64,000 nt of DNA, from positions 261,758-325,757 of the forward strand of contig NZ_KE384557.1 in the NCBI RefSeq assembly GCF_000426705.1, written 5' to 3'. The notes beneath the pieces were generated by a model. It did not search any database. It was not told the DNA's origin and saw only the letters and a program-made list of their open reading frames with translations. This document shows, piece after piece, positions 1 to 64,000 of this stretch (positions are counted from its first letter, which is position 1; each line of letters opens with the position of its first letter). The DNA is from Spirochaeta cellobiosiphila DSM 17781 (GTDB lineage: Bacteria; Spirochaetota; Spirochaetia; DSM-17781). A program made the position numbers and the translations under genes.

Positions 1-590
1 TTAAGGGGACAGGGTCCTTATTTATTCCTATGACAGAGGACAAATCCATTTTTAGTAGTCTCTTGGGGCAGCTATCAACGGATCTGATTACCACACCTGG
101 TACAAATATTGAAGAGGGATTAGAAAAGGGTATCCAGTCATTTCCTGCCGGTCGTGATACTTATCGTGGCTTAGTCCTTTTTTCTGATGGAGAAGAGTTG
201 TCAGGTAAATTAACGAGAGTTGTTAAAGATATTAAAGCCAAAGGGGTAGAAGTATTTGTTGTAGGAATTGGATCCCAAGAGGGCGGATATGTTCCGGATG
301 ACAGTGGTGATTATGTTACGGATAGAACTGGTGATCGTGTTAAAAGTATGCTAGTGAGTTCCAATTTAATATCTCTCGCCAGGGATGCTGAGGGAGAATA
401 TGTATCCGGTAAAGATATTGTCGTTTCTCAGGAATTAAGTAAGGCTCTAAACTTGGAAGATTCTGTTCAAGTAGCCAAAGGGGTTAGATTAGTCCAACGT
501 TCCAGTTATCCCCTCTATGTCAGCCTAAGTCTACTTTGCTTTTTATTATTCTTACTAACAGGAGTGATTCGATGGAAAAACTTGTTTTAA
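1..590 (+). CDS. batB: BatB-like VWA-domain membrane protein (5' end outside window)
   Basis: The reading frame is open to the left edge, so the start lies outside; the ATG at 30 is internal. What remains is the second half of a von Willebrand A domain (strand ending in LVLFSDGEE, then VEVFVVGIGSQ) and a single C-terminal membrane helix near the end (YPLYVSLSLLCFLLFLLTG). The preceding residues KGTGSLFIPMTED match the part after the MIDAS strand in Bat (aerotolerance) VWA proteins. The protein should sit in the inner membrane with the VWA domain in the periplasm. The next gene, a TPR lipoprotein, overlaps its end by 19 nt and a BatD-type protein follows, which is the usual Bat order. BatA versus BatB cannot be settled from the fragment; BatB is preferred because batC follows directly. 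Confidence 0.82.
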   Translation, partial: KGTGSLFIPMTEDKSIFSSLLGQLSTDLITTPGTNIEEGLEKGIQSFPAGRDTYRGLVLFSDGEELSGKLTRVVKDIKAKGVEVFVVGIGSQEGGYVPDDSGDYVTDRTGDRVKSMLVSSNLISLARDAEGEYVSGKDIVVSQELSKALNLEDSVQVAKGVRLVQRSSYPLYVSLSLLCFLLFLLTGVIRWKNLF

Positions 591-1156
591 GTCTGTTGGT
601 TTGTGTCCTCTTTGTGAGCTGTGGTCCAGTAAAAACTGGTTGGGATGTCCTTATTGGTAATTATGACTTTAATCGGGGTAAGTACCAAGAAGCGATTCTC
701 AAATACAATGATGCTATGGACGATGGAGATTTGGCTCCCTGGATATCCTATAATCTTGGAAATGTTTATTTTGCTCTAGGGGAAGGAGAGACCTCTTTGG
801 ATCTTTGGAACACTGTGGATAGTGATAATGAAATACAGTTACAATTTGTCGCTCATTTTAATAAGGGTGTTTATTTGTATGAGACAGGATTATATCAAAA
901 GGCCTACGAGGAATTTCGTGCTGCTCTCGTACTTAATCCCTCTGATTTAGGGACAAAAAGGAATTTGGAATTGAGTCTTGATAAATCACAGGTAAACAAA
1001 AATATGGGAAGCGGAAGTAGTTCTGGACAGTCTCAATCCTTTGAAGGAGGAGATACCCATCCTATGATGGATTTTCTAAAACAGTTAGAAATAACCGATT
1101 GGTCTGAAAATGAGAAGGGGGATGTTAAATGGGACGAAAACGTTCAGGATTGGTAA
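572..1156 (+). CDS. batC: BatC-like TPR lipoprotein
   Basis: The protein begins with a lipoprotein signal peptide (MEKLVLSLLVCVLFVSC, lipobox Cys at residue 17). Two or three tetratricopeptide-like helical pairs follow (YNLGNVYFALGEGETSLDLW, FNKGVYLYETGLYQKAYEEF), then a Ser/Gly-rich and acidic tail. I start it at the ATG at 572, which has GGAG six bases upstream, rather than at an upstream codon that would place 12 residues before the signal peptide. It overlaps batB by 19 nt and batD by 28 nt, so the genes are probably translationally coupled. TPR proteins of Bat operons are thought to act as scaffolds for the VWA proteins in the envelope. Its exact partner is inference. Confidence 0.8.
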   Translation: MEKLVLSLLVCVLFVSCGPVKTGWDVLIGNYDFNRGKYQEAILKYNDAMDDGDLAPWISYNLGNVYFALGEGETSLDLWNTVDSDNEIQLQFVAHFNKGVYLYETGLYQKAYEEFRAALVLNPSDLGTKRNLELSLDKSQVNKNMGSGSSSGQSQSFEGGDTHPMMDFLKQLEITDWSENEKGDVKWDENVQDW

Positions 1157-3099
1157 TATTTGCTCTTCTTATGTTAGGCCCTTGTTTATGGTCTATAGAT
1201 TTTGATTATAATTTTAATGAAACAACCTTGGTCGTTGGTGAGCGTCTAAAGCTAGAGCTGACAATCCCCCATGACAAGGCTTCTGATATCATTGCTGATG
1301 AACCACCCACTCCAGACGGGCTTAGGTTGTACTATGGTCCTGACATGCGTCCTCGTACTAGGACTGATGAAAAAGGCGAGTTGGAAAAGTATGTTCTCAT
1401 TGTTTATGAATACAGAACTACTAAGAAAGGTGTTATAAATTTAGGTACTTTTCATTTCCATTTACGTGAAGGGGGTGAGGAATTTTCAACAACCCCAGAA
1501 GAGTTTATTTTGTTGGATAGGGACGAACGGAATTTATCTTATCCTATTGATGCTCAATGGGTATTGCCTGATGGGCGATATTACGAGAATCAATCCATTC
1601 CTGTTACACTGGAAGTGACCGGTGCCGGCCAAATGGCTTTTCCCACCAAAATCGATGTAAGTTCTCCTACAGGTGCTGTCTTTCAGGATATATCAGCATA
1701 CAGTGGTATCCAGACTATTCGTCATAAACGGGGACAGGCCTATAACATTCCTGCTGCCACTTACATGCTTAATCCTACTCGGTCTGGGCAAATACTATTA
1801 GACAGAGCCCGTGTTGATATCTTAGGAGTGAGACGAACAACCGATAGGGTTGTATTGAATATTCTTCCTCTCCCCAGTCAAGTAGCCAATACCAGAGCCA
1901 TTGGGCGTTTTGAACAAGAGTATGAATTAGCAACACCAGAAATATCAGAGGGTGGGGAAATCCTTCTTACCATAGCTATCAAAGGGACTGGAAATCTGTA
2001 TGGTCTGCTTCCTCCTACTATCGATACGGATCTAACCTCTCTTGGGGTAGAAGATTCCATTCAGGTAAATCCAAGTAGTGAGGGCTATAAGGGTATAAGA
2101 ACCTTTCATTACCGATTCTTGGGAGATTCTACTGGACAACATCATTTACAGATACCTGCTTATTCCGTATTGAATCCACAAACAGGAAGAGTTTATAATT
2201 TAGCATCCCATAATCTAGTTGTTGATGTTACTCATGCTGATATAGAAGAATCTAAGGAAGTTCCAGATTATTCATTGATTGCTAAAGAAGAGTTGTCGAA
2301 TTTTCAAGAATCAAAATTATATGCAAATCCTTTCCAGCATTTATGGATTTTACCGGGTATATTTTGTTTTGTTTTATTGGCTTTTACCAAAAAAAGGGGA
2401 AAATCTGTCATGACCCTTGCTATTATCTTCTTGATATCGGCAGGTATTCCTAAGGACTTTCCTGATTCCAGTGATGCCTACAATGCCTGGATGGATGGGG
2501 ATTATGAAATGGCTTCAGTCCTATTTTCTACTTATGCTGATCAAACTCAGAATGCTGCTTTCTACTACAATGCGGGTGTATCCTACTTAAAAGAGAATAA
2601 AGTAGGAGAGGGGCTTTATGCTCTAAGAAAAGCAATCCGTATTAAGCCTATGAATCTTATATTCCGAGATACTCTCAAAGACTGGGAAGATTATTTTAAT
2701 TATCCGAAGTCTGTTAATCCTGCTTTTATGATACATGGCAATGTCTTCTATTTTGTTCTTATTTTATCTATTAACTTAGTCTTGATATTTGCCGGTTTAT
2801 TTGTGCGGTACAAAAAAGGGAGTCAATTTTTTGTAGCTATATTATTTGCAATGACTTTAGTTGTTAGTGGAACAGGTTTGATCTACACTTTGTGGTATAA
2901 CAGTTTATCTCAGGGGATTGTGATGGAAGCTGATAGTCCTATAGTGAAAGTTCCCAGTGATAAAGCAAGCGAATGGATGACTTTAGTGGAAGGAACAAGT
3001 TTTCAGATAAAAGGGCTTTCTAATAATTATTACCTTATTAGAACATCCTATGGGCTTGAAGGTTGGATATTAAAGGATAGAATTAGGATCTTGTCATGA
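1129..3099 (+). CDS. batD: BatD-BatE fusion protein: oxygen-tolerance domain, TPR and SH3-like tail
   Basis: A 656-residue envelope protein. A signal peptide (about 1-22) leads into a long beta-rich BatD-type region (about 23-380: FDYNFNETTLVVGERLKLEL, later repeated beta-sandwich segments). A membrane helix follows near 404-420 and a second at about 425-440. Residues about 448-515 form TPR-like helices (AFYYNAGVSYLKENKVGEGL). Two further membrane helices lie at about 540-592, and an SH3-like segment ends the protein (VKVPSDKASEWMTLVEGTSFQIKG... EGWILKDRIRIL). TPR plus SH3 is the content of the separate BatE protein in other bacteria, so this looks like a BatD-BatE fusion. The start ATG follows GGGGATG and overlaps batC by 28 nt; the next gene overlaps by 4 nt. 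Confidence 0.8.
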   Translation: MGRKRSGLVIFALLMLGPCLWSIDFDYNFNETTLVVGERLKLELTIPHDKASDIIADEPPTPDGLRLYYGPDMRPRTRTDEKGELEKYVLIVYEYRTTKKGVINLGTFHFHLREGGEEFSTTPEEFILLDRDERNLSYPIDAQWVLPDGRYYENQSIPVTLEVTGAGQMAFPTKIDVSSPTGAVFQDISAYSGIQTIRHKRGQAYNIPAATYMLNPTRSGQILLDRARVDILGVRRTTDRVVLNILPLPSQVANTRAIGRFEQEYELATPEISEGGEILLTIAIKGTGNLYGLLPPTIDTDLTSLGVEDSIQVNPSSEGYKGIRTFHYRFLGDSTGQHHLQIPAYSVLNPQTGRVYNLASHNLVVDVTHADIEESKEVPDYSLIAKEELSNFQESKLYANPFQHLWILPGIFCFVLLAFTKKRGKSVMTLAIIFLISAGIPKDFPDSSDAYNAWMDGDYEMASVLFSTYADQTQNAAFYYNAGVSYLKENKVGEGLYALRKAIRIKPMNLIFRDTLKDWEDYFNYPKSVNPAFMIHGNVFYFVLILSINLVLIFAGLFVRYKKGSQFFVAILFAMTLVVSGTGLIYTLWYNSLSQGIVMEADSPIVKVPSDKASEWMTLVEGTSFQIKGLSNNYYLIRTSYGLEGWILKDRIRILS

Positions 3100-3569
3100 G
3101 TAAGAATAGTGATTTTGGTGATATCTTGGACCAGTGGATTAAGACTTCTACTAGTCAAAAGCCAGTACTACCTACTAAGAATAGTAAAACAAAAAAAGCT
3201 GCCAAACATGAACAAATGATGGATTGGATCGATAGAAATCCTATACATGACAAAGACGCGGGACTCACTCCTCAAGTGAGAAATACCTCGCCCCATCCTG
3301 AGAAATGGAAAGTTGAGGATGTAATTGATCTTCATGGATATACTGCCAAAGAGGCGGAAGCAAAGCTTGCTAAATTCCTATTACGTTCCAAACGTAAAGG
3401 ATACCGTAAAGTCTATATCATACATGGAAAAGGGAAACATTCTCAGGAAGAGGGCGTACTTAAAGATATGGTACGGCGGTATTTAGAAAAGTCGACCCTT
3501 ATTGGTAAGACCGGGCATCCCCCCAATAAAGATGGGGGAACTGGTGTTACCTGGGCTGCACTTCGTTAA
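3096..3569 (+). CDS. Smr-domain protein (MutS2 C-terminal-like nuclease fold)
   Basis: A 157-residue stand-alone Smr protein. The N-terminal 70 residues are basic and low in structure. The C-terminal Smr domain shows both signature motifs: VIDLHGYTAKEAEAKL (about 76-91) and VYIIHGKGKHSQEEGVLKDMV. Smr domains bind and often nick branched DNA or cleave RNA, so a nucleic-acid role in the cytosol is expected; the substrate here is unknown. Its ATG overlaps the batD-E stop (ATGA), which implies coupled translation with an envelope operon to which it has no obvious functional link. Its stop codon is directly abutted by the stop codon of infA on the other strand. Confidence 0.85.
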   Translation: MSKNSDFGDILDQWIKTSTSQKPVLPTKNSKTKKAAKHEQMMDWIDRNPIHDKDAGLTPQVRNTSPHPEKWKVEDVIDLHGYTAKEAEAKLAKFLLRSKRKGYRKVYIIHGKGKHSQEEGVLKDMVRRYLEKSTLIGKTGHPPNKDGGTGVTWAALR

Positions 3570-3788
3570 TTAACGCTCTCTGTAGATGATTCTTCCTCTA
3601 GTTAAGTCGTAAGGTGATAAAGCAACCTTTACTTTATCGCCAGGAACAATCCGAATATAGTGTTTTCTCATCTTACCAGATAAATGGGCAAGGATAAGGT
3701 GTCCGTTCTTAAGTTCTACACGGAACATGGTGTTGGGAAGAGATTCATTAACAATCCCTTCTACTTCTATTGCTTCTTCTTTAGCCAC
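3570..3788 (-). CDS. infA: Translation initiation factor IF-1
   Basis: The 72-residue product is a single OB fold of IF-1: [66 protein letters not shown]-1 binds the A site of the 30S subunit during initiation. I start it at a GTG at 3788, preceded by GGAGG at good spacing. A longer frame with 23 extra residues exists upstream, but those residues are not part of the family, and the GTG start gives the usual 72 aa. It faces the Smr gene with stop codons back to back and no room for a separate terminator. Confidence 0.95.
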
Positions 3789-3903
3789 AGATCCTCCAAA
3801 TAGTTTATTAAAAGCATAGTAGGAAATGAAATATCCTTTGTCAAGGTGCGATTTCACTAAACCTTCGCTTATGTCCTCCGATAAAATTTATAGGAGGTGA
3901 AAC

Positions 3904-4275
3904 ATGAATGTGTCAGCTTATCCTTTAATGTACAAAAGTATACAGTTTTCTCAAAGTGGAAAAGTTCACAAAATGTCTTTACCAGTCAACTGGACAGAAT
4001 TGCCTTATTCTAATTTAAAATACGTTGTTGGCTACCCAGCTCTCAGTAAAGGACAGGGGTATTCCCTAAAGGACTTGGCCCAACTTGACAGAAAAATACT
4101 ACTAACAAGAGTATCAGGATCATCAAAAAGGATAGAAGAAGCCAGAGCGATAACAAAGGAAATTAAGCCCATACGCCAGTATAAAAATATTAAAACACAA
4201 CCAGAAGCCAGTTCGGTTAGATTATTTACAGGTAAGCTTAACCCTCCTCCTCAAATATTGGATTTTTCTATCTGA
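3904..4275 (+). CDS. Short hypothetical protein
   Basis: I do not recognise this 123-residue protein. A perfect Shine-Dalgarno (AGGAGGTG, 3892-3899) sits just before the ATG, so it is very probably translated. It has no signal peptide or membrane helix and is basic and polar in its second half (GSSKRIEEARAITKEIKPIRQYKNIKTQ). It is divergent from infA, with which it shares a promoter region of about 115 bp, and converges on the metallo-hydrolase gene, overlapping its 3' end by 25 nt. No function can be assigned. Confidence 0.65.
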   Translation: MNVSAYPLMYKSIQFSQSGKVHKMSLPVNWTELPYSNLKYVVGYPALSKGQGYSLKDLAQLDRKILLTRVSGSSKRIEEARAITKEIKPIRQYKNIKTQPEASSVRLFTGKLNPPPQILDFSI

Positions 4276-4943
4276 GTCAGAAAAGGATTATTTTTTAATT
4301 CCCGCTCCATTGTTGTGGTCGGACCATGGCCTGGATATATTCTTGTGTCAGGAGGAAGGTTGTATAATTTATCCTGAATGCTTTTAATAAGTTTGTCATG
4401 ATCTCCTCCTATAAGGTCTGTTCTTCCAACACTTTCAAAAAACAAAGTATCCCCGGAAAAAAGTGATTTCTGTGATTCTGAATATAAACAGATGGACCCT
4501 TCAGAATGTCCTGGTGTATAGATAACCAACAAATCTGTATCAAAAAGGTAATCCCCGTCATTTATGATAATATCGGCACTTGGGATGCCTGTCCCCTTCT
4601 CCCTTGCCATTTGCTGACCGTATACCCCTAATTGGCCAAAAGCCTGCATATGAGCATCCTGAGCTAACTGTCCAAGGTAATGAGCATCCCCTGGATGGAT
4701 CGCAATGGGTATTTCTAATTCTTTATTTTCCAAATAGAAATCACATATTTCTTTGATAGCTCCTACATGATCAAGATGACCATGTGTTAACACTATTCCC
4801 ATAGGTTCAAGGTTCATCATCTTCAATTGTTGAAGTATTGTGTCTGCCTCGTCTCCTGGATCAATCAGGATAGCCTTCTTCCTTAAAGGAGAGAATATAT
4901 AAGAATTCGTTCTAAATGGACCTACTATGATTCTATCTACCAT
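4251..4943 (-). CDS. Metallo-beta-lactamase-fold hydrolase (glyoxalase II-like)
   Basis: A 230-residue MBL-fold enzyme. The metal motif THGHLDHVG lies at about 53-61. Further ligands appear as GHSEGS (third His), the bridging Asp in FSGDTLF, and the final His in YPGHGPTT. Length and the motif spacing match the glyoxalase II-like (hydroxyacylglutathione hydrolase-type) group, which splits thioesters in the cytosol using two zinc or iron ions. The actual substrate is not shown by the sequence, and many members are not glyoxalases. No signal peptide is visible. It is divergent from the membrane-protein gene at 4990. Confidence 0.88.
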   Translation of the reverse strand: MVDRIIVGPFRTNSYIFSPLRKKAILIDPGDEADTILQQLKMMNLEPMGIVLTHGHLDHVGAIKEICDFYLENKELEIPIAIHPGDAHYLGQLAQDAHMQAFGQLGVYGQQMAREKGTGIPSADIIINDGDYLFDTDLLVIYTPGHSEGSICLYSESQKSLFSGDTLFFESVGRTDLIGGDHDKLIKSIQDKLYNLPPDTRIYPGHGPTTTMERELKNNPFLTQIEKSNI

Positions 4944-4989
4944 GTTATTATATAAATCTAACTGACTGAGAGGGTATTTTCAAGTCTTT

Positions 4990-6174
4990 ATGTTCTATTA
5001 CGTCATAGTTCTCCTTATAGCATTTATATTCTATCTTCTCTTTCCCGGTATTGGAGCGGTTCGAACAAGGAATAGTTGGCGTTTATTTCGACAGGCTTTA
5101 GTAGATTCCAGTTTTTTTCCTATTCTAGATTATGCCTCTTTACGTGGTCTCAATGAAGGGATTTTCCGTTATTTTCGCTTTTTTGGAAGTCTGGAAGCCA
5201 TTCAGGGGGATGATCTGATATGGATAAGGGGCAACAACATTCTTGCTTCTGTTGAGATGAAAGAGGTCAATCTCTTTGTCTTGGAGTTAAAAGAAGAAGA
5301 AGTTCAGGATGGCGATAATCCTTTTGGTGACAAAGAGGCCGGTAAGCTAACCTCTTTGTCTTGGGAACATATTTTTAGTTTGCCTGAAGGCACTAAGTTA
5401 TTTATAGCTGGCCCTCTTTTTAAGGAGCAGGGAAAGGCAATCTTTCGAGGAGAACCAGAGTATAAGTTGACTATGATCATCTATGAAGGAGAAACAGAAC
5501 TGCTTCTACAAAGAGCTATATGGGGAGGGCGTCAAAATAATGAATATTGGAATCGTTTGACCCCAGGTTCGTTAGGAGTAGGTTTTTTTAGCTTACTTGT
5601 ATTGGCTAACTTTTTTCTGTCCCAATCCTATGGTAGACCCTTATCTCTTATTGCATTAACTCTTAGTCTCCTGCCTTTTAGTGTATTACTGCCACCAGGT
5701 CTGTTCTTTTTCTTTTCTTATCTCAACCAATGGAAGCTTGGTCGACGTCTAAGAGCAGAGCGGGATTTACTGCGATTACCCCTAAGATATTTCTTTGAGG
5801 ATCCTAAAGCTGGAGGAGAAGCTCGATTACCTGATGGTAATGTCTATTTTTGCAAATCCATAAAATGGGGTGATACGATGACCTCCGGTCTATCCAAGAG
5901 CATACGTATATGGCCTAGTCTACTGAAGAAGGATGATTTAACAGATAGGGGAGGGTATTGTTTTGGAATACTACCTACCTTCGATGCCAGCTCTACACAA
6001 AAGAGGGATCCCTTTGCTGAAAACATAATCATTCCGGATAATCCCTCAGAATTAGCTCACAAATCTGAAAAAAAAGCCCTGCGTCATGAGATCAAATCTT
6101 TGTTTCTCGTTATTGCAGGACTTCTTATAAATACTTACATTATGCTGGTTGTATTACAGCGCTTGTTATACTAG
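4990..6174 (+). CDS. Hypothetical inner-membrane protein
   Basis: A 394-residue protein of unknown function. It has an N-terminal membrane helix (1-20), a soluble region of about 180 residues, two strong helices in the middle (about 200-222 and 226-248, very Phe/Leu-rich) and a C-terminal helix (about 370-390). The first soluble region may be outside and the second, basic one inside, or the reverse. I see no catalytic motif. The start lacks a strong ribosome-binding site (GAGAGGG lies about 15 nt upstream), so the exact start is uncertain. It converges on the helicase-like gene and overlaps it by 4 nt. Confidence 0.7.
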   Translation: MFYYVIVLLIAFIFYLLFPGIGAVRTRNSWRLFRQALVDSSFFPILDYASLRGLNEGIFRYFRFFGSLEAIQGDDLIWIRGNNILASVEMKEVNLFVLELKEEEVQDGDNPFGDKEAGKLTSLSWEHIFSLPEGTKLFIAGPLFKEQGKAIFRGEPEYKLTMIIYEGETELLLQRAIWGGRQNNEYWNRLTPGSLGVGFFSLLVLANFFLSQSYGRPLSLIALTLSLLPFSVLLPPGLFFFFSYLNQWKLGRRLRAERDLLRLPLRYFFEDPKAGGEARLPDGNVYFCKSIKWGDTMTSGLSKSIRIWPSLLKKDDLTDRGGYCFGILPTFDASSTQKRDPFAENIIIPDNPSELAHKSEKKALRHEIKSLFLVIAGLLINTYIMLVVLQRLLY

Positions 6175-7607
6175 GACTTTTTTTTTGCGTGATTAACAGT
6201 AATTTTACGACCTCTATATTCTGTACCATCGAGTACTTCAATAGCTTTATCAGCCGCCTTTGGATTGATTTCCATAAAGGAATAACTATCGAGAATCTTA
6301 ATATCACCGATTTCTGATTTTTGAATACCAGCTGCGGCGCTAAATAAACCGACAAGATCCCTGGGATAAACTCTTCTATTACGACCAATACTAATAAAGA
6401 GGGTCACTTTGTTATTTGAACGTTTAAGGGATTTACCCATTGTATTCTTAAGTAAATAGGCTCCAACATAGGAACGCATATGGAAAGGGACACTTTTCTT
6501 GAACAACTTTTTATAGAGCTGCATCTCATCAAGGTCTTCATTATCTTTGATTTGATCAATGATTTTTTCAACACTTTCCTTGAATAAGAGAAGCTTCTCC
6601 TGCATCTCATCTTTTGAAATTCCCACGTTAATAATCTCCTTTAAATTGTGGAATTCCGAGGAATCTGTCTCATTAAGAAGAATGTTTATTCTTCCTTGAA
6701 AATCCACACTGCTAAGATGTTGCAGTGCCTTGACTAGTTCCATCGGTGTTTTGGGTTGAGCATAGATATATACATTTTTCACACCTTTAAAGCTTTCATG
6801 ATCGCTCATATGAGCTAATCTGACATTATCCAAAGATTCCATGGGAGCTAAAGAGTCTATCAATTTCCAATCTGTACACAAAAGAAGAACTTTCTCCTTC
6901 GATTGGTATATGAGATCTGGCAGTAATCTACGGCGATTATCCTCATTCAAAAAAGTGATAGTTTTTACCTTACAACCCTTGTTTAGAGATAAAGAAGGAG
7001 TCACTATTTCTGGAGAATCAAAAAAATCTTCTCCCACTATTCCAAACCGTTCTCGAGGTATAACACTTAACCGCTGTCCTACTTGGACAATTTTGTCCAT
7101 GATAAACTCTGCATCCTTTGCAAAACCTGATTTATTATCCTTAAGGACGAATAATACCGTATCCAGGTTAGGCTCATCCCATAATCCTTGTCTCATCATA
7201 TCGATGATTCGATTAGGTGTGCTGACTAAGATAGATGGATTTTGACCGAGGAGTGCTAATTCTTTTTTGACGTCATCCTGGAGACCAATAAACAACATAT
7301 CCGGCCAATCAGGCATCTTACGCCGATATCCGGATACGTCCTTCTTAAAATGTTTTAAAGTCTTCTTACTTTCAAAAATAATGAGTCCCTTCATCCCATT
7401 ATTTTGGACTTCTCCTGCCTTATAGAAAGGGTAAAGACATATACTCTCCCTATCCTCTCTGGCAAAATTGACAAAAATCTTATCCTTAGTGGTATCTAAG
7501 GCTTGTATTATCTTTTTTGTCTGATGAGTTGTTGTTACTCCAAGATTCTTCAAGAAAGAATCAAAATTCGCCTCAATACTATCCCTCAAATCTTTGCTCA
7601 ACAGCAT
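6171..7607 (-). CDS. Helicase-like protein without ATPase motifs, with a DbpA-type RNA-binding domain
   Basis: The last 75 residues (TLFISIGRNRRVYPRDLVGLF ... DILDSYSFMEI-type strand ... RGRKITVNHA) form a DbpA-type RRM, the domain that takes DbpA to 23S rRNA. The preceding 390 residues have the layout of a DEAD-box helicase: a segment like motif Ib (ILVSTPNRIIDMMRQG) and a second RecA-like half with a VLLLCTD strand. I find no Walker A (GxGKT), no DEAD box (the site reads LDTVLFVLKDN) and no HRxGR. It therefore looks like a helicase pseudoenzyme that binds RNA. Its promoter carries a 24-nt palindrome and the mRNA leader would be almost absent, with no ribosome-binding site in front of the ATG. 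Confidence 0.78.
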   Translation of the reverse strand: MLLSKDLRDSIEANFDSFLKNLGVTTTHQTKKIIQALDTTKDKIFVNFAREDRESICLYPFYKAGEVQNNGMKGLIIFESKKTLKHFKKDVSGYRRKMPDWPDMLFIGLQDDVKKELALLGQNPSILVSTPNRIIDMMRQGLWDEPNLDTVLFVLKDNKSGFAKDAEFIMDKIVQVGQRLSVIPRERFGIVGEDFFDSPEIVTPSLSLNKGCKVKTITFLNEDNRRRLLPDLIYQSKEKVLLLCTDWKLIDSLAPMESLDNVRLAHMSDHESFKGVKNVYIYAQPKTPMELVKALQHLSSVDFQGRINILLNETDSSEFHNLKEIINVGISKDEMQEKLLLFKESVEKIIDQIKDNEDLDEMQLYKKLFKKSVPFHMRSYVGAYLLKNTMGKSLKRSNNKVTLFISIGRNRRVYPRDLVGLFSAAAGIQKSEIGDIKILDSYSFMEINPKAADKAIEVLDGTEYRGRKITVNHAKKKS

Positions 7608-7651
7608 AATGTAGTGATTACTACATTATATACGGGTATTCCCTTTGTCAA
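7606..7651 (-). promoter_or_regulatory. Promoter and palindromic operator of the helicase-like gene
   Basis: Read on the minus strand there is a perfect -35 (TTGACA, 7646-7651) and a perfect -10 (TATAAT, 7625-7630), with a short 15-nt spacer. A palindrome with 10-bp arms (ATAATGTAGT, four-base loop, ACTACATTAT; 7606-7629) covers the -10 and reaches the start codon at 7607. Transcription would begin only about ten bases before the ATG. Repression by a dimeric regulator is the simplest reading; a start-codon-trapping hairpin is another. Confidence 0.6.
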
Positions 7652-7666
7652 GAAAAGAAAGTATTT

Positions 7667-8869
7667 ATGCCGACAATAAATAATATGAAACATATTTGGA
7701 TACTATTAGCTTTAACAACCTCGATACTATACAGTGAAAACTTTGAGTTTAAATATGAGCCAGGACGTCAATTTAAAATGATCAGTAATGTAGATCAGGA
7801 TGTCTATGTTAATGGAGATCTTAATCATCAAGCTAATATATTGGATAAAATATCCTTTAAAATATTAGAAGCTGAAGATTCTTCCGGTTTTATCAGTGCT
7901 CAATTCAATCTTACAACAAGTCATTATGAACAGGGACAGGTCATTAATAGTCTGGATAGCCAGTATACCAGTGAGTTCTGGCGTGATGCCAGAGGTCATT
8001 ATGATATAGATCCTTCCTATTACATGCCCGTAGCTCGTAATGTTCCTATATTACCGGATCGTGATATACAGATAGGTGATACTTGGACAGCCCTGGGGGA
8101 AGAAGTTCATGACTTAAGAGAAGTATATGGTATTGAAGAACCATATCATCTCCCTTTTGTTGCTACCTATAAATTTGAGGGCTATCGTGATCATGATGGC
8201 CGTTCCTTACCTGTTATTTCTGTGAAATACAGTATAAACCAGCGGACAGGTCTTGAGGGAGATCTTGTTCCTTTATTATTCCAGGTTGAATCAGCACAAG
8301 TTCTATTCTGGGATCCTGATCTCGGCTGGACCACTTATGCCAAAGAATCCTATTACATAAAATTGTATTTATCTACTGGTGATATGTATGAGTTTACAGG
8401 TATTGCGGAAGGCTATATTCTGGAAGTAGAAGAAATGGATCGTGATAAGGTCGCTTCTGACATCAACAAAGACATTCAGGATTCTGGACTAGGAGAAACC
8501 CAAGTTGTTCCTACAGAAAAAGGTGTGTCATTAGTTATGGATGATATTCAGTTCTATCCTGATTCTGATGAATTACTTCCCGGTGAAGAAGATAAACTCC
8601 AGAAAATAGGTAATATTCTTAAGAAATATCCCTCAAGAGATCTTTTGATAGAAGGCTTTACGGCAGATATAGGTTCCAGGGATAGCCAACTTACACTTTC
8701 CGAAAAACGTGCCCAGAAGGTAGGCTCTCTTCTTCTCTCCTGGGGAGTCCGTAATTCTGATCAACTTCTGTTCCGAGGCTGGGGTGGGCAAAAACCTGTT
8801 GCAACAAATGAGACGGAAGAGGGCAGAAAGAAAAATCGACGTGTTGAAATAACTATTCTAGAGAATTAG
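7667..8869 (+). CDS. Outer-membrane-associated protein with C-terminal OmpA domain
   Basis: A 400-residue exported protein. A signal peptide is visible after the second Met at 7685 (MKHIWILLALTTSILYS), so either ATG may be used. The N-terminal 270 residues form a beta-rich domain I do not recognise. The C-terminal 110 residues are an OmpA-type peptidoglycan-binding domain: DIQFYPDSDELLPGEEDKL, LLIEGFTAD, LSEKRAQKVGSLL, and the closing NRRVEI that contains the diaminopimelate-binding Arg. The protein probably links the cell wall to the outer membrane or periplasm. It converges on the hybrid histidine kinase gene, and the two coding regions overlap by 17 nt. Confidence 0.85.
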   Translation: MPTINNMKHIWILLALTTSILYSENFEFKYEPGRQFKMISNVDQDVYVNGDLNHQANILDKISFKILEAEDSSGFISAQFNLTTSHYEQGQVINSLDSQYTSEFWRDARGHYDIDPSYYMPVARNVPILPDRDIQIGDTWTALGEEVHDLREVYGIEEPYHLPFVATYKFEGYRDHDGRSLPVISVKYSINQRTGLEGDLVPLLFQVESAQVLFWDPDLGWTTYAKESYYIKLYLSTGDMYEFTGIAEGYILEVEEMDRDKVASDINKDIQDSGLGETQVVPTEKGVSLVMDDIQFYPDSDELLPGEEDKLQKIGNILKKYPSRDLLIEGFTADIGSRDSQLTLSEKRAQKVGSLLLSWGVRNSDQLLFRGWGGQKPVATNETEEGRKKNRRVEITILEN

Positions 8870-11582
8870 GGAATCGTAATTCGAGAAATAAACGAAGATG
8901 TTCAATCTCTTCATGTAACTTCTTCCACTGCTTTTTATGGGGTAGTTGTCCTTTTTTGAGAAGATGTTCTATTTCTTTGGCTATAGCACTCAAAGGCTGT
9001 GCCATAAGGTTTAATGCTCCTCCTTTGATGGAATGAATCTCCCTATGGGCTGTGACAAGATCATTAGCTTCTATAAGAGAAGGAATTTTATCCAATTGCT
9101 TTTGAGCTGTATAGACGAAAGAAAAGAGCATCTCTTTAACAACTTCACTGTCTCCATCAAATTCTTGAATGAGCTCCTCTAGGGGTAAGGGAGAACTTCC
9201 CTTATCCAAGATCTCCACTTCTTGTCTATTGACTTGGAATTGAGAAGATTTTTCCTTTACTAGATGCATAACCACAGTGGTAATAAGCTTTTCCTTTCTT
9301 AAAGGTTTAGTGATCACGTCATTCATCCCTTGTTTATGGAAACGTTCTATATCTTGAGGATAAGCATCCGCTGTCAATGCTATGACCGGTAGTGAGAGCC
9401 ATAGGGGATTATTACGTATTATCTCCGTCGTCTGTAGTCCGTCCATTACAGGCATATGAATGTCCATAAGAATGAGGTCATATTGAGTTTGTTTCATCAT
9501 ATCTAAAGCTTTCTGACCGTTATCTGCGAAGTCACAGATAAGACCTATTGTTTTTAAATGGAGGTAGACAACCTCTCTATTTGGCTCATAATCTTCTACA
9601 ACAAGGATTTTCCTTCCCTTCACTTGATCTATAAGAGACAATATTTCCACCTCTTGAACCAAATCTTCTGTGGTAGGAGTACCCTTTTCCATACAGATAC
9701 TGAAATGAATGTTAGTTCCTTGTTTGAGTTTACTAGTAAGGGATATATCACCGTTCATGAGTTCGATAAGCTGTTTGGCTAAACTCATCCCTAAACCAGA
9801 TCCACCAAATTGCCTGGTTGTACTGGAATCTGCTTGCACAAAGCTATTAAAAATGTCCTCTTGACGGTCCTCGGGTATACCAATCCCTGTATCGGATAGG
9901 GTAAAACTGAGCCGGTAAACCTCAGCCTTTACCTCCAGGCCTATGGATACAGCTATATGACCTTCATTTGTGAATTTGATGGCATTACCCACAAGATTAT
10001 TAAGAATCTGTTTGATCCTTAAACTATCCCCATTTAGCCATAGCTCTTCATCTAGGGCATCTCGATAGTAGAAATTCAGCCCTTTCTTTCGAGCTCTTTC
10101 CCCAAGGTTCATGGCTAAATAGTTATGTACATCCTTCCATTGGAAGGAGTGGATATCCAAATCCATCATCCCCGCTTCGACCTTACTAATATCCAGTAAT
10201 TCATTGATCATATTTCTAAGGTTTTCTGATTCTTTGATTGTCAGTTCCACATACTTTTTATCTTCACCCAAGGGGACATCATTGAGAAGATGCTCTGAGA
10301 ACCCTATGATTCCGTTAAGGGGCGTCCGCATTTCATGACTCATATTTGCGAGAAATTGTCCCTTAGCTTTATCTGCCTGTTTTAGTTTTGTATTAGCTTC
10401 ATACAATTGAGCTGTTCTTTGTTTTACCTGGTCTTCAATGCTCTTTGAGTACTGTTCCAGATCTTTACGCATCTTTTCTGTATTTGTTGCCAGGGACAAA
10501 AAGATGGTAAAGTCAAAGACGAATAGACCCAAACCTTGTAACCAGAATGGAGGATTAAATTCTCCCACATAGGCTACAATATCATGGGTTGATGCCAGTA
10601 TTCCTATAATGGTTCCTACTAATAAAGGGGCTGTATTGGGTACGCCTTTCTTAAAGGAATTAATGATAAATCCCAGAATAACTATTATAAGAATCTGGGT
10701 TGGGATAAAGACTAAGCTTAATCCTTTTGTTGCCTGCATGTAAGTCATGGGAGTAAAGATATAAACCAGCGCCATTCCCAGAAATAATGTCGATACGATC
10801 CGCTTTATGATAGGACGCTCTTTGATGGGAAGATAAAGTCTAAAAAACATATAGAGAAAATAACTTCCCAGTATAACACCAAGCTTACCTATTTTGTAGT
10901 TAAAGACAAAACCAAAGGGCCCGGCAAATACTGCTAATCTGTGGAAATATATCCCTATCAGTAGATTATAGAGACCAAAGTAAAGCTGCTTTTTATCACT
11001 TCTGTTATAGGCAAATTGAAAAAGGTATATGAAGGCAATCATAAAACTAATAGCTGCTAAATAGACAAAGAAATCACAATTAAAAAAGTCATACAGGTAT
11101 TTCTGACGTCTTGCTGATACTGTTCTTGCTAAACGTACGTTTTTAAAATCAGCTTTCTCAGAGTCTATGTAACCTTGTATCATTAATTCATTGCTTTTTG
11201 TCTCATACAAAAGCTGATTAGGCAGATCTATGATTACACTGGAAGAGAGAGCCAGTATAAAATTAGGAGGAAATTCTCCTGCTGATCCAATCTGAATTCC
11301 ATTTAGGTAATACTTAGCGGCTATATTGGGAGGATCAAAGATAAGGGTTGTGAAGTTATTATCCTCAACCACATCTGTTGAGAACCTGGTTCTTAAGGTA
11401 AAAAAGCCCCCATCAGGACCAACATTCAGCTTTTCCCCAGGGGTGACACTGGACCATATGTCATTGGTTGTATAGGACCAATCATTAAGGTAAAGTCCTT
11501 TTTTTTTCTGAAAAAGTGAGCAGGATTCCAATAATAAAAGTGATATTATTATAAGGCTAAATATTTTAATGATCTTCACCAT
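8853..11582 (-). CDS. Hybrid sensor histidine kinase with 7TM sensor, receiver and HPt domains
   Basis: A 909-residue four-step phosphorelay in one chain. Order: a lipoprotein-type signal (LLLLESC, Cys about 21), a periplasmic jelly-roll-like sensor (about 30-160), seven membrane helices (about 170-375, 7TMR-DISM layout), a coiled coil (SIEDQVKQRTAQLYEANTKLKQ), HisKA with the phospho-His in FLANMSHEMRTP (about 411), HATPase (N box, DTGIGIP, GGSGLGMSLA), a receiver (VVEDYEPN, phospho-Asp in LILMDIHMP near 703, ITKPL) and an HPt domain (IHSIKGGALNL near 850). Phosphate should pass His-Asp-His to an unlinked regulator. Spirochaetes carry many 7TMR-DISM kinases for carbohydrate sensing; the ligand here is unknown. 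Confidence 0.93.
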   Translation of the reverse strand: MVKIIKIFSLIIISLLLLESCSLFQKKKGLYLNDWSYTTNDIWSSVTPGEKLNVGPDGGFFTLRTRFSTDVVEDNNFTTLIFDPPNIAAKYYLNGIQIGSAGEFPPNFILALSSSVIIDLPNQLLYETKSNELMIQGYIDSEKADFKNVRLARTVSARRQKYLYDFFNCDFFVYLAAISFMIAFIYLFQFAYNRSDKKQLYFGLYNLLIGIYFHRLAVFAGPFGFVFNYKIGKLGVILGSYFLYMFFRLYLPIKERPIIKRIVSTLFLGMALVYIFTPMTYMQATKGLSLVFIPTQILIIVILGFIINSFKKGVPNTAPLLVGTIIGILASTHDIVAYVGEFNPPFWLQGLGLFVFDFTIFLSLATNTEKMRKDLEQYSKSIEDQVKQRTAQLYEANTKLKQADKAKGQFLANMSHEMRTPLNGIIGFSEHLLNDVPLGEDKKYVELTIKESENLRNMINELLDISKVEAGMMDLDIHSFQWKDVHNYLAMNLGERARKKGLNFYYRDALDEELWLNGDSLRIKQILNNLVGNAIKFTNEGHIAVSIGLEVKAEVYRLSFTLSDTGIGIPEDRQEDIFNSFVQADSSTTRQFGGSGLGMSLAKQLIELMNGDISLTSKLKQGTNIHFSICMEKGTPTTEDLVQEVEILSLIDQVKGRKILVVEDYEPNREVVYLHLKTIGLICDFADNGQKALDMMKQTQYDLILMDIHMPVMDGLQTTEIIRNNPLWLSLPVIALTADAYPQDIERFHKQGMNDVITKPLRKEKLITTVVMHLVKEKSSQFQVNRQEVEILDKGSSPLPLEELIQEFDGDSEVVKEMLFSFVYTAQKQLDKIPSLIEANDLVTAHREIHSIKGGALNLMAQPLSAIAKEIEHLLKKGQLPHKKQWKKLHEEIEHLRLFLELRFPNSLE

Positions 11583-11626
11583 TCTAGTCTAACAGCACCT
11601 TTCAGGAAAAACTAGTCTTTCTAAAC

Positions 11627-11655
11627 TTGACAAAAAGAATACCATAAATTATCCT
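11627..11655 (+). promoter_or_regulatory. Promoter for cysK-sulfhydrylase operon
   Basis: TTGACA (11627-11632), a 17-nt spacer and TATCCT (11650-11655) give a good housekeeping promoter about 40 nt before the cysK start. The ribosome-binding site is the AGGAG just before the ATG at 11701. Confidence 0.6.
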
Positions 11656-11700
11656 AATCCAGGTAATGTTGATCAGGAAACTGTAGATTTAGGAGAGCAT

Positions 11701-12624
11701 ATGGCATATTATGAAAGTATAACCCAATTAGTTGGAAACACTCCCTTAGTAAAACTAAATAGGTTAACTAAGGATGTAGATGCGGATATTTTACTAAAAT
11801 TAGAATCTTTTAATCCCATGAGTAGTGTGAAGGATCGTATCGGTTTAGCAATGATAGAGGATGCAGAATCCAAAGTTTTGTTAAAGCCCCATTCGGTTAT
11901 CGTTGAAGCAACAAGTGGTAATACTGGTATTGCTCTGGCTTTCGTAGGTGCTGCAAAAGGTTATCAAGTAATCTTGACCATGCCGGATACCATGAGTATG
12001 GAAAGAAGAAAACTTCTCAAAGCCTTAGGGGCTCGCCTGGAATTAACACCAGGTAGTGGCGGAATGAAGGCTGCTGTAGAAAAAGCGAACGAATTAGTTG
12101 CTACTTTACCTAATGCATATATGCCTAGTCAATTCGATAATCCTGCTAATCCCACAGCACATTACAATACGACAGCTGAAGAAATCCTTTCAGATACAAA
12201 TGGTAAAGTGGATATTTTGGTTGCTGGTGTTGGAACTGGAGGTACCCTATCAGGTATTGGTCGTAAACTCAGAGAAAAGAATCCAGATGTAAAGATTATT
12301 GCAGTAGAACCTATTGAATCACCTGTTATATCAGGAGGTGATCCCGGGGCTCATAAAATACAGGGAATAGGAGCAGGCTTTATTCCTAAAAACTTAGATC
12401 TCGACTTGCTTGATGAGATCATCAAAGTAAACAGTGCAGATGCCGGATCAGTAAGTAGAAGACTGGCTAAAGAAGAAGGTATTCTGGTTGGTATATCCGC
12501 TGGAGGTAATGCTTGGGCTGCCCTTGAATTGGCCAAAAGACCAGAGAACAAGGGTAAAACCATAGTCACCATTGGTTGTGACTCAGGGGAAAGATATTTA
12601 AGTACTTGGCTATTTGATGAATAA
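11701..12624 (+). CDS. cysK: Cysteine synthase A (O-acetylserine sulfhydrylase)
   Basis: A 307-residue PLP enzyme that makes cysteine from O-acetylserine and sulfide. Family motifs are complete: the PLP lysine in [11 protein letters not shown] (about 45), the substrate loop [11 protein letters not shown] (about 67-77), the phosphate-binding loop [10 protein letters not shown] (about 175), and a closing SxGxA-type segment ([12 protein letters not shown]). The C-terminal [12 protein letters not shown] is typical of CysK rather than cystathionine beta-synthase. It is followed 20 nt later by the sulfhydrylase gene, so sulfide is probably shared between cysteine and homocysteine synthesis. Confidence 0.96.
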
Positions 12625-12644
12625 CATTATTAGGGAGAAACATT

Positions 12645-13928
12645 ATGTCAGATTATAAGTTTGAAACATTAGCCCTCCATGCTGGGCAAAATCGTCAGGA
12701 ATCAGAACGTTCTAGAGCCGTTCCTATTTATAGAACAACTAGTTATTTATTCAAAGATACCACTCAAGCAGCAAACTTGTTTGGACTAAAAGAATTGGGA
12801 AGTATCTACACACGTTTACAGAACCCAACCCAGAATATACTGGAAGAACGAGTTGCTGCCTTAGAAGGAGGGGCTGCTGCTTTAGCTGTTGCCTCTGGTA
12901 CATCAGCGATATTTTATTCCATTATCAACCTCGCAAAGAATGGTGATGAGATCGTAGCAGCCAACAACCTCTATGGAGGAACATTTTCTATGTTCCATGA
13001 CATTCTTCCTAATTATGGTATTACTGTTCGCTTTGTTGATCCTAATAACCTGGAACAACTGGAAGCCTCCATCAATGATAAGACAAGAGCTGTTTATGGA
13101 GAAACTATCGGGAACCCGGCACTAGAGGTTCTTGATGTCAAAGCAGTGGCTGATGTAGCACATAAGCATGGATTACCTTTGATTGTTGACTCTACATTTA
13201 CCACTCCTTACTTATTAAGACCTATCGAATACGGTGCTGATGTTGTTGTTCACTCCCTTACAAAATGGATCGGAGGACATGGTACCTCTATTGGTGGTAT
13301 CGTTGTAGATTCTGGTAAGTTTGATTGGAAACAAGATCGTTTTGACTTATTCAATAAACCTGATTCTGGATACCATGGTTTAAAGTTTGCCCATGATCTA
13401 CCTGAACCATTAGCTCCTATTGCCTATGCCTTGCGTATGAGATTAATTCCTTTACGTAATCTTGGGGCTGCTATTAGTCCTGACCATGCCTGGGCCTTCC
13501 TGCAAGGTTTAGAGACTCTTCACCTTCGAATGGAAAGACATTCTGAAAACGGACTAAAAGTGGCCAAGTATTTGAAGAACCATCCTCAAGTAGAATGGGT
13601 ACGTTATCCTGGATTAGAAGATGATCCTTCCCATGCCATTGCATCCAAATACCTTAAGAAAGGTTTTGGTGGAATGGTTGTCTTTGGAATCAAAGGGGGC
13701 GCTGAAGCGGGTGCTAAATTCATTAATAGTCTGGAATTATTCAGTCATGTAGCTAATGTGGGAGATGCTAAATCCTTAGCTATTCACCCTGCTAGTACGA
13801 CCCATTCTCAGTTATCTGAAGAGGATCTTACTTCTGGTGGAATTACTCCTAATTTGGTTCGTCTAAGTATTGGTTTGGAACATATCGATGATATTGTGGC
13901 AGATATAGAACAGGCTTTTAAAGCTTAA
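12645..13928 (+). CDS. metY: O-acetylhomoserine sulfhydrylase
   Basis: A 427-residue PLP enzyme of the Cys/Met metabolism family. Visible are the N-terminal ETLALHAGQ, Tyr-containing YTRLQNPTQNILEERVAALEGG, the PLP-binding aspartate segment PLIVDSTFTTPY, and the PLP lysine in VVHSLTKWIGGHG (about 207). The long insertion with FNKPDSGYHGLKFA and the length of 427 aa favour O-acetylhomoserine (thiol) lyase, which makes homocysteine directly from sulfide, over cystathionine gamma-synthase (about 385 aa). It forms an operon with cysK. Its product is the substrate of MetE encoded at 22.4-24.6 kb. Confidence 0.93.
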   Translation: MSDYKFETLALHAGQNRQESERSRAVPIYRTTSYLFKDTTQAANLFGLKELGSIYTRLQNPTQNILEERVAALEGGAAALAVASGTSAIFYSIINLAKNGDEIVAANNLYGGTFSMFHDILPNYGITVRFVDPNNLEQLEASINDKTRAVYGETIGNPALEVLDVKAVADVAHKHGLPLIVDSTFTTPYLLRPIEYGADVVVHSLTKWIGGHGTSIGGIVVDSGKFDWKQDRFDLFNKPDSGYHGLKFAHDLPEPLAPIAYALRMRLIPLRNLGAAISPDHAWAFLQGLETLHLRMERHSENGLKVAKYLKNHPQVEWVRYPGLEDDPSHAIASKYLKKGFGGMVVFGIKGGAEAGAKFINSLELFSHVANVGDAKSLAIHPASTTHSQLSEEDLTSGGITPNLVRLSIGLEHIDDIVADIEQAFKA

Positions 13929-13948
13929 TTTTTCTATTACAAAAACAG

Positions 13949-13974
13949 GGCTGCTTTGTTAAGCGGCCTTTTTT
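13949..13974 (+). terminator. Rho-independent terminator after the sulfhydrylase gene
   Basis: GGCTGCTT, a four-base loop and AAGCGGCC (one G-U pair) are followed by six T. It lies 20 nt after the stop codon. Confidence 0.85.
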
Positions 13975-14242
13975 ATATTTGTTTCGTTATTCTAGCTTAG
14001 TAAGAATAATAGAAATACGAGATAAAGCATTCTTTGATAAAATGAACTTTCAATATAGGCTTACTTATTCTAGGGTTATCCATAAGATTTCCCCTAAAAT
14101 GATGATCTCTGGTGAAAATATTTCATACTAGTGCAATCAGGAAGGCTTAGAGTATATTAGAGTCTTTTACGGCCTGTAATACCATGGAGTATCCTGTTTT
14201 AAAGTAGGACACAATGTAAGATGGATGATGGTATCCTCAATA
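13975..14242. other. Gene-free spacer
   Basis: This AT-rich stretch between the sulfhydrylase terminator and the convergent oxidoreductase gene holds no ORF with family signature. The only structure seen is a weak inverted repeat TTATTCT...AGAATAA near 13988-14010. Nothing else is recognised. Confidence 0.5.
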
Positions 14243-15175
14243 CTAAGGAACTATGACTAGCTTTCCCTTGGGGAAACCTGTCTGTTCCAGTTCAGCGAAA
14301 GCAGAAATTCCTTCATTAAGAGATACGATTCGACCGATTTTAGGGCGTATTTGCCCTTTCCTCATGGCCTCACTCAACCCATTCAAACATGACCTACTTG
14401 GTTTTCCAAAGACAATGTGATGATGAGAGGAAAATAAGCTTATCAACATTTTGGAAAGGGTAGGAACAATGTGAAGAGATTTTCCTTTTTTTACGAGCAT
14501 TGCTTTGCATTGTTTAAAGGATAAAGCACCAGCTGTATCAAAAACAATGTCAAAACACTTCCTATAGGGAGTCACTTGGAAGGATCGGTAATCTACTACT
14601 TCATCCACACCGAGGGCAAGAGCTTCTTCACGTCCAGAACCACTACAACTCCCTATGATTCTTGCTCCTTGTATTTTGGCAATTTGAACAGCAGAACGAC
14701 CAACACTTCCTAAACAACCATTAATAAAAATGGTATGATTTTTCGTTAATTTTGCCATGCCGATTAACGCACTCCATGCTGTTACGCTTACAAGACTCAA
14801 TGCTGCTGCCTCTTCAAAAGAGCGGGAAGCGGGTTTCATACCAACATAATCTTCTTTGGCTATTGTGTACTCTGCAAAGGTTCCGGCTTGCTTAATATCT
14901 GTGACACCAAAGACTTCATCCCCTACATTAATCTTCTTTACTGCTGGTCCAATTGCTTCAACAACTCCCGCAAAATCATGACCTAGTCCTCTGGGAAAGC
15001 TAAATCCTGAAATAGGTTTCATCTCCCCCCGACGGATCTTCCAATCCATAGGATTAACTGATGCTGCTTTAACTTTTACAAGAATATTCCCTTGTCCCAC
15101 TTTTGGTATTTTTACTTCATCAAGTTGAAGTTCCTCTAGTGAGCCATATTGAAAATATTGTATACGTTTCATCAT
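14243..15175 (-). CDS. Zinc-free MDR-family alcohol dehydrogenase / quinone oxidoreductase
   Basis: An about 310-residue medium-chain dehydrogenase/reductase. The GroES-like half contains KAASVNPMDWKIRRG and LGHDFAGVVEAIG, and the Rossmann half has INGCLGSVGRSAVQIAK in place of the usual GAxGGVG loop. The catalytic and structural zinc cysteines of true alcohol dehydrogenases are missing, which places it with NADPH quinone/enone reductases. I start it at the ATG at 15175, which overlaps the TGA of the upstream membrane-protein gene, so the two are translationally coupled. Both are divergent from a TetR regulator that probably controls them. The substrate is unknown. Confidence 0.87.
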   Translation of the reverse strand: MMKRIQYFQYGSLEELQLDEVKIPKVGQGNILVKVKAASVNPMDWKIRRGEMKPISGFSFPRGLGHDFAGVVEAIGPAVKKINVGDEVFGVTDIKQAGTFAEYTIAKEDYVGMKPASRSFEEAAALSLVSVTAWSALIGMAKLTKNHTIFINGCLGSVGRSAVQIAKIQGARIIGSCSGSGREEALALGVDEVVDYRSFQVTPYRKCFDIVFDTAGALSFKQCKAMLVKKGKSLHIVPTLSKMLISLFSSHHHIVFGKPSRSCLNGLSEAMRKGQIRPKIGRIVSLNEGISAFAELEQTGFPKGKLVIVP

Positions 15176-15537
15176 CCTAGTAATACCCAAACAAAAAAAG
15201 CTCCCATTATAGCTTCAGATATAACAGAAGTTAAGATACTTGCTTTTGCCTTTTTGCTTAGAAATTCAAAAAGTCCTAAACCAGAGAGCAAAAAGATCAT
15301 TACACTTAGGGCTAGGCAAACAGCAGTGCGGAGATCCGATGGTTCTGCTGTACGGCTTAGGAAAAATAGAAGTGCCAATCCGAAATAAATACCACCAATT
15401 CGCCTACACAGAACAAGGGCTCCCCTCGTCACATCAAAACCCCATTCTTTTAGGATTGAACTGCCTGCAAAAAGGAATCGAAGTCCTAGAACAGTAGCAG
15501 CGCATGTCATAATAATCGCTAAAATGTAAAAAGTCAT
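15172..15537 (-). CDS. Small four-helix membrane protein
   Basis: A 121-residue protein with four predicted membrane helices (about 4-22, 45-62, 70-90, 100-120) and the conserved-looking segment RRIGGIYFGLALLFFLSR. It resembles DUF4345-type small membrane proteins, but I cannot confirm the family. It is the first gene of a two-gene unit with the oxidoreductase and is preceded by GGAGAC. TetR-controlled pairs of a small membrane protein and a reductase often respond to toxic organic compounds; this is inference. Confidence 0.75.
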   Translation of the reverse strand: MTFYILAIIMTCAATVLGLRFLFAGSSILKEWGFDVTRGALVLCRRIGGIYFGLALLFFLSRTAEPSDLRTAVCLALSVMIFLLSGLGLFEFLSKKAKASILTSVISEAIMGAFFVWVLLG

Positions 15538-15558
15538 ATTGTCTCCTTTATATATTGT

Positions 15559-15617
15559 ATGTCAGTTGCTGACATCATAAAAGTATGATAAAGTTTAAGT
15601 CATGTCAATGACTGTCA
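15559..15617. promoter_or_regulatory. Divergent TetR-type operators (TGTCA repeats)
   Basis: The 96-bp intergenic region between the membrane-protein gene and the tetR-like gene holds a perfect palindrome ATGTCAG-TTG-CTGACAT (15559-15575). A second cluster of the same half-site follows: GTCAATGAC (15604-15612) overlapping TGACTGTCA (15609-15617). The shared TGTCA half-site fits binding by the adjacent TetR-family regulator to both promoters. No binding data exist. Confidence 0.6.
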
Positions 15618-15633
15618 TTAGGAATATGAGAAA

Positions 15634-16215
15634 ATGAGTAGATGGGAACCAGATGGAAAAGGCCGGCTGGCTCAAGCAGCATTAAAATTATACCAGGAAC
15701 AAGGTTATGAGCAGACGACTGTTACGGAAATAGCTGAAAGGGCAGGACTAACGGAGAGAACTTTTTTCCGTCATTTTCAAGATAAACGGGAAGTATTGTT
15801 TGGTCTTCAAGATGAACTTCTCAATATATGTTTGAAGGAGATAGACTTAGCTCCCAAAGAAATCACACCTATAGAACTGATTATGTTAGCACTTGAATCG
15901 CTAATACCATTTCTTCAAGAGCAGAATGAGATTATCAAACAGAGGCAGGTAGTGATAGCTGCAAATCCTCCACTCCAAGAGCGAGATTTGCTTAAACTTG
16001 AGAAATTCGCCTCTGCCCTGGCTGCTGCACTTATGGATCGAGGCTTAACTGCTTTAGTCGCAAATCTTGCGGCAAGTACAGGAATAATGATATTTAAATC
16101 CGCCTATAATCGTTGGATCTTTGAGGAAGAGGACACTGAATTATCAAAGCTAATCCAAGAGGCTTTTGATGAACTAAACTATATCCTTCTAAAGAAACAT
16201 ACTTCGTCCCATTAG
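15634..16215 (+). CDS. TetR-family transcriptional repressor
   Basis: A 193-residue TetR regulator. The N-terminal helix-turn-helix is clear: LAQAALKLYQEQGYEQTTVTEIAERAGLTERTFFRHFQDKREVLF, residues about 12-57. The C-terminal ligand-binding part is all helical, as in the family. It is transcribed away from the membrane-protein/oxidoreductase pair, and the TGTCA palindromes between them are probable operators. The inducer is unknown. ATG at 15634 has a weak upstream AGGAAT. Confidence 0.93.
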   Translation: MSRWEPDGKGRLAQAALKLYQEQGYEQTTVTEIAERAGLTERTFFRHFQDKREVLFGLQDELLNICLKEIDLAPKEITPIELIMLALESLIPFLQEQNEIIKQRQVVIAANPPLQERDLLKLEKFASALAAALMDRGLTALVANLAASTGIMIFKSAYNRWIFEEEDTELSKLIQEAFDELNYILLKKHTSSH

Positions 16216-16725
16216 TGATAAAGAGAGCAGTGCAACAACATCCTATTTTTCAGGCCTTATAAGCACTCCTTAAGTCTTGCCTCCATAATGCATATATACA
16301 ACTCTGACCTTCAGAACTTTAGGGATAGTACTCTTGAAGTAAGAAACTAAGATAATAGCCTTTATAGGTTTTCTCCTTCTCCCTGTTTTTCTTGAGACTT
16401 CTAAGAATGTGGAAACAGTCCTTAACATAAAGATTGATTGATATGGATGGATATAAAAAGAACATGATATCCTGATGATGAACTTTTTAGTTTTTCTTCT
16501 CTTTACTTTATTTAGTTGTACAACCAAGCTCTTCTTATAACCGTACGATAAATGATTTGGCTGAATTCAGGTGAGAGCTTAAGAGTCAGACACATATTTA
16601 CCAGCCTCAAAGAATGTATCTGAAGAGAACAGATATATAATTTAAGTATATCATCCAATACACCTAAAGCCAGTGATCATTTATCTCCTTCGTTTAGCTT
16701 GGCTATTTTTCCTTGAGACAAAGAA
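16216..16725. other. AT-rich region without a supported gene
   Basis: A 510-nt stretch after tetR. The only long frame is an 85-codon one on the minus strand (16270-16527), which is very basic, has no ribosome-binding site and matches no family I know. I see no tRNA, terminator with a T-run or repeat. It may be decayed coding sequence. Confidence 0.4.
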
Positions 16726-16911
16726 ATGACTAACATAGAGGAGGCAATAAAGAATTTAAATTCTCAAATATTGAGTCCTGATAATATTAATTATAGAAAA
16801 GTAAAGGTAATAGGCGATATCAAAAATCTACCAGCTTTTGAGGAGTTTTTATCTGAGTTCGAAGGCTCTAAGAATTACTCATTAATTTTTATGCAGGATG
16901 ACGATTCCTAG
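16726..16911 (+). CDS. Possible small protein, 61 aa
   Basis: A short frame (MTNIEEAIKNLNSQILS...) with an amino-acid composition like a real acidic cytosolic protein: regular hydrophobic spacing and DIKNLPAFEEFLSEFEGS. The ribosome-binding site is weak (GAGACAAAG). It is followed 8 nt later by a second small frame with its own AGGA. No family recognised; it could be the remnant of a larger gene. Confidence 0.35.
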   Translation: MTNIEEAIKNLNSQILSPDNINYRKVKVIGDIKNLPAFEEFLSEFEGSKNYSLIFMQDDDS

Positions 16912-16919
16912 GATGTCTT

Positions 16920-17072
16920 ATGAGACTTTATTCCTACAATTACTTTATTCGCCTCAAGGATGGTCCTGATATTAAAATTTCGACTCAAGTTCAAGTAGGT
17001 CTCCCTCTAGAAATAAAGGATCAAGAAACAGGAGGTAAAGGAGTATTACGATCGTACAATAAAATTAAATGA
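16920..17072 (+). CDS. Possible small protein, 50 aa
   Basis: A small frame starting at the ATG at 16920 (MRLYSYNYFIRLKDGPDIKI...), with AGGA at 16910-16913 as a suitable ribosome-binding site. The N-terminal half alternates as a beta strand pair would and the end is basic. It sits just after another small frame, which suggests a two-cistron unit or pieces of one decayed gene. No family recognised. Confidence 0.3.
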   Translation: MRLYSYNYFIRLKDGPDIKISTQVQVGLPLEIKDQETGGKGVLRSYNKIK

Positions 17073-17229
17073 TTCAGGAATTCTGACTATGCAAGACAAG
17101 AACTGGACAAGCTGATGTAGTTCAAATAAGATATATCACTAATTTGTTAATATTAAAAAATATGGATTAAAGTAAATTAAATTACTATAATACCTCCGAA
17201 TTAAATTATAAAACAAAAAGGATGTTTAA

Positions 17230-17736
17230 ATGAAGAGAATCTTAATTTCTTTATTCTTGGTGTCACTATCTGTGACTGCTTTTACACAAGAAGCAACTAA
17301 TGAAACTTCAGTCCCATTGGAAAAAATCGAAAGACAAGGTTTTGGTTATGTTCAGGGAGATACAAAAATTAAAACTTGGGGGCAGATTAGAGATATCTAC
17401 AAAGCTGATGGTGTAGACACAGCTGTAAAAAAACTTAATGCAAGTCAGTTCAAAATATATTTTTCCTTTGTACCTGCAATTGCTGGAGGATTAATTATCT
17501 CTGTGCCATTACTTCAACTTATAAACAATGAAGATCCCAATCTCCTTTTTGCTGGCGTAGGAATTGGTAGTTTTGCAGGGGCTCTCTTTTTAACTATTAG
17601 CGGTCAACACGACAGAGATGAATCCATCAGAATATATAATGAATATGTTGATAAGAAGAATAGTGAAGTAGCTATAAACTGGGCTCCCATTGTCACTCCC
17701 AACAAAGTAGGATTGTTGGTCTCCTTTAGCTATTAA
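17230..17736 (+). CDS. Hypothetical exported membrane protein
   Basis: A 168-residue protein with an N-terminal signal peptide (MKRILISLFLVSLSVTAFTQ) and two adjacent hydrophobic stretches (IYFSFVPAIAGGLIISVPLL and LLFAGVGIGSFAGALFLTI, about 77-125). The last ten residues (KVGLLVSFSY) end in an aromatic residue, as many outer-membrane proteins do, but the rest is not a beta barrel. A ribosome-binding site AAAGGATG is close to the ATG. It stands alone between gene-poor DNA and the tro operon. Function unknown. Confidence 0.65.
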   Translation: MKRILISLFLVSLSVTAFTQEATNETSVPLEKIERQGFGYVQGDTKIKTWGQIRDIYKADGVDTAVKKLNASQFKIYFSFVPAIAGGLIISVPLLQLINNEDPNLLFAGVGIGSFAGALFLTISGQHDRDESIRIYNEYVDKKNSEVAINWAPIVTPNKVGLLVSFSY

Positions 17737-17956
17737 AAGAAATATTTTTGTGGAGTCAGTTTATTTGGCTCCGCAAGCTGAATAAAGATAAACTAATAAT
17801 TAACTAGTCACATTAATACCTTTTTTATAACACTATACTAAGAAAATAGCATCTCTATATTTGTTGTATAAAGGATATACGATTCCATTGCTATTCACTG
17901 TTTTTGTATGTCAAATAAATCTTCATTCCCATCATCCATTAAAGATATGATAATAC

Positions 17957-18025
17957 TATTTTGAATATTCAAAATAAAATGCTTGATTATTGAATTATTG
18001 TTTATTACTATTTTGAATATTCAAA
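17957..18025 (+). promoter_or_regulatory. Tro operon promoter with twin palindromic metalloregulator operators
   Basis: A perfect 20-bp palindrome TATTTTGAATATTCAAAATA lies at 17957-17976. A second copy with the 14-bp core TTTGAATATTCAAA lies at 18012-18025, exactly 52 bp (about five helical turns) downstream. A 20-base stretch (tactattttgaatattcaaa) is identical in both. Between them TTGATT (17983-17988), a 17-nt spacer and TACTAT (18006-18011) form a likely promoter, so one site lies above the -35 and the other on the start region. A DtxR/MntR-type repressor, TroR, is encoded at the end of the operon and is the obvious ligand. Confidence 0.8.
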
Positions 18026-18042
18026 GTTAACGGGGGGAATTG

Positions 18043-18975
18043 ATGAAAAAATATATATTAATAGCTTTAGTAGTCTTATCTATTATCGCTTGTAATAAAG
18101 AAACCGCTTCAAAAAATAAAGTTTATGGTGAGAGTAATAAAATGGATGTAGTCGCAACCATTGGAATGATAGGGGATGTAGCCCAGAATATAGGTGGTGA
18201 ACGGGTTTCTGTGTATTCTATGATGGGCCCAGGTGTTGATCCCCATTTATATAAAGCAAAAGCTGGTGATGTAGCACGACTAAGTGATGCTGATCTAATA
18301 TTGTATAATGGTATTCATCTGGAAGCTAAAATGGGTGATATTCTGGAAAAGCTTTCACAGACCCAAAATATTACTATGGTTTCCCATGTTATACCCGAGG
18401 ATAGTCTTATAACAGTGGAACAAGCCCATGATCCTCATATCTGGTTTGATGTATCTAACTGGATTGCTGTGGCTGGTGCCATTAAGGACGCTCTTATCAG
18501 TACAGATCCTGCAGGTATAGACGTTTACCAATCACATTACGATACCTATGTGAAAGAGTTACAGGACCTGGATAATTATGTAAAGAAGCAGGCACATACC
18601 ATTCCTCAAGATCAGAGGGTTCTTATAACAGCCCATGATGCGTTTAATTATTTTGGCAGAGCCTACGGATTTGAAGTACGTGGTTTACAGGGAATTAGTA
18701 CTGTAGATGAAGCGGGTACTGGTGATGTGAGAAATCTGGCCGATTTCATAGCTGATAAAAAAATTGGCGCTCTCTTTGTTGAATCTTCCGTGTCTCCTAA
18801 GAGTATAAAAGCCCTTCAGGCTGCTGTCATTAATAGAGGTTGGAATGTGACTATCGGCGGAGAGCTATTCTCAGATGCTATGGGAGATTCTGGAAGTTTT
18901 AAAGGTACTTATATCGGTATGGTCACTCATAACATTGATACCATTGTTTCTGGTTTAAAAGGGGAGGACAAGTGA
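18043..18975 (+). CDS. troA: Zinc/manganese ABC transporter substrate-binding lipoprotein
   Basis: About 310 residues, cluster A-I metal-binding protein. It starts with a lipoprotein signal ([11 protein letters not shown], Cys about 17). Metal ligands are visible in GVDPHLYK (His), DPHIWFD (His), and the C-lobe acidic residues near LFVESSVSP, and the family-typical [18 protein letters not shown] is present. It captures Mn(II) or Zn(II) in the periplasm for TroBCD. I prefer the ATG at 18043 to the TTG just upstream, because the GGGGGGAA ribosome-binding site ends four bases before it. It overlaps troB by 4 nt. Which metal is carried cannot be read from the sequence. Confidence 0.95.
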
Positions 18976-19727
18976 TTACTACAAAGGAAAATGCAATAGT
19001 TGCGGAGGATGTAACTATTGCCTATCAGGATAAACCTGTCGTATGGGATGTTGATCTGAAAGTCCCTCAGGGTATTATGATGGCTATAATTGGTCCTAAT
19101 GGTGCGGGAAAATCCACTTTACTAAAGGGACTTCTCGGACTCATTCCATTAACTGCTGGGAAGGTAAGTGTTTTTGGTGAATCCTATATAAAACAGCGTA
19201 AAAAAGTAGGTTATGTTCCTCAGCGTACAGCAGTAGACTGGGATTTTCCTACAACGGTTATTGATGTTGTTCTTATGGGGACTTATGGAAGGCTAGGTTG
19301 GTTTAAAAAGCCGGGACGTGATGAATACTATCAAGCTACAGAAGCTTTGGAAAAAGTAGGTATGAGGGATTATTCCCATCGTCAAATAAGCCAGCTATCA
19401 GGAGGACAACAACAGCGTGTCTTTTTGGCGAGAGCTTTAACTCAGGAGGCTGAGGTTTATCTGATGGATGAACCTTTTCAAGGTGTGGATGCTGCTACTG
19501 AAAGAGCCATCATTCTTCTCTTAAAAGAGCTAAAAGATCAAGGTAAGACCGTCGTTGCTGTTCATCATGACTTACAAACCGTTCCTGAATATTTTGATTG
19601 GGTTACCTTATTGAATGTGAGGCGAATGGCAGGAGGTCCCGTAGAAGAGGTTTTTACCCAAGATAATCTACGGAGAACTTACGGTGGGCGTTTATCCTTT
19701 TTAGAGGATAATAATATTAGGAACTAA
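18972..19727 (+). CDS. troB: Zinc/manganese ABC transporter ATP-binding protein
   Basis: A 251-residue ABC ATPase. Walker A is GPNGAGKST (about 39-47), the signature LSGGQQQR (about 144), Walker B VYLMDEP, and the switch His occurs in VAVHHDL. It drives the permeases TroC and TroD. The start is a GTG overlapping the troA stop (GTGA) and preceded by GGGGAGGA. One nucleotide separates its stop from troC, which shows a tight operon. Confidence 0.96.
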
Positions 19728-19728
19728 T

Positions 19729-20847
19729 ATGTTGGAGTTACTTCAGGATTTTACTTTACAGACAGTAGCCTCTGGTGCTGCCTTACTTGGTTTATTATCA
19801 GGAGCTTTAGGATCCTTTGCTCTCTTACGTAAACAGAGTTTGCTAGGGGATTCTATCTCCCATGCAGCCCTTCCGGGAATTGTTTTGGCCTTTATTATAA
19901 CCGGGAGTAAAAGCTCCCTTGTTCTCTTGTTAGGAGCGGCTTTTGCTGGCTGGATAGGTACGTGGCTTATCTTATCCATTATTAGAAATACCCGTCTTAC
20001 CAGTGATGGGGCTCAGGGGGTAATCCTTAGTGTCTTTTTTGGGATTGGTTTATTATTACTGACCTATGTTCAGTCTCAACCCAATGCCGCTCAAGCCGGA
20101 TTGGATAAATATCTCTTTGGACAAGCTGCTGCTTTATTACCAGAAGATGTCCTGTCATCAGGTATATTAAGCATTTTATCATTACTGATATTATTTTTCT
20201 TATGGAAAGAGATCAAACTCATGACTTTTGATCCTGTATATGGGGAAAGTCTTGGGTTTTCTTCGAAAGTCACTGATTTTGTTATCACCGGATTAATCGT
20301 GATTGCCATTGTAACGGGCTTGCAAACTGTGGGAGTTATCCTAATGAGCTCCATGTTAATTGCACCTGCTGCTGCGGCTAGACAATGGACCGATCGATTG
20401 GGAGTTATGGTTATTCTCTCGAGTCTATTTGGAAGTGTAGCTGGTGTAGCAGGAGCGATCCTATCCAGTATTATTCCTAACCTTCCTACAGGTCCAACAA
20501 TTGTATTGTGTTTGACTTTTCTCGTATGTGTTTCTCTGTTTCTGGCCCCGAATCGGGGGATTCTATCGCAGATGATTAAGCGTTTTAATAACCGTTATGC
20601 TTTTTCCTTACAGAAGCTTCTTATGGAATTGTATTATCTGGAAAAAGATCATGATGAAGTTCCTGCTGGTCATGATAAGAAAACCATATCTCTGATCCGT
20701 GAACGAAAAGGAAGCATCACTGTTGCTTTAAACACTTTGCTCTCACGGGGGCTGGTGGAAAGAACCAGAGATGGCCTGTGGCGTCTAACCGATAGAGGTC
20801 GTAAGGAGGCTGTAAGTCTCAATGGAGGAGCTTCCCATGATATTTGA
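19729..20847 (+). CDS. troC: Metal ABC transporter permease with C-terminal winged-helix-like domain
   Basis: A 372-residue ABC-3 family permease with about eight membrane helices in residues 1-280 (LLGDSISHAALPGIVLAF, then TVGVILMSSMLIAPAAAARQW). About 90 further residues follow the last helix and read like a winged helix (SLQKLLMELYYLEKD... ITVALNTLLSRGLVERTRDGLWRLTDRGRKEA). Simple ABC-3 permeases have about 280-300 residues. The tail resembles the DNA-binding part of DtxR-type regulators such as TroR. It may act as a cytosolic regulatory or ATPase-coupling domain; this is inference. Confidence 0.9.
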   Translation: MLELLQDFTLQTVASGAALLGLLSGALGSFALLRKQSLLGDSISHAALPGIVLAFIITGSKSSLVLLLGAAFAGWIGTWLILSIIRNTRLTSDGAQGVILSVFFGIGLLLLTYVQSQPNAAQAGLDKYLFGQAAALLPEDVLSSGILSILSLLILFFLWKEIKLMTFDPVYGESLGFSSKVTDFVITGLIVIAIVTGLQTVGVILMSSMLIAPAAAARQWTDRLGVMVILSSLFGSVAGVAGAILSSIIPNLPTGPTIVLCLTFLVCVSLFLAPNRGILSQMIKRFNNRYAFSLQKLLMELYYLEKDHDEVPAGHDKKTISLIRERKGSITVALNTLLSRGLVERTRDGLWRLTDRGRKEAVSLNGGASHDI

Positions 20848-21934
20848 AATCCTTTTTGTTGCTGTACTTGTATCCATGGCATGTGCCATCCCAGGTGTTT
20901 TTCTTGTGCTTCGTAAGATGTCTCTAATGAGTGATGCCATTAGTCATGCTGTACTTCCAGGGATTGTTTTAGGATTTTTATTGACCCATTCCCTCTCATC
21001 TCCCTTACTTTTTATAGGAGCTGTTTTCACAGGGATTTTGACTGTCTTCCTGTCAGAATTATTAGTGAAAACCTCATTGGTCAAGGAAGATGCGGCTATT
21101 GGACTAGTATTTCCAGTCTTATTCAGTATCGGTGTTATATTGGTGAGTCTTTTTACAGGAGATGTACATTTAGATACGGATGCAGTGCTTCTTGGTGAGT
21201 TAGTATTCACCCCTTTAGATCGTATAAGTGTAATGGGCTGGGACTTAGGCCCTAGAATGGCCTGGATTATGGGCCTTATTCTATTAATTAATTTGTCTAT
21301 ACTCTTTTTATTATTTAAAGAGCTCAAATTAGCTACTTTTGATAAGGGATTAGCTACATCCTTGGGCTTTTCTCCTGTTCTTATTCAGTATATTCTTATG
21401 ACAGATGTTAGCATCACTACAGTAGGTGCTTTTGATGCGGTGGGTTCGATTCTGGTTGTAGCCTTGATTGTTGCTCCTGCTTCTGCAGCCTATTTATTGA
21501 CTGATGATCTTAAGATGATGGTTCTTCTCTCCATAATTATTGGGGTTCTGTCTTCTATTAGTGGATTTTATGTTGCCTGGTTTATGGATGCTTCTGCTTC
21601 TGGAGCTATTGCCGGGATGTGTGGAGTGTTCTTTTTACTAGCTTTCCTATTTGCTCCTTCCAGAGGTATTGTCGTTCAATATCAGCGAAAAAGAGGGCAG
21701 AAGCTGGATTTTGCAATGACATTGTTAACGGTTCATATTATGCATCACCAAGGTAAAACAGAAGAAATCAACGAGTGTAGTGTCAACCATTTGACCCAGC
21801 ATATTAATTGGGATTCGGTCTTCGCCAAATCTGTAGTAACTCAGGCTCAAAGGAAAGGCCTTATCAATATCGTTAAAGGGATCATTACCTTAACAAGTGA
21901 AGGGAGAGAAAGAGCTGACCAGGCTATGATATAA
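20837..21934 (+). CDS. troD: Second metal ABC transporter permease with C-terminal winged-helix-like domain
   Basis: About 365 residues, ABC-3 permease and partner of TroC. Membrane segments fill residues 1-285 (MSDAISHAVLPGIVLGFLL, AVGSILVVALIVAPASAAYLL). A cytosolic tail of about 80 residues (TLLTVHIMHHQ... VVTQAQRKGLINIVKGIITLTSEGRERADQ) again has the helix-turn-helix plus wing pattern. I start it at the ATG at 20837, six bases after GGAGGAG; an ATG at 20822 is in frame but has no such site. The start overlaps the end of troC by 11 nt. Confidence 0.9.
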   Translation: MIFEILFVAVLVSMACAIPGVFLVLRKMSLMSDAISHAVLPGIVLGFLLTHSLSSPLLFIGAVFTGILTVFLSELLVKTSLVKEDAAIGLVFPVLFSIGVILVSLFTGDVHLDTDAVLLGELVFTPLDRISVMGWDLGPRMAWIMGLILLINLSILFLLFKELKLATFDKGLATSLGFSPVLIQYILMTDVSITTVGAFDAVGSILVVALIVAPASAAYLLTDDLKMMVLLSIIIGVLSSISGFYVAWFMDASASGAIAGMCGVFFLLAFLFAPSRGIVVQYQRKRGQKLDFAMTLLTVHIMHHQGKTEEINECSVNHLTQHINWDSVFAKSVVTQAQRKGLINIVKGIITLTSEGRERADQAMI

Positions 21935-21940
21935 CGCTTA

Positions 21941-22378
21941 ATGGAAAAATTAACAGAAACAGTCGAAGACTATATTAAGACAGTATGGACCTTATCAGAA
22001 TATGGTTCTAAGAATGATCTCATTCCTTTGGGGGATTTGGCTAGACAGCTTAAACTGGCACCGGGAACAGTTACGGTCATGATCAAACGTTTTACTCAGG
22101 ATGGGTGGTTTGAGTATGAAGCCAGAAAGGGTTGTCGATTGACTCCACAAGGTGTTTGCAAGGCTATCTCTATTCTGCGAAAGCATCGTCTTCTAGAGTA
22201 TTTTCTCGTCGAAACTCTGGGTATGAACTGGGATGAAGTTCATCAAGAAGCAGAAAATCTTGAACATAGTCTGTCTGATAAGGTTGTTGAAAAGTTAGAT
22301 GAATTTTTAGAATTCCCTTCCCATGATCCCCATGGGAAGAGAATTTGCCGTTCTGAAGAAGAACTGGAGACTTCTTAA
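21941..22378 (+). CDS. troR: DtxR/MntR-family metal-dependent repressor
   Basis: A 145-residue regulator of the short type without an SH3 domain. The N-terminal winged helix is clear (VEDYIKTVWTLSEYG, LGDLARQLKLAPGTVTVMIKRFTQDGW). The dimerisation and metal-binding half contains RKHRLLEYFLVETLGMNWDEVHQEAENLEHSLSD with the expected His, Glu and Asp ligands, and HDPHGKRI. It should repress the tro operon when Mn or Zn is bound, through the twin palindromes before troA. Its stop overlaps that of metE on the other strand, so the two genes meet without spacer. Confidence 0.93.
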   Translation: MEKLTETVEDYIKTVWTLSEYGSKNDLIPLGDLARQLKLAPGTVTVMIKRFTQDGWFEYEARKGCRLTPQGVCKAISILRKHRLLEYFLVETLGMNWDEVHQEAENLEHSLSDKVVEKLDEFLEFPSHDPHGKRICRSEEELETS

Positions 22379-24639
22379 TCCCCTGACGATCGTATTCTTT
22401 TTGTGGCTCTCACCATATTGGTAAGGGCTGATCTGACTTCTTCCCAAGCTCTTGTTTTTAGTCCACAGTCGGGATTAACCCACATTTGATCGACTGGCAG
22501 AACTTTTAGTCTTTCTCTGATTTGATCTTCAAATTCCTGTACTGAAGGTACTCTGGGAGAATGAATATCATAGACTCCTGGGCCTATTTCCTTTTTGTAC
22601 TGACTATCCCTAAAAACTTTAAGAAGCCTATTGCCGCTACGAGCTGTTTCAATAGTAATAACATCTGCGTCCATGGCTTCAATTGTCTCGATGATATCAT
22701 TGAAAGCACTGTAACACATATGGGTATGGATCTGAGTTTCTTTATGAGCTGTAGACACGGTGAGCTTGAAACCTTTAACTGCCCAATCTTCATAGGATTT
22801 GATGTTTTTCTTACGAAGGGGATAACCTTCTTTGAAAGCCGCTTCATCTACTTGTATGATTTTGATTCCAGCTTCCTGGAGATCTCTGACTTCATCGCTC
22901 AGGGCTAAAGCTATTTGCTGGGATATTAACTCCCGTGAAAGGTCATTACGAACAAAGGACCAGTTAATAATGGTTACAGGACCGGTTAACATTCCTTTCA
23001 TAATTCGCTTTGTTAAGCTCTGGGCATAGCTTATCCATTCCACTGTCATAGCTTTAGGACGACTAATGTCCCCATATATGATGGGAGGCTTAACACAACG
23101 GCTTCCATAGCTTTGAACCCAGCCATTTGAAGTAAAATGAAATCCTTCCAGTAGTTCTCCAAAGTATTCAACCATATCATTTCGTTCCGGTTCCCCATGA
23201 ACGAGTACATCTAAATCAATTTCTTCCTGGAATTCAACACATTCCTTTATGTATTGCTTGAGAGAAGATTCATAAACTTCTTTGGTGATGAGTTTCTTTT
23301 TATAATCTCTACGAATCTTTCTCAATTCTTTCGTTTGTGGGAAGCTTCCTATCGTTGTAGTGGGAAGTGAGGGTAAGTTGAATTGCTGTCTTTGAAGTTG
23401 AATTCGCTCATGGAAGTTACCTTCTCGGTCCCGATTTCCCTCTTTACTAACTCTTTGTTGCACCTTGTCATTATGAATGAGAGAAGATACAAGTTTATTT
23501 TTGTGGATATTACGATTCTCTTCGAGGGCCGCTTTCGTTTCGGATGTATTATCATTCTCCAGGATAGCTTTCAGTAGAACTAATTCTTTCAGTTTTTCTA
23601 CTCCGAAGGCGAGCCACTGTTTGATAGGAGCCTCCTGGGGTTCATTACGTAAGGAATAGGGAACATGCAGGAGGGAACAGGATGTGGATAGCAATAACTT
23701 GTTGTGAGGCACTTGTTCTCTAATACTCTCTATTAGTTTTAGGGCTTCATCATAATGGGATATCCAAATATTACGACCATCAATGATCCCGGCAACTAAA
23801 ACCTTATCTCCTATGGAACTAAGGCTTTGCAGATTATCTTTTCCATGAATAAAGTCCAGACCAATTCCCCAAATCGGAGTTTGGCTTAATAAAGGAACAG
23901 CTTCACTAGCTTGTTCAAAATAGGTCATGACTATGATTTTTATTTTGGTACTGACAGAAGCTAATGTGTTGTAAGTCTGAATTATAAGATCTAGAAGCTT
24001 TGGGGCGGGATCTTTGACCAAAATGGGCTCATCAATTTGGAGAATAATGGAATCATCTAGTTCAGATATCTCCTGGATTACTTTCACATAGGTCTCCAGG
24101 ATTGACTCGTAGTAATCAAAGGGATCACTTGTGTCTAAACTTTTGGATAATCCTGTGTAGGTAATAGGTCCGATGAGGTTTATCTTGCTTTGAATACCAA
24201 GTTCCTTGGCCTCTCTATACTCTGTACGAATTTTATTTATATTAGCTTGAAAGGGCGTTCGTTTATCTAATTCGGGTACAATGTAATGATAATTTGTATT
24301 GAACCACTTGGTCATTTCCATCGCGGTTGAGGAGGCATTGCCTCTAGCCATAGAAAAATAGATATCTTCGTATTGACTGAGATCACGGAATCTTTCCGGT
24401 ATGGCATTGATCATGATTGAAGTATCAAGCATGGTATCATAGTAACTAAAGTCATTAGAGCTAATATAGTCGATTTTTTGACCTGATTGTTCAGTCCAGT
24501 GTTTGGCTCTAAGTTTTTTACTTAACTCTTCAAGTTCAGGGAAGCTTATCTTTCCTGACCAGTATTGTTCTAGAGCTTTCTTTAATTCCCGGTGTTCTCC
24601 TATGCGTGAGAACCCTGTTAGATAGGTTTGTGTAGACAT
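22375..24639 (-). CDS. metE: Cobalamin-independent methionine synthase
   Basis: A 754-residue two-barrel enzyme that methylates homocysteine with methyltetrahydrofolate triglutamate, in the cytosol. The C-terminal barrel carries the zinc site: HMCYSAFNDI (His, Cys), the Glu of the ITIETARSG strand and NPDCGLKTRAW (Cys). VHGEPERNDMVEYFGE and LPTTTIGSFPQT are also diagnostic. The gene lies directly behind a cobalamin riboswitch, so it should be made only when vitamin B12 is scarce. This implies that a B12-dependent methionine synthase (MetH) exists elsewhere in the genome. Its substrate homocysteine comes from the sulfhydrylase at 12.6 kb. Confidence 0.97.
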   Translation of the reverse strand: MSTQTYLTGFSRIGEHRELKKALEQYWSGKISFPELEELSKKLRAKHWTEQSGQKIDYISSNDFSYYDTMLDTSIMINAIPERFRDLSQYEDIYFSMARGNASSTAMEMTKWFNTNYHYIVPELDKRTPFQANINKIRTEYREAKELGIQSKINLIGPITYTGLSKSLDTSDPFDYYESILETYVKVIQEISELDDSIILQIDEPILVKDPAPKLLDLIIQTYNTLASVSTKIKIIVMTYFEQASEAVPLLSQTPIWGIGLDFIHGKDNLQSLSSIGDKVLVAGIIDGRNIWISHYDEALKLIESIREQVPHNKLLLSTSCSLLHVPYSLRNEPQEAPIKQWLAFGVEKLKELVLLKAILENDNTSETKAALEENRNIHKNKLVSSLIHNDKVQQRVSKEGNRDREGNFHERIQLQRQQFNLPSLPTTTIGSFPQTKELRKIRRDYKKKLITKEVYESSLKQYIKECVEFQEEIDLDVLVHGEPERNDMVEYFGELLEGFHFTSNGWVQSYGSRCVKPPIIYGDISRPKAMTVEWISYAQSLTKRIMKGMLTGPVTIINWSFVRNDLSRELISQQIALALSDEVRDLQEAGIKIIQVDEAAFKEGYPLRKKNIKSYEDWAVKGFKLTVSTAHKETQIHTHMCYSAFNDIIETIEAMDADVITIETARSGNRLLKVFRDSQYKKEIGPGVYDIHSPRVPSVQEFEDQIRERLKVLPVDQMWVNPDCGLKTRAWEEVRSALTNMVRATKRIRSSGD

Positions 24640-24659
24640 TGTAATATTCCTTTTTGTTG

Positions 24660-24805
24660 ACGCGACAAAATTTTTCTAAAGTTACCCTGGTAATCGGACT
24701 TGGAACAAACTGTTCCACACCGTAGCGCGACTGTGCCTGACTCTCACAGGACTTCCCCATAAGGTAAACTTCCCTAATACTTATGAGATTTTGATCCCTC
24801 CCTTT
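24660..24805 (-). ncRNA. Cobalamin riboswitch upstream of metE
   Basis: Read on the minus strand, the conserved elements come in order: AGGGAAG at about 24770-24776, then the central core GTCAGGCACAGTCGCGCTAC (24722-24741), then the B12-box-like AAGTCCGATTACC (24691-24703). The aptamer ends about 20 nt before the metE ATG, and the ribosome-binding site AAAGGAAT falls in that gap. No T-run terminator is seen, so B12 probably blocks translation start rather than transcription. The exact outer limits are estimated. Confidence 0.88.
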
Positions 24806-24956
24806 TATTAGTTAATCTGTACAAACTATAGGATAGAATCGGATAAATGTATACATAGTATAATATCCGACTTGGATTATGATCTTCCTAAAAGCATCAG
24901 TATGACATCATTCTCTATAGTTGATTAAAAATAGCAAATTAAATAACCTCCTCACT

Positions 24957-25451
24957 ATGAAGTTAGAACTAATTCCAGCACCTCATGATGAGATTATTCA
25001 GAATTTATTTCCATATTATGTTTATGACATGTCCGAATATGCAGGTTTCTCTCCTGATGAGAAAGGTTCCTTTGCTGTGGCGAAAGAAGTGAGTCGATTA
25101 GATGAATACTGGACGAAAGAAAAGCATTATCCCTATCATATTATGGTTGATGGTGAGATAGCTGGATTTGTTCTCATTCGTCCTTATCCTGATCGAGAAG
25201 AATACAATGATATAGGACAATTCTTTGTATTACGTAAGTTCAAGCATAAGGGTGTGGGCCGTGAAGCGTTTATTCAGGTTGTTCATAAACATCCTGGTAA
25301 ATGGATAACAAGAGTTTTGCCAAATAATAAAGGGGCATATGAGTTCTGGACAAAGGTTATAACTCAGGAAACACAGGGATCCTATTCGATTAAAAGAGAA
25401 GTCTATGGGGATAAGCCTATGGATTTTATTTATTATCATACTGAGTCCTGA
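24957..25451 (+). CDS. GNAT-family N-acetyltransferase
   Basis: About 164 residues. The GNAT acetyl-CoA loop is seen as QFFVLRKFKHKGVGREAF (R/Q-x-x-G-x-G/A type: KHKGVG), preceded by the strand IAGFVLIRP and followed by the typical NNKGAYEFWTKV segment. The family transfers acetyl groups to amines of small molecules or proteins; the substrate is unknown. I use the ATG at 24957 because its MKLELIPAP begins the fold; a TTG 12 codons upstream adds a polar lead. It is divergent from metE and ends in a strong terminator. Confidence 0.82.
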   Translation: MKLELIPAPHDEIIQNLFPYYVYDMSEYAGFSPDEKGSFAVAKEVSRLDEYWTKEKHYPYHIMVDGEIAGFVLIRPYPDREEYNDIGQFFVLRKFKHKGVGREAFIQVVHKHPGKWITRVLPNNKGAYEFWTKVITQETQGSYSIKREVYGDKPMDFIYYHTES

Positions 25452-25475
25452 TCGGATGCACTTGTTCTGTTGAAC

Positions 25476-25520
25476 ATAAGGACCTCTTTTTATAATTTAT
25501 AAGAGTAGGTCCTTATTTTT
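25476..25520 (+). terminator. Rho-independent terminator after the acetyltransferase gene
   Basis: ATAAGGACCT (25476-25485) pairs with AGGTCCTTAT (25507-25516), with an inner CTCTT/AAGAG pairing, and is followed by a T-run. Confidence 0.8.
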
Positions 25521-25665
25521 CTTCTGGTCATTAAGCTAGAGGGATTGACTTTATTTTGTTCTTCCTACCAAGTAAAAGCCCTGCTTGAAAATATTTAGAA
25601 TTGTCTAAATATATATGTTGAAAAGATTAATTTATGTTGGTATTATCCCCCTCTTAGGAGGATTT

Positions 25666-26139
25666 ATGCCCATAAACAAACGAGAAAGCCTTATTTTTAC
25701 ATCCTTAATGTGCGCTTTTATGGTGTTTACCATGAGTATATATAATATAGGAATGGCTACTGGTTATTCACTAGAAACCATAAGCCATGCCTGGTTAGGG
25801 TTTCCCCTGGCCTATATTATTGCTTTTATTCTGGATTGGTTTATTGTATCAATATTTGCTAAAGGACTCGCTTTTAAAATTGCATCAAAAGTAGATGATA
25901 GAAAGAAAAAGATAGTACTTATGCTACTCATTTCTACCTTAATGGTTGTTGGAATGTGTTTCTTTATGTCCTTGTTTGGTGCCGTTCAGAATGTAGGTTT
26001 TTCCAATAGAACAGTTGCTGTTTGGCTTGGTAATATACCTAAGAACTTTATTGTGGCTTTACCGCTTCAAATCATAATTGCAGGACCCATTATACGTTTT
26101 AGTTTTAGAAAATTATTTCCTGTTGGATGTATTAATTAA
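25666..26139 (+). CDS. DUF2798-type membrane protein
   Basis: About 157 residues with four membrane helices: ESLIFTSLMCAFMVFTMSIYN, WLGFPLAYIIAFILDWFIV, VLMLLISTLMVVGMCFFMSLFG and FIVALPLQIIIAGPIIRF. The paired repeat of two-helix units with an N-terminal MP(I/F)NKRESLIF-like lead matches DUF2798. I start it at the ATG at 25666, six bases after AGGAGG; the ATG at 25615 has no such site and would add 17 residues. Function unknown. Confidence 0.8.
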   Translation: MPINKRESLIFTSLMCAFMVFTMSIYNIGMATGYSLETISHAWLGFPLAYIIAFILDWFIVSIFAKGLAFKIASKVDDRKKKIVLMLLISTLMVVGMCFFMSLFGAVQNVGFSNRTVAVWLGNIPKNFIVALPLQIIIAGPIIRFSFRKLFPVGCIN

Positions 26140-26374
26140 AGCTTAATATCCTCCTTGTCTTATTGGCAGGGAGGAAGTTCAAAGACAGTAGTATCTATAA
26201 TTACTTGCTGTATTTCTTTTTTCTCCTAAAGGAATTTAATGATAGTTAAAAAAAAGTAACAAAATCATTACAATTATGACATTAAGACATAGTGAAGTTG
26301 TAAATCCTAATGCTATAAAATTACGGACTTTATTTTGACACTTCTTAAAATACTTTTTAGCAAGGGGAAATCTC

Positions 26375-27424
26375 GTGAAGATAATAAAAAAAATAGTTCT
26401 TATTGTATTGGCTATTCCCGTAGTCCTGATCTTATTAGTTGGTTCTATCTTATTTTTTAATTCCAGATTTGAAATGAAAGGGGAAGGGGACTTCTTTTAC
26501 ACAAAGACCGAGGGAGCTTCCTTGCCTGTACTTGTTTCTGGTAATGAAAATTCTTCAACTTTTATTGTGTTTTTAGCTGGAGGACCAGGGGATTCTGCCC
26601 TTCTTCAGCATGTGTATATTCCTATGACTGAGTTAGAAAAAAAATACAGAGTTGTCTATTATGATCAACGGAATGCAGGTCGATCAAAGGGCAAATTAAT
26701 AAAAGAGAAAGTAAGTCTCGAGCAGAGTGTAAAGGACACAGCTCATATTGTTGATCTCATTAAGGAAAAATATAATGATCCTTCCATCGTTCTCATGGGA
26801 CATAGTTGGGGTGGGGCTTTAGGTTCGGCCTACTTATTAGACGAAGAGCATCAAAAAAAGATTGCTGGATGGATTGAATTGGATGGGGGCCATAACTGGA
26901 CAGGTATGGAAGCCAAATCTCGTTTATATGCCATGGAATATGCAGCCCAACATCAGGATGAGGAAAAATGGCAAGAGGCTTCACAGTTTTACAAAGAGAA
27001 CCCTGTTATCAATAGTTCTAATATTGTTCAACACGCTTTATACCTACAAGCTTCCCATGCATATGCTCCAGAGGGCACTTCGGATTTAGATAGTTTTACC
27101 ATATCACTACCAGAAATGCTGCTGTCCTATTATTATAACGTGGTAAATTCTAATTACAGGACTTATAAGTTAGCAACCATTATGGACACCTTCAGTATTA
27201 ATCTGACTGATGAATTGTATCGCATCAAAACCCCAACTCTCATTGTCTGGGGACAAAAGGACTATAGGATTTCTGTGGATTTTGCCCATGAGGCCTATGA
27301 AAAAATCGGAGCTTCCCAAAAGAGTCTTGTTATTTTACCTCATTCTGGACATTCCCCGGTTACCGATGATTTTGATCTTTATATAAATAGTGTTATAGAT
27401 TTTATTGACTCCCTATCGCTTTAA
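26375..27424 (+). CDS. Membrane-anchored alpha/beta hydrolase (S33-like)
   Basis: A 349-residue protein with an N-terminal membrane helix (about 7-27) and an alpha/beta-hydrolase fold outside it. Seen: the oxyanion segment FLAGGPGDS (about 68-76), VYYDQRNAGRSKG, the nucleophile elbow GHSWGG (Ser about 145), the Asp region VWGQKDYRI, and the catalytic His in LPHSGHSP. The GGPG and DQRNAGRS motifs are those of proline-iminopeptidase-like S33 enzymes. Substrate unknown. The start is GTG after AAGGGGAAA. A perfect 9-bp inverted repeat (27412-27434) spans the stop codon. Confidence 0.87.
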   Translation: MKIIKKIVLIVLAIPVVLILLVGSILFFNSRFEMKGEGDFFYTKTEGASLPVLVSGNENSSTFIVFLAGGPGDSALLQHVYIPMTELEKKYRVVYYDQRNAGRSKGKLIKEKVSLEQSVKDTAHIVDLIKEKYNDPSIVLMGHSWGGALGSAYLLDEEHQKKIAGWIELDGGHNWTGMEAKSRLYAMEYAAQHQDEEKWQEASQFYKENPVINSSNIVQHALYLQASHAYAPEGTSDLDSFTISLPEMLLSYYYNVVNSNYRTYKLATIMDTFSINLTDELYRIKTPTLIVWGQKDYRISVDFAHEAYEKIGASQKSLVILPHSGHSPVTDDFDLYINSVIDFIDSLSL

Positions 27425-27445
27425 CAGCGATAGGAGTCTTGGCGC

Positions 27446-27988
27446 TTATGTTCTTAGCTTTAATTCAATATAGTTACCTATTTTTAATATTCCTTTAATC
27501 ATTTGAGGTAGTGTATTTTTTTTACGGCTTTGAACACTATCCCAAATGGCAGGAATAAACTCTCCTAATGTAATAACGAGAAAAACGACGAGAGGAACAC
27601 TATGTTCATTTAGGATTTTTATATTAAACATTATGGACAAGCTTGTTCCTATCAAGCCCCCAAATAATAAGCCAGGATTATATTTCTTTCTAATAAGTGA
27701 AAGCAATAAATGTTGGACACCATTGATGATTAAAAATGTATTAAGTATAAGAAAGACTGTATTAGCCAGAGGTTCAAAGGGAATAGCCCAACTAACAATA
27801 CAGAATAAGAACCCGATAAGACTTAAAGTTAATAGCCATAACCTTGTACTCATATTAGTTTCTTCTGTGGGAATCTTATAGTTCTGCTGATGATATTGGA
27901 CTATATTCCATTCTTCCATCTCATGGATGAATAAGTTACATGCAATAATAAGATAAAAGATCTTATTAGATAATAATGATAATACCAT
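27446..27988 (-). CDS. HXXEE-domain membrane protein
   Basis: A 180-residue protein whose first helix ends in the motif HEMEEW (about 22-27), the signature of the HXXEE domain. Four more hydrophobic stretches follow, one with a second acidic membrane motif ITLGEFIPAIWD. The His and Glu residues inside helices suggest a metal-binding or redox role, but no member has a settled function to my knowledge. It converges on the hydrolase gene, with 21 nt between the stops. Confidence 0.75.
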   Translation of the reverse strand: MVLSLLSNKIFYLIIACNLFIHEMEEWNIVQYHQQNYKIPTEETNMSTRLWLLTLSLIGFLFCIVSWAIPFEPLANTVFLILNTFLIINGVQHLLLSLIRKKYNPGLLFGGLIGTSLSIMFNIKILNEHSVPLVVFLVITLGEFIPAIWDSVQSRKKNTLPQMIKGILKIGNYIELKLRT

Positions 27989-28175
27989 TTGTAAACTCCT
28001 GTTAACTTTGATGTGATGATCATACTTACAGGAATATTTTTACTCAATTAACATTGTTCTCTATGGCACAAATCATTAAAACTGTGACAAATATATCCCC
28101 CATTATCCTAATGGCTTGTATTTGTTATCCAGACTCTTCCTATCTGCTTAACAGATAGATATTATCAATTCAGAT

Positions 28176-29168
28176 TTACATTTCCCCTTCAAAGAAATCT
28201 TTAATCCCAGTTGCTTTCAAACTCAATTCCCACAGTAGTAGTTCGGAAGTTAAATCTCTTTCCTTTGGTAAAAGTACAGCTGGACCAGGTTGTCCGCTAC
28301 CCTCAGGACCATAGAACTCACCACTATTCACATAAGGAGCACAAGTGCATGTAGCCAGGCCTGCTGTTCCATCTTCTACTGATTGAGCTACCTTCAAGGT
28401 TCTGTTAATGATGAATTTATCAAGAAATCCTTTGCCTCCAGCTTTGTAGGTTTTTGCTTGTAAACCACTATCTGTAGGTCCTGGATGGGCTGTTAGTATC
28501 TTTATCTTTTGAGACACACCTTCAGGCCTTCTATCATGCAAGGCATAAGAACCGAGCAGATTTGCTAGTTTTGATTGCTGATAGCGATACCATTTTTGAA
28601 GTCCAGGAAAGGTATCTCCTCCCAGGTTTCCCCCATTTTGTTCAAAGTATTTGGCTATAATAGGTTTCTTTCCCATTTTTCTAGCTCCAGAGGAATGACT
28701 GATTACACGAGCTTCGCCTGATGAGGAGGCTGCTTTTTCCAATAGGGGCCACAAACGGGAAGTAAGCAGAAAATGGGAAAGGTGATTTGTCTGGATTTGA
28801 ATATCATATCCATCTACAGTGGCCCGATCCAGAAGCCCCATAACACCAGCATTATTACATAGCACATGACAGCCTTCCTCTCTTAAAAGGTTTTTCAAAT
28901 GACCAGCTGCCTTCTTGACGCTTTCAAAGCTTTGTAGATCACAGTCTATATGAACGGGATCAGGACCATTGGGGATTTGGAGCTGTCTCAATGCTGAGGA
29001 GGCCCTTTGGGAGGGCCGGTTTAACAAGTAAACCTTAGCCCCAAGAGTGACACAGGTCTTTGCCAGCACAAAACCCGTACCAGAAGTACAACCTGTAATA
29101 AGGACATTCTTGCCTTCCATAGAAGGAAAACTCTTTACTAGATCACCATAAAAAACTGTCTCTTTCAT
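28176..29168 (-). CDS. Short-chain dehydrogenase/reductase
   Basis: A 330-residue SDR. Motifs: cofactor loop LITGCTSGTGFVLA (about 22-35, TGxxxGxG), CNNAGVMG (about 103), catalytic Ser in VISHSSGARK, and YQQSK (YxxxK, about 192). The length, an insertion near 165-185 and a C-terminal FYGPEGSGQPG segment resemble retinol-dehydrogenase or protochlorophyllide-reductase-like SDRs. The Arg after the second strand (LLNRPSQR) favours NADP. The substrate is unknown. It is divergent from the TRIC-type gene. Confidence 0.88.
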   Translation of the reverse strand: MKETVFYGDLVKSFPSMEGKNVLITGCTSGTGFVLAKTCVTLGAKVYLLNRPSQRASSALRQLQIPNGPDPVHIDCDLQSFESVKKAAGHLKNLLREEGCHVLCNNAGVMGLLDRATVDGYDIQIQTNHLSHFLLTSRLWPLLEKAASSSGEARVISHSSGARKMGKKPIIAKYFEQNGGNLGGDTFPGLQKWYRYQQSKLANLLGSYALHDRRPEGVSQKIKILTAHPGPTDSGLQAKTYKAGGKGFLDKFIINRTLKVAQSVEDGTAGLATCTCAPYVNSGEFYGPEGSGQPGPAVLLPKERDLTSELLLWELSLKATGIKDFFEGEM

Positions 29169-29231
29169 ATTCCTACCTGCTTAGTCATGAATTAAGTATA
29201 GTGCACTTATGTTAGAAATTAATAGGCCAAT

Positions 29232-29945
29232 GTGAAAAGCTCACATATTGACTATTCAACTAAAAGACATAATATTGGGCCCATGTTGTATGCATTCGAT
29301 ATATTTGGAACTTTTGTATTTGCGATCTCCGGTGCCTTTAGGGCTGTTAAATATGAATTAGATATCCTTGGTGTAATGATTCTGGCTATTGCCACAGGTG
29401 TTGGCGGGGGCATTATGAGAGATGTCATCCTTGGTATCACTCCTCCAGCTGCTTTCCAAAATGAATCCTATCTTATTGTCTGTATCCTAGGAGGACTTCT
29501 TGTCTTTGTTGCAGCTCCGCGTATAGCTAAGCTGTGGAATATTGTGAAGTTGAGTGATGCCTTAGGCTTAGCCGTATTTGCTGCCATGGGAGCTCAAAAA
29601 GGGGCTGTTTATGGATTAGGGCCCATAGGAATTGTGTTTAGTGCTGTCATCACTGCTACTGGTGGGGGTGTTATTAGGGATATAATGGTTAGGGAGATCC
29701 CTGCCATAATCAGAACAGATTTTTATGCGACAGCAGCGGCCATCGGTGGCCTGATTATTGTTATTAGTCCCTATTTGTTCCCTATTATATTTCCAGATTT
29801 TCCTCATGCTCCCATGGTTGTGGCTGTTATTGTCACTTTTATCGTCCGTCTCGCTGCCATGAGGTGGAACTTATATCTTCCCAGAGTCAAAATGCTTAAG
29901 GAAGCCCCTAGTCGTCTGGCTCAAAAGAAAAGAAAAAATCCTTAA
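29232..29945 (+). CDS. TRIC-family (UPF0126/YicG) cation channel-like protein
   Basis: A 237-residue membrane protein made of two tandem UPF0126 repeats. Each repeat carries a glycine-rich motif: GVGGGIMRDVILG (about 55-67) and GTGGGVIRDIM-like ATGGGVIRDIMVREIPA (about 140-156). Seven membrane helices are expected. Prokaryotic TRIC proteins form trimeric potassium-selective channels. The start is a GTG at 29232 with a weak ribosome-binding site; the ATG at 29283 is an alternative that still keeps the whole family domain. It overlaps the zinc-ribbon gene on the other strand by 4 nt. Confidence 0.88.
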   Translation: MKSSHIDYSTKRHNIGPMLYAFDIFGTFVFAISGAFRAVKYELDILGVMILAIATGVGGGIMRDVILGITPPAAFQNESYLIVCILGGLLVFVAAPRIAKLWNIVKLSDALGLAVFAAMGAQKGAVYGLGPIGIVFSAVITATGGGVIRDIMVREIPAIIRTDFYATAAAIGGLIIVISPYLFPIIFPDFPHAPMVVAVIVTFIVRLAAMRWNLYLPRVKMLKEAPSRLAQKKRKNP

Positions 29946-30382
29946 CTTCTGGGTAATTTTGTATTGCAGTTAAAACACTTATCGCGAAAGATCGAATTCT
30001 CTTTACCGCATTCCGGACATTTGACAATATTCGGATTGAATGGCGGTTCTTGGGTAGGTAAGGGGTCGGGATCTTTTGGTAGCGCTGGTTCTGAATAGAC
30101 CGGCTTAGGTTCTGGCTGAGGAGGAGGTTTAGGAGGCGCTTCGGACGAAGCTGGTTGAGACGGTTCCCCTTGAGTTTCTTCCTTCTCAACAGGTATAGAT
30201 GGAGCTGTTGTGTTTACTGAGGGTTCTCCAGAACCGGATGTTACATTGACGACAACCAAAGGTTGTTGTGTTGGCTCTTTTACTATGACCTTATCTGCCT
30301 TCTTGGGCCTATACAGCACAATGATAAAAAGCTGTTCTATTGCAATTATGAATATTCCAATAACCAGCAAGATATCCAACAT
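29942..30382 (-). CDS. Membrane-anchored proline-rich protein with C-terminal zinc ribbon
   Basis: About 146 residues: one N-terminal membrane helix (LDILLVIGIFIIAIEQLFIIVL), a long Pro/Glu/Ser linker, and a terminal zinc ribbon KCPECGKENSIFRDKCFNCNTKL (two CxxC pairs). I start it at the ATG at 30382 behind GGAGGAGG; the longest frame begins 15 residues earlier without such a site. The zinc ribbon should face the cytosol at the end of a flexible arm, as in small adaptor-like membrane proteins. Function unknown. It diverges from the paralogue array. Confidence 0.72.
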   Translation of the reverse strand: MLDILLVIGIFIIAIEQLFIIVLYRPKKADKVIVKEPTQQPLVVVNVTSGSGEPSVNTTAPSIPVEKEETQGEPSQPASSEAPPKPPPQPEPKPVYSEPALPKDPDPLPTQEPPFNPNIVKCPECGKENSIFRDKCFNCNTKLPRS

Positions 30383-30482
30383 CCAGCACCTCCTCCATGT
30401 GGATAAGTATAAGAGATGGTTATCCAAATTACAAAAAAAGGAATAATTAAAGGATAATTATTGAATCAACCGATATAATAAT

Positions 30483-31175
30483 GTGATCAAAGATTCCTCT
30501 TTTGATAATAATAATTATGATCTCATTCAGGACAGAGACTTTAGAGTCTTCATGATTGATGATGCTCTCCAATGCAATAGCAGCTCTCGTGTTTCCACTT
30601 CTATAGGCTTAGCCAGTATGATATATCATATGGGTATACGAGATAAAAATGCTTCCTTTGTCCTGGATCTATTAGAGACCAATAACGAATATGTAGTGGA
30701 TGCCCTTGTTGTTGATAGTGATCCCTTTATTATGATGAGAAATATTACTCCCACAAGGTTAATCTTGAGTAAAACCTTTAAGATTCTAGCTTTTCACAAT
30801 CCAGGCCACCTTTATCCCAAAGTCCTATTGGCATTATTGGGGGTTATCGATATTGCATACAAACGTTCTGTTGACGGTTTTGATATCTATCCTTTTACCC
30901 TTAGTGAGCTGAATAACATAAGTAAATATCTAGATGAATCACGAGATCAATTTGATCAAGTCAACAAAGTACTGTTGCGTATATTAGAGAATCTTCATGA
31001 CATGGGAATCGGATCAGATGATTGGAAAATCCGTCTTATGGCCTTCCAGGCTATCCAGATAAGACTAGCCTTTTTTGATCAGAATAAATCCCTTATTGAT
31101 ATCATTCCTGAAGAACTTCTAACTAGAGTAAAAAAGAGAAGATCCATCAAACCTGACAGTTTTAATCTGGCCTGA
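30483..31175 (+). CDS. Paralogue array member 1: unknown all-helical protein
   Basis: A 230-residue cytosolic protein of a family I do not recognise, first of five tandem copies. Shared family marks: NEYVVDALV followed by DPF, PGHLYPKVLLALLGV, DGFDIYP, LNNISKYLDE, then VNKVLLRILENL, IRLAFFDQNKSLIDIIPEELLTR. It is the most divergent copy and lacks the early CRTSE-like segment of copies 4 and 5. The start is a GTG without a clear ribosome-binding site; the ATG at 30552 is an alternative. A gap of 142 nt, holding a TTGACA element (31252-31257), separates it from copy 2, so copies 2-5 may form their own transcript. Confidence 0.75.
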   Translation: MIKDSSFDNNNYDLIQDRDFRVFMIDDALQCNSSSRVSTSIGLASMIYHMGIRDKNASFVLDLLETNNEYVVDALVVDSDPFIMMRNITPTRLILSKTFKILAFHNPGHLYPKVLLALLGVIDIAYKRSVDGFDIYPFTLSELNNISKYLDESRDQFDQVNKVLLRILENLHDMGIGSDDWKIRLMAFQAIQIRLAFFDQNKSLIDIIPEELLTRVKKRRSIKPDSFNLA

Positions 31176-31317
31176 AAACAGGCCTGTCAATCGTAAAATA
31201 GGCCTAAAATCAATGTTTTTTACTTTTTTCTAAAAAAAAACACCGGAAATTTGACAAATCGCGAATCATTTCTAAGACTTTCTATTAGAAACCCGTATTG
31301 AGGGAGGTTTACTGATA

Positions 31318-31995
31318 GTGTCCATAAAAGAAGCATTTAGAGAAACTAGCGATAAGTTCAAATTGCGCTATATGGATGAGGTTTTTCAGGTGAAGGAGGA
31401 ACATGCGGTTATGTCCGCTGTTACTTATGCCTCTTTCCTAAACCAATGGGGATTACAGCCTGATAACTTTGTCCTGTTTTTCCGTTGCATGGAAATTGGA
31501 AACAAGTACGTTATAGATGCTTTGACAGAGGGGAAGGACCTGGAGCATTTCTTTGACGGTATAACACCAACCTATGGTCTTGTTAACCAAGTATTTAAGT
31601 TACTAGAAGCTAATAAGAAAGGAGGAATCTACGAAAAGGTTCTTGTGATTCTTCTTGGTTTTTTAAACAATGTTTACTTATCTCCTCAAGAAGGATACGA
31701 CCTGTACTCTCCAGATATTGAAGAGATCAATAAGCTTGCTAAATTCCTGGATGAAACCAAGAAGCAGGATTTTCCCGTAAACCGTATCATGCTTGATATT
31801 CTAAAGCACCTGGATGAGTTGGATTGGGAAGAGAAGTCAGGTCCTAAATACACACTAGCGAAACATGCAGGCAAGATACGTTCAAACTTCCTTGATGATA
31901 CTCGTCATTTGAATCAAAGCATTCCGTCTATCCTGCTTGAGCTCGACCCGGATTTTACGGATGGTATTAAACCACCCTATGTATATCAGGACTAG
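31318..31995 (+). CDS. Paralogue array member 2: unknown all-helical protein
   Basis: A 225-residue member of the same family. Family marks: PDNFVLFFRCMEIGNKYVIDAL (about 47-68), KGGIYEKVLVILLGFL, EGYDLYSPDIEEINKLAKFLDE, VNRIMLDILKHLDEL, and IRSNFLDDTRHLNQSIPSILLEL near the end. It starts at a GTG with GGGAGG ten bases upstream. No signal peptide or membrane helix is present. It is separated from copy 3 by only 8 nt, so copies 2 to 5 are almost certainly one operon. Confidence 0.78.
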   Translation: MSIKEAFRETSDKFKLRYMDEVFQVKEEHAVMSAVTYASFLNQWGLQPDNFVLFFRCMEIGNKYVIDALTEGKDLEHFFDGITPTYGLVNQVFKLLEANKKGGIYEKVLVILLGFLNNVYLSPQEGYDLYSPDIEEINKLAKFLDETKKQDFPVNRIMLDILKHLDELDWEEKSGPKYTLAKHAGKIRSNFLDDTRHLNQSIPSILLELDPDFTDGIKPPYVYQD

Positions 31996-32003
31996 GAGGA
32001 AGG

Positions 32004-32702
32004 ATGAAAGGCGCTGAATGGAAGAACGTCATCTCTGAAGAAGAGTTAGTTAAGCTTCGACTTGAAGCCATTGACTACATTATCAGAGCAGACGAACCAC
32101 ACCGGGTAGATGCGGCTATTGAGTTCGCCAAATATCTTAATTATGTAGGACTTAATCCCGACAACTATCCTCTGTTTATTGAGATCATGGAAAATGGAAA
32201 TCCCCATGTATTAGAAGCTCTCATTGGTCAAAAGGATCCTTTTACCTATTTTGATGTTGTGGAGACAAGTCCTTATATGATCCATGAATTTGTTCAGATA
32301 CTCTATCAATTTCAACCTGGAGCTCTGCATGAGAAGCTGGTGTTGTTAGTGATGGGAGTTCTGTTGAGAACCTATATCGATCCTATTGCAGGGTACAAGA
32401 AATACCAGATCAGTATGGATGAACTGAATGCCATAGGTAAAAACCTGGATCCTGAAAAGGATCAGAACGACCCTCTCAATCGAAAAATCTTGGACTTTTT
32501 CGGTGAAATCGGGGACATCATAAACGTGAGTAACGACGAAGCCCTGGAGTTGATTGCCAACCATGCCATTAATATCCGGAATGTCTTCCTCGATCCAACT
32601 CAAAAACTTTCGGATAAAATTCCTGAACTGTTAGTTCAGAGAGTAAAATACCTGGATGGGGCCGTCCCCCCCAGGAAAACCAAACCACTCAAGGAGTCGT
32701 GA
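32004..32702 (+). CDS. Paralogue array member 3: unknown all-helical protein
   Basis: A 232-residue family member with a perfect AGGAGGA before its ATG. Marks: PDNYPLFIEIMENGNPHVLEALIGQKDPF (in pieces about 50-78), PGALHEKLVLLVMGVL, AGYKKYQISMDELNAIGKNLD, DPLNRKILDFFGEI, IRNVFLDPTQKLSDKIPELLVQR. The conserved DPF and IPExL motifs are intact. It lies 8 nt after copy 2 and 3 nt before copy 4. Function unknown. Confidence 0.78.
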   Translation: MKGAEWKNVISEEELVKLRLEAIDYIIRADEPHRVDAAIEFAKYLNYVGLNPDNYPLFIEIMENGNPHVLEALIGQKDPFTYFDVVETSPYMIHEFVQILYQFQPGALHEKLVLLVMGVLLRTYIDPIAGYKKYQISMDELNAIGKNLDPEKDQNDPLNRKILDFFGEIGDIINVSNDEALELIANHAINIRNVFLDPTQKLSDKIPELLVQRVKYLDGAVPPRKTKPLKES

Positions 32703-32705
32703 AGA

Positions 32706-33401
32706 ATGACAGCACAAAACGACGAATTCACCGACAAAGTATGGTCACTGGAATCCATAGCGAGGGTGGAAAACTCCATCATAAACAACATTTTCGGATG
32801 TCGAACTAGTGAAGGAGTTGAGGCCGCTATCGCATATATTCGGTTCCTCAGAGAAAGCGGCCTTACGAACGAGAACTACCCACTTTTTCTAAAGATTCTG
32901 GAAATCGATAACCACTGGGTTATTGATGAGCTCATCGGTTCAGGAGATCCCTTTCTACTGTTGACCCCCATACAGCCTACCAAGCATTTGGTATCTACCT
33001 GTTTCAGATTGTTGACCAACTGGCATCCAGGTGGAATCTATCCAAAGACACTTGCCATATCGCTTGGAGTCTTACAAGTTGCCTATTGTTATGCCAAAGA
33101 TGGATACAACATTCACCCAGTATCCATCAATGATGTAAACAACTTAGGTAAGCACTTAAATAAGGACCTTGGTCAGGCGGATCCTATTAATCAGGTTATA
33201 TTGGATATCCTTGATAAGATCAGTCTTCTCGAAGGTATCGGAGACGAAGCTATGGAAAGAGTTGCTCGACAAGCTACGCTCATTAGAAGTAATTTCTTTG
33301 ATCGACGTAAGAAGCTTGAAGATGCTATTCCTCAGGTTCTATTGGTTAAATCAGATTACCTTGTCAAGGAAATCGCACCTACCAAAGTTTTCGTAAACTA
33401 A
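32706..33401 (+). CDS. Paralogue array member 4: unknown all-helical protein
   Basis: A 231-residue family member, closest to copy 5. Long shared runs include GLTNENYPLF, NHWVID-L, DPFL, HPGGIYPKTL, LGVLQ, DGYNI, LGKHL and VILDILDKI. These suggest that copies 4 and 5 come from the most recent duplication. The N-terminal CRTSEGVEAAIAYIRFL segment is shared only with copy 5. The ATG follows the copy 3 stop by 3 nt. Function unknown. Confidence 0.78.
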   Translation: MTAQNDEFTDKVWSLESIARVENSIINNIFGCRTSEGVEAAIAYIRFLRESGLTNENYPLFLKILEIDNHWVIDELIGSGDPFLLLTPIQPTKHLVSTCFRLLTNWHPGGIYPKTLAISLGVLQVAYCYAKDGYNIHPVSINDVNNLGKHLNKDLGQADPINQVILDILDKISLLEGIGDEAMERVARQATLIRSNFFDRRKKLEDAIPQVLLVKSDYLVKEIAPTKVFVN

Positions 33402-33421
33402 GAGCAAAGGAGTAAAAGGTA

Positions 33422-34234
33422 ATGATTATTCTTGATAAAGAAAGAATTTTTACCAATGAAGACATTGGTTATATAGAAAACAGTATGTTGAACGGCATTC
33501 TTGCCTGTCGTACTTCAGAAGCTGTTGAAGCGGCAATTACATATTCTCGTTTCCTAAGTAAAACTGGTTTAACAAACGAGAATTATCCCTTATTCATCAA
33601 AGTCCTGGAGATAGGAAACCATTGGGTTATTGATGCTCTTGTAGGAGACAGAGATCCCTTTCTCTTCCTTAGCTCTATTCAACCTAATAGAAAGATCTCA
33701 CAGGCTATGTTCGCCTTACTTGCAGAACGACATCCTGGAGGAATGTACCCTAAAACTCTGTCTATTATACTGGGAGTATTACAGGCTCTGTATAACAGTC
33801 CGGAAGATGGATACAATATCTACAGTCTGTCCGTGTCAGACTTAAACTCATTAGGTAAACACCTTGATGAAGAAAAAGGACAAGAGGATTCTTTGAATCG
33901 TGTAATCCTCGATATACTGGATAAGATCGGTCAATTGGAACGACAGGATTCCATTGATGCTCAGACAGAGGAGATTGCCATTCACTCTTCCAAGATACGT
34001 AATTTCTTCTTTGATGCTAATAAGAAACTTAAGGAAGTTATTCCAGAAGTTCTTCTGGTACGAATGCGTTATCAGGATTTTGAAGTGGCACCCAGAAACG
34101 AAATCGATCATAAGGAAGAAAAGGGCGGTCCTGCTGCAAATCCAAAACCACCAAAAGCAGGTGATTCCGCTACTCCTCCCAAGCCTAAAGCTGAGGCGGC
34201 ACCTAAGAAAGCGGCTCCTAAAAAGGACGACTAA
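33422..34234 (+). CDS. Paralogue array member 5 with Ala/Pro/Lys tail
   Basis: A 270-residue protein: a full family domain (about 1-228; CRTSEAVEAAITYSRFL, ENYPLFIKVLEIGNHWVIDALVG, HPGGMYPKTL, DGYNIYSLSVSDLNSLGKHLDEE, IRNFFFDANKKLKEVIPEVLLVR). It ends in a unique 40-residue tail rich in Lys, Ala and Pro (KPPKAGDSATPPKPKAEAAPKKAAPKK). That tail resembles histone-H1-like or nucleic-acid-binding tails and contains possible Ser/Thr phosphosites. AAAGGAG precedes the ATG. The array ends at the terminator 20 nt downstream. Confidence 0.78.
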   Translation: MIILDKERIFTNEDIGYIENSMLNGILACRTSEAVEAAITYSRFLSKTGLTNENYPLFIKVLEIGNHWVIDALVGDRDPFLFLSSIQPNRKISQAMFALLAERHPGGMYPKTLSIILGVLQALYNSPEDGYNIYSLSVSDLNSLGKHLDEEKGQEDSLNRVILDILDKIGQLERQDSIDAQTEEIAIHSSKIRNFFFDANKKLKEVIPEVLLVRMRYQDFEVAPRNEIDHKEEKGGPAANPKPPKAGDSATPPKPKAEAAPKKAAPKKDD

Positions 34235-34252
34235 GAATCTTATTACTAATGG

Positions 34253-34284
34253 AAAAGTCCGGCTTAGGGTGCCGGACTTTTTTT
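34253..34284 (+). terminator. Strong terminator ending the paralogue array
   Basis: AAAAGTCCGGC (34253-34263), a seven-base loop and GCCGGACTTTT (34271-34281) continue into a T-run. The stem is perfect and GC-rich. It works for the plus strand and, given the A-run on the left, possibly also for the convergent gene. Confidence 0.92.
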
Positions 34285-34306
34285 ATATCCCAACAGAACT
34301 TGCCAG

Positions 34307-35452
34307 TCACCAACGGCTTTTGAACTGCCTGTAATTGCTTTCATCGACTGTTTGACCATTAACGGTAGCGACAGCACCCTTGAAAAGGAACTCTCCATCC
34401 GCATCGAAGGGGGAGCGGGCTTCAATATTAAGAATTCCTCCTAGAATATGGAGATCGCCATTAGAATCCAAGGCATCTGTATCACCCTCAGCCATTTTTA
34501 TCTTAATATTACCTCCCTTAATGAGTATCAACATAGAACGGGAGGACTTATTAGAAGCATTAATTCCATCATCTCTTGCATATAGATTAATCGTGCCTCC
34601 ATTGACTTGGACTTGCGTTCCTTCAATTCCTTCTCCACTGTCAGCAATATTAATAAATCCACTATCAATCTGAACAAAACTATCCCCCCGTAAAGCATCC
34701 TCTACAGTAGAAAGCTCTATGGTGGAATTATTGATATAAAGGTAACTATTGTCAGGGGTCTTGTCACTTGTACTTCTAATACCATCTTTCTGGGATACAA
34801 GACTGATTTGAGCATTAAGTAGACGAATAGCTCCTTCGGCATCGATGCTATCCTTGTAGGATTGAATATTTAATGTAGAACCTATTACTTTCACAATTCC
34901 ATTTGTTTTTATAGCATCATTGGCCTGGGCATTAATCAAGAGAGAACCTTTTCCTTTGAAAGTAATATCATAAGGACTATAAATAAGCCCTTTGGCCTCT
35001 TTATACCTACTGGAATGACTTTGCTTTCCAGTAAGAGAATTGGAACCCCTCAGGTTGATTAACAATGCTGTTTTGGATTTAACCCAAAGGGCTGGTTTAT
35101 CCTTGTTATTAATACTCAGATCCTCCATAACAAGCTGTACTGTAGCCGAGGTCTTAGCCAGGTCAATAATAATAGTCGTATCAGAGTGTACCCCCTTAAG
35201 GTAGTAACTCCCGGAAGAGGTAATTGTATAGTCCTGATGGTTCTGTAATGGGACTGTGATCAGGTCCTCTTCATTGACGGTGTTGTCAAAATCCTGGATG
35301 GTAAACAATTCTGAACGTTTAACCAGAGAACCTTTGATTTCCCGGTCCACAAAATTGTCTCTTTCTTGTCGAGGGGCCTCCCTATTCTGGGCAGAGGCTG
35401 TGACGCCCACAATAATTAAAATACTGAATATACTCATATATTTAGGAAACAT
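34307..35452 (-). CDS. Secreted beta-helix carbohydrate-binding-domain protein (DUF4353-like)
   Basis: A 381-residue exported protein. A signal peptide (about 1-21, ending VTASAQ) precedes a short linker and a long right-handed beta-helix. Repeats of the type GLIYSPYDITFKGKGSLLINAQANDAIKTNG, DSIDAEGAIRLLNAQISL and DALDSNGDLHILGG are those of the DUF4353 (Cthe_2159-type) family, which binds acidic polysaccharides with calcium. Asp/Asn at the turns (DAIKTNG, DGINAS, DALDSNG) would hold the calcium ions. The family is often encoded next to CotH or polyphosphate-polymerase-like genes; here the next co-directional genes are a kinase-fold protein and a phosphoesterase. Confidence 0.82.
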   Translation of the reverse strand: MFPKYMSIFSILIIVGVTASAQNREAPRQERDNFVDREIKGSLVKRSELFTIQDFDNTVNEEDLITVPLQNHQDYTITSSGSYYLKGVHSDTTIIIDLAKTSATVQLVMEDLSINNKDKPALWVKSKTALLINLRGSNSLTGKQSHSSRYKEAKGLIYSPYDITFKGKGSLLINAQANDAIKTNGIVKVIGSTLNIQSYKDSIDAEGAIRLLNAQISLVSQKDGIRSTSDKTPDNSYLYINNSTIELSTVEDALRGDSFVQIDSGFINIADSGEGIEGTQVQVNGGTINLYARDDGINASNKSSRSMLILIKGGNIKIKMAEGDTDALDSNGDLHILGGILNIEARSPFDADGEFLFKGAVATVNGQTVDESNYRQFKSRW

Positions 35453-35495
35453 ATTAGCGCTCCTTAATTAGATCTATATTCAGTATAATAATTAG

Positions 35496-36452
35496 TTACT
35501 CATTCTCAAAATCTTCCTGTGTACTAAGGAAGCTGGAACCCATAATGCCATATTCCTCTCGCATTTCATGAACAGACCGTTCCTGTAAAGTTTTTATCTT
35601 TTCATCTCCATACCAGCTATAGAAATAATCTCTTATGTAATCACGTCTTTTCATAATATTGGCGGTGATCGTATCAGCTAATTTTGTTCTCTCCCCTTTA
35701 GGAACATCCTTAAAAACATGATTACAGATCTTCTCCAGATCTTTCTTCTGAATAGAGTCAAAAGCATCAAAACGTTTTTTGAAGAAATCCCAGGAATAGG
35801 TATAAAACAATTCTGTCTTTAAAGGTGTCATATATCTGGTTTTACCAGGCCTTTCCCAGCCAAAAGTATCCTTTGTCCCTTTAATTTTCATTTTAGTATC
35901 CATGAGATCTACATTGGAAAAGTCGATTGTAATGATGATAGGGAAGTTGCCAGGAGTGTAATAGATTAAGTAGTTATTAGGATTACGGTCCTCATCAAAG
36001 GTGACCCAGCTGTTAATCAGATCCAAAGCTAACTGGTCTCTCATCACCTTTTGTTCCAGATACGGTGCCCCACTAAGCTGTTCCGTTCTAATCATGATCT
36101 TACTGGCCCGATAATACTCTCCTCCCAGTTTTGTTACCAAAGAGGGCGCTGCTGTATTTCCTGTAAAGTAGTTAAGAAAATAACAGATCTCCCCAAACTG
36201 GAATTGCCGGGCTTCCTCTTTTGGGATTTTCTTAATGATCCACTTAGCATTAGGATCTTCCTTTTCATAAGCTCCTATATAGTCTCTCGTTGTAGCAAAG
36301 AACGGTATGTCCATATATTCATCCGGTTCGAGAAAATCATCGGTTGAAAACTTTTCCAATGATTCTTCAAAGGTCGTGTGATAGTCCAGCATTTTTGTTA
36401 AACGTTCATCTTTAGATATTTCACTTGCAATATCGAAATTCTTTTTGGCCAT
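35496..36452 (-). CDS. Kinase-fold protein of atypical (HipA/PI3K-like) type
   Basis: A 318-residue cytosolic protein I cannot place in a named family, but it shows the landmarks of an atypical protein/lipid kinase fold in order. These are a strand with a lysine pair (KWIIKKIP, K74/K75), a helix with a glutamate (FGEICYFLNYF, E88), a catalytic loop FDEDRNPNNYLI (D153/D155, N157, N160), and the metal-binding IITIDFSNVDL (D177). HipA and PI3/4-kinases use the pattern DR(H/N)xxN followed by (I/F)DF. It lies 20 nt after a PPP-type phosphoesterase gene, as a likely kinase/phosphatase pair. Activity is inference. Confidence 0.7.
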   Translation of the reverse strand: MAKKNFDIASEISKDERLTKMLDYHTTFEESLEKFSTDDFLEPDEYMDIPFFATTRDYIGAYEKEDPNAKWIIKKIPKEEARQFQFGEICYFLNYFTGNTAAPSLVTKLGGEYYRASKIMIRTEQLSGAPYLEQKVMRDQLALDLINSWVTFDEDRNPNNYLIYYTPGNFPIIITIDFSNVDLMDTKMKIKGTKDTFGWERPGKTRYMTPLKTELFYTYSWDFFKKRFDAFDSIQKKDLEKICNHVFKDVPKGERTKLADTITANIMKRRDYIRDYFYSWYGDEKIKTLQERSVHEMREEYGIMGSSFLSTQEDFENE

Positions 36453-36472
36453 AAAACCCCTCCAATGGCTAA

Positions 36473-37420
36473 TTAATAGATATCTCCTAGAAAAAAGCGG
36501 CTTTTTTGAATTTTGAGGTCTACATGAATCAATTCATGTTCATAACTGTTTTTACTGAACTTGATGATAGGACAGGTTTCCTGTACTGAGGAGTAGATAA
36601 TGATATAGTTTTTAGCCCCCATAATATTGAACCAAACCGATTCATCTCCACCCAGGTTATACAGAGGATTGTGACCCACAATAAAATAAATATCCGGATC
36701 GACTCCCAATAACTCCTTAGTTTTATTAATATCATCTTCTGTATATTCTTTGTTGTTAGCTAAGGATCCAATGGTGTTAATACGGTTCCACATGAGCTGA
36801 AAGGCATCAGTTTCATAACGGCGGATTTCAATAAGATGATCTCTTGTACATCCTCCTCTGACGGGACCGGCATGCACACAAAGAAAAGCATCTGCCATGA
36901 TAAAAAGGGGCAGGGTATTGAACAGCTCCTCCACCTTATTCCTGTACTCCTCACCTCTGTGTGCGACCAAAAATTCATCAAAATACTTAGCCTGTTTGAT
37001 CCCGCTTTTAACAAGTAAGTGGTTAAAAGTATCATGGTTGCCTTGAAGGAATATAAAATTCTGGGGCCAACGGACCATACATTCTAGAACTAATTCTAAT
37101 AATTCCAGGCTTGGTTCCATCTCTGTTAGATATCCTGTACGGTCATCATGAATAACATCGCCCACTAATATAAGAATAGCTTTATCCTGATCAAGCTTAT
37201 TTTCTATATCATCTGTTTCTAATATGCATTTGAAATTATGCAAATTAGCATGGAGATCTCCAACGATAAAATACTCTTTTGCTATTCCCCTAAAATCAAT
37301 AAGAGCTCCAGGTTTGTTCTCTGCTGTCCTAGGTCTGACCTTAGCAGGAAGGGCCTTCCGTAGTTCAAGCACCTTGTCCAGCATCGCCATACTCCCTCGT
37401 TTGGGAAGGGATTCACTCAT
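36473..37420 (-). CDS. Calcineurin-like (PPP-type) metallophosphoesterase
   Basis: About 315 residues with all five metal motifs: FIVGDLHAN (about 52-59), LVGDVIHDD, LQGNHDTF, VHAGPV and VGHNPL. The GDxH / GDxxDR-like / GNHD order and the HAGP motif are those of PPP-family protein phosphatases and ApaH-like enzymes. I start it at the ATG at 37420 with AAGGAGAT just before it; the longest frame adds eight residues. It is first in a two-gene unit with the kinase-fold protein. It is divergent from the acidic anchored protein at 37550. Protein or nucleotide substrates are both possible. Confidence 0.87.
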   Translation of the reverse strand: MSESLPKRGSMAMLDKVLELRKALPAKVRPRTAENKPGALIDFRGIAKEYFIVGDLHANLHNFKCILETDDIENKLDQDKAILILVGDVIHDDRTGYLTEMEPSLELLELVLECMVRWPQNFIFLQGNHDTFNHLLVKSGIKQAKYFDEFLVAHRGEEYRNKVEELFNTLPLFIMADAFLCVHAGPVRGGCTRDHLIEIRRYETDAFQLMWNRINTIGSLANNKEYTEDDINKTKELLGVDPDIYFIVGHNPLYNLGGDESVWFNIMGAKNYIIIYSSVQETCPIIKFSKNSYEHELIHVDLKIQKSRFFLGDIY

Positions 37421-37549
37421 ATAATCTCCTTCGGAATTGTTCAATAGGAACGCACTCCTAACTTAAATTAAAGTACACCCGAGGGGGAGTGTCAAAAAAT
37501 ATTTCCTTTTTGGGGCTATAACTACGATAATTATAAGGAGAGGATATAA

Positions 37550-39193
37550 ATGATAACAAAGGACTTGCAGGATAAACTACAAGAACTCTATAACGTGGCC
37601 AATCTTTACAAATGGACCAGCCAGACAGAAGCACTCATCACAGAGGTTATCAAAAAAGCTAAAGGCAAGATGAAAGAAGCTCTTCAAAGTGCTCTCTACT
37701 TAAAAATGCGTCAAGCAGATAGCTCAAAAGAAGAGATTATCATATCTCTCATATTGCTCTCCAAGTTAGGGGTTGATCTGGATAGAATCACAGAAAAAAC
37801 AGTGGACTACCTAATGAACAAGATCTATGTGGTAGATTTCCAGTTCCTGATTACCCACCTATTCCCTCAAGGCGCCCCATTACCGGAAGACCTCATCTAT
37901 GACATTACTTCGAGAGTCGTCTTTGATATACGCAACAGCTATGACAGAATCGCCAGAGGTTTCCAGCGGGTTCCGAAAAAGAGAGGAAGTGAAGCCATAT
38001 TGTATTTATCCGGGCTCATTTGCCGTCCCGATCTCAGTGCTCAGAACAGGGATCTTCTCTATATTATATTGTCTAAAGTTCAATTACCCTTGCCACCTAA
38101 TTTAGCGACCATTGCCAATCTAAAGCTTATTGATATCCGCAAAAAATTAAGTCATAAATCACTTAAATCCTTAAGAAACCTAACTCTGGAAGGGGAGGAT
38201 GTCCCAGAACCAGAAGAAAACGTCCCCGAAGAATTTCACAGTTTAGAACAGGATACGATGAAATCGAGAAAGAACTTTCTCGACATCTCCTATGAAGACA
38301 GACGTAATATTGAATTAAATAATCGGGATAATCAAAGCTCTGATCATCAGGAAGCTGCTGATAGAGGAAGCTTGGGTATCTCCCTGGAGCGGGAACAAGA
38401 TAGCAGTAAAGGAGAGGATCTCGAATCTTTACGAATTAGTTCAAATCAGGGAGGGGATAAAAAACAGGACAGAGCCCCTCTCCCTGAATGGGATAGAATA
38501 GCATCGGAGGAACATGAGACAGAGGCTCCTCAAAGCAAAAAGTCCACCCCCAAAGCAAGTACTCCTTCTTTGGAGGAACCTAGACCAGTCACCACAGGTA
38601 TTGAAACTACCATTGAAAATGATCCCCTCGAAGATACATCAAAAGGTTTAAACTATAAAACTTCAAAGGATAGTAAAGCTCCTCAAATAGAAAGTAGGGA
38701 AGAGAACAGCACAACAAGCTACAAAGCGTATCAGGAAGCAGGTAAGGAAGATGGGATCAAACTGGACTCCATAGATGATCTCTTTGAAATAGAAGAGGCA
38801 AAACACTTAGAAACCAGGACAGGAATAAACAAAAAGACTACAACTGCGGATACAAAAGATTCAGAAACCAGAAAACCAAAGAAAGCAAGAAAGAAGGCCC
38901 CCTCCAGAAAAGATCCCTCAGAAAAGGCTCCCCCTGTAGAGGCAGAAAATGTACATAAAACAGAAATCTCACCAGAAACAAAGAAAGGACTATCCCAAAG
39001 CTTAGGTGGTCTGACACGTTACTGGAAGAAAATCCTTCCTTTTCTCTTTATTCCTCTGATTATTGCTATTATATCAGCACTATTGTATAACCCTATGAAT
39101 GATCCCAGCGAACCAACCAGAAACAATAATCCAACAACAGAAGATGTTAAAACAACAGGCCTCTCCTACATTCCCTATACATTATTGGCATGA
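37550..39193 (+). CDS. Large acidic protein with C-terminal membrane anchor
   Basis: A 547-residue protein I do not recognise. Residues about 1-210 form a helical, repeat-like domain (ALQSALYLKMRQADSSKEEIIISLILLSKLG, VVFDIRNSYDRIARGFQRV). Residues about 215-480 are charged, low-complexity and rich in Ser, Thr, Lys and Glu, so probably disordered and a good substrate for Ser/Thr kinases. A single membrane helix lies near the end (ILPFLFIPLIIAIISALLY, about 500-520), with a short tail after it. The helical head would face the cytosol. It has AAGGAGAGG before the ATG and sits between the two phosphosignalling gene groups. Confidence 0.72.
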   Translation: MITKDLQDKLQELYNVANLYKWTSQTEALITEVIKKAKGKMKEALQSALYLKMRQADSSKEEIIISLILLSKLGVDLDRITEKTVDYLMNKIYVVDFQFLITHLFPQGAPLPEDLIYDITSRVVFDIRNSYDRIARGFQRVPKKRGSEAILYLSGLICRPDLSAQNRDLLYIILSKVQLPLPPNLATIANLKLIDIRKKLSHKSLKSLRNLTLEGEDVPEPEENVPEEFHSLEQDTMKSRKNFLDISYEDRRNIELNNRDNQSSDHQEAADRGSLGISLEREQDSSKGEDLESLRISSNQGGDKKQDRAPLPEWDRIASEEHETEAPQSKKSTPKASTPSLEEPRPVTTGIETTIENDPLEDTSKGLNYKTSKDSKAPQIESREENSTTSYKAYQEAGKEDGIKLDSIDDLFEIEEAKHLETRTGINKKTTTADTKDSETRKPKKARKKAPSRKDPSEKAPPVEAENVHKTEISPETKKGLSQSLGGLTRYWKKILPFLFIPLIIAIISALLYNPMNDPSEPTRNNNPTTEDVKTTGLSYIPYTLLA

Positions 39194-39956
39194 TGACAAT
39201 CTTTTAGCGGCTCATAAGCCTTCGGGATTACTTGTTCATCGTTCGGCTATATCCTCAGATCGCATATCATTGGTAGGTCTTTTAAGGGAGCAGACAAAAC
39301 TAAGTCTTCATCCTATTCATCGCTTAGACCGTGCCACTAGCGGGATTATTCTCTTTGGTAAGAATCCGGAAATAACAGCTCAATTAGGAAGTATCTTCCG
39401 TGAAAGACAGGTAAATAAAGCCTATCTTGCTGTTGTACGAGGATGGATAGAAGAAGCAGGTCTTATTGATAAAAGCATTAAAACCATCAAAAATGATGGT
39501 CCTTTAAGAAGGGTAGAAGCTCAAACCTATTATGAACCTCTCCAAAGGATAGAACTTCCCCTTCCTTGTGGACGATACGAAACCACAAGACTTACTCTCC
39601 TCCTTGTAAAGCCACACACAGGGAGAAGACATCAGATTCGTATCCATATGGAAAAGCTAAGCCATCCCATTATAGGAGATACCACCTATGGGGATTCCCG
39701 TCATAATTATTTGTTCCGTGATCATTTTGATAGTAATAGACTCTTATTGCATTCCTTTGCTCTGGGGATGGAGCATCCCCTGACAGAGGAACAAATAGGA
39801 TTATTTGCTCCTCCTATGGAATCCATTACCGGTTTATTTAACGATTTTGATAAAGAAGCTCTCCAAGAGCGACTAGAGGAAGAATGGAATATCCAGACTT
39901 CCTATTCTGTGGCTTCCTCAATAGATTCGGTAGGAACAGGCCTGCAGGAAGAGTGA
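39099..39956 (+). CDS. RluA-family pseudouridine synthase
   Basis: An RNA-modifying enzyme that isomerises uridine to pseudouridine. The catalytic motif is HRLDRATSGIILF (Asp about 79). Also seen are KPSGLLVHR, the KAYLAVVRGW strand and RRHQIRIHMEKLSHPIIGDTTYGD. The length and the lack of an S4 domain resemble TruC (tRNA U65) rather than RluC/D, but the target RNA cannot be fixed. The first ATG overlaps the upstream gene by 95 nt; the ATG at 39144 would still overlap by 50 nt and keeps the whole domain. It overlaps the next convergent gene by 55 nt. Confidence 0.9.
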   Translation: MIPANQPETIIQQQKMLKQQASPTFPIHYWHDDNLLAAHKPSGLLVHRSAISSDRISLVGLLREQTKLSLHPIHRLDRATSGIILFGKNPEITAQLGSIFRERQVNKAYLAVVRGWIEEAGLIDKSIKTIKNDGPLRRVEAQTYYEPLQRIELPLPCGRYETTRLTLLLVKPHTGRRHQIRIHMEKLSHPIIGDTTYGDSRHNYLFRDHFDSNRLLLHSFALGMEHPLTEEQIGLFAPPMESITGLFNDFDKEALQERLEEEWNIQTSYSVASSIDSVGTGLQEE

Positions 39957-40279
39957 GTGTTCCCATCAAGGAATAAAACATCTTCCCATCCCAGTCTTTG
40001 ACCACAGACTTCACATTTGAGTTTGTAAGGCCAGGCTCTTTTACGATTCAGGATAAAGGAAACCACCACTGCTACAAGGTAAATCATAGCATAGTAAACG
40101 GGTAAGCCTTTATGCTTCAGAAAGGTTATGACAGCGAATAAACCAAGTACCCCTGCGGCCATGAAAAATGTAGCCATCCTTTTTTGTATTCCCTGTTCTC
40201 CGTATTTCTTCTGGTAGATATTGAAAATCAATATAGCCACCACCAATACGGGGAAAAAACTCACTAACCATTCCACCAT
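39902..40279 (-). CDS. Small membrane protein with C-terminal zinc-knuckle-like motif
   Basis: A 125-residue protein with three membrane helices (about 5-21, 38-55, 65-82). A cytosolic tail carries two cysteine sites, CEVCGQRLGWEDVLFLDGNTHSSC in part, spaced like a small zinc ribbon (CxxC ... HxxC). AAGGAGA precedes the ATG. It lies 15 nt after the VWA gene and is the last gene of the minus-strand kinase operon. Its end overlaps the pseudouridine synthase gene on the other strand by 55 nt, a large convergent overlap. Function unknown. Confidence 0.7.
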   Translation of the reverse strand: MVEWLVSFFPVLVVAILIFNIYQKKYGEQGIQKRMATFFMAAGVLGLFAVITFLKHKGLPVYYAMIYLVAVVVSFILNRKRAWPYKLKCEVCGQRLGWEDVLFLDGNTHSSCRPVPTESIEEATE

Positions 40280-40294
40280 GACCGTCTCCTTTCT

Positions 40295-41668
40295 TTATTT
40301 CTTAGGCTCATCGAAAACGATCGTCGTTCCTTCAATGTTAATAACATCTCCGGAAGTTAACTTTCGTTTCTTAACAGGATTATTGTTTACCATAACTTCC
40401 GACTTAGATACCAGAGTATAGTCCCCTGTTTTATCATTTCTCATAACAGTCACGTGTTCATCGGCTATAGAAGGTTGGCCACTAATGGTAAGATTAGCTT
40501 CTGTAGAACTTCCAATAACGGTGTTTGCCTGGTTAAGGGCAATTGTCCCTGAGCTAACAGAACGTTTATTAGGCCCAATAACCTCTAAGCCTGCAACCTT
40601 GGCTGCTGATTCCCATTTGATAAAACCAATGAGGGATAAAACTAAACCTGCTAAGGGAAATAATATCAGGTATGGCAGGGGATCTGCTAGAGCGGCTTCT
40701 CCCATTAGGTTTTCAGAATAAAAATATTGGGTTGCCCGGTTCTGTTCCTGACCATAATCGATGTCGATTCTAACAAATTGTTTGTCACTTCTTGGCTGTT
40801 TAGCTCTGTAGGTGGCTACGTATTCTGTTAGGATTCTTTCTTTGATATCCTTATAGACTCCCAGTAATTCCTCTTGGTTATAGGCTTTGTAACTGGTTCC
40901 CCCAGATTTAATGGCCAGCTCCCGTAAGGCAGGATCTCCGTGACCACCAAAATCGATGGCAAACAAACTAACCCCTGCTTTCTTCAAAGCTTCCAAAGAA
41001 ATAAGAGAGCTTCCCTGGACTTCACCGAACTCGGGATGAGGTTGATTCAAATGTTCTGTATAACTGAAATTTTCACCGTCAGATAAAACAATAAGAGCTT
41101 TACGTCCATATACATCGGTCATATTCCGGGAAGCCAAATCAATAGCCCAAAATAATTCTGTGTAAGCGTCTTTTCCCTCTGGTTTAATAATACTATCCAG
41201 ATAAGTTCCCAAGACCCTATCATGTGTTCCCGGTTCAATATGCTGTACATAATGGGTATTAAAGCTGGCTAATCCAATGGTGTCCTTTGGATTGGAGATA
41301 GATCCGGCAAAGCGGAGGAGGGCATTCTTGGCCTGATTGGCAGGAAGTTCCCCCTTACCGTCATACATACTTCCTGAGTTATCAATAAGGAAGAAGAAGT
41401 TAATACCCCTGTCTAAGTCAGCCATTCTGGTTAATTGTAAAGGGACTTTAGGATTATCAAAGGCACCCCCATCATAGCTTTCTGATACCTTTACCTGATC
41501 GATGGTGATATCCTTAAGAGGGGAGGAATCGCCATCTGTTACACTAAAATACAGATCCACTTCCTGATTCAAGAGCAGACGTGCTGTGTCAATCTGATTA
41601 AGATTAACGTTAATAGCCCCCAGAGAGGCACTGATTCCTATAAAAAGAAAAGCTAGTATTTTATTCAT
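40295..41668 (-). CDS. Exported VWA-domain protein with C-terminal degenerate FHA domain
   Basis: A 457-residue protein. A signal peptide (about 1-18) leads to a beta-sandwich, then a VWA domain (about 90-300) with a complete MIDAS (DNSGSM at 96-101, later TELFWAI Thr and LSDGENFS). A membrane helix follows (about 338-356), then a cytosolic FHA-like domain (about 375-457). The FHA copy reads VIGSSTEANLTI ... SIADEHVTV: the phosphothreonine-binding Arg after the first Gly is missing, but the His is kept. It may therefore sense something outside and dock to the kinase inside. Its start overlaps the end of the upstream gene by one base. Confidence 0.85.
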   Translation of the reverse strand: MNKILAFLFIGISASLGAINVNLNQIDTARLLLNQEVDLYFSVTDGDSSPLKDITIDQVKVSESYDGGAFDNPKVPLQLTRMADLDRGINFFFLIDNSGSMYDGKGELPANQAKNALLRFAGSISNPKDTIGLASFNTHYVQHIEPGTHDRVLGTYLDSIIKPEGKDAYTELFWAIDLASRNMTDVYGRKALIVLSDGENFSYTEHLNQPHPEFGEVQGSSLISLEALKKAGVSLFAIDFGGHGDPALRELAIKSGGTSYKAYNQEELLGVYKDIKERILTEYVATYRAKQPRSDKQFVRIDIDYGQEQNRATQYFYSENLMGEAALADPLPYLILFPLAGLVLSLIGFIKWESAAKVAGLEVIGPNKRSVSSGTIALNQANTVIGSSTEANLTISGQPSIADEHVTVMRNDKTGDYTLVSKSEVMVNNNPVKKRKLTSGDVINIEGTTIVFDEPKK

Positions 41669-42543
41669 TATTGTCCTCCTAGTGAGGTCAGTAGCAGCTT
41701 AAGATCACCTGCCTGGATAACATCCTCCCATTTGAGTTCCTGTTCTTTGACAGGATGCTCATTAAGAAGAAGAGGATGGGTTTTGGTCAAAGAAAGGAGA
41801 TACAACTTCTTACCTTTCTTCTGAATCACCCCATGTTCCTGGGCTAAGCCTGTATACCCTGACAAGCTTATATCCACTTTACGGCTTGCCCCAATGAGAG
41901 ACTTGGATCTGACCAGAGGGAATTGCTTTCCTTTGAACTTCCCATTCAAGACCCTAATAACGCCGTAGGTAACACCCGATTCCAGCAGACTATAGGCAAG
42001 AGCGATTGTTCCAGAAAATATGATGAGACCGAAGAGACGGCTATAAATAAAATGAGGTGCTATTTCGGCAGATTTTTCAATAAACAATCCTCCTACACAG
42101 CCCCCAATGATACCCCCACCTAATCCTATTAGTATCTTCTTAATAGATCTGGAACGTATTCCTTCTCCTATGGCAATGAACATTCCCAGGATAATCCAGC
42201 CAAAAGTCTTAAGAAGACTCTCATCCATTATATGAAGGTTCCCCACAAAAAGAATAAGGTTCTGGGCTAGAAAGAATCCTAAAATTCCACCTATACCACC
42301 AATCGTCCCTCCGATGATGGCCCCAGTACTGGTTTTATTACTATTCTTGGTGAGTAAACCTTCAGCACTTCCCAGGAAGGCTCCCATAACAGCACCAATG
42401 AGTAATCCCTGAACAAGGATAGATATGAGATAGCTGGGAAAGGCCCTTTGAAAGCTAATTGTTATTTCCATCAATGGCCATACTGCCACACCGGCTAGTA
42501 TGCCAACGATTACAATCAGTAATCGTTTAATAAAAGTTGACAT
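41668..42543 (-). CDS. Glycine-rich multi-pass membrane protein with C-terminal degenerate FHA domain
   Basis: A 291-residue protein with about six membrane helices full of glycine zippers (GAIIGGTIGGIGGILGFFL, GLGGGIIGGCVGG), reaching residue 190. A C-terminal FHA-like domain follows (LIGASRKVDISLSGYTGLAQEHGVIQ ... HPLLLNEHPV ... DVIQAGDLKLLL). As in the VWA protein, the usual GR is replaced (GAS), and EH remains. It lies between the PknB-type kinase (8 nt away) and the VWA gene (1-nt overlap), so the three are co-translated. The helix pattern suggests a pore or oligomer, but no function is known. Confidence 0.75.
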   Translation of the reverse strand: MSTFIKRLLIVIVGILAGVAVWPLMEITISFQRAFPSYLISILVQGLLIGAVMGAFLGSAEGLLTKNSNKTSTGAIIGGTIGGIGGILGFFLAQNLILFVGNLHIMDESLLKTFGWIILGMFIAIGEGIRSRSIKKILIGLGGGIIGGCVGGLFIEKSAEIAPHFIYSRLFGLIIFSGTIALAYSLLESGVTYGVIRVLNGKFKGKQFPLVRSKSLIGASRKVDISLSGYTGLAQEHGVIQKKGKKLYLLSLTKTHPLLLNEHPVKEQELKWEDVIQAGDLKLLLTSLGGQ

Positions 42544-42551
42544 GTAACCTC

Positions 42552-44405
42552 CTATTCAAGAGTCAGGATCTTATTGTCGTAAAGAGCTTCTTTCGTCACT
42601 GACTTTCCGCCATTTATGAGTAGACTTTCTTTTATTTTCTTACCGGCTCTGGTCAGGGTCAGTTGATATTCCCCTGGATAGAGGCTCAGCTCCCGGGTTT
42701 GGGTTCCTTTAATTTTACCTTCTGGAAGTTTGCGTTGATCCCCTTCTATCGTCCAACGAAACCCTTTAGTAGGAATCTTTATCTCTAAGGACCCCTTTTC
42801 TGGTAAGAGGGCCGCTTCCAAATGAAGGGTTGTCTGGTTTGTTTCGACAATCAAATGGTAGTACTTTTCAGTATATCCCTTAAGAACAACACGGAATTGA
42901 TAGGTTTCTCCTGTCATTAGACCGGCTTTTCGACTATTGGTTAAAGGCAGCCATTTGCCATTAGTGAACATATAAACCTGAGCTGGTCCTGTAAGGTTTT
43001 CCCCGGTAAAGTAATCCCAGAATTTTAACTCTGTCGTCAGAGGCAGAGCCCGGCTCGAGGATTTCTTGATCGAAACAATACGCCCCTTCTTTGTATGAAT
43101 CTCCTGTTTCTGAACAGGCCGGGGATTAAGGGTAATCGTATGCCAGTTCAATTGGTCATCCAGTATGAACTTAATCCGGTATTCTCCTGCAGGTAGATAT
43201 TGTTTGAGGGACTTGAATGTATAGAACTTGTCTTCCGGTGTTGATTTCAAAAGGTGAAAGTTCAAGGGTTTATCATTTATCCTAATAGGTTCATTGTCCT
43301 TATCCTGATAAATAATCGCTGATATAAAGTGGTCCTGGGGAAGACGGTCATCTATGGGGGTTTCTGCCTGCAGAACGAGGGCGCCATATCTTGTATTAGG
43401 CAGTATTTCATTATGCAGCCCTAATTTGAAGAGGGCAAAACCACATAATCCCAGAGCTCCCAGTCCTAAGGCCACAAGGATGGTTTTTTTTAGTTTTTGG
43501 AACTTCTTCGTTGGTTCTGGTGGTGTGTATTTCTTTTCTTCTACCAGACAATGGAGTTTTTTACGAAGCTCTGAAAGGTTTTTCTTACGGAAATGCCTTT
43601 GTAAAAGATTAATCACACGGCTTAGGTCCTTAATCCTTTTCTCCCTTTTGGGACTCATACACTTTTTAATGATCTTCTGGCTTAGTTTGCCTACCTGAGG
43701 ATTTACCTTACGGGGGTTTGTGTATTTTCCTTTCTGGATCTGACCTAATAATTCCGCACTAAAGGATCCGGGATAGGGCTTCTTCCCGGTAACCATCTCA
43801 TAGAGCATAACCCCCATGGAGTACACATCCGCCCGAAGATCCACTGTCCTTGTGCTTTCAAATTGTTCCGGTGCCATATAGGAGGGGGTTCCCAGGGTCA
43901 TTCCATCCTGGGTTAAGCCCTCTTCCTGATCTTCTCTGCTGGAGGCAATCCCAAAATCCACTAACTTGGCCTCGCCTCTTCGGCTTAAAAGGATATTCCC
44001 GGGCTTGATATCCCTATGAACGACCCCTTTCTTATGGGCATAGTGCAGAGCCCGGCAGGAATCATAAAATATTAATAAAGCCATTTCCTCTGAAAGGTAG
44101 CGTTCTTGTTTGAGGAGTTTATCCAGTGCCGTTCCATCTACATATTCCATAACGATGTAGTAACTGGTTCCTTCTTTGAAGTGGTCATACACGTCAACAA
44201 TGTTTTCATGTTTGAATTCCATCATCAGACGGGCTTCCCTTTTGAACCTTTCTGCTATGGCTTTTTTACCTCTTAAGGTAAGTTTTTTGAGTATGACCTC
44301 TGTATTAAGAGTAGGGTGATGTCCTTTATAGACAGCGCCCATTCCTCCCTTAGCCACCAGAGAATCTACTTTGTATTTTCCTATTTCTTCAGGTATCCTA
44401 GGCAT
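42552..44405 (-). CDS. PknB-type Ser/Thr protein kinase with membrane helix and periplasmic beta domains
   Basis: A 617-residue receptor kinase. The kinase domain (about 10-270) has the Gly loop AKGGMGAVYKG (18-28), Lys40, Glu57, the catalytic loop HRDIKPGN (130-137), DFG (150-152) and the activation-end motif GTPSYMAPEQ. A basic linker follows, then one membrane helix (about 311-330) and a 285-residue beta-rich part that resembles PEGA-type repeats rather than PASTA (YQFRVVLKGYTEKYYHL, LSLYPGEYQLTLTRAGKK). Kinase in, sensor out. It overlaps the phosphoesterase gene by 8 nt, so writer and eraser are coupled. Confidence 0.95.
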   Translation of the reverse strand: MPRIPEEIGKYKVDSLVAKGGMGAVYKGHHPTLNTEVILKKLTLRGKKAIAERFKREARLMMEFKHENIVDVYDHFKEGTSYYIVMEYVDGTALDKLLKQERYLSEEMALLIFYDSCRALHYAHKKGVVHRDIKPGNILLSRRGEAKLVDFGIASSREDQEEGLTQDGMTLGTPSYMAPEQFESTRTVDLRADVYSMGVMLYEMVTGKKPYPGSFSAELLGQIQKGKYTNPRKVNPQVGKLSQKIIKKCMSPKREKRIKDLSRVINLLQRHFRKKNLSELRKKLHCLVEEKKYTPPEPTKKFQKLKKTILVALGLGALGLCGFALFKLGLHNEILPNTRYGALVLQAETPIDDRLPQDHFISAIIYQDKDNEPIRINDKPLNFHLLKSTPEDKFYTFKSLKQYLPAGEYRIKFILDDQLNWHTITLNPRPVQKQEIHTKKGRIVSIKKSSSRALPLTTELKFWDYFTGENLTGPAQVYMFTNGKWLPLTNSRKAGLMTGETYQFRVVLKGYTEKYYHLIVETNQTTLHLEAALLPEKGSLEIKIPTKGFRWTIEGDQRKLPEGKIKGTQTRELSLYPGEYQLTLTRAGKKIKESLLINGGKSVTKEALYDNKILTLE

Positions 44406-45420
44406 AATCGTCCTTTAAAGTAATATTGGGTATCTCAAAGATATGGGTATCCAAGTTTATACTTCCTTCCACAGGAAGCCAAGCTACAATAAATCGGTTT
44501 GGGTTGTGGATTTGGACATATTTACCATTGGCTCTTGTAAAATAGCTACCTGCAATGGGACGATGGCCTCCAAAGTGGAAGACCTTATCCGTTTTTCCCA
44601 GAAAGTGTTCCAAACTTCGGTTGACACTATCCTTTTCAGCTTCCTCATTTGCTGTCCAGGTTAGACCATAGATAACTTCCGGTTTCGTTCGGTAATTGAT
44701 GATTTCCTCTGTGTTGTAGAAACGGGCTGGTTCGGCATGGGTGACGATAAAGTGACTTCCCAAGGCCATTAGAGGCAGGTTTGCTTCAAAATCATAGTAG
44801 CTGGCAAAAAAATCATCACTCATATACATCTGAACCCAGTCGGTTACCATTTGTCCTTCCATGGCGAACTTGCCAAAGGGATAGTTCCCATTACCATTTT
44901 CATTGGCTATGTTTTCATGATTACCTTTCAGAAAATGAAAATGCTGGGGAAAAGCGATCTTGAGTTCAATGATCATTTCCATTAACCCTAAGCTTTCCCT
45001 CATCTCTGCATCCATGTATTTATGTTTTCGGAATCCTCCCTGGAATTCTTCGAAAGCCTGAAGCCATCGATTCCTGACTCGTCCTTCCCCATGGAAACCA
45101 TCACCGACACAAACGATCTGAAGGTCCCCTCTGGTAAGCCGTTCCAATACTGTACTTCCGTTAAAGTCACAAGCTTCCATAAGGGATAGAATAAAGTCCA
45201 TGCGAGCATGAAGATCAGGAATGATAATCGTCTCGACAGGAAGGAGTTTTATTAACCCTCCGGGCAGACCTCCCTGATCAACAGGACGCATATCCTGATC
45301 CTCAGTCATCAGGATCCCATTCACTTGATCCACTTTTTGTAAATAACTCACAGGATCGAGGACTTTTTTGCGAAAGAAGATAGTTTTTAGTCGGTCCAGC
45401 ATTTTCTTGTAATCGGTCAT
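44398..45420 (-). CDS. Second calcineurin-like metallophosphoesterase, coupled to the kinase gene
   Basis: A 340-residue enzyme with PPP-type motifs: IIIPDLHARMDF (about 65-76), CVGDGFHGEGR, LKGNHENIANE, VTHAEPA and FGGHRPIAGS. Compared with the enzyme at 36.5 kb the first motif is PDLH rather than GDLH, and the arrangement differs, so they are not recent copies. The end overlaps the kinase start by 8 nt. The order phosphoesterase-kinase-FHA fits the eraser for kinase products, which elsewhere is usually a PP2C enzyme; none is seen here. The true substrate is not known. Confidence 0.85.
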   Translation of the reverse strand: MTDYKKMLDRLKTIFFRKKVLDPVSYLQKVDQVNGILMTEDQDMRPVDQGGLPGGLIKLLPVETIIIPDLHARMDFILSLMEACDFNGSTVLERLTRGDLQIVCVGDGFHGEGRVRNRWLQAFEEFQGGFRKHKYMDAEMRESLGLMEMIIELKIAFPQHFHFLKGNHENIANENGNGNYPFGKFAMEGQMVTDWVQMYMSDDFFASYYDFEANLPLMALGSHFIVTHAEPARFYNTEEIINYRTKPEVIYGLTWTANEEAEKDSVNRSLEHFLGKTDKVFHFGGHRPIAGSYFTRANGKYVQIHNPNRFIVAWLPVEGSINLDTHIFEIPNITLKDDYA

Positions 45421-45426
45421 TATCTA

Positions 45427-45957
45427 TTAATCAACCACCATTGTTTTATTTACTTCAATAAAGTTCTCTGTAATGATCATTGTTGCTTCATCAAGAATAC
45501 TTTCCTCATCGGCAGGATCCATATCTTCTTTTAGAATAGCTATCTGATAGATAGGAGAACTCTTCTTGATTGGTCCTTTGGAAAAATGTACTTCTCCGTC
45601 TATAACAATGTCCTCTGTTAATTCAGAGTCCGCATTTTCTGCCGCTTCAGGAACGTCTTCTCTTAGGCCGATGCTGGCATAGGAAGCCTTACGATTGCCT
45701 TCCATTAATGGTCCAATATTCACTAAGGAACCTGAATAAGTGAGAACCAGGGCTCCTTTTGGATCATCCTTGGCCAGCTCCTCTACCGTGATAAGTCCTA
45801 GTTTCTCTAGCTCTTGTTCAAAGGCTTCCTGTTTTTCCAGCCACCCTCCGCTTAGTAGTTCAAGACTATCATCGTTATCCGGAAGACCTGCTATTTTGAC
45901 CAGTCTTTTAATATGATCCTGTAATTTGACTGGAATTTGTTGAAAATTATCACCCAT
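45427..45957 (-). CDS. Hypothetical acidic protein, first gene of the kinase operon
   Basis: About 176 residues, unknown family. The N-terminal third is helical (IPVKLQDHIKRLVKIAGLPD, EKQEAFEQELEKLGL), the rest is acidic with strand-like stretches (KGALVLTYSGSLVNIGPL, IYQIAILKED, TMIITENFIEVNKTMVVD). I start it at the ATG at 45957, five bases after AGGAGGAAA; the longer frame adds six residues across that ribosome-binding site. It ends 6 nt before the phosphoesterase gene. It could be a soluble regulator or substrate of the kinase pair. Confidence 0.68.
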   Translation of the reverse strand: MGDNFQQIPVKLQDHIKRLVKIAGLPDNDDSLELLSGGWLEKQEAFEQELEKLGLITVEELAKDDPKGALVLTYSGSLVNIGPLMEGNRKASYASIGLREDVPEAAENADSELTEDIVIDGEVHFSKGPIKKSSPIYQIAILKEDMDPADEESILDEATMIITENFIEVNKTMVVD

Positions 45958-46039
45958 CGTATTTCCTCCTGACATTGGCTTAATTCTTGATTCATAATGT
46001 AGGACTTGTTCTACTGATTATCCAGTGTTGTTTCCTATT

Positions 46040-46085
46040 TATACCAAAAGGTATACCTTGTTATCTTTTTCCGTGATATTATTAT
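46040..46085 (+). promoter_or_regulatory. Possible promoter with palindrome before the FHA gene
   Basis: TTGTTA (46058-46063), a 16-nt spacer and TATTAT (46080-46085) form a plausible promoter. TATACC-AAAA-GGTATA (46040-46055) is a palindrome just upstream. The -10 lies five bases before the ATG at 46091, so the FHA mRNA may be leaderless. Confidence 0.4.
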
Positions 46086-46090
46086 TGTGT

Positions 46091-46420
46091 ATGGACGAGA
46101 CACTCTATAAACGTAGTCCTCAGGGACAAAATAAACAACAACAAAAGGGCCGTCTCTTTATTGGGAACCGCTCTGTTAACTTTACTAAGGACATTTATAT
46201 TGGCAGGGGAGAGGATAATCAGATCGTTTTAGATAAGGATGATCAGATATCCCGTCAGCATGCTCTTATCAGGGTTTTAGCAGGGAGAGCCTATATCAAA
46301 GACCTTAATAGTACGAATGGTACCTATGTTAACGGCCAGCCCCTTCCTAAAGGGAAGTTAGTTCCTTTAAATCTTGAATCTGTAATACGAATTGGGAACA
46401 CATCCATTCGCTATGCCTAA
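46091..46420 (+). CDS. Stand-alone canonical FHA-domain protein
   Basis: A 109-residue protein that is almost entirely one FHA domain. All phosphothreonine-binding residues are present: IYIGRGEDNQIVL (Gly-Arg), ISRQHALIR (Ser, His) and LNSTNGTYVNG (Asn). It should bind phosphothreonine peptides made by the adjacent PknB-type kinase. I prefer the ATG at 46091; a GTG at 46025 would add a hydrophobic 22-residue lead. No ribosome-binding site is seen in front of the ATG. It is divergent from the kinase operon and overlaps the peptidase gene by 8 nt. Confidence 0.85.
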   Translation: MDETLYKRSPQGQNKQQQKGRLFIGNRSVNFTKDIYIGRGEDNQIVLDKDDQISRQHALIRVLAGRAYIKDLNSTNGTYVNGQPLPKGKLVPLNLESVIRIGNTSIRYA

Positions 46421-47702
46421 GCTTTGCTTAACCCTTCTTGTTCTACTCCTCTTTATGGGGTGTTCCCTCTTTACCTTGGAAGAGGGAGAACCTTCTAAAA
46501 CAAGCTGGACTCTTATGATTTATGCCAGTGGGGATAATAATCTCGATAATGATCTTCTTGATGATTTTCAGGAAATGGAAGCAGCCATCACAAGTGATTA
46601 TCTCAATGTTATTCTTTTAATAGACCTAAGTACAGCCAATACTGCTGGTATTGGCTTTAGTGATACCCGGGCTTATCGTATTCAACATGATGAGGATGAT
46701 AATTCCATAGGCTCAGAAGAATTAGAGATCGGACCCTTAGCCTTGTATACCTCTTCCCAGGAAGAGCTTGATCTGGCCAATCCTGATACTCTGAGTAGCT
46801 TTGTGAGTTGGTGTAAGGGGAATTATCCTGCTGACCATTATGCTCTTATCATGGAAGGCCATGGGGATGGCTGGTATAATGAGTCCTCTTATAACTCTGG
46901 AATCAGTGCAATGGGGGTAGGTCATGATGAAGATGATGGCCAGGGAAGTTCTACTTATCATTACCTTAGTCCCGGGGATATAGAGACTGCCCTCACAGGC
47001 AATGAAGTGGATATAATAGGCTTTGATGCCTGTCTTATGGGGACAGGAGAGACTCTTTATCAGTTAAGAGATATTGCAGATTTTGCCTGGGCCAATCCCT
47101 ATCCTGTTCCCGGTTATGGGAATAATTACCGTATTCTCCTGGAACACCTTGATCAAAGGCGTTCCTCTGTTGCTTCCTTTGGCTGGGGATACTTAAGTGC
47201 CTATGATGAGGCTTATGGTAATACCATTTTCAATGGGTCTTATCGAATGGATACATGTAATGTTGCTCTCTATGATCTATCCAAAATGAGCCAGTTTATC
47301 GAAAGTTCTGTCTTTGCTAAGTGGAATATCCTTTTGATGGATAAAATGGCCCGTATCAGTGAGGAGCAGGCAAATGGCCTGGCTATTGTTGATGATACTT
47401 CCCAATATATTATAAAAGATCCTGATAACTCTCAATTTCACTATAGGGATCTATTGGAACTGTATCGTTGGGCTGATAATACGAGTCTTGATCTGCCTGA
47501 TTTCGGAGGTTTTATTAAAACCTATAAATCCTACTATGCCTCAAGTTCAGATTCGGAGGCAGATTATCATTTAGGTATATATTTCCCTACGACAAAAATA
47601 ACTGAAGGTGATTTGTCTGATGACTTATCCGCCTATCGAAGTTCTCTGGATTTTGCTGATACCAATTGGGATGAGCTGATCGAGGCTTATCTGCTCCCTT
47701 AG
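46413..47702 (+). CDS. Clostripain-family (C11) cysteine peptidase lipoprotein
   Basis: About 429 residues. A lipoprotein signal (MPKLCLTLLVLLLFMGC) is followed by a caspase-like C11 domain: SWTLMIYASGDNNLD, the catalytic His in YALIMEGHGDGW (about 155) and the catalytic Cys in IIGFDACLMGTGET (about 214). The family cleaves after Arg or Lys and is usually self-processed. The signal places it in the envelope. The ATG at 46413 overlaps the end of the FHA gene by 8 nt; the frame extends a few codons further, but the signal peptide begins here. A strong terminator follows. Confidence 0.88.
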   Translation: MPKLCLTLLVLLLFMGCSLFTLEEGEPSKTSWTLMIYASGDNNLDNDLLDDFQEMEAAITSDYLNVILLIDLSTANTAGIGFSDTRAYRIQHDEDDNSIGSEELEIGPLALYTSSQEELDLANPDTLSSFVSWCKGNYPADHYALIMEGHGDGWYNESSYNSGISAMGVGHDEDDGQGSSTYHYLSPGDIETALTGNEVDIIGFDACLMGTGETLYQLRDIADFAWANPYPVPGYGNNYRILLEHLDQRRSSVASFGWGYLSAYDEAYGNTIFNGSYRMDTCNVALYDLSKMSQFIESSVFAKWNILLMDKMARISEEQANGLAIVDDTSQYIIKDPDNSQFHYRDLLELYRWADNTSLDLPDFGGFIKTYKSYYASSSDSEADYHLGIYFPTTKITEGDLSDDLSAYRSSLDFADTNWDELIEAYLLP

Positions 47703-47733
47703 TCTGTTTTTTATCGTTAATAAGCTAACAGAA

Positions 47734-47757
47734 ACCCCTCCTAGAGGGGCTTTTTTA
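47734..47757 (+). terminator. Rho-independent terminator after the peptidase gene
   Basis: A CCCCTC-CTA-GAGGGG stem-loop (47735-47749) is followed by C and a run of six T. Confidence 0.9.
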
Positions 47758-47777
47758 GATTATAAGCCTTAGAGAAG

Positions 47778-47871
47778 AATCTCGAAAGGGCCTTTCGAGA
47801 AAGTTTAAAGGCCCTTTAAAAAAAATTGAAAGGCCCTTTCGAGATTATTTAATAGACCTTTAAAGATCTTT
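47778..47871. repeat. Cluster of nested palindromes with two alternative folds
   Basis: Three local hairpins: TCTCGAAAGG-G-CCTTTCGAGA (47780-47800), TTTAAAGG-C-CCTTTAAA (47804-47820) and GAAAGG-C-CCTTTC (47828-47840). In addition the outer halves of the first and third pair over 15 bp (47778-47792 with 47832-47846), enclosing the second. CTTTAAAG and AAAGATCTTT follow at 47858-47871. It lies between two terminators of convergent genes, so it is neither coding nor needed for termination. A REP-like repeat is one possibility. Confidence 0.7.
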
Positions 47872-47910
47872 CACTAGCTCACTGAAAATCCAAACTAGTG
47901 CTCAGGGCAC

Positions 47911-47946
47911 AAAAAAAGGACTAACTTACGATCATAAGTCAGTCCT
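47911..47946 (-). terminator. Rho-independent terminator of ilvD
   Basis: On the minus strand AGGACT (with an inner ACTTA/TAAGT pairing) and AGTCCT (47917-47946) are followed by seven T. It lies 14 nt after the ilvD stop. Confidence 0.88.
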
Positions 47947-47959
47947 CTTCTCCTGGAAT

Positions 47960-49789
47960 TTATTCAGGTAAGACGCGCATAGCCCCTTCATCAGCACTGG
48001 CGGCATGAAGACCATACAGCTTCAAAGCCTGGCTTACTTGACGATCCCTTCCTCTTGGTTTGAAGGCTTGCTTACCAAAGGCTTCTTCTTCCTTACGACG
48101 TTTGTCTAGTTCCGCATCGCTTAACTTCACATTGATAGAGCGGTTGGGGATGCTGATCTCAATCGTATCTCCATCCTTGATCAGACCAATGGTTCCCCCA
48201 GCTGCTGCTTCGGGACTGGCATGGCCAATGCTAAGACCGGAAGTCCCTCCAGAGAAACGTCCATCTGTAATCAGAGCGCAATCTTTACCTAGACCCATGG
48301 ATTTGAGATAGGAAGTGGGATACAGCATCTCTTGCATTCCCGGTCCCCCCTTAGGTCCTTCATAGCGGATGATGACCACATCTCCTTTGACAACTTTACC
48401 TCCCAGTATCGCCTCAACAGCATCATCCTGACTTTCGTAGACTTTGGCAGGTCCTGTAAAGTTGAAGATACTTTCATCTACACCGGCAGTTTTAACAATA
48501 CAGCCTTTTTGCGCTATATTACCAAAGAGAACGGCCAGTCCTCCGTCTTTATAGTAAGCGTGATCTATATCTCTTAGACAGCCTGCTTCTCGATCCAGGT
48601 CTAATTCCTTGAACTGACTGTTCTGACTTCCCATAACAAGGTTAAAGACACCTGCCGGGGCAGATTTGGATATTCTTATTCCTTCGACAGGATTATTTCT
48701 TCTAATATCATGATTCTCAATGGCCTCTGACAGGCTGGGGTAGTCTACACGGCCTACAGAAGTATCCAGTAAGCCGCCTCGTTCCAATTCTCCCAGAATA
48801 CTAAGAATTCCTCCCGCTCTGTTCACATCTTCAATATGATAATGACTATTGGGTGCTACTTTACAGAGGCAGGGAACCTTACGGCTTAACTTATCCATGT
48901 CAGACATGGTGAAATCCACCTCTGCTGCTCTGGCAATAGCCAGTAGGTGGAGAACCGTATTGGTGGATCCTCCCATGGCGATGTCCAGGGTCATAGCATT
49001 AGTAAAGGCTGCCTTTGTGGCAATGGCTCTTGGAAGAACTTTGTCGTTCCCCTCCCGGTAATATTCCCAGGCAAGGTTAACAATCCTTTCGGCCGCCTTA
49101 TCGAAGAGTTCTAATCTATTGGCATGGGTCGCCACAATGGTTCCATTCCCCGGGAGAGCTAATCCCAAAGCCTCATTGAGGCAGTTCATCGAATTGGCTG
49201 TAAACATTCCGGAACAGGAGCCGCAAGTCGGACAGGCATTACGTTCTACCTGTTCTAATAAATTATCATCTACCCGATGATCGGCACCCATAACGATGGC
49301 ATCTACCAGGTCATATTTATCATCACCAACTTTTCCTGCTTCCATAGGTCCACCGGACACAAAGATGGTTGGTATATTCAGGCGCATGGCTCCAATGAGC
49401 ATTCCCGGAGTTATCTTGTCACAATTGGATATACAAATAAGAGCATCTGCCTTGTGGGCGTTGACCATATATTCCACAGAGTCCGCAATAAGTTCTCTTG
49501 AAGGGAGGGAGTAAAGCATACCGTCATGGCCCATAGCAATACCGTCATCAATGGCAATGGTGTTGAATTCGGCAGCAAAGCATCCTAATTCTTCAATCTT
49601 TTTCTTAACCCTCTGACCTATATCGTGGAGGTGAACGTGGCCGGGGACGAATTGAGTAAAAGAATTGGCAATAGCAATAATAGGTTTACCGAATTGTTCT
49701 TCCTTGACTCCATTAGCCCGCCAAAGGGCTCTGGCTCCTGACATATTACGTCCAACTGTTGTTGTAGCGCTTCTTAATTGATATCCCAT
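47960..49789 (-). CDS. ilvD: Dihydroxy-acid dehydratase
   Basis: A 609-residue iron-sulfur enzyme of valine, isoleucine and pantothenate synthesis, which dehydrates 2,3-dihydroxy acids to 2-keto acids. The [Fe-S] cysteines occur in [13 protein letters not shown] (about 122) and [20 protein letters not shown] (about 188-207). Also present are [15 protein letters not shown] and the C-terminal [19 protein letters not shown]. Length fits the bacterial long form. No other ilv or leu gene is in the window. It is divergent from an Rrf2 regulator, and an AAGGAGG site precedes the ATG. Confidence 0.97.
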
Positions 49790-49901
49790 AGGGACCTCCT
49801 TAATTCGTTCTGTTATGTTACCTTAGAGCTCGTTGCTTATCAAGAAAAAACCATGCATTAGTGTTGTGATATGCACAATGTTAAGTTGTAATATGATAAA
49901 C

Positions 49902-49949
49902 TTGACAAGAGCGGTCGGGATAGTTAGTTTTAAGTTAAAACGTCGGGAT
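49902..49949 (+). promoter_or_regulatory. Promoter and symmetric operator of the rrf2-type gene
   Basis: TTGACA (49902-49907), a 17-nt spacer and TAGTTT (49925-49930) form the promoter. A perfect palindrome GTTTTAA-G-TTAAAAC (49927-49941) covers the -10 and the expected start. It is flanked by two direct copies of GTCGGGAT (49914-49921 and 49942-49949). Autoregulation by the Rrf2 protein is likely. Confidence 0.6.
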
Positions 49950-50009
49950 GACTTTTCCAGGTTTATAGGTTAGTCTTAGTATAACCATATCCCTTTCAAG
50001 GAGTAATTT

Positions 50010-50423
50010 TTGTTCACCATATCAGCTAAGGGATTGTACGGCATATCAGCCGTCATCTATCTGACAGAAAACTATCAAAGCGGATCGGTGCAGATCAAGG
50101 ATATATCCAAGCAAAAGGATATACCCCAGCATTATCTAGAACAGTTATTAGTTCTCTTAAAAAGAGGGGGTCTTGTAAAAAGTTTTAGAGGAGCCAAGGG
50201 GGGCTATGCCTTAGCCAAATCCCCTTCTGCTATAACCTTACTGGACGTTCTTGAAGTGTTAGAAGGCTCTTTGTCTCTGACACGGGAAAGGACAAAGCCC
50301 TCACAAATTGATTTTGTATGGGAAGATTTAACATTGATCATTAAGAATTATCTGGATATCACCATGGATAAATTGATTGATGAGATTCAAAAACGGGGAG
50401 AACAGTTCATCTACACTATTTAA
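50010..50423 (+). CDS. Rrf2-family transcriptional regulator without cysteines (CymR-like)
   Basis: A 137-residue Rrf2 regulator. The winged helix is clear: ISAKGLYGISAVIYLTENY, VQIKDISKQKDIPQHYLEQLLVLLKRGGLVKSFRGAKGGYALAKSPSAITLLDVLEVLEG (two helices, recognition helix and wing). Iron-sulfur members (IscR, NsrR) have three cysteines near residue 92-106; this protein has none, as in CymR, which senses cysteine supply through CysK. The neighbouring TauE-type permease and the cysK operon at 11.7 kb make a sulfur link attractive but unproven. Start TTG with AAGGAG upstream. It overlaps the permease gene by 8 nt, tail to tail. Confidence 0.88.
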   Translation: MFTISAKGLYGISAVIYLTENYQSGSVQIKDISKQKDIPQHYLEQLLVLLKRGGLVKSFRGAKGGYALAKSPSAITLLDVLEVLEGSLSLTRERTKPSQIDFVWEDLTLIIKNYLDITMDKLIDEIQKRGEQFIYTI

Positions 50424-51171
50424 GTAGAATGGCTATCCCTGCTCCTATTAATATAATGATCAATAAGATTTGAATGACCTTAACGGGAATCTTCTGGGAC
50501 AAATGCGCTCCCAGATAGGCTCCCCCTACCACTCCCGGTATCAGAGGAAGCGCTATGGAGTAGTCTACATGGCTGGACATAATATGGGCTATGGAAGAGA
50601 TTCCTAAGGTCAGTCCGGCGACAATGCTGGCTGTTCCAACGGCAAAACGCTCTGGTAGTCTTAATATAATCAGGAATGACAGTAGAATAATCGACCCGGA
50701 TATACTGGTGGCTCCCATCAGGAACCCCGTAATGACTCCCAAGAGGGGACTGGCTATGATTTGCCAGTTTTGTATAGAAAAAGAGGCATCTTCTTCATTT
50801 TTCCTGAATAATCGAATAATCAGAAAGAGGGAGGATCCAATAATGAGGACTCCCATAATAATACTTAAGGGGAGGTATTCATTGACTACCTTCCCATGAA
50901 GCCCGGTAAAAAAGGCAACAGGAAAGCTTGTGATCATAAAGGGAATGGCTATCTTTGGTTGTAGATAGCCATTTTTATAATGTTTTAAGGCGCCGGATAT
51001 CATCATAACAGTACCGGCTACACTCATGGTTCCTATGGCCATTAAAGGCTCTAAATGAAAAAGAAAGATAAGGGATGGTGTTCCTATAAGTCCTGTTCCT
51101 ACTGCTGTAGAACCAACTATCATTCCCAGGAAGATCCCCCACAGGAGAACCAAGAGTGTCATTATGATCAT
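50416..51171 (-). CDS. TauE/SafE-family membrane permease
   Basis: A 251-residue protein with about eight membrane helices and the two inverted repeats of the TauE/SafE family (GTGLIGTPSLIFLFHLEPLMAIGT in the first and GFLMGATSISGSIILLSFLII in the second). Family members move sulfite, sulfoacetate or other small organosulfur anions, usually outward. The start ATG overlaps the stop of the phosphohexomutase gene (ATGA), so it is co-translated with it. The substrate is not known. Confidence 0.87.
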   Translation of the reverse strand: MIIMTLLVLLWGIFLGMIVGSTAVGTGLIGTPSLIFLFHLEPLMAIGTMSVAGTVMMISGALKHYKNGYLQPKIAIPFMITSFPVAFFTGLHGKVVNEYLPLSIIMGVLIIGSSLFLIIRLFRKNEEDASFSIQNWQIIASPLLGVITGFLMGATSISGSIILLSFLIILRLPERFAVGTASIVAGLTLGISSIAHIMSSHVDYSIALPLIPGVVGGAYLGAHLSQKIPVKVIQILLIIILIGAGIAILLK

Positions 51172-53078
51172 GATAGGGACTCCTGATTCTTCTTATCCGC
51201 TTCTATAACGAGATTCCTATGCCATTGGAGGAGGGCTTTTTCCTGGGCAGGTTCTGAGCTTTTCACATCCACCATAACCCGGAATACTGGTTCTGTAGCC
51301 GATCCTCGCATCCATAGATAAGCAATTGGCTCGCCTTCTTTGTTACGGAAAAGGATTTTAAATCCTCCCTTTTCCAAGCCCGAGCGGTAATCAGGTCCAA
51401 AACCTTCTTTGACCTCTCCCCCTTCATAGTTGATTTCTTCCCAGCTATGAATACCGAATTGGGATTCTAACTGGGTAGCTTCTCCCTTCCATTTGTCCAG
51501 GAAGAGGCTTTCATAGGATTTCTTTAGTTGACCATGATTAGTGCTTTTGATTTTAAGAATAGCTTCTGCTTCATAGGCAGAGGTAGTAATCCAGGAGGGA
51601 AGAGTCTTACGAATGTCCGTGAGGCTAAAGTCATCCTTATAAGCTTCTGCTTGACCAGACTTCTTACACCACATCTCGAATAAACCAGGACCTTGATCAT
51701 CCTTAACCAGATTCATGAGTTTAATAAGGGCTCCAATCGTATTAAGGGGGTCTCGCACAGCAGCAGGATGGGTAATGTTTCCTCCATTCGATCCTTCACC
51801 CAATAGGGGAACGTAGTATCCCTGAGAGCGAAGGAGATTGGCTTTTCCCACCACATTTGCTTCTCCTACTTCGGCTCTGTGCAGTTCCGCTCCAAAAGCC
51901 CGGCAGATATCATCGATTCTCATAGACGTGGGCCCGTTCACCACAATGGCCGTCTTCCCTTGATCCTGTGAGAATCCCCTTTGCTTTTTGTATTCGCTTT
52001 CCCCCAATAGGGATAAACAGGATAGGGCAAAGACCTCTTGGGCTTCTAATATCTCGGCTAATCCGGTGTTAGGATTGATGGCGACAATATTACCTCTGTC
52101 CCCATCGTTATCGGGTACATAGCCAAGAGTATAGGAGGGATCCTGTTGATAGAGCTTTTCCAGTTCATTCTTACACAGATCCAAACTTTGTCCTTCTGGA
52201 ACAATGCGGTGAACGATCTGGCGAGGTTTGTCATTCAGGAAGGATACTTTGATTCCTAATGAGGGAAGAAAATCCCTATCGATGGTGACCCCGCGAGCTG
52301 AACCATTGAGTTCTCCCAGTACGGATAGAGGCTTCTTTGTTAGTTTATTCTTAAGGCTTGACCAGTAAGTATCTTGTTTGGATCCTGGTTCTTCTTGGGT
52401 GTATACCAGTTTGCTAAAAGCCTCATAAGCTTGGAGGCTATTCCTTTTATACTTAGATGAGTCTCTGAAGATCTCTTCTTTTTGCTCACTGGGAAAGTTC
52501 TGAATCATATCTTTAATGGTCTCAAGACTGGTTATATCCTGGAGAACATTCTTGTATTGTTCGATCAGGGGATTCACTTCCGAAGCGGGGAGGACTCCTC
52601 CAGATGAGAGTCCAAACTTAGCACCATTGTGTCCAATGGGGTTATGACTGGCTGATATATAAGCAAAACCGGTGATATGCTCTGTGGTTTTGGCATAGGC
52701 CATGATCTCTGGTGCAGAGGCTATGAACAGATATTCCACGTTGATATCCAATTGTCGGAATACGGGAATCATGGCAGATGCCATGGCTGGCCCTGTGGGG
52801 CGAGCATCCAAGCCTAGAGCTACTGTGGGAGTTTGGGATTCTTTTAATAAACGTTGACCGAAGACATAGGCCATCCCAGCGGCTAGATAATAGTCGATTT
52901 CACTTAATTCCTCTGTGGGATCCTCTTCGTTATGGGAGGGGGCAAAAACTTTTCTCCACCCTGACGCGGACAGTATCATATCCTCTAAAGCTGTTTTTAT
53001 ATCACTTAGGGGGGGAAGGGTATCTCCCAAAGGTAAAGTTATAGGTCCATATGACAGACCTGTGTTTGTATCTAGCAT
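51168..53078 (-). CDS. Phosphohexomutase (phosphoglucomutase/phosphomannomutase family)
   Basis: A 636-residue alpha-D-phosphohexomutase. The phosphoserine loop is YISASHNPIGHNGAK (about 141-155), the metal loop PDNDGDRGNI (about 318-326), the sugar loop GEGSNGGN (about 424), and the phosphate-binding C-terminal RGSATEPVFRV. It is longer than the common 450-580 residues, with an extra N-terminal 60 and insertions. It would interconvert hexose 1- and 6-phosphates. It is divergent from nagA, so it may supply sugar phosphates with the nag genes. AAGGAGGAG precedes the ATG. Confidence 0.9.
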   Translation of the reverse strand: MLDTNTGLSYGPITLPLGDTLPPLSDIKTALEDMILSASGWRKVFAPSHNEEDPTEELSEIDYYLAAGMAYVFGQRLLKESQTPTVALGLDARPTGPAMASAMIPVFRQLDINVEYLFIASAPEIMAYAKTTEHITGFAYISASHNPIGHNGAKFGLSSGGVLPASEVNPLIEQYKNVLQDITSLETIKDMIQNFPSEQKEEIFRDSSKYKRNSLQAYEAFSKLVYTQEEPGSKQDTYWSSLKNKLTKKPLSVLGELNGSARGVTIDRDFLPSLGIKVSFLNDKPRQIVHRIVPEGQSLDLCKNELEKLYQQDPSYTLGYVPDNDGDRGNIVAINPNTGLAEILEAQEVFALSCLSLLGESEYKKQRGFSQDQGKTAIVVNGPTSMRIDDICRAFGAELHRAEVGEANVVGKANLLRSQGYYVPLLGEGSNGGNITHPAAVRDPLNTIGALIKLMNLVKDDQGPGLFEMWCKKSGQAEAYKDDFSLTDIRKTLPSWITTSAYEAEAILKIKSTNHGQLKKSYESLFLDKWKGEATQLESQFGIHSWEEINYEGGEVKEGFGPDYRSGLEKGGFKILFRNKEGEPIAYLWMRGSATEPVFRVMVDVKSSEPAQEKALLQWHRNLVIEADKKNQESLS

Positions 53079-53132
53079 GTCTCCTCCTTGTAATTATAAC
53101 GCCAAAGCTATAGTAACGGGCATTTATTATTT

Positions 53133-53208
53133 GTTAAATACTTTTGTCAGTATTGACTTAGAATTAGAGTGATATTAGTATTTAACTAGGTTGGTTCACC
53201 GAACTAAC
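53133..53208 (+). promoter_or_regulatory. nag operon promoter with two pairs of inverted repeats
   Basis: TTGACT (53153-53158), a 17-nt spacer and TAGTAT (53176-53181) form the promoter. GTTAAATACT (53133-53142) and AGTATTTAAC (53177-53186) are a perfect 10-bp inverted repeat around it, the second copy covering the -10. Just downstream, GTTGGTTC-ACC-GAACTAAC (53190-53208, 7 of 8 pairs) resembles a ROK-type operator. The ROK repressor encoded at 55.3 kb is the likely ligand of one of them. Confidence 0.6.
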
Positions 53209-53245
53209 AAAATACGAAAGAAGACTTTCATGTAGGAGTTAAGCT

Positions 53246-54421
53246 ATGAACAGAATTGTTCTATACAACGCTACTGTTTATACAGGTATTACAAAAGTTG
53301 AAAAATCTGCTGTTCTTATTGAAGATGGTCTTATTGCAGATGTCTTTTCCCAAAAGAGATTTGAACAGAAAAATTTTGGAGCTTCTACTAAATTATACGA
53401 TTTAGAAGGGGCATATGTGACCCCGGGTTTGATCGATACACACATTCATGGTCTTCATGGCTATGGTACAGATGACTGTACTATTGAAGCTATTCTTGCG
53501 ATGAGTGATGCCTTAACCGAGTATGGTGTAACAGGATTCTGTCCTACTATCTACCCTCAGGCTGATGAGAACTTTATGGGATCCATAAAGGCTAGTGCCG
53601 GGGCCATGGGGAAGGAAAAGGGTGCCCATATCCTAGGACTTCATTTGGAAGGTCCCTTTATTAATCCGGAAAAGAAAGGTGTTCAGATTCCTGAGCATAT
53701 GAAAAGTGTGGACATGGATCTCATGCGATCCTTCTATAAAGCGGCAGGGGGGAATATTGTAAATATGACCGTAGCCCCTGAGCTTAAGAATATGCGTGAG
53801 CTGGCGATCTACTGCTCTCGTAAAGGCATAACCCTCCAGGCAGGACATTCCAATGCGACCTACGATCAAATGAGGGAAGGGATGGAAGCAGGCATTACCC
53901 ACTCTACTCACTTTTTTAATGCTATGCGTTCTATGCACCATAGAGATCCGGGCTTGGTGGGGGCTATTCTGATTCACCCTGAATTAACGTGTGAATTGAT
54001 TGCTGATGGTGAACATGTTCATCCTGCGATTATTCAGTTATTGGTGAAGGAAAAAGCTGCAGATAAGATTTGTTTGGTAACAGATGCACTCAAACCTACG
54101 GGGCAAAAAGCGAAATGTCTCTTTGCTAATAATGAAGAAGTGTACCTGGGAGAAGATGGTATCTTCCATCGTGTTAAGGATGATGTCATCGCTGGTTCGG
54201 CTCTTACCTTGAATAGAGGGGTAGCCAATATGGTCGAATTTGGTGTATCTCGTACGGACGCTATTACTATGGCGACCTTGTCACCAGCAGGTATTATGGG
54301 CTTTGAGCATCAAATGGGAAGTTTGATTCCCGGCCGATTTGCAAACATCGCTGTATTTGATCATGAGTTCAATGCGAAAGCTACCTTGGTGCGTGGCCAA
54401 TTTTGTAAGAAGGATATTTAA
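53246..54421 (+). CDS. nagA: N-acetylglucosamine-6-phosphate deacetylase
   Basis: A 391-residue amidohydrolase that removes acetate from GlcNAc-6-phosphate. Metal motifs: the entry [18 protein letters not shown] (HxH), [14 protein letters not shown] (Glu), [12 protein letters not shown] (His) and [12 protein letters not shown] (His), and the catalytic Asp in [10 protein letters not shown]. First gene of an operon: nagB follows after 11 nt, then a ROK regulator, a ROK kinase and transketolase. Its promoter carries symmetric operators. AGGAG sits before the ATG. Confidence 0.95.
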
Positions 54422-54432
54422 GGAGACTCTTT

Positions 54433-55242
54433 ATGCGATTAATTATACAAGAAGATTATCAAAAGCTTAGCCGATGGGCTGCTGCTTACATAGCAAGGCG
54501 GATTAATCAATTCCAGCCTAGGGCAGACAAACCTTTTGTCCTTGGTTTGCCTACAGGTTCCAGTCCGTTAGGGATGTATAAGGAACTGATTGAACTGTAT
54601 AAACAATCCAAGGTCAGCTTTCAGAATGTTGTGACCTTTAATATGGATGAGTACAGAGGCTTAGGACCTGAGGATGAACAAAGCTATCACCGCTTTATGT
54701 GGGATAATTTTTTCAGTCATATTGATATTAATAAAGACAATGTTAACATTCTCAATGGTTTGGCTGAAGATCCAGAAGCGGAATGCAAGGGTTATGAGGA
54801 TAAGATGGCTTCCTATGGAGGCATTGATCTCTTTGTAGGAGGAATAGGTCCTGATGGGCATATCGCCTTCAATGAACCTGGATCCAGTTTGTCCTCTAGA
54901 ACCAGGATTAAGACTTTGACCTACGATACGAAAGTAGCGAATTCCCGATTCTTTGATAACAAGGTAGAACAGGTGCCCACTGAATCTCTTACTGTGGGAG
55001 TAGGGACGATCATGGATTCCAAGGAAGTTCTTATTCTGGTTAACGGTCATAATAAGGCCCGTGCTCTCGAACATGCTGTGGAGCAGGGGGTAAATCATAT
55101 GTGGACTATTAGTTGTCTCCAGCTACATCCTCACGGTATTATAGTTTGTGACGAAGAATCTACTTTTGAACTCAAGGTAGGTACTGTTAAGTATTTTAAG
55201 GATATTGAAGAAACGAATTTAGATCCTGATTCTATGATCTAG
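54433..55242 (+). CDS. nagB: Glucosamine-6-phosphate deaminase
   Basis: A 269-residue enzyme that converts glucosamine-6-phosphate to fructose-6-phosphate and ammonia. Motifs are complete: [16 protein letters not shown] (about 35-50), FNMDEYRGL (about 71), [23 protein letters not shown] (about 136-158), and the C-terminal [16 protein letters not shown]. Length is near the usual 266. It ties amino-sugar breakdown, perhaps of chitin or peptidoglycan, to glycolysis and, through the downstream transketolase, to the pentose phosphate pathway. Confidence 0.96.
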
Positions 55243-55266
55243 GTAGCTCTTAAAGGATAATAGTAT

Positions 55267-56418
55267 ATGGTTGCTGGTAATCAAGCCTTTCAAAAACAAG
55301 CTAATGTGGCTCTCGTTCTTAAGCTTATTAGGGAATACAACCTTATTAGCCGGATTGAGCTCTCACGTCAGCTAGGACTGAAAAAGTCTACTGTTACCAA
55401 TATTATTAATGAGCTATTGGAATATAACCTTGTAGAAATACGTAAGGAAGGGGATGCTTCCCAGGCGGGGGGCCGTAAGCCTGTCTATCTTGGTATTAAT
55501 CCCCGTATGGGTTCCATTCTGGGATTAGAACTGGAAGTGGGGTATTTTCGAGCGATTCTTTGTGATATTACAGGACAGGAATTGTGGTCTAAAGTAGAAG
55601 AGATTCCCAAAGGTCCCATTGATAATGTTTTTTTTAGGGTTTTAAAACGCTTGGATAGTGATATTAAAGCCCAGCGTATCCCCCTTTTGGCTATTGGTGT
55701 GGGTGTTTCTGCTATTGTAAATCATAAAGAGGGCCTCCTTTCTTATAGCCATTCCTGGAAATTGGAAGAGTTTGATTTCTACAATAAGATATCCATGAAG
55801 ATGGATATTCCTGTTTTTTTTGAAAATGACAGTAATTGCTGTGCCTGGGGAGAGCTTTGGAAGAAGCATGGTATATATCAGAACTTCCTTTATGTTCTGT
55901 CCCGATTTCATTATCACAACTTACGAACTACCGATATACCCGGCGTAGGTTTAGGTATGGTAGTGAGAGGTCAGGTCGTTTACGGCTCCTCCTATCGTGC
56001 TGGTGATTTTTGTACCAACGATTGGGACGTTCCCGGTACAGAATATTTAGATATGACCAGAGATGAGTTACTTTCTATTGGTCAGGATAAGGATTTGATG
56101 ATTAAGTTTATGACCAATATTTTTCGTAAGTTATCGGTCACTTTTAGTTTATTTAATCCAGATTCCATCATTCTGGGGGGGGACATTCAATATTATAGAG
56201 AGTTGCTTCCTCAAGTCATGGATAACTTAAAAGGAGATAGTTGGTTCCAGGATGGTTCTAATCAAAGCAAAATTCATTTTAATCGTTCCGGGGATAAGGA
56301 AATCCCCTATGGGGCAGCGGCTTTTGTTTTAGACAATCTGTATTCCTTACCCCAAGTAGGGAATAAAACAGGTAAAGTCTCATTTGATTGGGATCATGTG
56401 TTAATGAGAACTCACTAA
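55267..56418 (+). CDS. ROK-family transcriptional repressor (NagC-type)
   Basis: A 383-residue ROK protein with an N-terminal winged helix (about 15-65: EYNLISRIELSRQLGLKKSTVTNIINELLEYNLV). The ROK domain keeps the sugar-site core (FENDSNCCAWGE) but lacks the CxCGxxGCxE zinc site of kinases and of Mlc/NagC-type repressors: at that place it reads YRAGDFCTNDWDVPGTEYLD. It is likely the repressor of the nag operon, induced by GlcNAc-6-phosphate or a related sugar phosphate. The ATG is preceded by AAAGGAT and lies 24 nt after nagB. Confidence 0.9.
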   Translation: MVAGNQAFQKQANVALVLKLIREYNLISRIELSRQLGLKKSTVTNIINELLEYNLVEIRKEGDASQAGGRKPVYLGINPRMGSILGLELEVGYFRAILCDITGQELWSKVEEIPKGPIDNVFFRVLKRLDSDIKAQRIPLLAIGVGVSAIVNHKEGLLSYSHSWKLEEFDFYNKISMKMDIPVFFENDSNCCAWGELWKKHGIYQNFLYVLSRFHYHNLRTTDIPGVGLGMVVRGQVVYGSSYRAGDFCTNDWDVPGTEYLDMTRDELLSIGQDKDLMIKFMTNIFRKLSVTFSLFNPDSIILGGDIQYYRELLPQVMDNLKGDSWFQDGSNQSKIHFNRSGDKEIPYGAAAFVLDNLYSLPQVGNKTGKVSFDWDHVLMRTH

Positions 56419-56422
56419 TATT

Positions 56423-57379
56423 ATGAAATACGCGATAGGTGTTGATATAGGTGGAACAACCATTAAAGGGGTTGTTTATCAGGAAGATGGAACTTTTAGT
56501 GAGATCATGAGAATCCCTACCAGGAATAGCCTGGGAGAAACTCAAGTTCTTCCAGCTCTTGATCAGATGGTTCATTCTCTCATGAAGGGGCAGGATGGCC
56601 AGCTTGTAGGGATTGGTGCAGGATCTCCAGGCTTGGTTGATGAAGAGGGAAATTTGTTCGGTTCAGCTGTTAACATTCCCGGTTGGGGAAAATTCCCTCT
56701 GCGTCAACATATTCAGGATACTTATAATGTGGCTGCCTTTGTGTCCAATGATGTGAATTTGTCTGCCTATGGTGAATACAGACAAGGTGTCGGAAAGGGT
56801 TCATCCAGTCTTGTTTGTATTAATCTGGGAACCGGTGTTGGTGCCGGACTAGTTTTACAAGGTCAATTGTATGCCGGTTATACGGGAATGGCTGGTGAAA
56901 TAGGCCATGTTATTGTTGAAGAAGGGGGCCGCTTATGCAGTTGTGGTCTCCATGGCTGTCTGGAACGTTATAGTTCTGCTACGGGAATTAATGAATCAGC
57001 ACATCTCTTAATTGAGCAGTTTGATACTCCTTTTGCTCAATTAATTAGAGAAAAAAGTGATCCCTTATACCCTACGGCCAAGGATGTTTATCTTTTTCTT
57101 GATAAAGGGGACGCCTTAGCGAAGGCTATTCATGACATAAGCTGTCGTATGCTCGCCAAAGCCATTGGACAAAGTGCCCAGATTCTTAACCCTTCTCTTT
57201 TTGTCTTAGGCGGGGGTGTTATGGAGGCAGGTGATGTTATTTTAAATCAAGTTCGGGATTATTTGGACGATTATGTTTTGCCAATGGCCCGTAATGATGT
57301 TAAAATTGCCAGGGCTTTGTTAGGTGAAAAGGCAGGTGTGTATGGTGCTGCCTTATATGGATGGGACAGTTGTTCTTGA
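56423..57379 (+). CDS. ROK-family sugar kinase (glucokinase or N-acetylglucosamine kinase)
   Basis: A 318-residue kinase. ATP loop VDIGGTTIKGVVY (about 6-18), sugar-binding GAGSPGLVD and SNDVNLSAYGE (catalytic Asp in the latter), second phosphate loop LGTGVGAGLVL, and the full zinc site CSCGLHGCLERY. The ExGH motif occurs as GEIGHVIVEE. The protein has no HTH, unlike its upstream neighbour 4 nt away. In a nag operon a GlcNAc or glucosamine kinase is likely, but glucokinase is equally possible by sequence. Confidence 0.92.
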   Translation: MKYAIGVDIGGTTIKGVVYQEDGTFSEIMRIPTRNSLGETQVLPALDQMVHSLMKGQDGQLVGIGAGSPGLVDEEGNLFGSAVNIPGWGKFPLRQHIQDTYNVAAFVSNDVNLSAYGEYRQGVGKGSSSLVCINLGTGVGAGLVLQGQLYAGYTGMAGEIGHVIVEEGGRLCSCGLHGCLERYSSATGINESAHLLIEQFDTPFAQLIREKSDPLYPTAKDVYLFLDKGDALAKAIHDISCRMLAKAIGQSAQILNPSLFVLGGGVMEAGDVILNQVRDYLDDYVLPMARNDVKIARALLGEKAGVYGAALYGWDSCS

Positions 57380-57436
57380 CAGCTTAGACAGAGTTTAGCA
57401 TAATTTTCCAACAAGTTCTCATTACAGGAGTATCAA

Positions 57437-59386
57437 ATGAACCTATCTGCAATGAAATCCATTGCTAAATCAATTCGCTCATTATCTATGGATGCTGTTC
57501 AAAAAGCGAATTCTGGACATCCCGGTTTACCTATGGGTTGTGCGGAAATCGGTGCTGTTTTATATGGACAGGATATAAACATCAATCCCAGTGAATCAGA
57601 CTGGATTAACCGAGATAGATTTGTCTTGTCCGCCGGACATGGCTCTGCTTTTCTTTATAGCCTTCTTCATTTGTCTGGTTTTAACTTGTCCATAGATGAT
57701 CTAAAACAATTCAGACAAGTTGGTTCCTTAACTCCCGGGCATCCCGAATATGGGTTAACTCATGGTGTTGAGACAACGACAGGACCCCTAGGTCAGGGTT
57801 TTGTAAATGCTGTAGGAATGGCTTTAGCCCAGGAATGGTTCGGGGCTAAGTTTAATACATCTGAACATAAGATATTCGATCATTACGTATATACCCTGGC
57901 AGGTGACGGCTGTATGATGGAAGGTATCACTTCTGAAGCCGCCAGCTTTGCAGGGACACAGAAATTAGGTCGACTTATTGCTATATATGATTCTAATAAC
58001 ATTACGATTGAAGGGGATACTAAAATCGCCTTTACTGAAAATGTTGCTGACAGATACAAAGCTTATGGTTGGCAGGTTTTGGTTGGTGATGGTCATAATC
58101 CGGAAGAAGTGGCTAAGTTATTAGCAGAAGGTAGGGCAGACACTAGCCGGCCTACTATTATTATTCTTAAGACTATCATTGGTTTTGGAGCTCCCACCAA
58201 AGCGGGTACTGCTGGGGTTCATGGTGCTGCTTTAGGTGCTGAGGAATTGGCAAAAACCAAGGAAGCTTTAGGGATTCCCAATGAAGATTTCTGGGTAGAT
58301 CCTGAAGCTACAGAATTCTTCAAACAGCGAAGAGTGGAATGGCAAAGTAAGTATGACTCTTGGAAGTCTCTCTATGATGCCTGGGCTAAAGCAAATCCAT
58401 CCTTAAAAGAAGAGCTTGAATCTTATTTGGAAGGTGTTCCTGATCTTAGCAAGGTTACCTGGCCTGATTTTAAAGTCGGTGATGCTGTGGCCACCCGTAA
58501 AGCTTCTGGTAAAGTTATTGAAGCCTTTACTAAGACTTTAACCAATGTGATTGGTGGATCAGCTGACCTTAGTCCAAGTAATAATTCTGTTATTACAGGT
58601 AAGGAATATTTTAGTCCTGCTACAAGAGAAGGTGTAAACCTTCATTATGGGGTAAGAGAGCATGCTATGGGTGCTATTGCCAACGGTATTGCCCTTTATG
58701 GGGGATTAACCACGTTCTGTGCTACTTTCCTCGTTTTTGCAGATTATATGAGACATACTGTTCGTTTAGCTTCTTTGATGGAATTACCTGTTATTTATGT
58801 CTTTACCCATGATTCTATCTTTGTTGGTGAAGACGGTCCTACTCATCAACCTATTGAACATGTTGCTTCTTTGAGAATGATTCCTGGTATGCAGGTATTT
58901 AGACCGGCAGATGCTCAGGAAACGATTGAAGCCTGGAAATGGGCCTTAGCCTCAGGAGATGCTCCTACTGCTTTAATTCTTACAAGACAGAATTTAACTG
59001 TATTCCCTAAACCGGAAGGTTGGCAGAGTGATGCTGCCCGTGGTGCTTATATTGCCAAGGATTGTGATGGTACACCAGATACCGTTTTGGTTGCTACTGG
59101 ATCTGAAGTAAATATGGCCATGGAAGCTGCTGAGATCAGTGGACGAAAGGTGAGAGTTGTTTCTTTAACCAGTCGAGAGAGATTCTTGAATGAAGATAAA
59201 GAGTTCCAATCTTCAATCATACCTGAAGGGGTCCGAAGTATCGGTGTTGAAGCTGGTTCTGAGTTCGGTTGGTATAAGATCGTTGATGAAACCTTTACTA
59301 TTAACCGCTTTGGTGAATCAGGTAAAGGAAATGAAGTGGCTGAATCTATCGGTTTCACTGCTGATAAGCTCTCGGAATTGATATAG
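57437..59386 (+). CDS. tkt: Transketolase
   Basis: A 649-residue thiamine-diphosphate enzyme of the pentose phosphate pathway that moves two-carbon units between sugar phosphates. Motifs: SGHPGLPMGCAEI (about 27-39), TTGPLGQGF (about 114), the cofactor motif GDGCMMEGITSEA with NNITIEG (about 155-193), and the transketolase segment VGEDGPTHQPIEH (about 455). Length fits the single-chain type. It is last in the nag run, 57 nt after the kinase gene, and ends in a strong terminator, though it may have its own promoter too. Confidence 0.97.
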   Translation: MNLSAMKSIAKSIRSLSMDAVQKANSGHPGLPMGCAEIGAVLYGQDININPSESDWINRDRFVLSAGHGSAFLYSLLHLSGFNLSIDDLKQFRQVGSLTPGHPEYGLTHGVETTTGPLGQGFVNAVGMALAQEWFGAKFNTSEHKIFDHYVYTLAGDGCMMEGITSEAASFAGTQKLGRLIAIYDSNNITIEGDTKIAFTENVADRYKAYGWQVLVGDGHNPEEVAKLLAEGRADTSRPTIIILKTIIGFGAPTKAGTAGVHGAALGAEELAKTKEALGIPNEDFWVDPEATEFFKQRRVEWQSKYDSWKSLYDAWAKANPSLKEELESYLEGVPDLSKVTWPDFKVGDAVATRKASGKVIEAFTKTLTNVIGGSADLSPSNNSVITGKEYFSPATREGVNLHYGVREHAMGAIANGIALYGGLTTFCATFLVFADYMRHTVRLASLMELPVIYVFTHDSIFVGEDGPTHQPIEHVASLRMIPGMQVFRPADAQETIEAWKWALASGDAPTALILTRQNLTVFPKPEGWQSDAARGAYIAKDCDGTPDTVLVATGSEVNMAMEAAEISGRKVRVVSLTSRERFLNEDKEFQSSIIPEGVRSIGVEAGSEFGWYKIVDETFTINRFGESGKGNEVAESIGFTADKLSELI

Positions 59387-59402
59387 TCTAAAACACAAAA
59401 CG

Positions 59403-59426
59403 GCCCTCCTTATGGGAGGGCTTTTT
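59403..59426 (+). terminator. Rho-independent terminator after transketolase
   Basis: GCCCTCC-TTAT-GGGAGGGC (59403-59421) is followed by five T. Confidence 0.92.
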
Positions 59427-59492
59427 CATTGAAAGTTCCTATAAAGTCCTATCCTCTATTATGAGAATGGGGTGTAATTGGTTTGAAATATA

Positions 59493-61055
59493 TCAGTTCT
59501 GACGGTAATGGCAACCTATACTCTGTTTGTTATGTAAAGCAGAGGTGGTGATGATTCCTGCTGATATGACCGCATTGCGAAGTTCTATGATATATCGTGT
59601 CAGGGGAGCTTCCTTGTAGAATTTCATGATACGGTGACCATGATAATCAAGATCGGCTTTTGCCCTTTCCAAACCTCTTTTATCCCGTACTATACCCACA
59701 TAATTCCACATGGTTAATTGAATAAGGTTTAGATCTTGCTTGAGTAACAAAGGATCTGTCTCTTCATCACCTGTAGGAGTTTCCCATAGGGGAATGGAGT
59801 CAAACCTTTCTTTGCTAATGAATTCACTTTTGGCTAAAATGGAATCAGCTGCGTATTTACCCCATAAGGCTCCTTCCAATAGGCTCGAGGAGGCTAATCG
59901 GTTAGCACCATGTAGTCCTGTACAACTCACTTCTCCTACGGCGTAAAGATTTTTTATACTGGTCTGGCCTTCTGTGTTTACTTTAATACCCCCGCAAAAA
60001 TAATGAGCTGCGGGCACAATGGGGATTGGTTCTGTTCTAATATCAATACCGACAGATAAACAAGTATTGAAGATCTTAGTAAATCGTTTCTCAATAGGTA
60101 CTTCTCCTTCATAGTAAGAAGCCAGGTCGAGGAACATGTAGTTTTTACCGCTATTAGTCATTTCATTGTATATAGCTCTGGCCACCACATCTCGAGGGGC
60201 CAAATCAGCGTCTGGATGATAGTCTGACATGAAGGTACGCCCTTCATGGTTAATGAGTTTTGCCCCTTCTCCCCGAAGGCTTTCTGATATTAGGAAGCCC
60301 TTGATATCACGGTGGAAGAGACTGGTCGGATGGAATTGTACAAACTCTGAATTAATAATATCTGCACCTGTTCGATAGGCCATACTCATACCATCACCTG
60401 TACTGGCTTTATTGTTTGTTGTATGCTGATAGAGATATCCAACTCCACCAGTGGCTAGTATGACATTCTGACTGAGGAACGTTATGACTTCCTGGGTTTC
60501 GTTGTTGAGGGTATAGACTCCCATTACTTCCCTTTGCCTATACCTTTCCTGTCCATCAAGGGAATGATGATTATTGCTTATTAAGTCGATGGCTGTGTGG
60601 TTGCTCTTGATTTCTATGCCAAGATCCTGAGCGTGTTTGATCAGTGATGTTTGAATAGCTTCTCCACTTCGATCTTCATAGTGGAGTATACGTCGTATTG
60701 AGTGGGCTGCTTCTTCTGTATAATCCCAATTACCTTGGTTGTTTTTATTAAAAGGGACATTTGCTTCATTAATGAGAAAATCAAAGACCAGTTTAGGTCC
60801 GTCTTTAGCAAAAGCTCTGACAGCTTCTGTACTATTGTAATGGCACCCTGCTGTGAGAATATCCTTTACTAGTTGTTCCTCTGTATCTTCCTGTCTATAG
60901 GCGATGATACCACCTTGGGCATGGTGGGTATTATTTTTTTCTATTGCCTGATTTTTTGTTAGTACAAGGACGGTTTTGCCTGCTTTCTTTAGATGGATAG
61001 CTCCACTTAATCCGGCTACTCCTGTTCCTATAATAATGACATCATATATTTTCAA
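59493..61055 (-). CDS. nadB: L-aspartate oxidase
   Basis: A 520-residue FAD enzyme that makes iminoaspartate, first step of NAD synthesis. The FAD loop is IIGTGVAGLSGAIHLKKAG (about 8-26), followed by THHAQGGI, the active-site region FVQFHPTSL, ESLRGEGAKL, and PAAHYFCGGI. The C-terminal CTGLHGANRLASSSLLEGALWG is typical. The start is a TTG whose region overlaps the end of nadC by 14 nt. No nadA (quinolinate synthase) is present here, so it must lie elsewhere or outside the window. Confidence 0.96.
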   Translation of the reverse strand: MKIYDVIIIGTGVAGLSGAIHLKKAGKTVLVLTKNQAIEKNNTHHAQGGIIAYRQEDTEEQLVKDILTAGCHYNSTEAVRAFAKDGPKLVFDFLINEANVPFNKNNQGNWDYTEEAAHSIRRILHYEDRSGEAIQTSLIKHAQDLGIEIKSNHTAIDLISNNHHSLDGQERYRQREVMGVYTLNNETQEVITFLSQNVILATGGVGYLYQHTTNNKASTGDGMSMAYRTGADIINSEFVQFHPTSLFHRDIKGFLISESLRGEGAKLINHEGRTFMSDYHPDADLAPRDVVARAIYNEMTNSGKNYMFLDLASYYEGEVPIEKRFTKIFNTCLSVGIDIRTEPIPIVPAAHYFCGGIKVNTEGQTSIKNLYAVGEVSCTGLHGANRLASSSLLEGALWGKYAADSILAKSEFISKERFDSIPLWETPTGDEETDPLLLKQDLNLIQLTMWNYVGIVRDKRGLERAKADLDYHGHRIMKFYKEAPLTRYIIELRNAVISAGIITTSALHNKQSIGCHYRQN

Positions 61056-61893
61056 TGTTGGTTTGTTTCCTCATGCTAAAATCGAAAACCTTTACAGAGT
61101 GGGTTAGTGCCCCCACAGAGATAAAATCAACACCTGTGAGGGATACTTCTTTGATTCTCTCGAGGGTCATATTACCGCTTGCTTCTGTTTCTGCTTTGTC
61201 ACCTATGATGGTAACGGCTTGTTTGAGCATCTCTGTTGTCATATTGTCCAGGAGGATTCTATCTACTGAGCAGGCAAGGGCTTCTTCTATCTCATTCAGA
61301 TTACGGGTTTCTACTTCTATCTTGAATTGAGTATCCCATTTTTTACGTACTCTCTTTACTGCTTCTGTTATGCTTCCTGCGGCATCTATATGGTTATCTT
61401 TAATCATAACCATATCATGAAGGCCCATACGATGGTTGGTTCCCCCCCCACAGTTCACAGCATATTTTTCCAGGAATCTTAATCCGGGAATGGTTTTTCT
61501 GGTGTCTAATATCCTGGTTTTTCCTTCCAGTTCTGCACAGTATTGGGCGGTTGCTGTGGCTATTCCGCTTAAATGGCCCAGGTAATTAAGAGCTGTTCGC
61601 TCTCCTTCTAATAAGGCGAAGGTAGGTCCTGTTAAGCGGGCAATTGTATCCTTTTCCTTCAAAACGTCACCATCACTTTTGAAAAACTCTATCTCGACAG
61701 AAGGATCTATTTGTCTAAATACTTCCTGGTAAACATCGGTGCCTGCCAGGACTCCTGCATCTTTGCTAATGAGATAGACCTGTGAGGTCTCTGTGTCATT
61801 AAATATGGCACGGCTAGTGACATCTCCCTTTTCCAGAAGGTCTTCCTGGAGGGCTGTCTTAACATGATTCATTATAAAAGGATCTAACTTCAT
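61042..61893 (-). CDS. nadC: Quinolinate phosphoribosyltransferase
   Basis: A 283-residue enzyme that joins quinolinate with PRPP to form nicotinate mononucleotide. Motifs: DLLEKGDVTSRAIF (about 17-30), LNYLGHLSGIATATAQY (about 100), the PRPP/quinolinate site DTRKTIPGLRFLEKYAVNCGGGTNHRMGLHD in part (about 130-160), IKDNHI, and LDNMT. The start has no good ribosome-binding site and lies 23 nt after the histidine kinase gene on the same strand, so the three may be one transcript. Confidence 0.96.
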   Translation of the reverse strand: MKLDPFIMNHVKTALQEDLLEKGDVTSRAIFNDTETSQVYLISKDAGVLAGTDVYQEVFRQIDPSVEIEFFKSDGDVLKEKDTIARLTGPTFALLEGERTALNYLGHLSGIATATAQYCAELEGKTRILDTRKTIPGLRFLEKYAVNCGGGTNHRMGLHDMVMIKDNHIDAAGSITEAVKRVRKKWDTQFKIEVETRNLNEIEEALACSVDRILLDNMTTEMLKQAVTIIGDKAETEASGNMTLERIKEVSLTGVDFISVGALTHSVKVFDFSMRKQTNIENI

Positions 61894-61916
61894 TTCAATA
61901 AATTAGCATGTTTCTA

Positions 61917-63518
61917 CTATGTAGAAAAGACTTGATTTTTTATACAGGGGAAATAGAGAGAAAAGGTAGTGCCTTTCCCTAATTCGGATTCGACTTTGAT
62001 GCAACCACCAAGTTCTTCCATGAATCCATATACTAAGCTTAATCCCAAGCCTGTTCCATTCCCTGCCTTCTTTGTCGTATAGAATGGTTCAAAAATATTA
62101 CTTAGGGTTTTGTTATCCATACCAGATCCATTATCCGCAATATAGATAACCCCATAGGGACCTTCTTTTATTTTCGGGGTGTCATGTATATTACTTGGTA
62201 GGGACTCGACTGTATCTGTTTGTATCAGAATACAACCTTTTTCCTGTATTGCATCTTTTGCATTAATAACCAGATTTATTAGGCTTTGCTCCAGTTGGTT
62301 TTGGGATATATTTACCACTAGAGGTTTGTCGATAAGGGAAAGATTCATTTCAATAGAATCACCGGATAATCTATTGAGGATAGGGTAAACCATCTTAAGG
62401 AGCTGATTAAGATCTCTGTTTATTTTTTCATCTTTTTGACCTCTGGCAAATACAAGAAGACGGTTGGTTAAGTCCGCTGCTGCGTCTATTCCTTCTTGTA
62501 TGTTAACTACAGTCCCTTTAAGTTCGTCACTTACTCTGGAACCTAAATATTCACTCAGTGCTGATATTATCATGAGATTGTTGTTGAAATCATGGGCGAT
62601 CCCACTTGTCAGGCGTCCGAGGGCTTCTAGTTTTTGGGATTGGATAAGGTTTAACTCTCTAGTCTTAATGGTGGTTATGTCGTATACGATGCCCTGTATG
62701 AATTCTACTTTTTCCGTTCCCAGTACTTGTCTGAGTTCTTTTAGCCAGAACACATCACCCCTTGTGTGGACGATGCGGTATTCTATGTTGTTTTCCTGTC
62801 CTATCTGGTTAAGCGATTCTTCATAATTTTGTTTATAAATCTCTACATCTTCCGGGTGAATGATATCTGTCCAGTCAATGATATTCCCCTGAAAATCATG
62901 TACCGAATGTCCTGTTAGGGATTCCACCCTTCCATAATAATAACTCTGGTCATTAATGCGGTCCCATTGGTACAGAATACCCGGGAAATGATTGGCAAAG
63001 ATCCTAAATCTCTCTTCACTTTCCCGTAAAACTAGTTCCGCTTTTTTACGTGCCTCCATATTTACGGCTTCACATAAAAAATAGGATTTGCTTTTTTTGT
63101 AATGTCCGTAGTATCTTGTAAAGATAAGAGAATGAGGAACGGGACGACCTTTGGAATTGATAAGGTCTAGGTCAAACTGTAAGCGGACTTCCCCTCTCAA
63201 TCTACTTTGAAGTAAAAAAGGCAGATCTGTGGTTGAGACTCCACCTTGTGGTCTGATGAATTTAAGAAGTGATATTGTTTCTGATGATTTTAATTGTTGA
63301 GCCCCAATGAGAGATTGCCCCGCATTATTTATTTGTATAATGCCCAGATTGTCATTTAAGAGAAATATAGCTTCGGGATGAGAAGTATAGAAGTTTTTCC
63401 ATAATTCTTTTGTAACTATGCTACGTGTTCGGAAGTGTTTTATAATATTTGTGATTAGGACGATTAAAAATATTAAGTTGAATATTAAGGATATTGGGTA
63501 AATATAACTGTTATACAT
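61917..63518 (-). CDS. PAS-domain sensor histidine kinase
   Basis: A 533-residue kinase. One N-terminal membrane helix (about 8-26), a first PAS-like domain (about 40-155), a second PAS with PAC (about 165-285: HPEDVEIYKQNYEE, EYRIVHTRGDVFWL), the HisKA box GRLTSGIAHDFNNNLMII (phospho-His about 306), and a HATPase domain with the N box (LINLVINAKDAIQE), DNGSGMD and GTGLGLSLVYG. No receiver is attached. A single-domain receiver gene starts divergently 82 bp away and is the likely partner. The co-directional nadC and nadB may just share the transcript. Confidence 0.93.
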   Translation of the reverse strand: MYNSYIYPISLIFNLIFLIVLITNIIKHFRTRSIVTKELWKNFYTSHPEAIFLLNDNLGIIQINNAGQSLIGAQQLKSSETISLLKFIRPQGGVSTTDLPFLLQSRLRGEVRLQFDLDLINSKGRPVPHSLIFTRYYGHYKKSKSYFLCEAVNMEARKKAELVLRESEERFRIFANHFPGILYQWDRINDQSYYYGRVESLTGHSVHDFQGNIIDWTDIIHPEDVEIYKQNYEESLNQIGQENNIEYRIVHTRGDVFWLKELRQVLGTEKVEFIQGIVYDITTIKTRELNLIQSQKLEALGRLTSGIAHDFNNNLMIISALSEYLGSRVSDELKGTVVNIQEGIDAAADLTNRLLVFARGQKDEKINRDLNQLLKMVYPILNRLSGDSIEMNLSLIDKPLVVNISQNQLEQSLINLVINAKDAIQEKGCILIQTDTVESLPSNIHDTPKIKEGPYGVIYIADNGSGMDNKTLSNIFEPFYTTKKAGNGTGLGLSLVYGFMEELGGCIKVESELGKGTTFSLYFPCIKNQVFST

Positions 63519-63600
63519 TACCTAATTCATTTAAATATTGAATTTTATTAAAGTCAAGTTAAAATGTAGTATATTGGCGAGTGCCGATTAGGGTAGGAGT

Positions 63601-63948
63601 ATGAAGAGGATTTTGATAATAGATGACACAGTAATGCTTGTAGGTGCTTTGGATCTCATGATGAGTGATTTAGGCTACGAAGTTGAGGGGGTGTCTGATT
63701 CCATTAAAGGAGAGCAGATCGCTATTGATCAGGATTACGATCTTATTGCCATTGATCTGAGGATGCCTCATAAAAACGGTGCAGAAATTGTTGAAAGCAT
63801 ACATAAAGCTAAACCAAATGCTCGTGTTGTTGTTATGACCGGTTATCCTGATGACCCAATGGTAGAACGTTCTCTCGCTGCCGGTGCATTGGGTGTGATC
63901 CCTAAACCTTTTCGTGTAGAGAAGTTAATAGAATATCTCCCTTCCTAA
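63601..63948 (+). CDS. Single-domain response regulator (CheY-like)
   Basis: A 115-residue receiver domain without an output domain. Acidic pocket IIDDTVML (Asp 7-8), phospho-Asp in LIAIDLRMPHKNG (about 52), Thr in VVMTGYP, Lys in IPKPFRVEKL. It probably acts by protein contact or as a shuttle. It is divergent from the PAS histidine kinase, its likely kinase. The preceding GGTAGGAGT is a good ribosome-binding site. The last 50 bases of the window hold no further gene. Confidence 0.93.
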   Translation: MKRILIIDDTVMLVGALDLMMSDLGYEVEGVSDSIKGEQIAIDQDYDLIAIDLRMPHKNGAEIVESIHKAKPNARVVVMTGYPDDPMVERSLAAGALGVIPKPFRVEKLIEYLPS

Positions 63949-64000
63949 TGATGGTAAGTTAATCCAAGGTTAACAGCTATGTCCGAAGTCGCGTAGCTTA

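Follow-up and report, generated by a model that had tools for sequence, protein, structure and literature searches.

Paired predicted TroR operators 52 bp apart at the tro promoter of Spirochaeta cellobiosiphila

How would a metal-responsive promoter make use of two separate operators for the same repressor, when one seems to suffice at most promoters of its kind? This question is raised by the tro promoter of Spirochaeta cellobiosiphila DSM 17781, which lies in the 64,000-nucleotide stretch of contig NZ_KE384557.1 that we analyzed as a whole (the window, whose numbering is used throughout). An initial annotation of this DNA had described two palindromes on one helical face with the promoter between them, and had proposed that they support cooperative or looping repression by the regulator TroR.

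The palindromes themselves are real and placed as described. The upstream one (operator 1, 17957..17976, without strand) is a perfect 20-bp palindrome, TATTTTGAATATTCAAAATA, and the downstream one (operator 2, 18009..18028, also without strand, TATTTTGAATATTCAAAGTT) is perfectly symmetrical over its inner 14 bp only (18012-18025). Both share a run of 20 identical nucleotides, TACTATTTTGAATATTCAAA, found at 17954-17973 and 18006-18025, and this run belongs to a 28-nt direct repeat on the forward strand, of which copy 1 (17951..17978) contains operator 1 and copy 2 (18003..18030, 89% identical to copy 1) contains operator 2; no resemblance between the copies was seen beyond these 28 nt. The copies start exactly 52 bp apart, which leaves a 32-bp spacer between the operators and amounts to 4.95 turns at 10.5 bp per turn, so that the two sites lie on nearly the same helical face, as had been claimed. 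When the 306-bp intergenic stretch was shuffled with its dinucleotides preserved, an exact 20-mer repeat arose in 0 of 20,000 shuffles and a palindrome of at least 20 bp in 54 of 20,000. Moreover, the exact 14-bp core is present in the whole 3.95-Mb genome at operators 1 and 2 only, against an expectation of 0.08.

Downstream of the palindromes, five co-directional genes on the forward strand overlap or are separated by short gaps. On the basis of open reading frames and domain matches, these are troA (18043..18975), encoding a metal-binding lipoprotein of the ZnuA/TroA family, troB (18972..19727), encoding an ABC ATPase, troC (19729..20847) and troD (20822..21934), encoding ABC-3 permeases, the former with a C-terminal extension, and troR (21941..22378), which encodes a DtxR/MntR-family metalloregulator of 145 aa. 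The troABCD transporter genes followed by troR give the gene order of a TroR-regulated tro operon. The 3' end of troR overlaps a convergent gene, named metE by eye, by 4 bp. No Rfam family, and hence no riboswitch in the leader, was found over 17000-22500. As a separate observation, the extension of TroC (372 aa; 20563-20844) gave weak winged-helix-like Pfam matches (MarR-type, E 0.01-0.04; Mrr_N, 4e-5) and is found as well in the nearest relative, L038, with a TroC frame of 393 aa, while Treponema TroC is reported to be about 300 aa long; for the tail of TroD (21650-21931), the matches were all weak and of different types.

The palindromes can be predicted to be the TroR boxes of this operon. 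The tro operators that Brett et al. describe from their reporter work for Treponema denticola, AATTTTGATATATCAAAATA, and Treponema pallidum, CTTTGATGCATCAAAATT, have the frame TTTGANNNNTCAAA in common, and TroR is described as repressing less well when the T. denticola operator is mutated (Brett et al., 2008; PMC2628430). Both operators in the window fit this frame, giving two intact copies upstream of troA. We searched 394 genomes of the class Spirochaetia and took the 44 in which TroA was matched with an E value no higher than 1e-60, scanning up to 450 bp before the match (less for L152, L163 and L173). The frame was intact in 37 of these 44 tro promoters and present with at most one mismatch in 41, compared with 0.09% and 2.8% of shuffled controls, and the promoters presumed to be those of T. 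denticola (L143) and T. pallidum (L153) yielded, as a positive control, the published operators. In addition, the recognition helix of TroR, APGTVTVMIKR in S. cellobiosiphila and TPGTVTTMIKR in near relatives, is almost unchanged. Because the Treponema operators fit the frame, the box is conserved in 41 of 44 genomes and the recognition helix is near-identical, the identification of both sites as TroR operators, which had been made in the initial annotation, appears well founded as a prediction from comparative sequence data.

The same survey indicates which of the two operators is likely to be the older. Upstream of troA there is a -35-like hexamer, TTGATT (17983..17988), followed after 17 bp by a -10-like hexamer, TACTAT (18006..18011), both on the forward strand and each matching at 4 of 6 positions, and the layout corresponds to that in the three nearest relatives; the Shine-Dalgarno-like sequence of troA is GGGGGG (18032..18037, forward strand). 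With 8 of 12 hexamer matches this promoter is weak, and our promoter scanner did not call it. The description of a promoter lying between the two sites holds for the -35-like element, but TACTAT runs 3 bp into the downstream palindrome, so that operator 2 covers part of the -10-like element and the presumed start site of a sigma-70-type promoter whose hexamers are themselves weak. In the three nearest relatives (L137, L139 and L138, with TroA identities of 73, 72 and 67%), a single intact box likewise abuts or overlaps the -10 element of a TTGACR-N17/18-TAnnnN promoter. Because the sole box of these relatives adjoins the -10 element in the same manner, operator 2 is, as judged from this comparison, the ancestral, conserved operator. 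The arrangement in S. cellobiosiphila thus resembles that described for T. denticola and T. pallidum in the troABCDR order, the TTTGANNNNTCAAA operator between the -10 element and troA and the DtxR-family TroR, and differs in having two intact operators where one is described there. In the open-access literature, judged by titles and opening lines of abstracts, TroR was the main subject of one paper and no report of two separated TroR operators was found; the original study of T. pallidum, like the bulk of the subscription literature, falls outside this set.

Operator 1, in turn, is by the same kind of evidence an addition specific to this lineage, because no other tro promoter among the 44 has a second intact box. 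A single intact box was found in 36 of the 43 others, in line with the single-site control that the initial annotation gave for other tro operons, and an intact pair of boxes 24-54 bp apart, the range covered by our genome-wide pair search (closer pairs fall outside it), occurs anywhere in the genome in this one alone among 394. Imperfect boxes paired at 22 bp were seen at two loci, L148 with one mismatch in each and L152 with weaker sites. It could be argued that operator 1 has no function and is either a chance palindrome or a duplication that is recent and neutral, being present in one genome of 44 and in an order that, among the genomes compared, this one alone represents. We regard this as very improbable: symmetry should be the first thing to go in a decaying copy, but operator 1 is the more perfect palindrome of the two and has the higher class-matrix score (21.8, compared with 20.0 for operator 2), and the exact 20-mer repeat never arose in the shuffles. 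As operator 1 slightly outscores operator 2, it is not evident that it plays the lesser part.

Upstream of operator 1 the scanner did report one promoter-like site, its only one, TTCCCA-N17-GATAAT (17926..17954, forward strand), which ends 2 bp ahead of operator 1 and whose start would fall within it. This raises the possibility that the 28-bp repeat copied a unit of -10 element and operator, placing a TTCCCA-N17-GATAAT promoter under operator 1 and the downstream promoter under operator 2 as tandem modules. In keeping with such a duplication, the repeat reaches 6 bp 5' of the palindrome, where the copies agree at 5 of 6 positions, TACTAT occurs in both copies and the position of the scanner's site echoes the -10/operator layout of the relatives. 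We nevertheless consider this reading unlikely, since the scanner found one site where 3.4 would be expected by chance, the upstream TACTAT copy is without a good -35 element and the likeness of the copies stops at 28 nt.

Weak second TroR-like sites at exactly +22 or -22 bp from the box, in some families also at +44, were noticed in many spirochaete tro promoters (among them L137, L138, L139, L142, L143, L146, L148 and L152), and across 16 family groups assigned by hand the +22 offset was the strongest of all (z 4.4). The +22 sites are a lead to possible additional TroR sites, but many overlap the Shine-Dalgarno sequence and the start codon of troA (GAGTTT...ATGAAAAA), so the +22 signal may be a translation signal.

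Further copies of the palindrome, from which the initial annotation had envisaged defining a regulon, were sought throughout the genome. The core is intact nowhere else, and four copies with one mismatch bring the total at up to one mismatch to six places, compared with 5 for a reversed control pattern. Two of the four (L004 and L007) lie inside genes, one (L005) at the first codon of a gene in a cluster and one (L006) in an intergenic region where no metal-transport neighbor was recognized by eye. As these copies are at the control level and none precedes a recognized metal gene, we propose no TroR regulon wider than tro. A relaxed 18-bp frame with 0-1 mismatch matched 12 places outside the tro promoter: eight were inspected (L121, L123, L124 and L126-L130), of which L121 and L129 were checked against open reading frames and both lie inside genes; L125 is the same place as L005, C27:264057 is within the window itself, and C27:96586 and C29:22617 were left out. 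With two mismatches there were at least 110 places compared with 51 for the control, among the matches listed. The genome encodes four other DtxR-family proteins, and these could bind the operators as well. Elsewhere in the genome, at L133 on contig C26, DtxR-family proteins at 8496-9578 and 5466-6323 flank frames for an FeoB-like GTPase and a transporter, and one of the two has, in domains assigned by eye, a likely membrane segment at its start and FeoA-like repeats at its end.

Taken together with what is known of the family, we think it probable that the tro promoter is controlled by metal-dependent promoter occlusion at operator 2, with an independently bound operator 1 deepening the repression. 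Through the two TroR boxes, metal-loaded TroR would regulate its own operon, troABCDR, and at high cellular Mn, and probably also Fe, a TroR dimer would occupy operator 2, cover the 3' edge of the -10 element together with the start site and thereby exclude RNA polymerase, which would be the ancestral mode. Operator 1, located just upstream of the -35 element (about -61 to -42 if transcription starts near 18018), would be an extra full-strength site gained in this lineage; a second dimer would most likely bind it independently of the first and would add repression by blocking an upstream polymerase contact, the weak second promoter that ends before the site, or both. We infer independent action from the spacing of the operators and from the behavior of the family, in which known cooperative pairs are adjacent, and from the TroR protein, which is without a C-terminal domain. 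This kind of switch is well known, and the second full-strength copy of the operator is its unusual part. For Bacillus subtilis MntR, for example, single high-affinity sites that overlap uptake promoters are described as acting by promoter occlusion, with one site each at mntA and mntH (PMC11275975). The locus is similar to those controlled by the MntR proteins of B. subtilis (mntA, mntH, mneP) and Escherichia coli (mntS, mntP) in having a short dimeric regulator and a site over an uptake promoter, and paired sites also occur there; unlike B. subtilis, however, S. cellobiosiphila has two sites at an uptake promoter, where one is described for the uptake genes of the former.

Could the two dimers nevertheless cooperate, as had been proposed? 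Two TroR dimers on the same face might reach each other over the 32-bp spacer, trapping RNA polymerase or keeping it out, and besides the 4.95-turn spacing, precedents exist in which dimers of this family do cooperate. In Streptococcus mutans, SloR binds adjacent 18-bp sites (SREs) with 4-bp gaps at sloABC and mntH cooperatively, through contacts attributed to its C-terminal domain (PMC12096823), and B. subtilis MntR dimers cooperate at mneP, which is activated via multiple adjacent weak sites (PMC11275975). Like SloR, S. cellobiosiphila TroR is a predicted metal-dependent repressor of the DtxR family, and the Mn-uptake promoter likewise has more than a single palindrome, but the SloR sites are spaced at about 22 bp and bound by a protein with a C-terminal domain, whereas here the distance is 52 bp and the domain is missing. 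Only 5 of 12 positions match 22 bp upstream or downstream of operator 2, and no middle box of any strength lies between the operators, the third-best upstream site in the class matrix scoring 3.7 and being located elsewhere. In addition, this TroR has Leu in place of the MntR contact residue Tyr22, although most relatives are without Tyr22 too, and for the paired, well-separated MntR sites at E. coli mntP a different mechanism is suggested (PMC11275975). Looping does not follow from same-face spacing alone. We know of no tetramerizing DtxR-family protein. Cooperative or looping repression by TroR, which finds no support in this spacing and this protein, therefore seems improbable to us, and we favor independent binding at operator 1.

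The TroR protein itself has the N-terminal winged helix and the metal-binding and dimerization domain of the family (PF01325 and PF02742, both above the gathering score). All five residues equivalent to the MntR ligands D8, H77, E99, E102 and H103 are present, and the four at H77, E99, E102 and H103 are invariant in this protein and the 28 relatives in our alignment (28 of the 41 with a TroR match, namely those with a retrieved locus that was included). The position of MntR E11 is Lys here, in all 28 relatives and in ScaR. At the D8 position this TroR has Asp, unlike the Asn of the Treponema proteins, and several other families of the class have Gln; on these residues, metal preference may differ across the class.

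With 145 aa, TroR has no C-terminal SH3-like domain, which nearly all its relatives have retained but which is not universal in the family, being absent from T. pallidum TroR and from MntR. A TroR match was present in 42 of the 44 genomes, and truly short frames are limited to the window (147 codons) and the T. pallidum-like G076 (156); the frame of G335 (147) is truncated where its contig stops, and the remaining ones have at least 224 codons. The long TroRs of the nearest relatives suggest that the short protein here arose separately from the T. pallidum one. A frameshifted SH3 domain past troR was considered and rejected: C-terminal queries from five relatives gave no stand-out match downstream (best E 0.2), three of them recovering each other at E 3e-12 or better and L184 and L186 being weak probes that failed to recover relatives. 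One in-frame match inside the N-terminal half of troR (E 6e-4, 33% over 45 aa) was judged to be due to chance.

The coincidence of a short TroR and a doubled operator in one genome leads us to a further, rather doubtful but possible idea, namely that the second operator compensates for loss of the SH3-like domain and that repressor and promoter co-evolved, a repression-strengthening domain having been traded for a second full-strength site at a non-adjacent spacing. In the work of Brett et al., C-terminal deletions of T. denticola TroR brought repression of the T. denticola promoter down from 96% to 64, 58 and 43% but left that of the T. pallidum promoter nearly unchanged (90, 92 and 85%); the T. 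pallidum operator overlaps the promoter, and the TroR of T. pallidum is itself short (153 aa). These authors suggest that tro promoter and TroR length may have been matched in each treponeme (Brett et al., 2008; PMC2628430). The locus described here fits compensation as a single case; of the two truly short TroRs, the one in the window is paired with two boxes and that of G076 with one. Apart from this question, the doubled operator is a minor regulatory variation. Together with the short TroR, it makes the trade-off between repressor domain and operator number testable, and after the treponemes this genome would offer a third natural case for the matching of TroR length and promoter.

Follow-up and report, generated by a model that had tools for sequence, protein, structure and literature searches.

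Two probably independent kinase and phosphoesterase modules lie side by side in Spirochaeta cellobiosiphila

Introduction

Do two kinase and phosphatase pairs encoded close together in a spirochaete form one signalling system or two? The mycobacterial pknB-pstP-fhaA/fhaB operon brings together a transmembrane Ser/Thr kinase, a metal-dependent Ser/Thr phosphatase and FHA readers. Another grouping, the TerY-P triad, consists of a VWA protein, a PP2C and a Ser/Thr kinase. FHA genes of M. tuberculosis cluster with STPKs and phosphatases, and T. pallidum and B. burgdorferi are reported to lack STYKs (PMC1262709). In the open-access literature, we found no paper describing either of the modules discussed here, and few accounts of Ser/Thr phospho-signalling in spirochaetes other than T. 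pallidum and B. burgdorferi.

The window is a 64,000-nt stretch (G000:C27:261758-325757) of the 3.95 Mb genome of Spirochaeta cellobiosiphila DSM 17781. An earlier note had read part of it as a single island of writers, erasers and readers of protein phosphorylation. The genes named in that note exist at the positions it gave, and domain scans identify the PknB kinase, two PF00149 proteins and the FHA, VWA and C11 domains. For comparison, we used 296 genomes, in which the source genome is the sole representative of its family and several entries are incomplete drafts. Neighbourhoods were compared by tblastn, with the window proteins as queries and 40 loci taken from the phylum (Spirochaetota) as targets. 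Related loci include records labelled Spirochaetes bacterium and Treponema berlinense.

Results and discussion

A PknB-type kinase and a PPP-like phosphoesterase share a conserved operon

The right-hand group of genes, module B, spans positions 40295-46420. Five of its genes are on the minus strand. The product of the first, ac182 (45427..45975), is soluble and acidic and represents a new family, whose alignment carries TYSGSL...SIGLRxDVP. This gene is followed by PPP1 (44398..45420), encoding a PPP-like phosphoesterase with a PF00149 domain, and by the gene for a PknB-type transmembrane Ser/Thr kinase with a non-PASTA extracytoplasmic part (42552..44405). FHAmem (41668..42543) is a multi-TM protein of about six helices with a degenerate C-terminal FHA domain. 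The VWA protein (40295..41668) has a signal or TM segment, a VWA domain with intact MIDAS, a TM helix and, again, a degenerate C-terminal FHA domain. The sixth gene, FHAs (46025..46420), encodes a canonical FHA reader. It is on the plus strand and divergent here, and adjoins PPP1 in Treponema-type loci. Spacing is tight. Only 6 nt separate PPP1 from ac182 and 8 nt the kinase gene from FHAmem; as previously noted, PPP1 and the kinase gene overlap by 8 nt, and FHAmem and the VWA gene by 1 nt. A scan for promoter-like sequences returned fewer sites than in shuffles.

The order and orientation ac182-PPP1-PknB-FHAmem-VWA is kept in 23 other Spirochaetota loci among the 40 neighbourhoods compared by tblastn; two further loci of this kind are truncated by contig ends. 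Treponema-type genomes have an FHAs-PPP1-PknB arrangement instead. PPP1 adjoins the kinase gene in 39 of the 40 fetched loci. Across whole genomes, PPP1 is followed on the same strand by a PknB-type kinase gene in 62/64 cases, at a distance of 26-419 nt (median 79 nt, measured between matched stretches with coordinates from whole-genome searches). The two exceptions are G259, where a stop breaks the PPP1 frame, and G027. Judged from sequence, module B is a conserved, lineage-typical spirochaete operon and a PPP-like counterpart of PknB/phosphatase/FHA operons. Thus, the predicted writers, erasers and readers are truly linked genes, and the right half of the proposed island stands as a conserved operon.

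The kinase domain (PF00069, E 2.8e-55) is the sole match to this family in the genome. Catalytic positions (Lys, HRD, Asn and the DFG Asp) are kept in 36/36 orthologues, which fits a Ser/Thr kinase. PASTA kinases score above 450 bits with model NF033483; the window protein scored 266 bits, over residues 9-300 only, and a profile scan of it gave no PASTA match.

The three FHA domains differ. FHAs matches the family strongly (E 4.3e-21) and its GR, SxxH and NG positions are kept in 17/17 rows, as predicted for a phosphothreonine-binding domain. The FHAmem match is weaker (E 8e-5). In the window VWA protein, the C-terminal FHA domain is below Pfam detection; 6/10 orthologues are above the Pfam FHA cut-off. 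The arginine is missing from 18/21 FHAmem and 23/24 VWA-FHA rows. At the column of the SxxH serine, 13/21 FHAmem rows and every VWA row lack this residue. Hence, scans, orthologue alignments and VWA orthologues agree with the initial description of one canonical and two degenerate domains. Because the arginine is mostly lost, FHAs is the one real reader candidate and the other two are non-canonical. The latter folds are probably membrane scaffolds. The MIDAS positions of the VWA domain itself (E 1.7e-10) vary little or not at all across 24 rows.

Module B resembles the mycobacterial operon in linking a kinase, a metal-dependent phosphatase and an FHA reader. It differs in that the phosphatase is PPP-like rather than PP2C, and the kinase is without PASTA repeats. 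It adds the MIDAS-VWA/FHA membrane protein, the multi-TM FHA protein and the ac182/HU family. The grouping of VWA, phosphatase and kinase genes recalls the TerY-P triad. In that triad, however, a PP2C-type enzyme stands beside the kinase and VWA protein; here, the phosphatase is PF00149, and the VWA protein is predicted to be extracytoplasmic and is FHA-tailed. Hence, module B is ordinary in kind, being a kinase, phosphatase and FHA operon, and new in composition.

An acidic protein family may link module B to DNA

The ac182 family is present in 34/296 genomes, often as two copies. For this family, Pfam and PDB searches gave no substantial match, and neither a fold nor a known family could be assigned convincingly. 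In the longer second form, the C-terminus is an HU-type DNA-binding domain (PF00216; the two proteins scanned gave E 9e-14 and 3e-13). By sequence, this HU-tailed form is near the operon in 11 loci; that of the source genome lies elsewhere (C25, L136:9130-9984). The fusion, and its position near the operon, suggest that the output of module B may be linked to DNA or the nucleoid.

For both modules, gene content, order and conservation are established, together with the predicted folds of KIN2 (the kinase-fold protein of the left-hand module, described below) and its array protein; catalysis, substrates, signals, signal direction, functions and output are what we infer. In module B, the transmembrane kinase would sense an outside signal and phosphorylate targets on Ser or Thr. 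Co-translated PPP1 would take the phosphates off. FHAs would read phosphothreonine, with FHAmem and the VWA protein probably acting as membrane scaffolds. The ac182 protein is probably a target or adaptor, and the paralogue fused to HU might relay the signal to DNA. The significance of module B is that a compact operon is conserved in many free-living and Treponema-type spirochaetes, with the expected PP2C replaced by a PPP-like enzyme and a candidate DNA-linked output. It makes the pairing of kinase and eraser directly testable.

Both phosphoesterases are putative protein phosphatases of one family

A second phosphoesterase gene, PPP2 (36473..37444, minus strand, PF00149), belongs to the left-hand group of genes and adjoins KIN2, which encodes a kinase-fold protein. 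PPP-like enzymes therefore sit beside both kinase genes, in the place of PP2C, as the earlier note had observed. That note had also described PP2C as missing. This is correct only at the locus and for PP2C_2 (PF13672), with zero matches in the whole genome; it does not extend to SpoIIE-type PF07228, with ten matches in the genome.

PF00149 matches are better for PPP2 (E 7.4e-13) than for PPP1 (E 2.6e-5), and the metal-ligand positions of PPP1 are kept in 40/40 rows. PPP protein phosphatases have the motifs GDxHG, GDxxDRG, GNHE and (I/L/V)D(S/T)G (PMC2887360). Here, the motifs depart from the textbook: PDxHA, GDxxH and GNHE in PPP1; GDxHA, GDxxH and GNHD in PPP2. Altered motifs have been reported in an active bacterial PPP (PMC2887360). 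The two are sister families (hhalign 99.7%, E 5.7e-26) with a common N-terminal RP...G.PGG motif. Hence, one phosphatase family accompanies two unrelated kinase classes. Both families carry the GNH[DE] motif, as does Lambda NinI, and PPP2 matches phrog_246, a family of NinI-like Ser/Thr phosphatases (E 1.4e-12). They differ from NinI and bacterial PPPs in the N-terminal motif and in having GDxxH in place of GDxxDRG. PPP1 had zero PHROGs matches, and its best PDB match had an E-value of 0.002.

Many members of the PF00149 superfamily are not protein phosphatases. It includes diadenosine tetraphosphatases (PMC2887360), so PPP1 and PPP2 might instead be ApaH-like nucleotide or dinucleotide hydrolases, with both operons joining kinase signalling to a nucleotide signal. 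The absence of GDxxDRG from both fits this reading, as does a sub-cut-off match of PPP2 to ApaH model NF001204 (E 1.7e-4). We consider it unlikely, given that PPP1 is near-obligately paired with a Ser/Thr kinase. Moreover, eukaryotic protein phosphatases are among the matches of the PPP2 profile (BSU1, E 9e-8; PP5, PP2B and PP2A more weakly), and PPP2 also matches the NinI-like family. PPP2 is nearer than PPP1 to known protein phosphatases. Our preferred reading is that both are putative protein phosphatases.

A rare cassette combines PPP2 with a HipA/CtkA-like kinase fold and a paralogue array

Module A spans positions 30483-39193. KIN2 (35496..36452) is on the minus strand. Its product has no Pfam, NCBIfam or PDB sequence match of weight. 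An AlphaFold2 model built from an eight-member alignment (pLDDT 83, pTM 0.81) matches HipA, CtkA and PI4KII-alpha in a Foldseek search of the PDB (E 2.7e-5 to 6e-4, probability 1.0). TM-scores are moderate, at 0.28-0.52 for HipA and CtkA. Hence, the kinase fold first proposed for this protein is recovered by model and Foldseek and not by sequence profiles; the fold is predicted to be nearest HipA/CtkA. The invariant DEDRNPNNY and ID segments are candidates for the kinase catalytic loop and metal-binding motif. A search for HipA_2 (PF20613) gave one weak match among 41 relatives, which is no help in classifying KIN2.

Five plus-strand genes encode an all-helical family: copies A (30483..31175), B (31318..31995), C (32004..32702), D (32706..33401) and E (33422..34234). 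The five-copy family seen at the outset is real, with copies 28-33% identical to copy 1. We built a maximum likelihood tree of 42 copies. Window copy B forms a clade with copies from G142, G068 and G047 (100/100). With copies from these genomes and G028, copies C (98/95), D (98/97) and E (99/96) do the same. The nearest rows to copy A are the A copies of G028, G047, G142 and G068; support for the node that joins them is weak (85/69) and the end branch is long, and a 10-row clade containing window copy A is supported at 97/95. Since window copies B to E, and A more weakly, group with copies of other genomes and not with each other, duplication happened first, after which the parts were retained. 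We infer that the five paralogues are ancient, non-interchangeable copies. Two relatives have the copy order A-C-D-E-B.

Copy E has an all-helical AlphaFold2 model (pLDDT 87); Foldseek searches of the PDB and of viral models gave nothing significant. ARM/HEAT/MIF4G-like matches are weak (E about 0.1 and worse). The family has no match in Pfam, NCBIfam, PADLOC (one copy scanned), PHROGs or PDB sequences. A relation between the array and ac182 found no support (hhalign 0.2%).

The array profile matches 11/296 genomes. KIN2 is found at E below 1e-20 in nine genomes, all within these 11 (p about 1e-15, taking genomes as independent and ignoring shared ancestry). In all nine, KIN2 adjoins PPP2 and array copies. 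In G047, the cassette is divided between two contigs; in G013, stops interrupt the frames of both KIN2 and PPP2. In the two array genomes without KIN2, the array is on contigs of 3.3 and 5.3 kb. Some cassettes also carry a degenerate or weak Ser/Thr kinase, and that of G068 a CBS-CBS-PPP fusion.

Unk547 (37550..39193, plus strand) has a conserved N-terminal domain, a low-complexity linker and one TM helix (495-513). Its N-terminal 205 aa match proteins within the cassettes of G142, G068, G256 and G047 (phmmer, 1e-35 to 1e-8). Hence, Unk547 is a member of module A. LysM forms the C-terminus of the G047 relative (E 4e-14), and the window protein ends soon after the TM helix. A relation of the N-terminal domain to the array family, seen by eye, is unsupported (hhalign 5%). 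The acidic membrane-anchored protein of the earlier note does not exist as one product: ac182 is acidic and has no predicted TM helix, and Unk547 has a TM helix and near-neutral charge. On sequence comparison, module A is a rare cassette of array, KIN2, PPP2 and Unk547.

KIN2 resembles HipA and CtkA in fold and in its candidate catalytic loop. It is unlike them in having no HipA Pfam match, and its conserved neighbours are PPP2 and the array rather than a HipB-like partner. Module A could be a toxin-antitoxin-like or anti-phage cassette, in which KIN2 is a HipA-like toxin kinase, PPP2 reverses its action and the array acts as sensors. The fold and a patchy distribution mixing classes, which is compatible with horizontal transfer, point this way. 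The missing HipB-like partner points away, and neither KIN2 nor the scanned array copy has a PADLOC match. Furthermore, zero array matches in phages, plasmids and viral contigs led us to reject a mobile-element origin for the array, and plasmids gave no KIN2 match. That the set is large and ordered and includes a TM/LysM protein suggests that its role is structural or lies in the envelope. We rate the toxin reading as more doubtful still than nucleotide hydrolysis by PPP1 and PPP2.

We favour a different reading, in which five helical paralogues, none able to stand in for another, and a membrane-anchored protein would be targets or assembly partners of KIN2 and its partner PPP2. Tentatively, and with somewhat less than even confidence, module A may be an undescribed signalling or assembly system. 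In it, four or five ancient helical paralogues that cannot replace one another would form a hetero-complex, coupled to a TM/LysM protein and controlled by KIN2 and PPP2; one phosphatase family would have been recruited by two unrelated spirochaete kinase classes, one with an HU-type DNA-binding output. Module A contributes a multi-paralogue family, as yet uncharacterised, that is linked to a HipA/CtkA-like kinase.

Modules A and B are kept apart in other genomes

A single envelope switch would unite both kinase/phosphatase pairs and the array. Adjacency in this genome, the sister relationship of PPP1 and PPP2, and membrane proteins in both modules are consistent with such an island. So is a weak co-occurrence: module B is found in 5/11 genomes with module A (odds ratio 3.2 across 296 genomes, p 0.064, not significant, shared ancestry ignored). 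This tendency is not negligible, and the modules may be functionally linked. However, four other genomes have both modules, and none keeps them together. They are 96 kb apart in G142 and on different contigs in G256, G068 and G047. In addition, the left cassette is present in G263 and G271, where PPP1 has no strong match. We regard one integrated island as very unlikely.

The neighbourhood comparison proposed in the earlier note thus divides its claim. Orthologues are together within each half and not between the halves. Likewise, the array is linked to a kinase/phosphatase pair as suggested; since A and B are apart in all four other genomes, the array belongs with KIN2 and PPP2 and not with the PknB operon. 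Modules A and B are probably independent, and their adjacency, seen in this genome only, would be due to chance. A role in envelope stress is a guess.

The C11 peptidase, RluA, a 125-aa membrane protein and the Cthe_2159 protein are in neither module in the loci of relatives. One distant RluA match was seen in L004. The Cthe_2159 gene sits within the left half, and the C11 peptidase, a lipoprotein with a strong domain match (E 5e-42), is encoded at the right edge.

Across the whole genome of Spirochaeta cellobiosiphila DSM 17781 (G000), only one PF00069 kinase was identified, versus ten SpoIIE-type matches. The left cassette comprises a helical array, the kinase-fold protein KIN2, its phosphoesterase partner PPP2 and the transmembrane protein Unk547. 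Adjacent to this cassette, G068 encodes a PPP2-like phosphoesterase joined to CBS domains (L115:14924–16327). A homologue of equal length is found in G074 (L126:5751–7154). If it represents a ligand-regulated form of the phosphatase, this fusion would be informative. Degenerate or weak Ser/Thr kinase-like proteins adjoin left cassettes of one subtype (L120:7248–8801, L121:4510–6429, L122:5562–7685 and L125:3396–5150).

In the window genome, a gene for a Cthe_2159-type carbohydrate-binding protein (34307–35452; PF14262, E 5e-51) is inserted between the array and KIN2. Cassette comparison detected no relatives of this protein in the left cassettes of other genomes. Unlike its relative in G047, Unk547 (37550–39193) has no LysM region at the C-terminus. 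Its ORF overlaps that of RluA, as called (39099–39956), by 95 nt.

At the right edge, the C11 clostripain-family lipoprotein-like peptidase gene (46392–47702) is not conserved with the operon. It overlaps the end of the FHA reader gene by 29 nt. The acidic operon protein ac182 has a longer paralogue in G000, fused to an HU DNA-binding domain (contig C25, L136:9130–9984). By eye, the neighbouring L136:8787–9155 appears PilZ-like.

Follow-up and report, generated by a model that had tools for sequence, protein, structure and literature searches.

Five distinct paralogues of an unnamed protein family share a portable bacterial cassette with a PPP-like phosphatase and a putative HipA-like kinase

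In the eukaryotic PP2A holoenzyme, a PPP-type phosphatase works together with helical-repeat scaffold subunits. The cassette described here, which lies in a 64,000-nucleotide stretch of the Spirochaeta cellobiosiphila DSM 17781 genome (the window), invites comparison with that arrangement: it encodes five paralogous proteins (A to E), a PPP-like phosphatase (c1), a putative kinase (c3) and a membrane-spanning protein (c2), joined in another lineage by a kinase-like protein (c5). The comparison with PP2A is one of analogy only, and in the cassette the putative kinase is also a fixed partner. Bacterial Hanks-kinase/phosphatase pairs, in which, as proposed for the cassette, Ser/Thr phosphorylation is reversible and one component is tied to the membrane, are a second relevant system, but c3 is not a Hanks kinase and c5 lacks invariant catalytic residues. 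The nearest parallels for c3 are HipA, HipT and CtkA, where a lysine-bearing strand, a DxxxxN loop and a further aspartate follow one another in the same order; c3 differs from them in lacking a PF07804 match and in belonging to a cassette with a phosphatase and solenoid-like proteins, and no HipB-like partner was identified. For c1, the nearest solved relatives are the PPP metallophosphatases (PP1/PP2A/PP5, BSU1; PF00149), with which it shares the motifs GDxH, GNH[D/E] and HAGP, whereas the classical GDxVDRG is replaced by a GDxxH-type motif and c1 falls in a bacterial branch of its own. Finally, the model of the paralogue family may have stacked helices in common with armadillo/HEAT proteins such as importin alpha, HSF2BP and the DID of mDia1, but the paralogues are short, single-domain proteins that form a set of five and have no Pfam ARM or HEAT match.

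The original prediction, made from the sequence of the window, had drawn attention to five adjacent genes coding for all-helical proteins of 225-270 residues. The five in-frame genes were confirmed at 30483-34234, all on the plus strand (Table 1). The successive intergenic gaps from copy 1 to copy 5 are 142, 8, 3 and 20 bp, so copy 1 is indeed set apart by its spacing, as had been noted. When copy 5 was compared with its own genome by tblastn, the other four copies were recovered (E 7e-75, 2e-44, 2e-38 and 4e-38), and no sixth copy was found in the 3.95 Mb. Copies 2-5 are 28-33% identical to copy 1, and an alignment of the five has 31 invariant columns; the five are beyond doubt paralogues, homologous far beyond chance. 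The motif string proposed for them is broadly right, except that copy 2 has neither "DPF" nor "PG" and carries DLE and KKGG instead. Since no transmembrane-like stretch was found in the five proteins (best 19-residue hydropathy 1.68), their predicted cytosolic location is plausible. Paralogue B ends in a low-complexity, charged tail of about 42 residues; other B orthologues also have tails, of 20-76 residues, the sequence of which is not conserved. A and B are the slowest-evolving paralogues.

Table 1. Positions in the window of the five paralogous genes and of the partner genes
Feature	Position	Strand	Details
Paralogue E (copy 1)	30483-31175	+	230 aa, GTG start; group E 292 bits vs 166 for the next group
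Paralogue D (copy 2)	31318-31995	+	225 aa, GTG start; group D 301 vs 171 bits; 100/99 clade
Paralogue C (copy 3)	32004-32702	+	232 aa, ATG start; group C 340 vs 194 bits; 100/97 clade
Paralogue A (copy 4)	32706-33401	+	231 aa, ATG start; group A 429 vs 290 bits
Paralogue B (copy 5)	33422-34234	+	270 aa, ATG start; group B 413 vs 302 bits
c3, HipA/CtkA-like putative kinase	35496-36452	-	318 aa; conserved residues, co-occurrence, weak structure matches
c1, calcineurin-like, PPP-like metallophosphatase	36473-37444	-	323 aa; PF00149 49.8 bits, cutoff 21.5
c2, N-terminal helical domain, long linker, one TM (residues 495-513)	37550-39193	+	547 aa; orthologues in other loci

The claim that the proteins belong to no named family was borne out by profile searches, a check that had been proposed with it and that reached no characterised family. 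None of the five paralogues matched a Pfam family at E<=1, ARM and HEAT profiles included, and searches of NCBIfam, PHROG, PADLOC and PDB gave no worthwhile match, with none in PADLOC at E<=0.1. Direct sequence kinship with entries in these databases was therefore rejected, because the stray matches were weak and far under cutoffs (TIGR00363, E 0.028; phrog_29637, E 0.016; a PDB glycosyltransferase, E 0.034). A phage or plasmid origin was likewise rejected: tblastn with copy 4 found no relative among 50,697 phage and 72,556 plasmid records, and comparison with viral folds gave nothing for the family at E<=0.001. A literature search found no paper on the cassette.

An AF2 model of copy 4, built with 34 sequences, is all helical and confident (pLDDT 89.9, pTM 0.83), in agreement with the original prediction. 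Its nearest solved folds are the armadillo/HEAT-like solenoids named above, aligned over about 126-171 residues at an rmsd of mostly 3.2-6, with Z 7-8, a value too low to be relied on where helical repeats are concerned; a Foldseek search with the same model gave no E below 0.001. The likeness to an armadillo/HEAT-like alpha-solenoid is suggestive only. Such a fold would fit the earlier proposal that the proteins are adaptors or subunits that bind other proteins. Across 34 diverse members, G133, K149, L151, Q157, N162, L166 and D199 are invariant. This set includes polar residues, as would be expected for a shared functional surface.

A maximum-likelihood tree of 74 sequences splits the family into five orthologue groups, A (copy 4), B (copy 5), C (copy 3), D (copy 2) and E (copy 1). 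Support is good for A, B, C and both halves of D. It is moderate for E (92/83) and weak for the placement of copy 1 within it (87/62); the group profile agrees with the assignment of copy 1 to E (292 vs 166 bits). Copies 4 and 5 had been taken for a recent duplication. They are only 53% identical to each other, however, whereas identity to the best orthologues elsewhere reaches 76% for window A and 72% for window B, and window A is 72-76% identical to its spirochaete orthologues in type I loci. The tree and these identities rule out that copies 4 and 5 were duplicated recently. Each of the two has nearer kin among the orthologues of other families than in its neighbour, so their duplication predates the divergence of those families. 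More generally, identity is higher within groups than between them, and the groups have been kept across families and in a second phylum. The suggestion that copy 1 is the oldest finds no support in the tree, which is unrooted and from which an order of age cannot be read.

The same partner genes, c1, c3 and often c2, recur around the paralogues in 30-odd loci, with c5 in the other lineage. The partners in the window (35496-39193) had been missed by the original prediction, and they tell most about function. Gene order is conserved as [E c1 c3 c5] together with [A B D], or as [C A B D]. In lineage I, to which the window belongs, A to E all occur, and the stretches that were seen contain no c5. 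Lineage II combines A, B, D and E with c5, and in the second phylum the set consists of A, B, C and D. A, B and D are nearly always present. A adjoins B wherever both were seen, and in one locus (L048) the two are fused into a single 442-aa ORF. Outside the cassette, the sampled flanks vary from genome to genome; a conserved outer neighbourhood was accordingly rejected, and conservation is limited to the cassette itself. In another locus (L044) the cassette has a ZnuA gene on one side and an ABC-3 permease gene on the other, which gives it the look of an insertion.

Profile searches, which covered two phyla, found the family in 20/392 spirochaete genomes spanning 19 genera, with 4-5 matches in 18 of the 20, and in 6/52 genomes of a second, small phylum, with four copies in all six; a scan with a single protein underestimates this spread. 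The cassette is patchy in its distribution and portable between bacteria and between phyla. The nearest named loci are mostly from Spirochaetes MAGs. One locus of the second phylum (L040) comes from a genome described by its depositor as a deltaproteobacterium and placed in Myxococcota by the classification used here.

Occurrence of c3 follows that of the family closely. Among the 392 spirochaete genomes c3 was found in 17, all of them within the 20 that bear the family, and in the second phylum it was found in exactly the six family-bearing genomes; the Fisher p values (4.7e-27 and 4.9e-8, respectively) are not strict probabilities, as the genomes are related. The three family-bearing spirochaete genomes without c3 are the one with the A-B fusion and two in which the cassette lies on contigs of 3-5 kb. 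In the second phylum c3 lies only on other contigs in 4/6 genomes and 85 kb away in 1/6, so it is mostly unlinked and the co-occurrence exceeds physical linkage. The phosphatase c1 was found in 17 of the 20 family-bearing spirochaete genomes, and in four further genomes without the family. Neither c2 nor c5 was found in the loci of the second phylum.

Evidence that c3 may be a kinase came from its conserved residues. In 22 orthologues the segment DEDRNPNNY and a later ID are invariant, and the lysine of a WLVK strand is nearly so; by position, D149-R-N-P-N-N154 and I-D171 are invariant and K68 is conserved in at least 90%. This is a kinase-type residue set, and the protein-kinase-like superfamily has the same order and spacing (D, N five residues on, then D). 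Alignment of the c3 HMM with HipA by hhalign placed the catalytic loop in register at p 0.0023, with all eight control pairs at p of at least 0.03, although the program's own probability was only 5%. No sequence match to any kinase family was found for c3; none of the 22 orthologues matched PF07804 (HipA_C) at E<=1, nor did the window genome contain a PF07804 match. A structure model from three sequences had a pLDDT of 40, and its top matches, CtkA, HipA and HipT, were weak (Z 5-6). Taken together, c3 is quite probably a HipA/CtkA-like kinase, and "putative" is kept for its activity.

The profile of c1 has BSU1, PP5 and other PPP protein phosphatases, which act on Ser/Thr, as its best solved relatives. 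Several c2 orthologues carry a C-terminal LysM or LysM-like domain (PF01476 at 4e-14 in the L036 orthologue), while the window c2 has just 34 residues after its transmembrane segment, the LysM part being gone. Homology between the N-terminal domain of c2 and the paralogue family was considered and found unsupported (hhalign p 0.15 and 0.22). No catalytic residue is invariant among the c5 proteins, and c5 is classed as a pseudokinase or degenerate protein kinase; at the end of several of them is a short helix, basic and aromatic, that looks amphipathic.

Because the distinct sister proteins travel with a putative kinase and a phosphatase, the five genes look like anciently distinct, fixed parts of one complex rather than recent extra copies. 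We propose that A to E are five old, non-interchangeable subunits of one alpha-solenoid family that would form, with c3 and c1, a reversible protein-phosphorylation module. In this proposal, A, B and D, with C and/or E, would build a hetero-oligomeric scaffold. This scaffold would bind c1, c3 and client peptides, delivering clients to the kinase or the phosphatase. Anchoring of the module to the inner membrane and the cell wall would be the part of c2 and, in the other lineage, of the pseudokinase c5, and the module is probably located at the envelope. Such tethering would not be universal, since c2 and c5 were not found in the loci of the second phylum and the window c2 lacks LysM. A multi-subunit, phosphorylation-controlled complex is the simplest account of the fixed subunits, the strict kinase/phosphatase pairing, the A-B fusion and the wall-anchored partner; the A-B fusion is the sole direct evidence of interaction. 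That A to E serve specifically as a fixed hetero-oligomeric scaffold or adaptor complex for a dedicated c3/c1 pair is a reading whose chances of being right and of being wrong we regard as evenly balanced.

Retention of the paralogues as a fixed set, the A-B fusion and the strict association with a single putative kinase and a single phosphatase would also be expected if A to E were themselves the substrates. They would then be structural subunits of a hetero-oligomer, such as a filament, a shell or a coat on a membrane, with c3 and c1 as the switch for its assembly. The disordered, charged tails of B would suit this alternative. It is weakened by the family alignment of 34 sequences, in which no Ser or Thr is invariant, although variable loops or tails could hold phosphosites, and by the solenoid-like fold, which suggests peptide binding; we consider it rather unlikely.

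A phage-defence or toxin-antitoxin module, in which a HipA-like kinase toxin would be held back by the solenoid proteins and the phosphatase, would account for the patchy, portable distribution and for the likeness of c3 to HipA and HipT. However, the family, c3, c1 and c2 have no meaningful PADLOC match (c5 matches through its kinase-like domain only), copy 4 had no relatives in the phage and plasmid records searched, and a set of five conserved subunits with a phosphatase and a LysM anchor is unlike any HipBA set, all of which makes a defence role improbable. The original prediction took tandem growth as a sign of selection on dose or specificity, and the genes are tandem and homologous. Recent amplification for dose is nevertheless very hard to credit: the orthologue groups are old, having arisen before families diverged and before the family spread to a second phylum, sequences are more nearly identical within groups than between them, and copy number is steady at 4-5.

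The scaffold reading can be extended to an undescribed bacterial machine, portable between phyla, in which up to five armadillo-like paralogues permanently carry a HipA-like kinase and a PPP-like phosphatase; this is a tentative proposal, and we lean towards doubting it. If true, the machine would be an independently built bacterial counterpart to PP2A and other scaffolded kinase/phosphatase complexes, and bacteria would possess a portable multi-subunit phosphorylation module whose dedicated solenoid scaffold is shared by a PPP-like phosphatase and an atypical kinase of HipA-like type. The roles of HipA-like kinases would then widen beyond toxins and effectors, an unannotated family would gain a cellular role, and the cassette would be a simple model system for kinase/phosphatase switching on a scaffold. 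Separately from the cassette, the window also contains a Hanks-kinase/phosphatase pair, at 42552-45420.

In the locus L044, the cassette of family paralogues and partner genes has the gene for ZnuA on one side and that for an ABC-3 permease on the other, both on the same strand, which suggests that the cassette was inserted into a zinc-uptake operon. The locus L038 carries two adjacent genes for the c1 phosphatase on opposite strands, one of which lies within a 467-aa ORF. Copy B of the family occupies two frames in L042, a split that is due to either a frameshift or an assembly error. The shorter, diverged family members in three genomes, found outside or beside the cassette, are likely decayed copies.

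The one-TM protein c2 of the window has only 34 residues beyond its TM segment, and lacks the LysM domain of its orthologues. A separate, second phospho-signalling cluster lies 1-7 kb downstream of c2, and includes a true Hanks Ser/Thr kinase (PF00069 match, 2.8e-55).

Coordinates of cassette features, diverged family members and neighbouring genes
Feature	Location
L044 cassette	3926-14120
L038 c1 genes	10766-13431
L042 copy B	7944-8691
Diverged family members, shorter and containing in-frame stops	G021:C2:25855-26373; G016:C74:30425-30985; G129:C342:39173-39778
c2	window 37550-39193 (+)
Second phospho-signalling cluster: VWA protein, FHA membrane protein, Hanks kinase, calcineurin-like phosphatase, 182-aa unknown, FHA protein	window 40295-46420
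Putative lipoprotein, clostripain family (PF03415), adjoining FHA cluster	window 46392-47702
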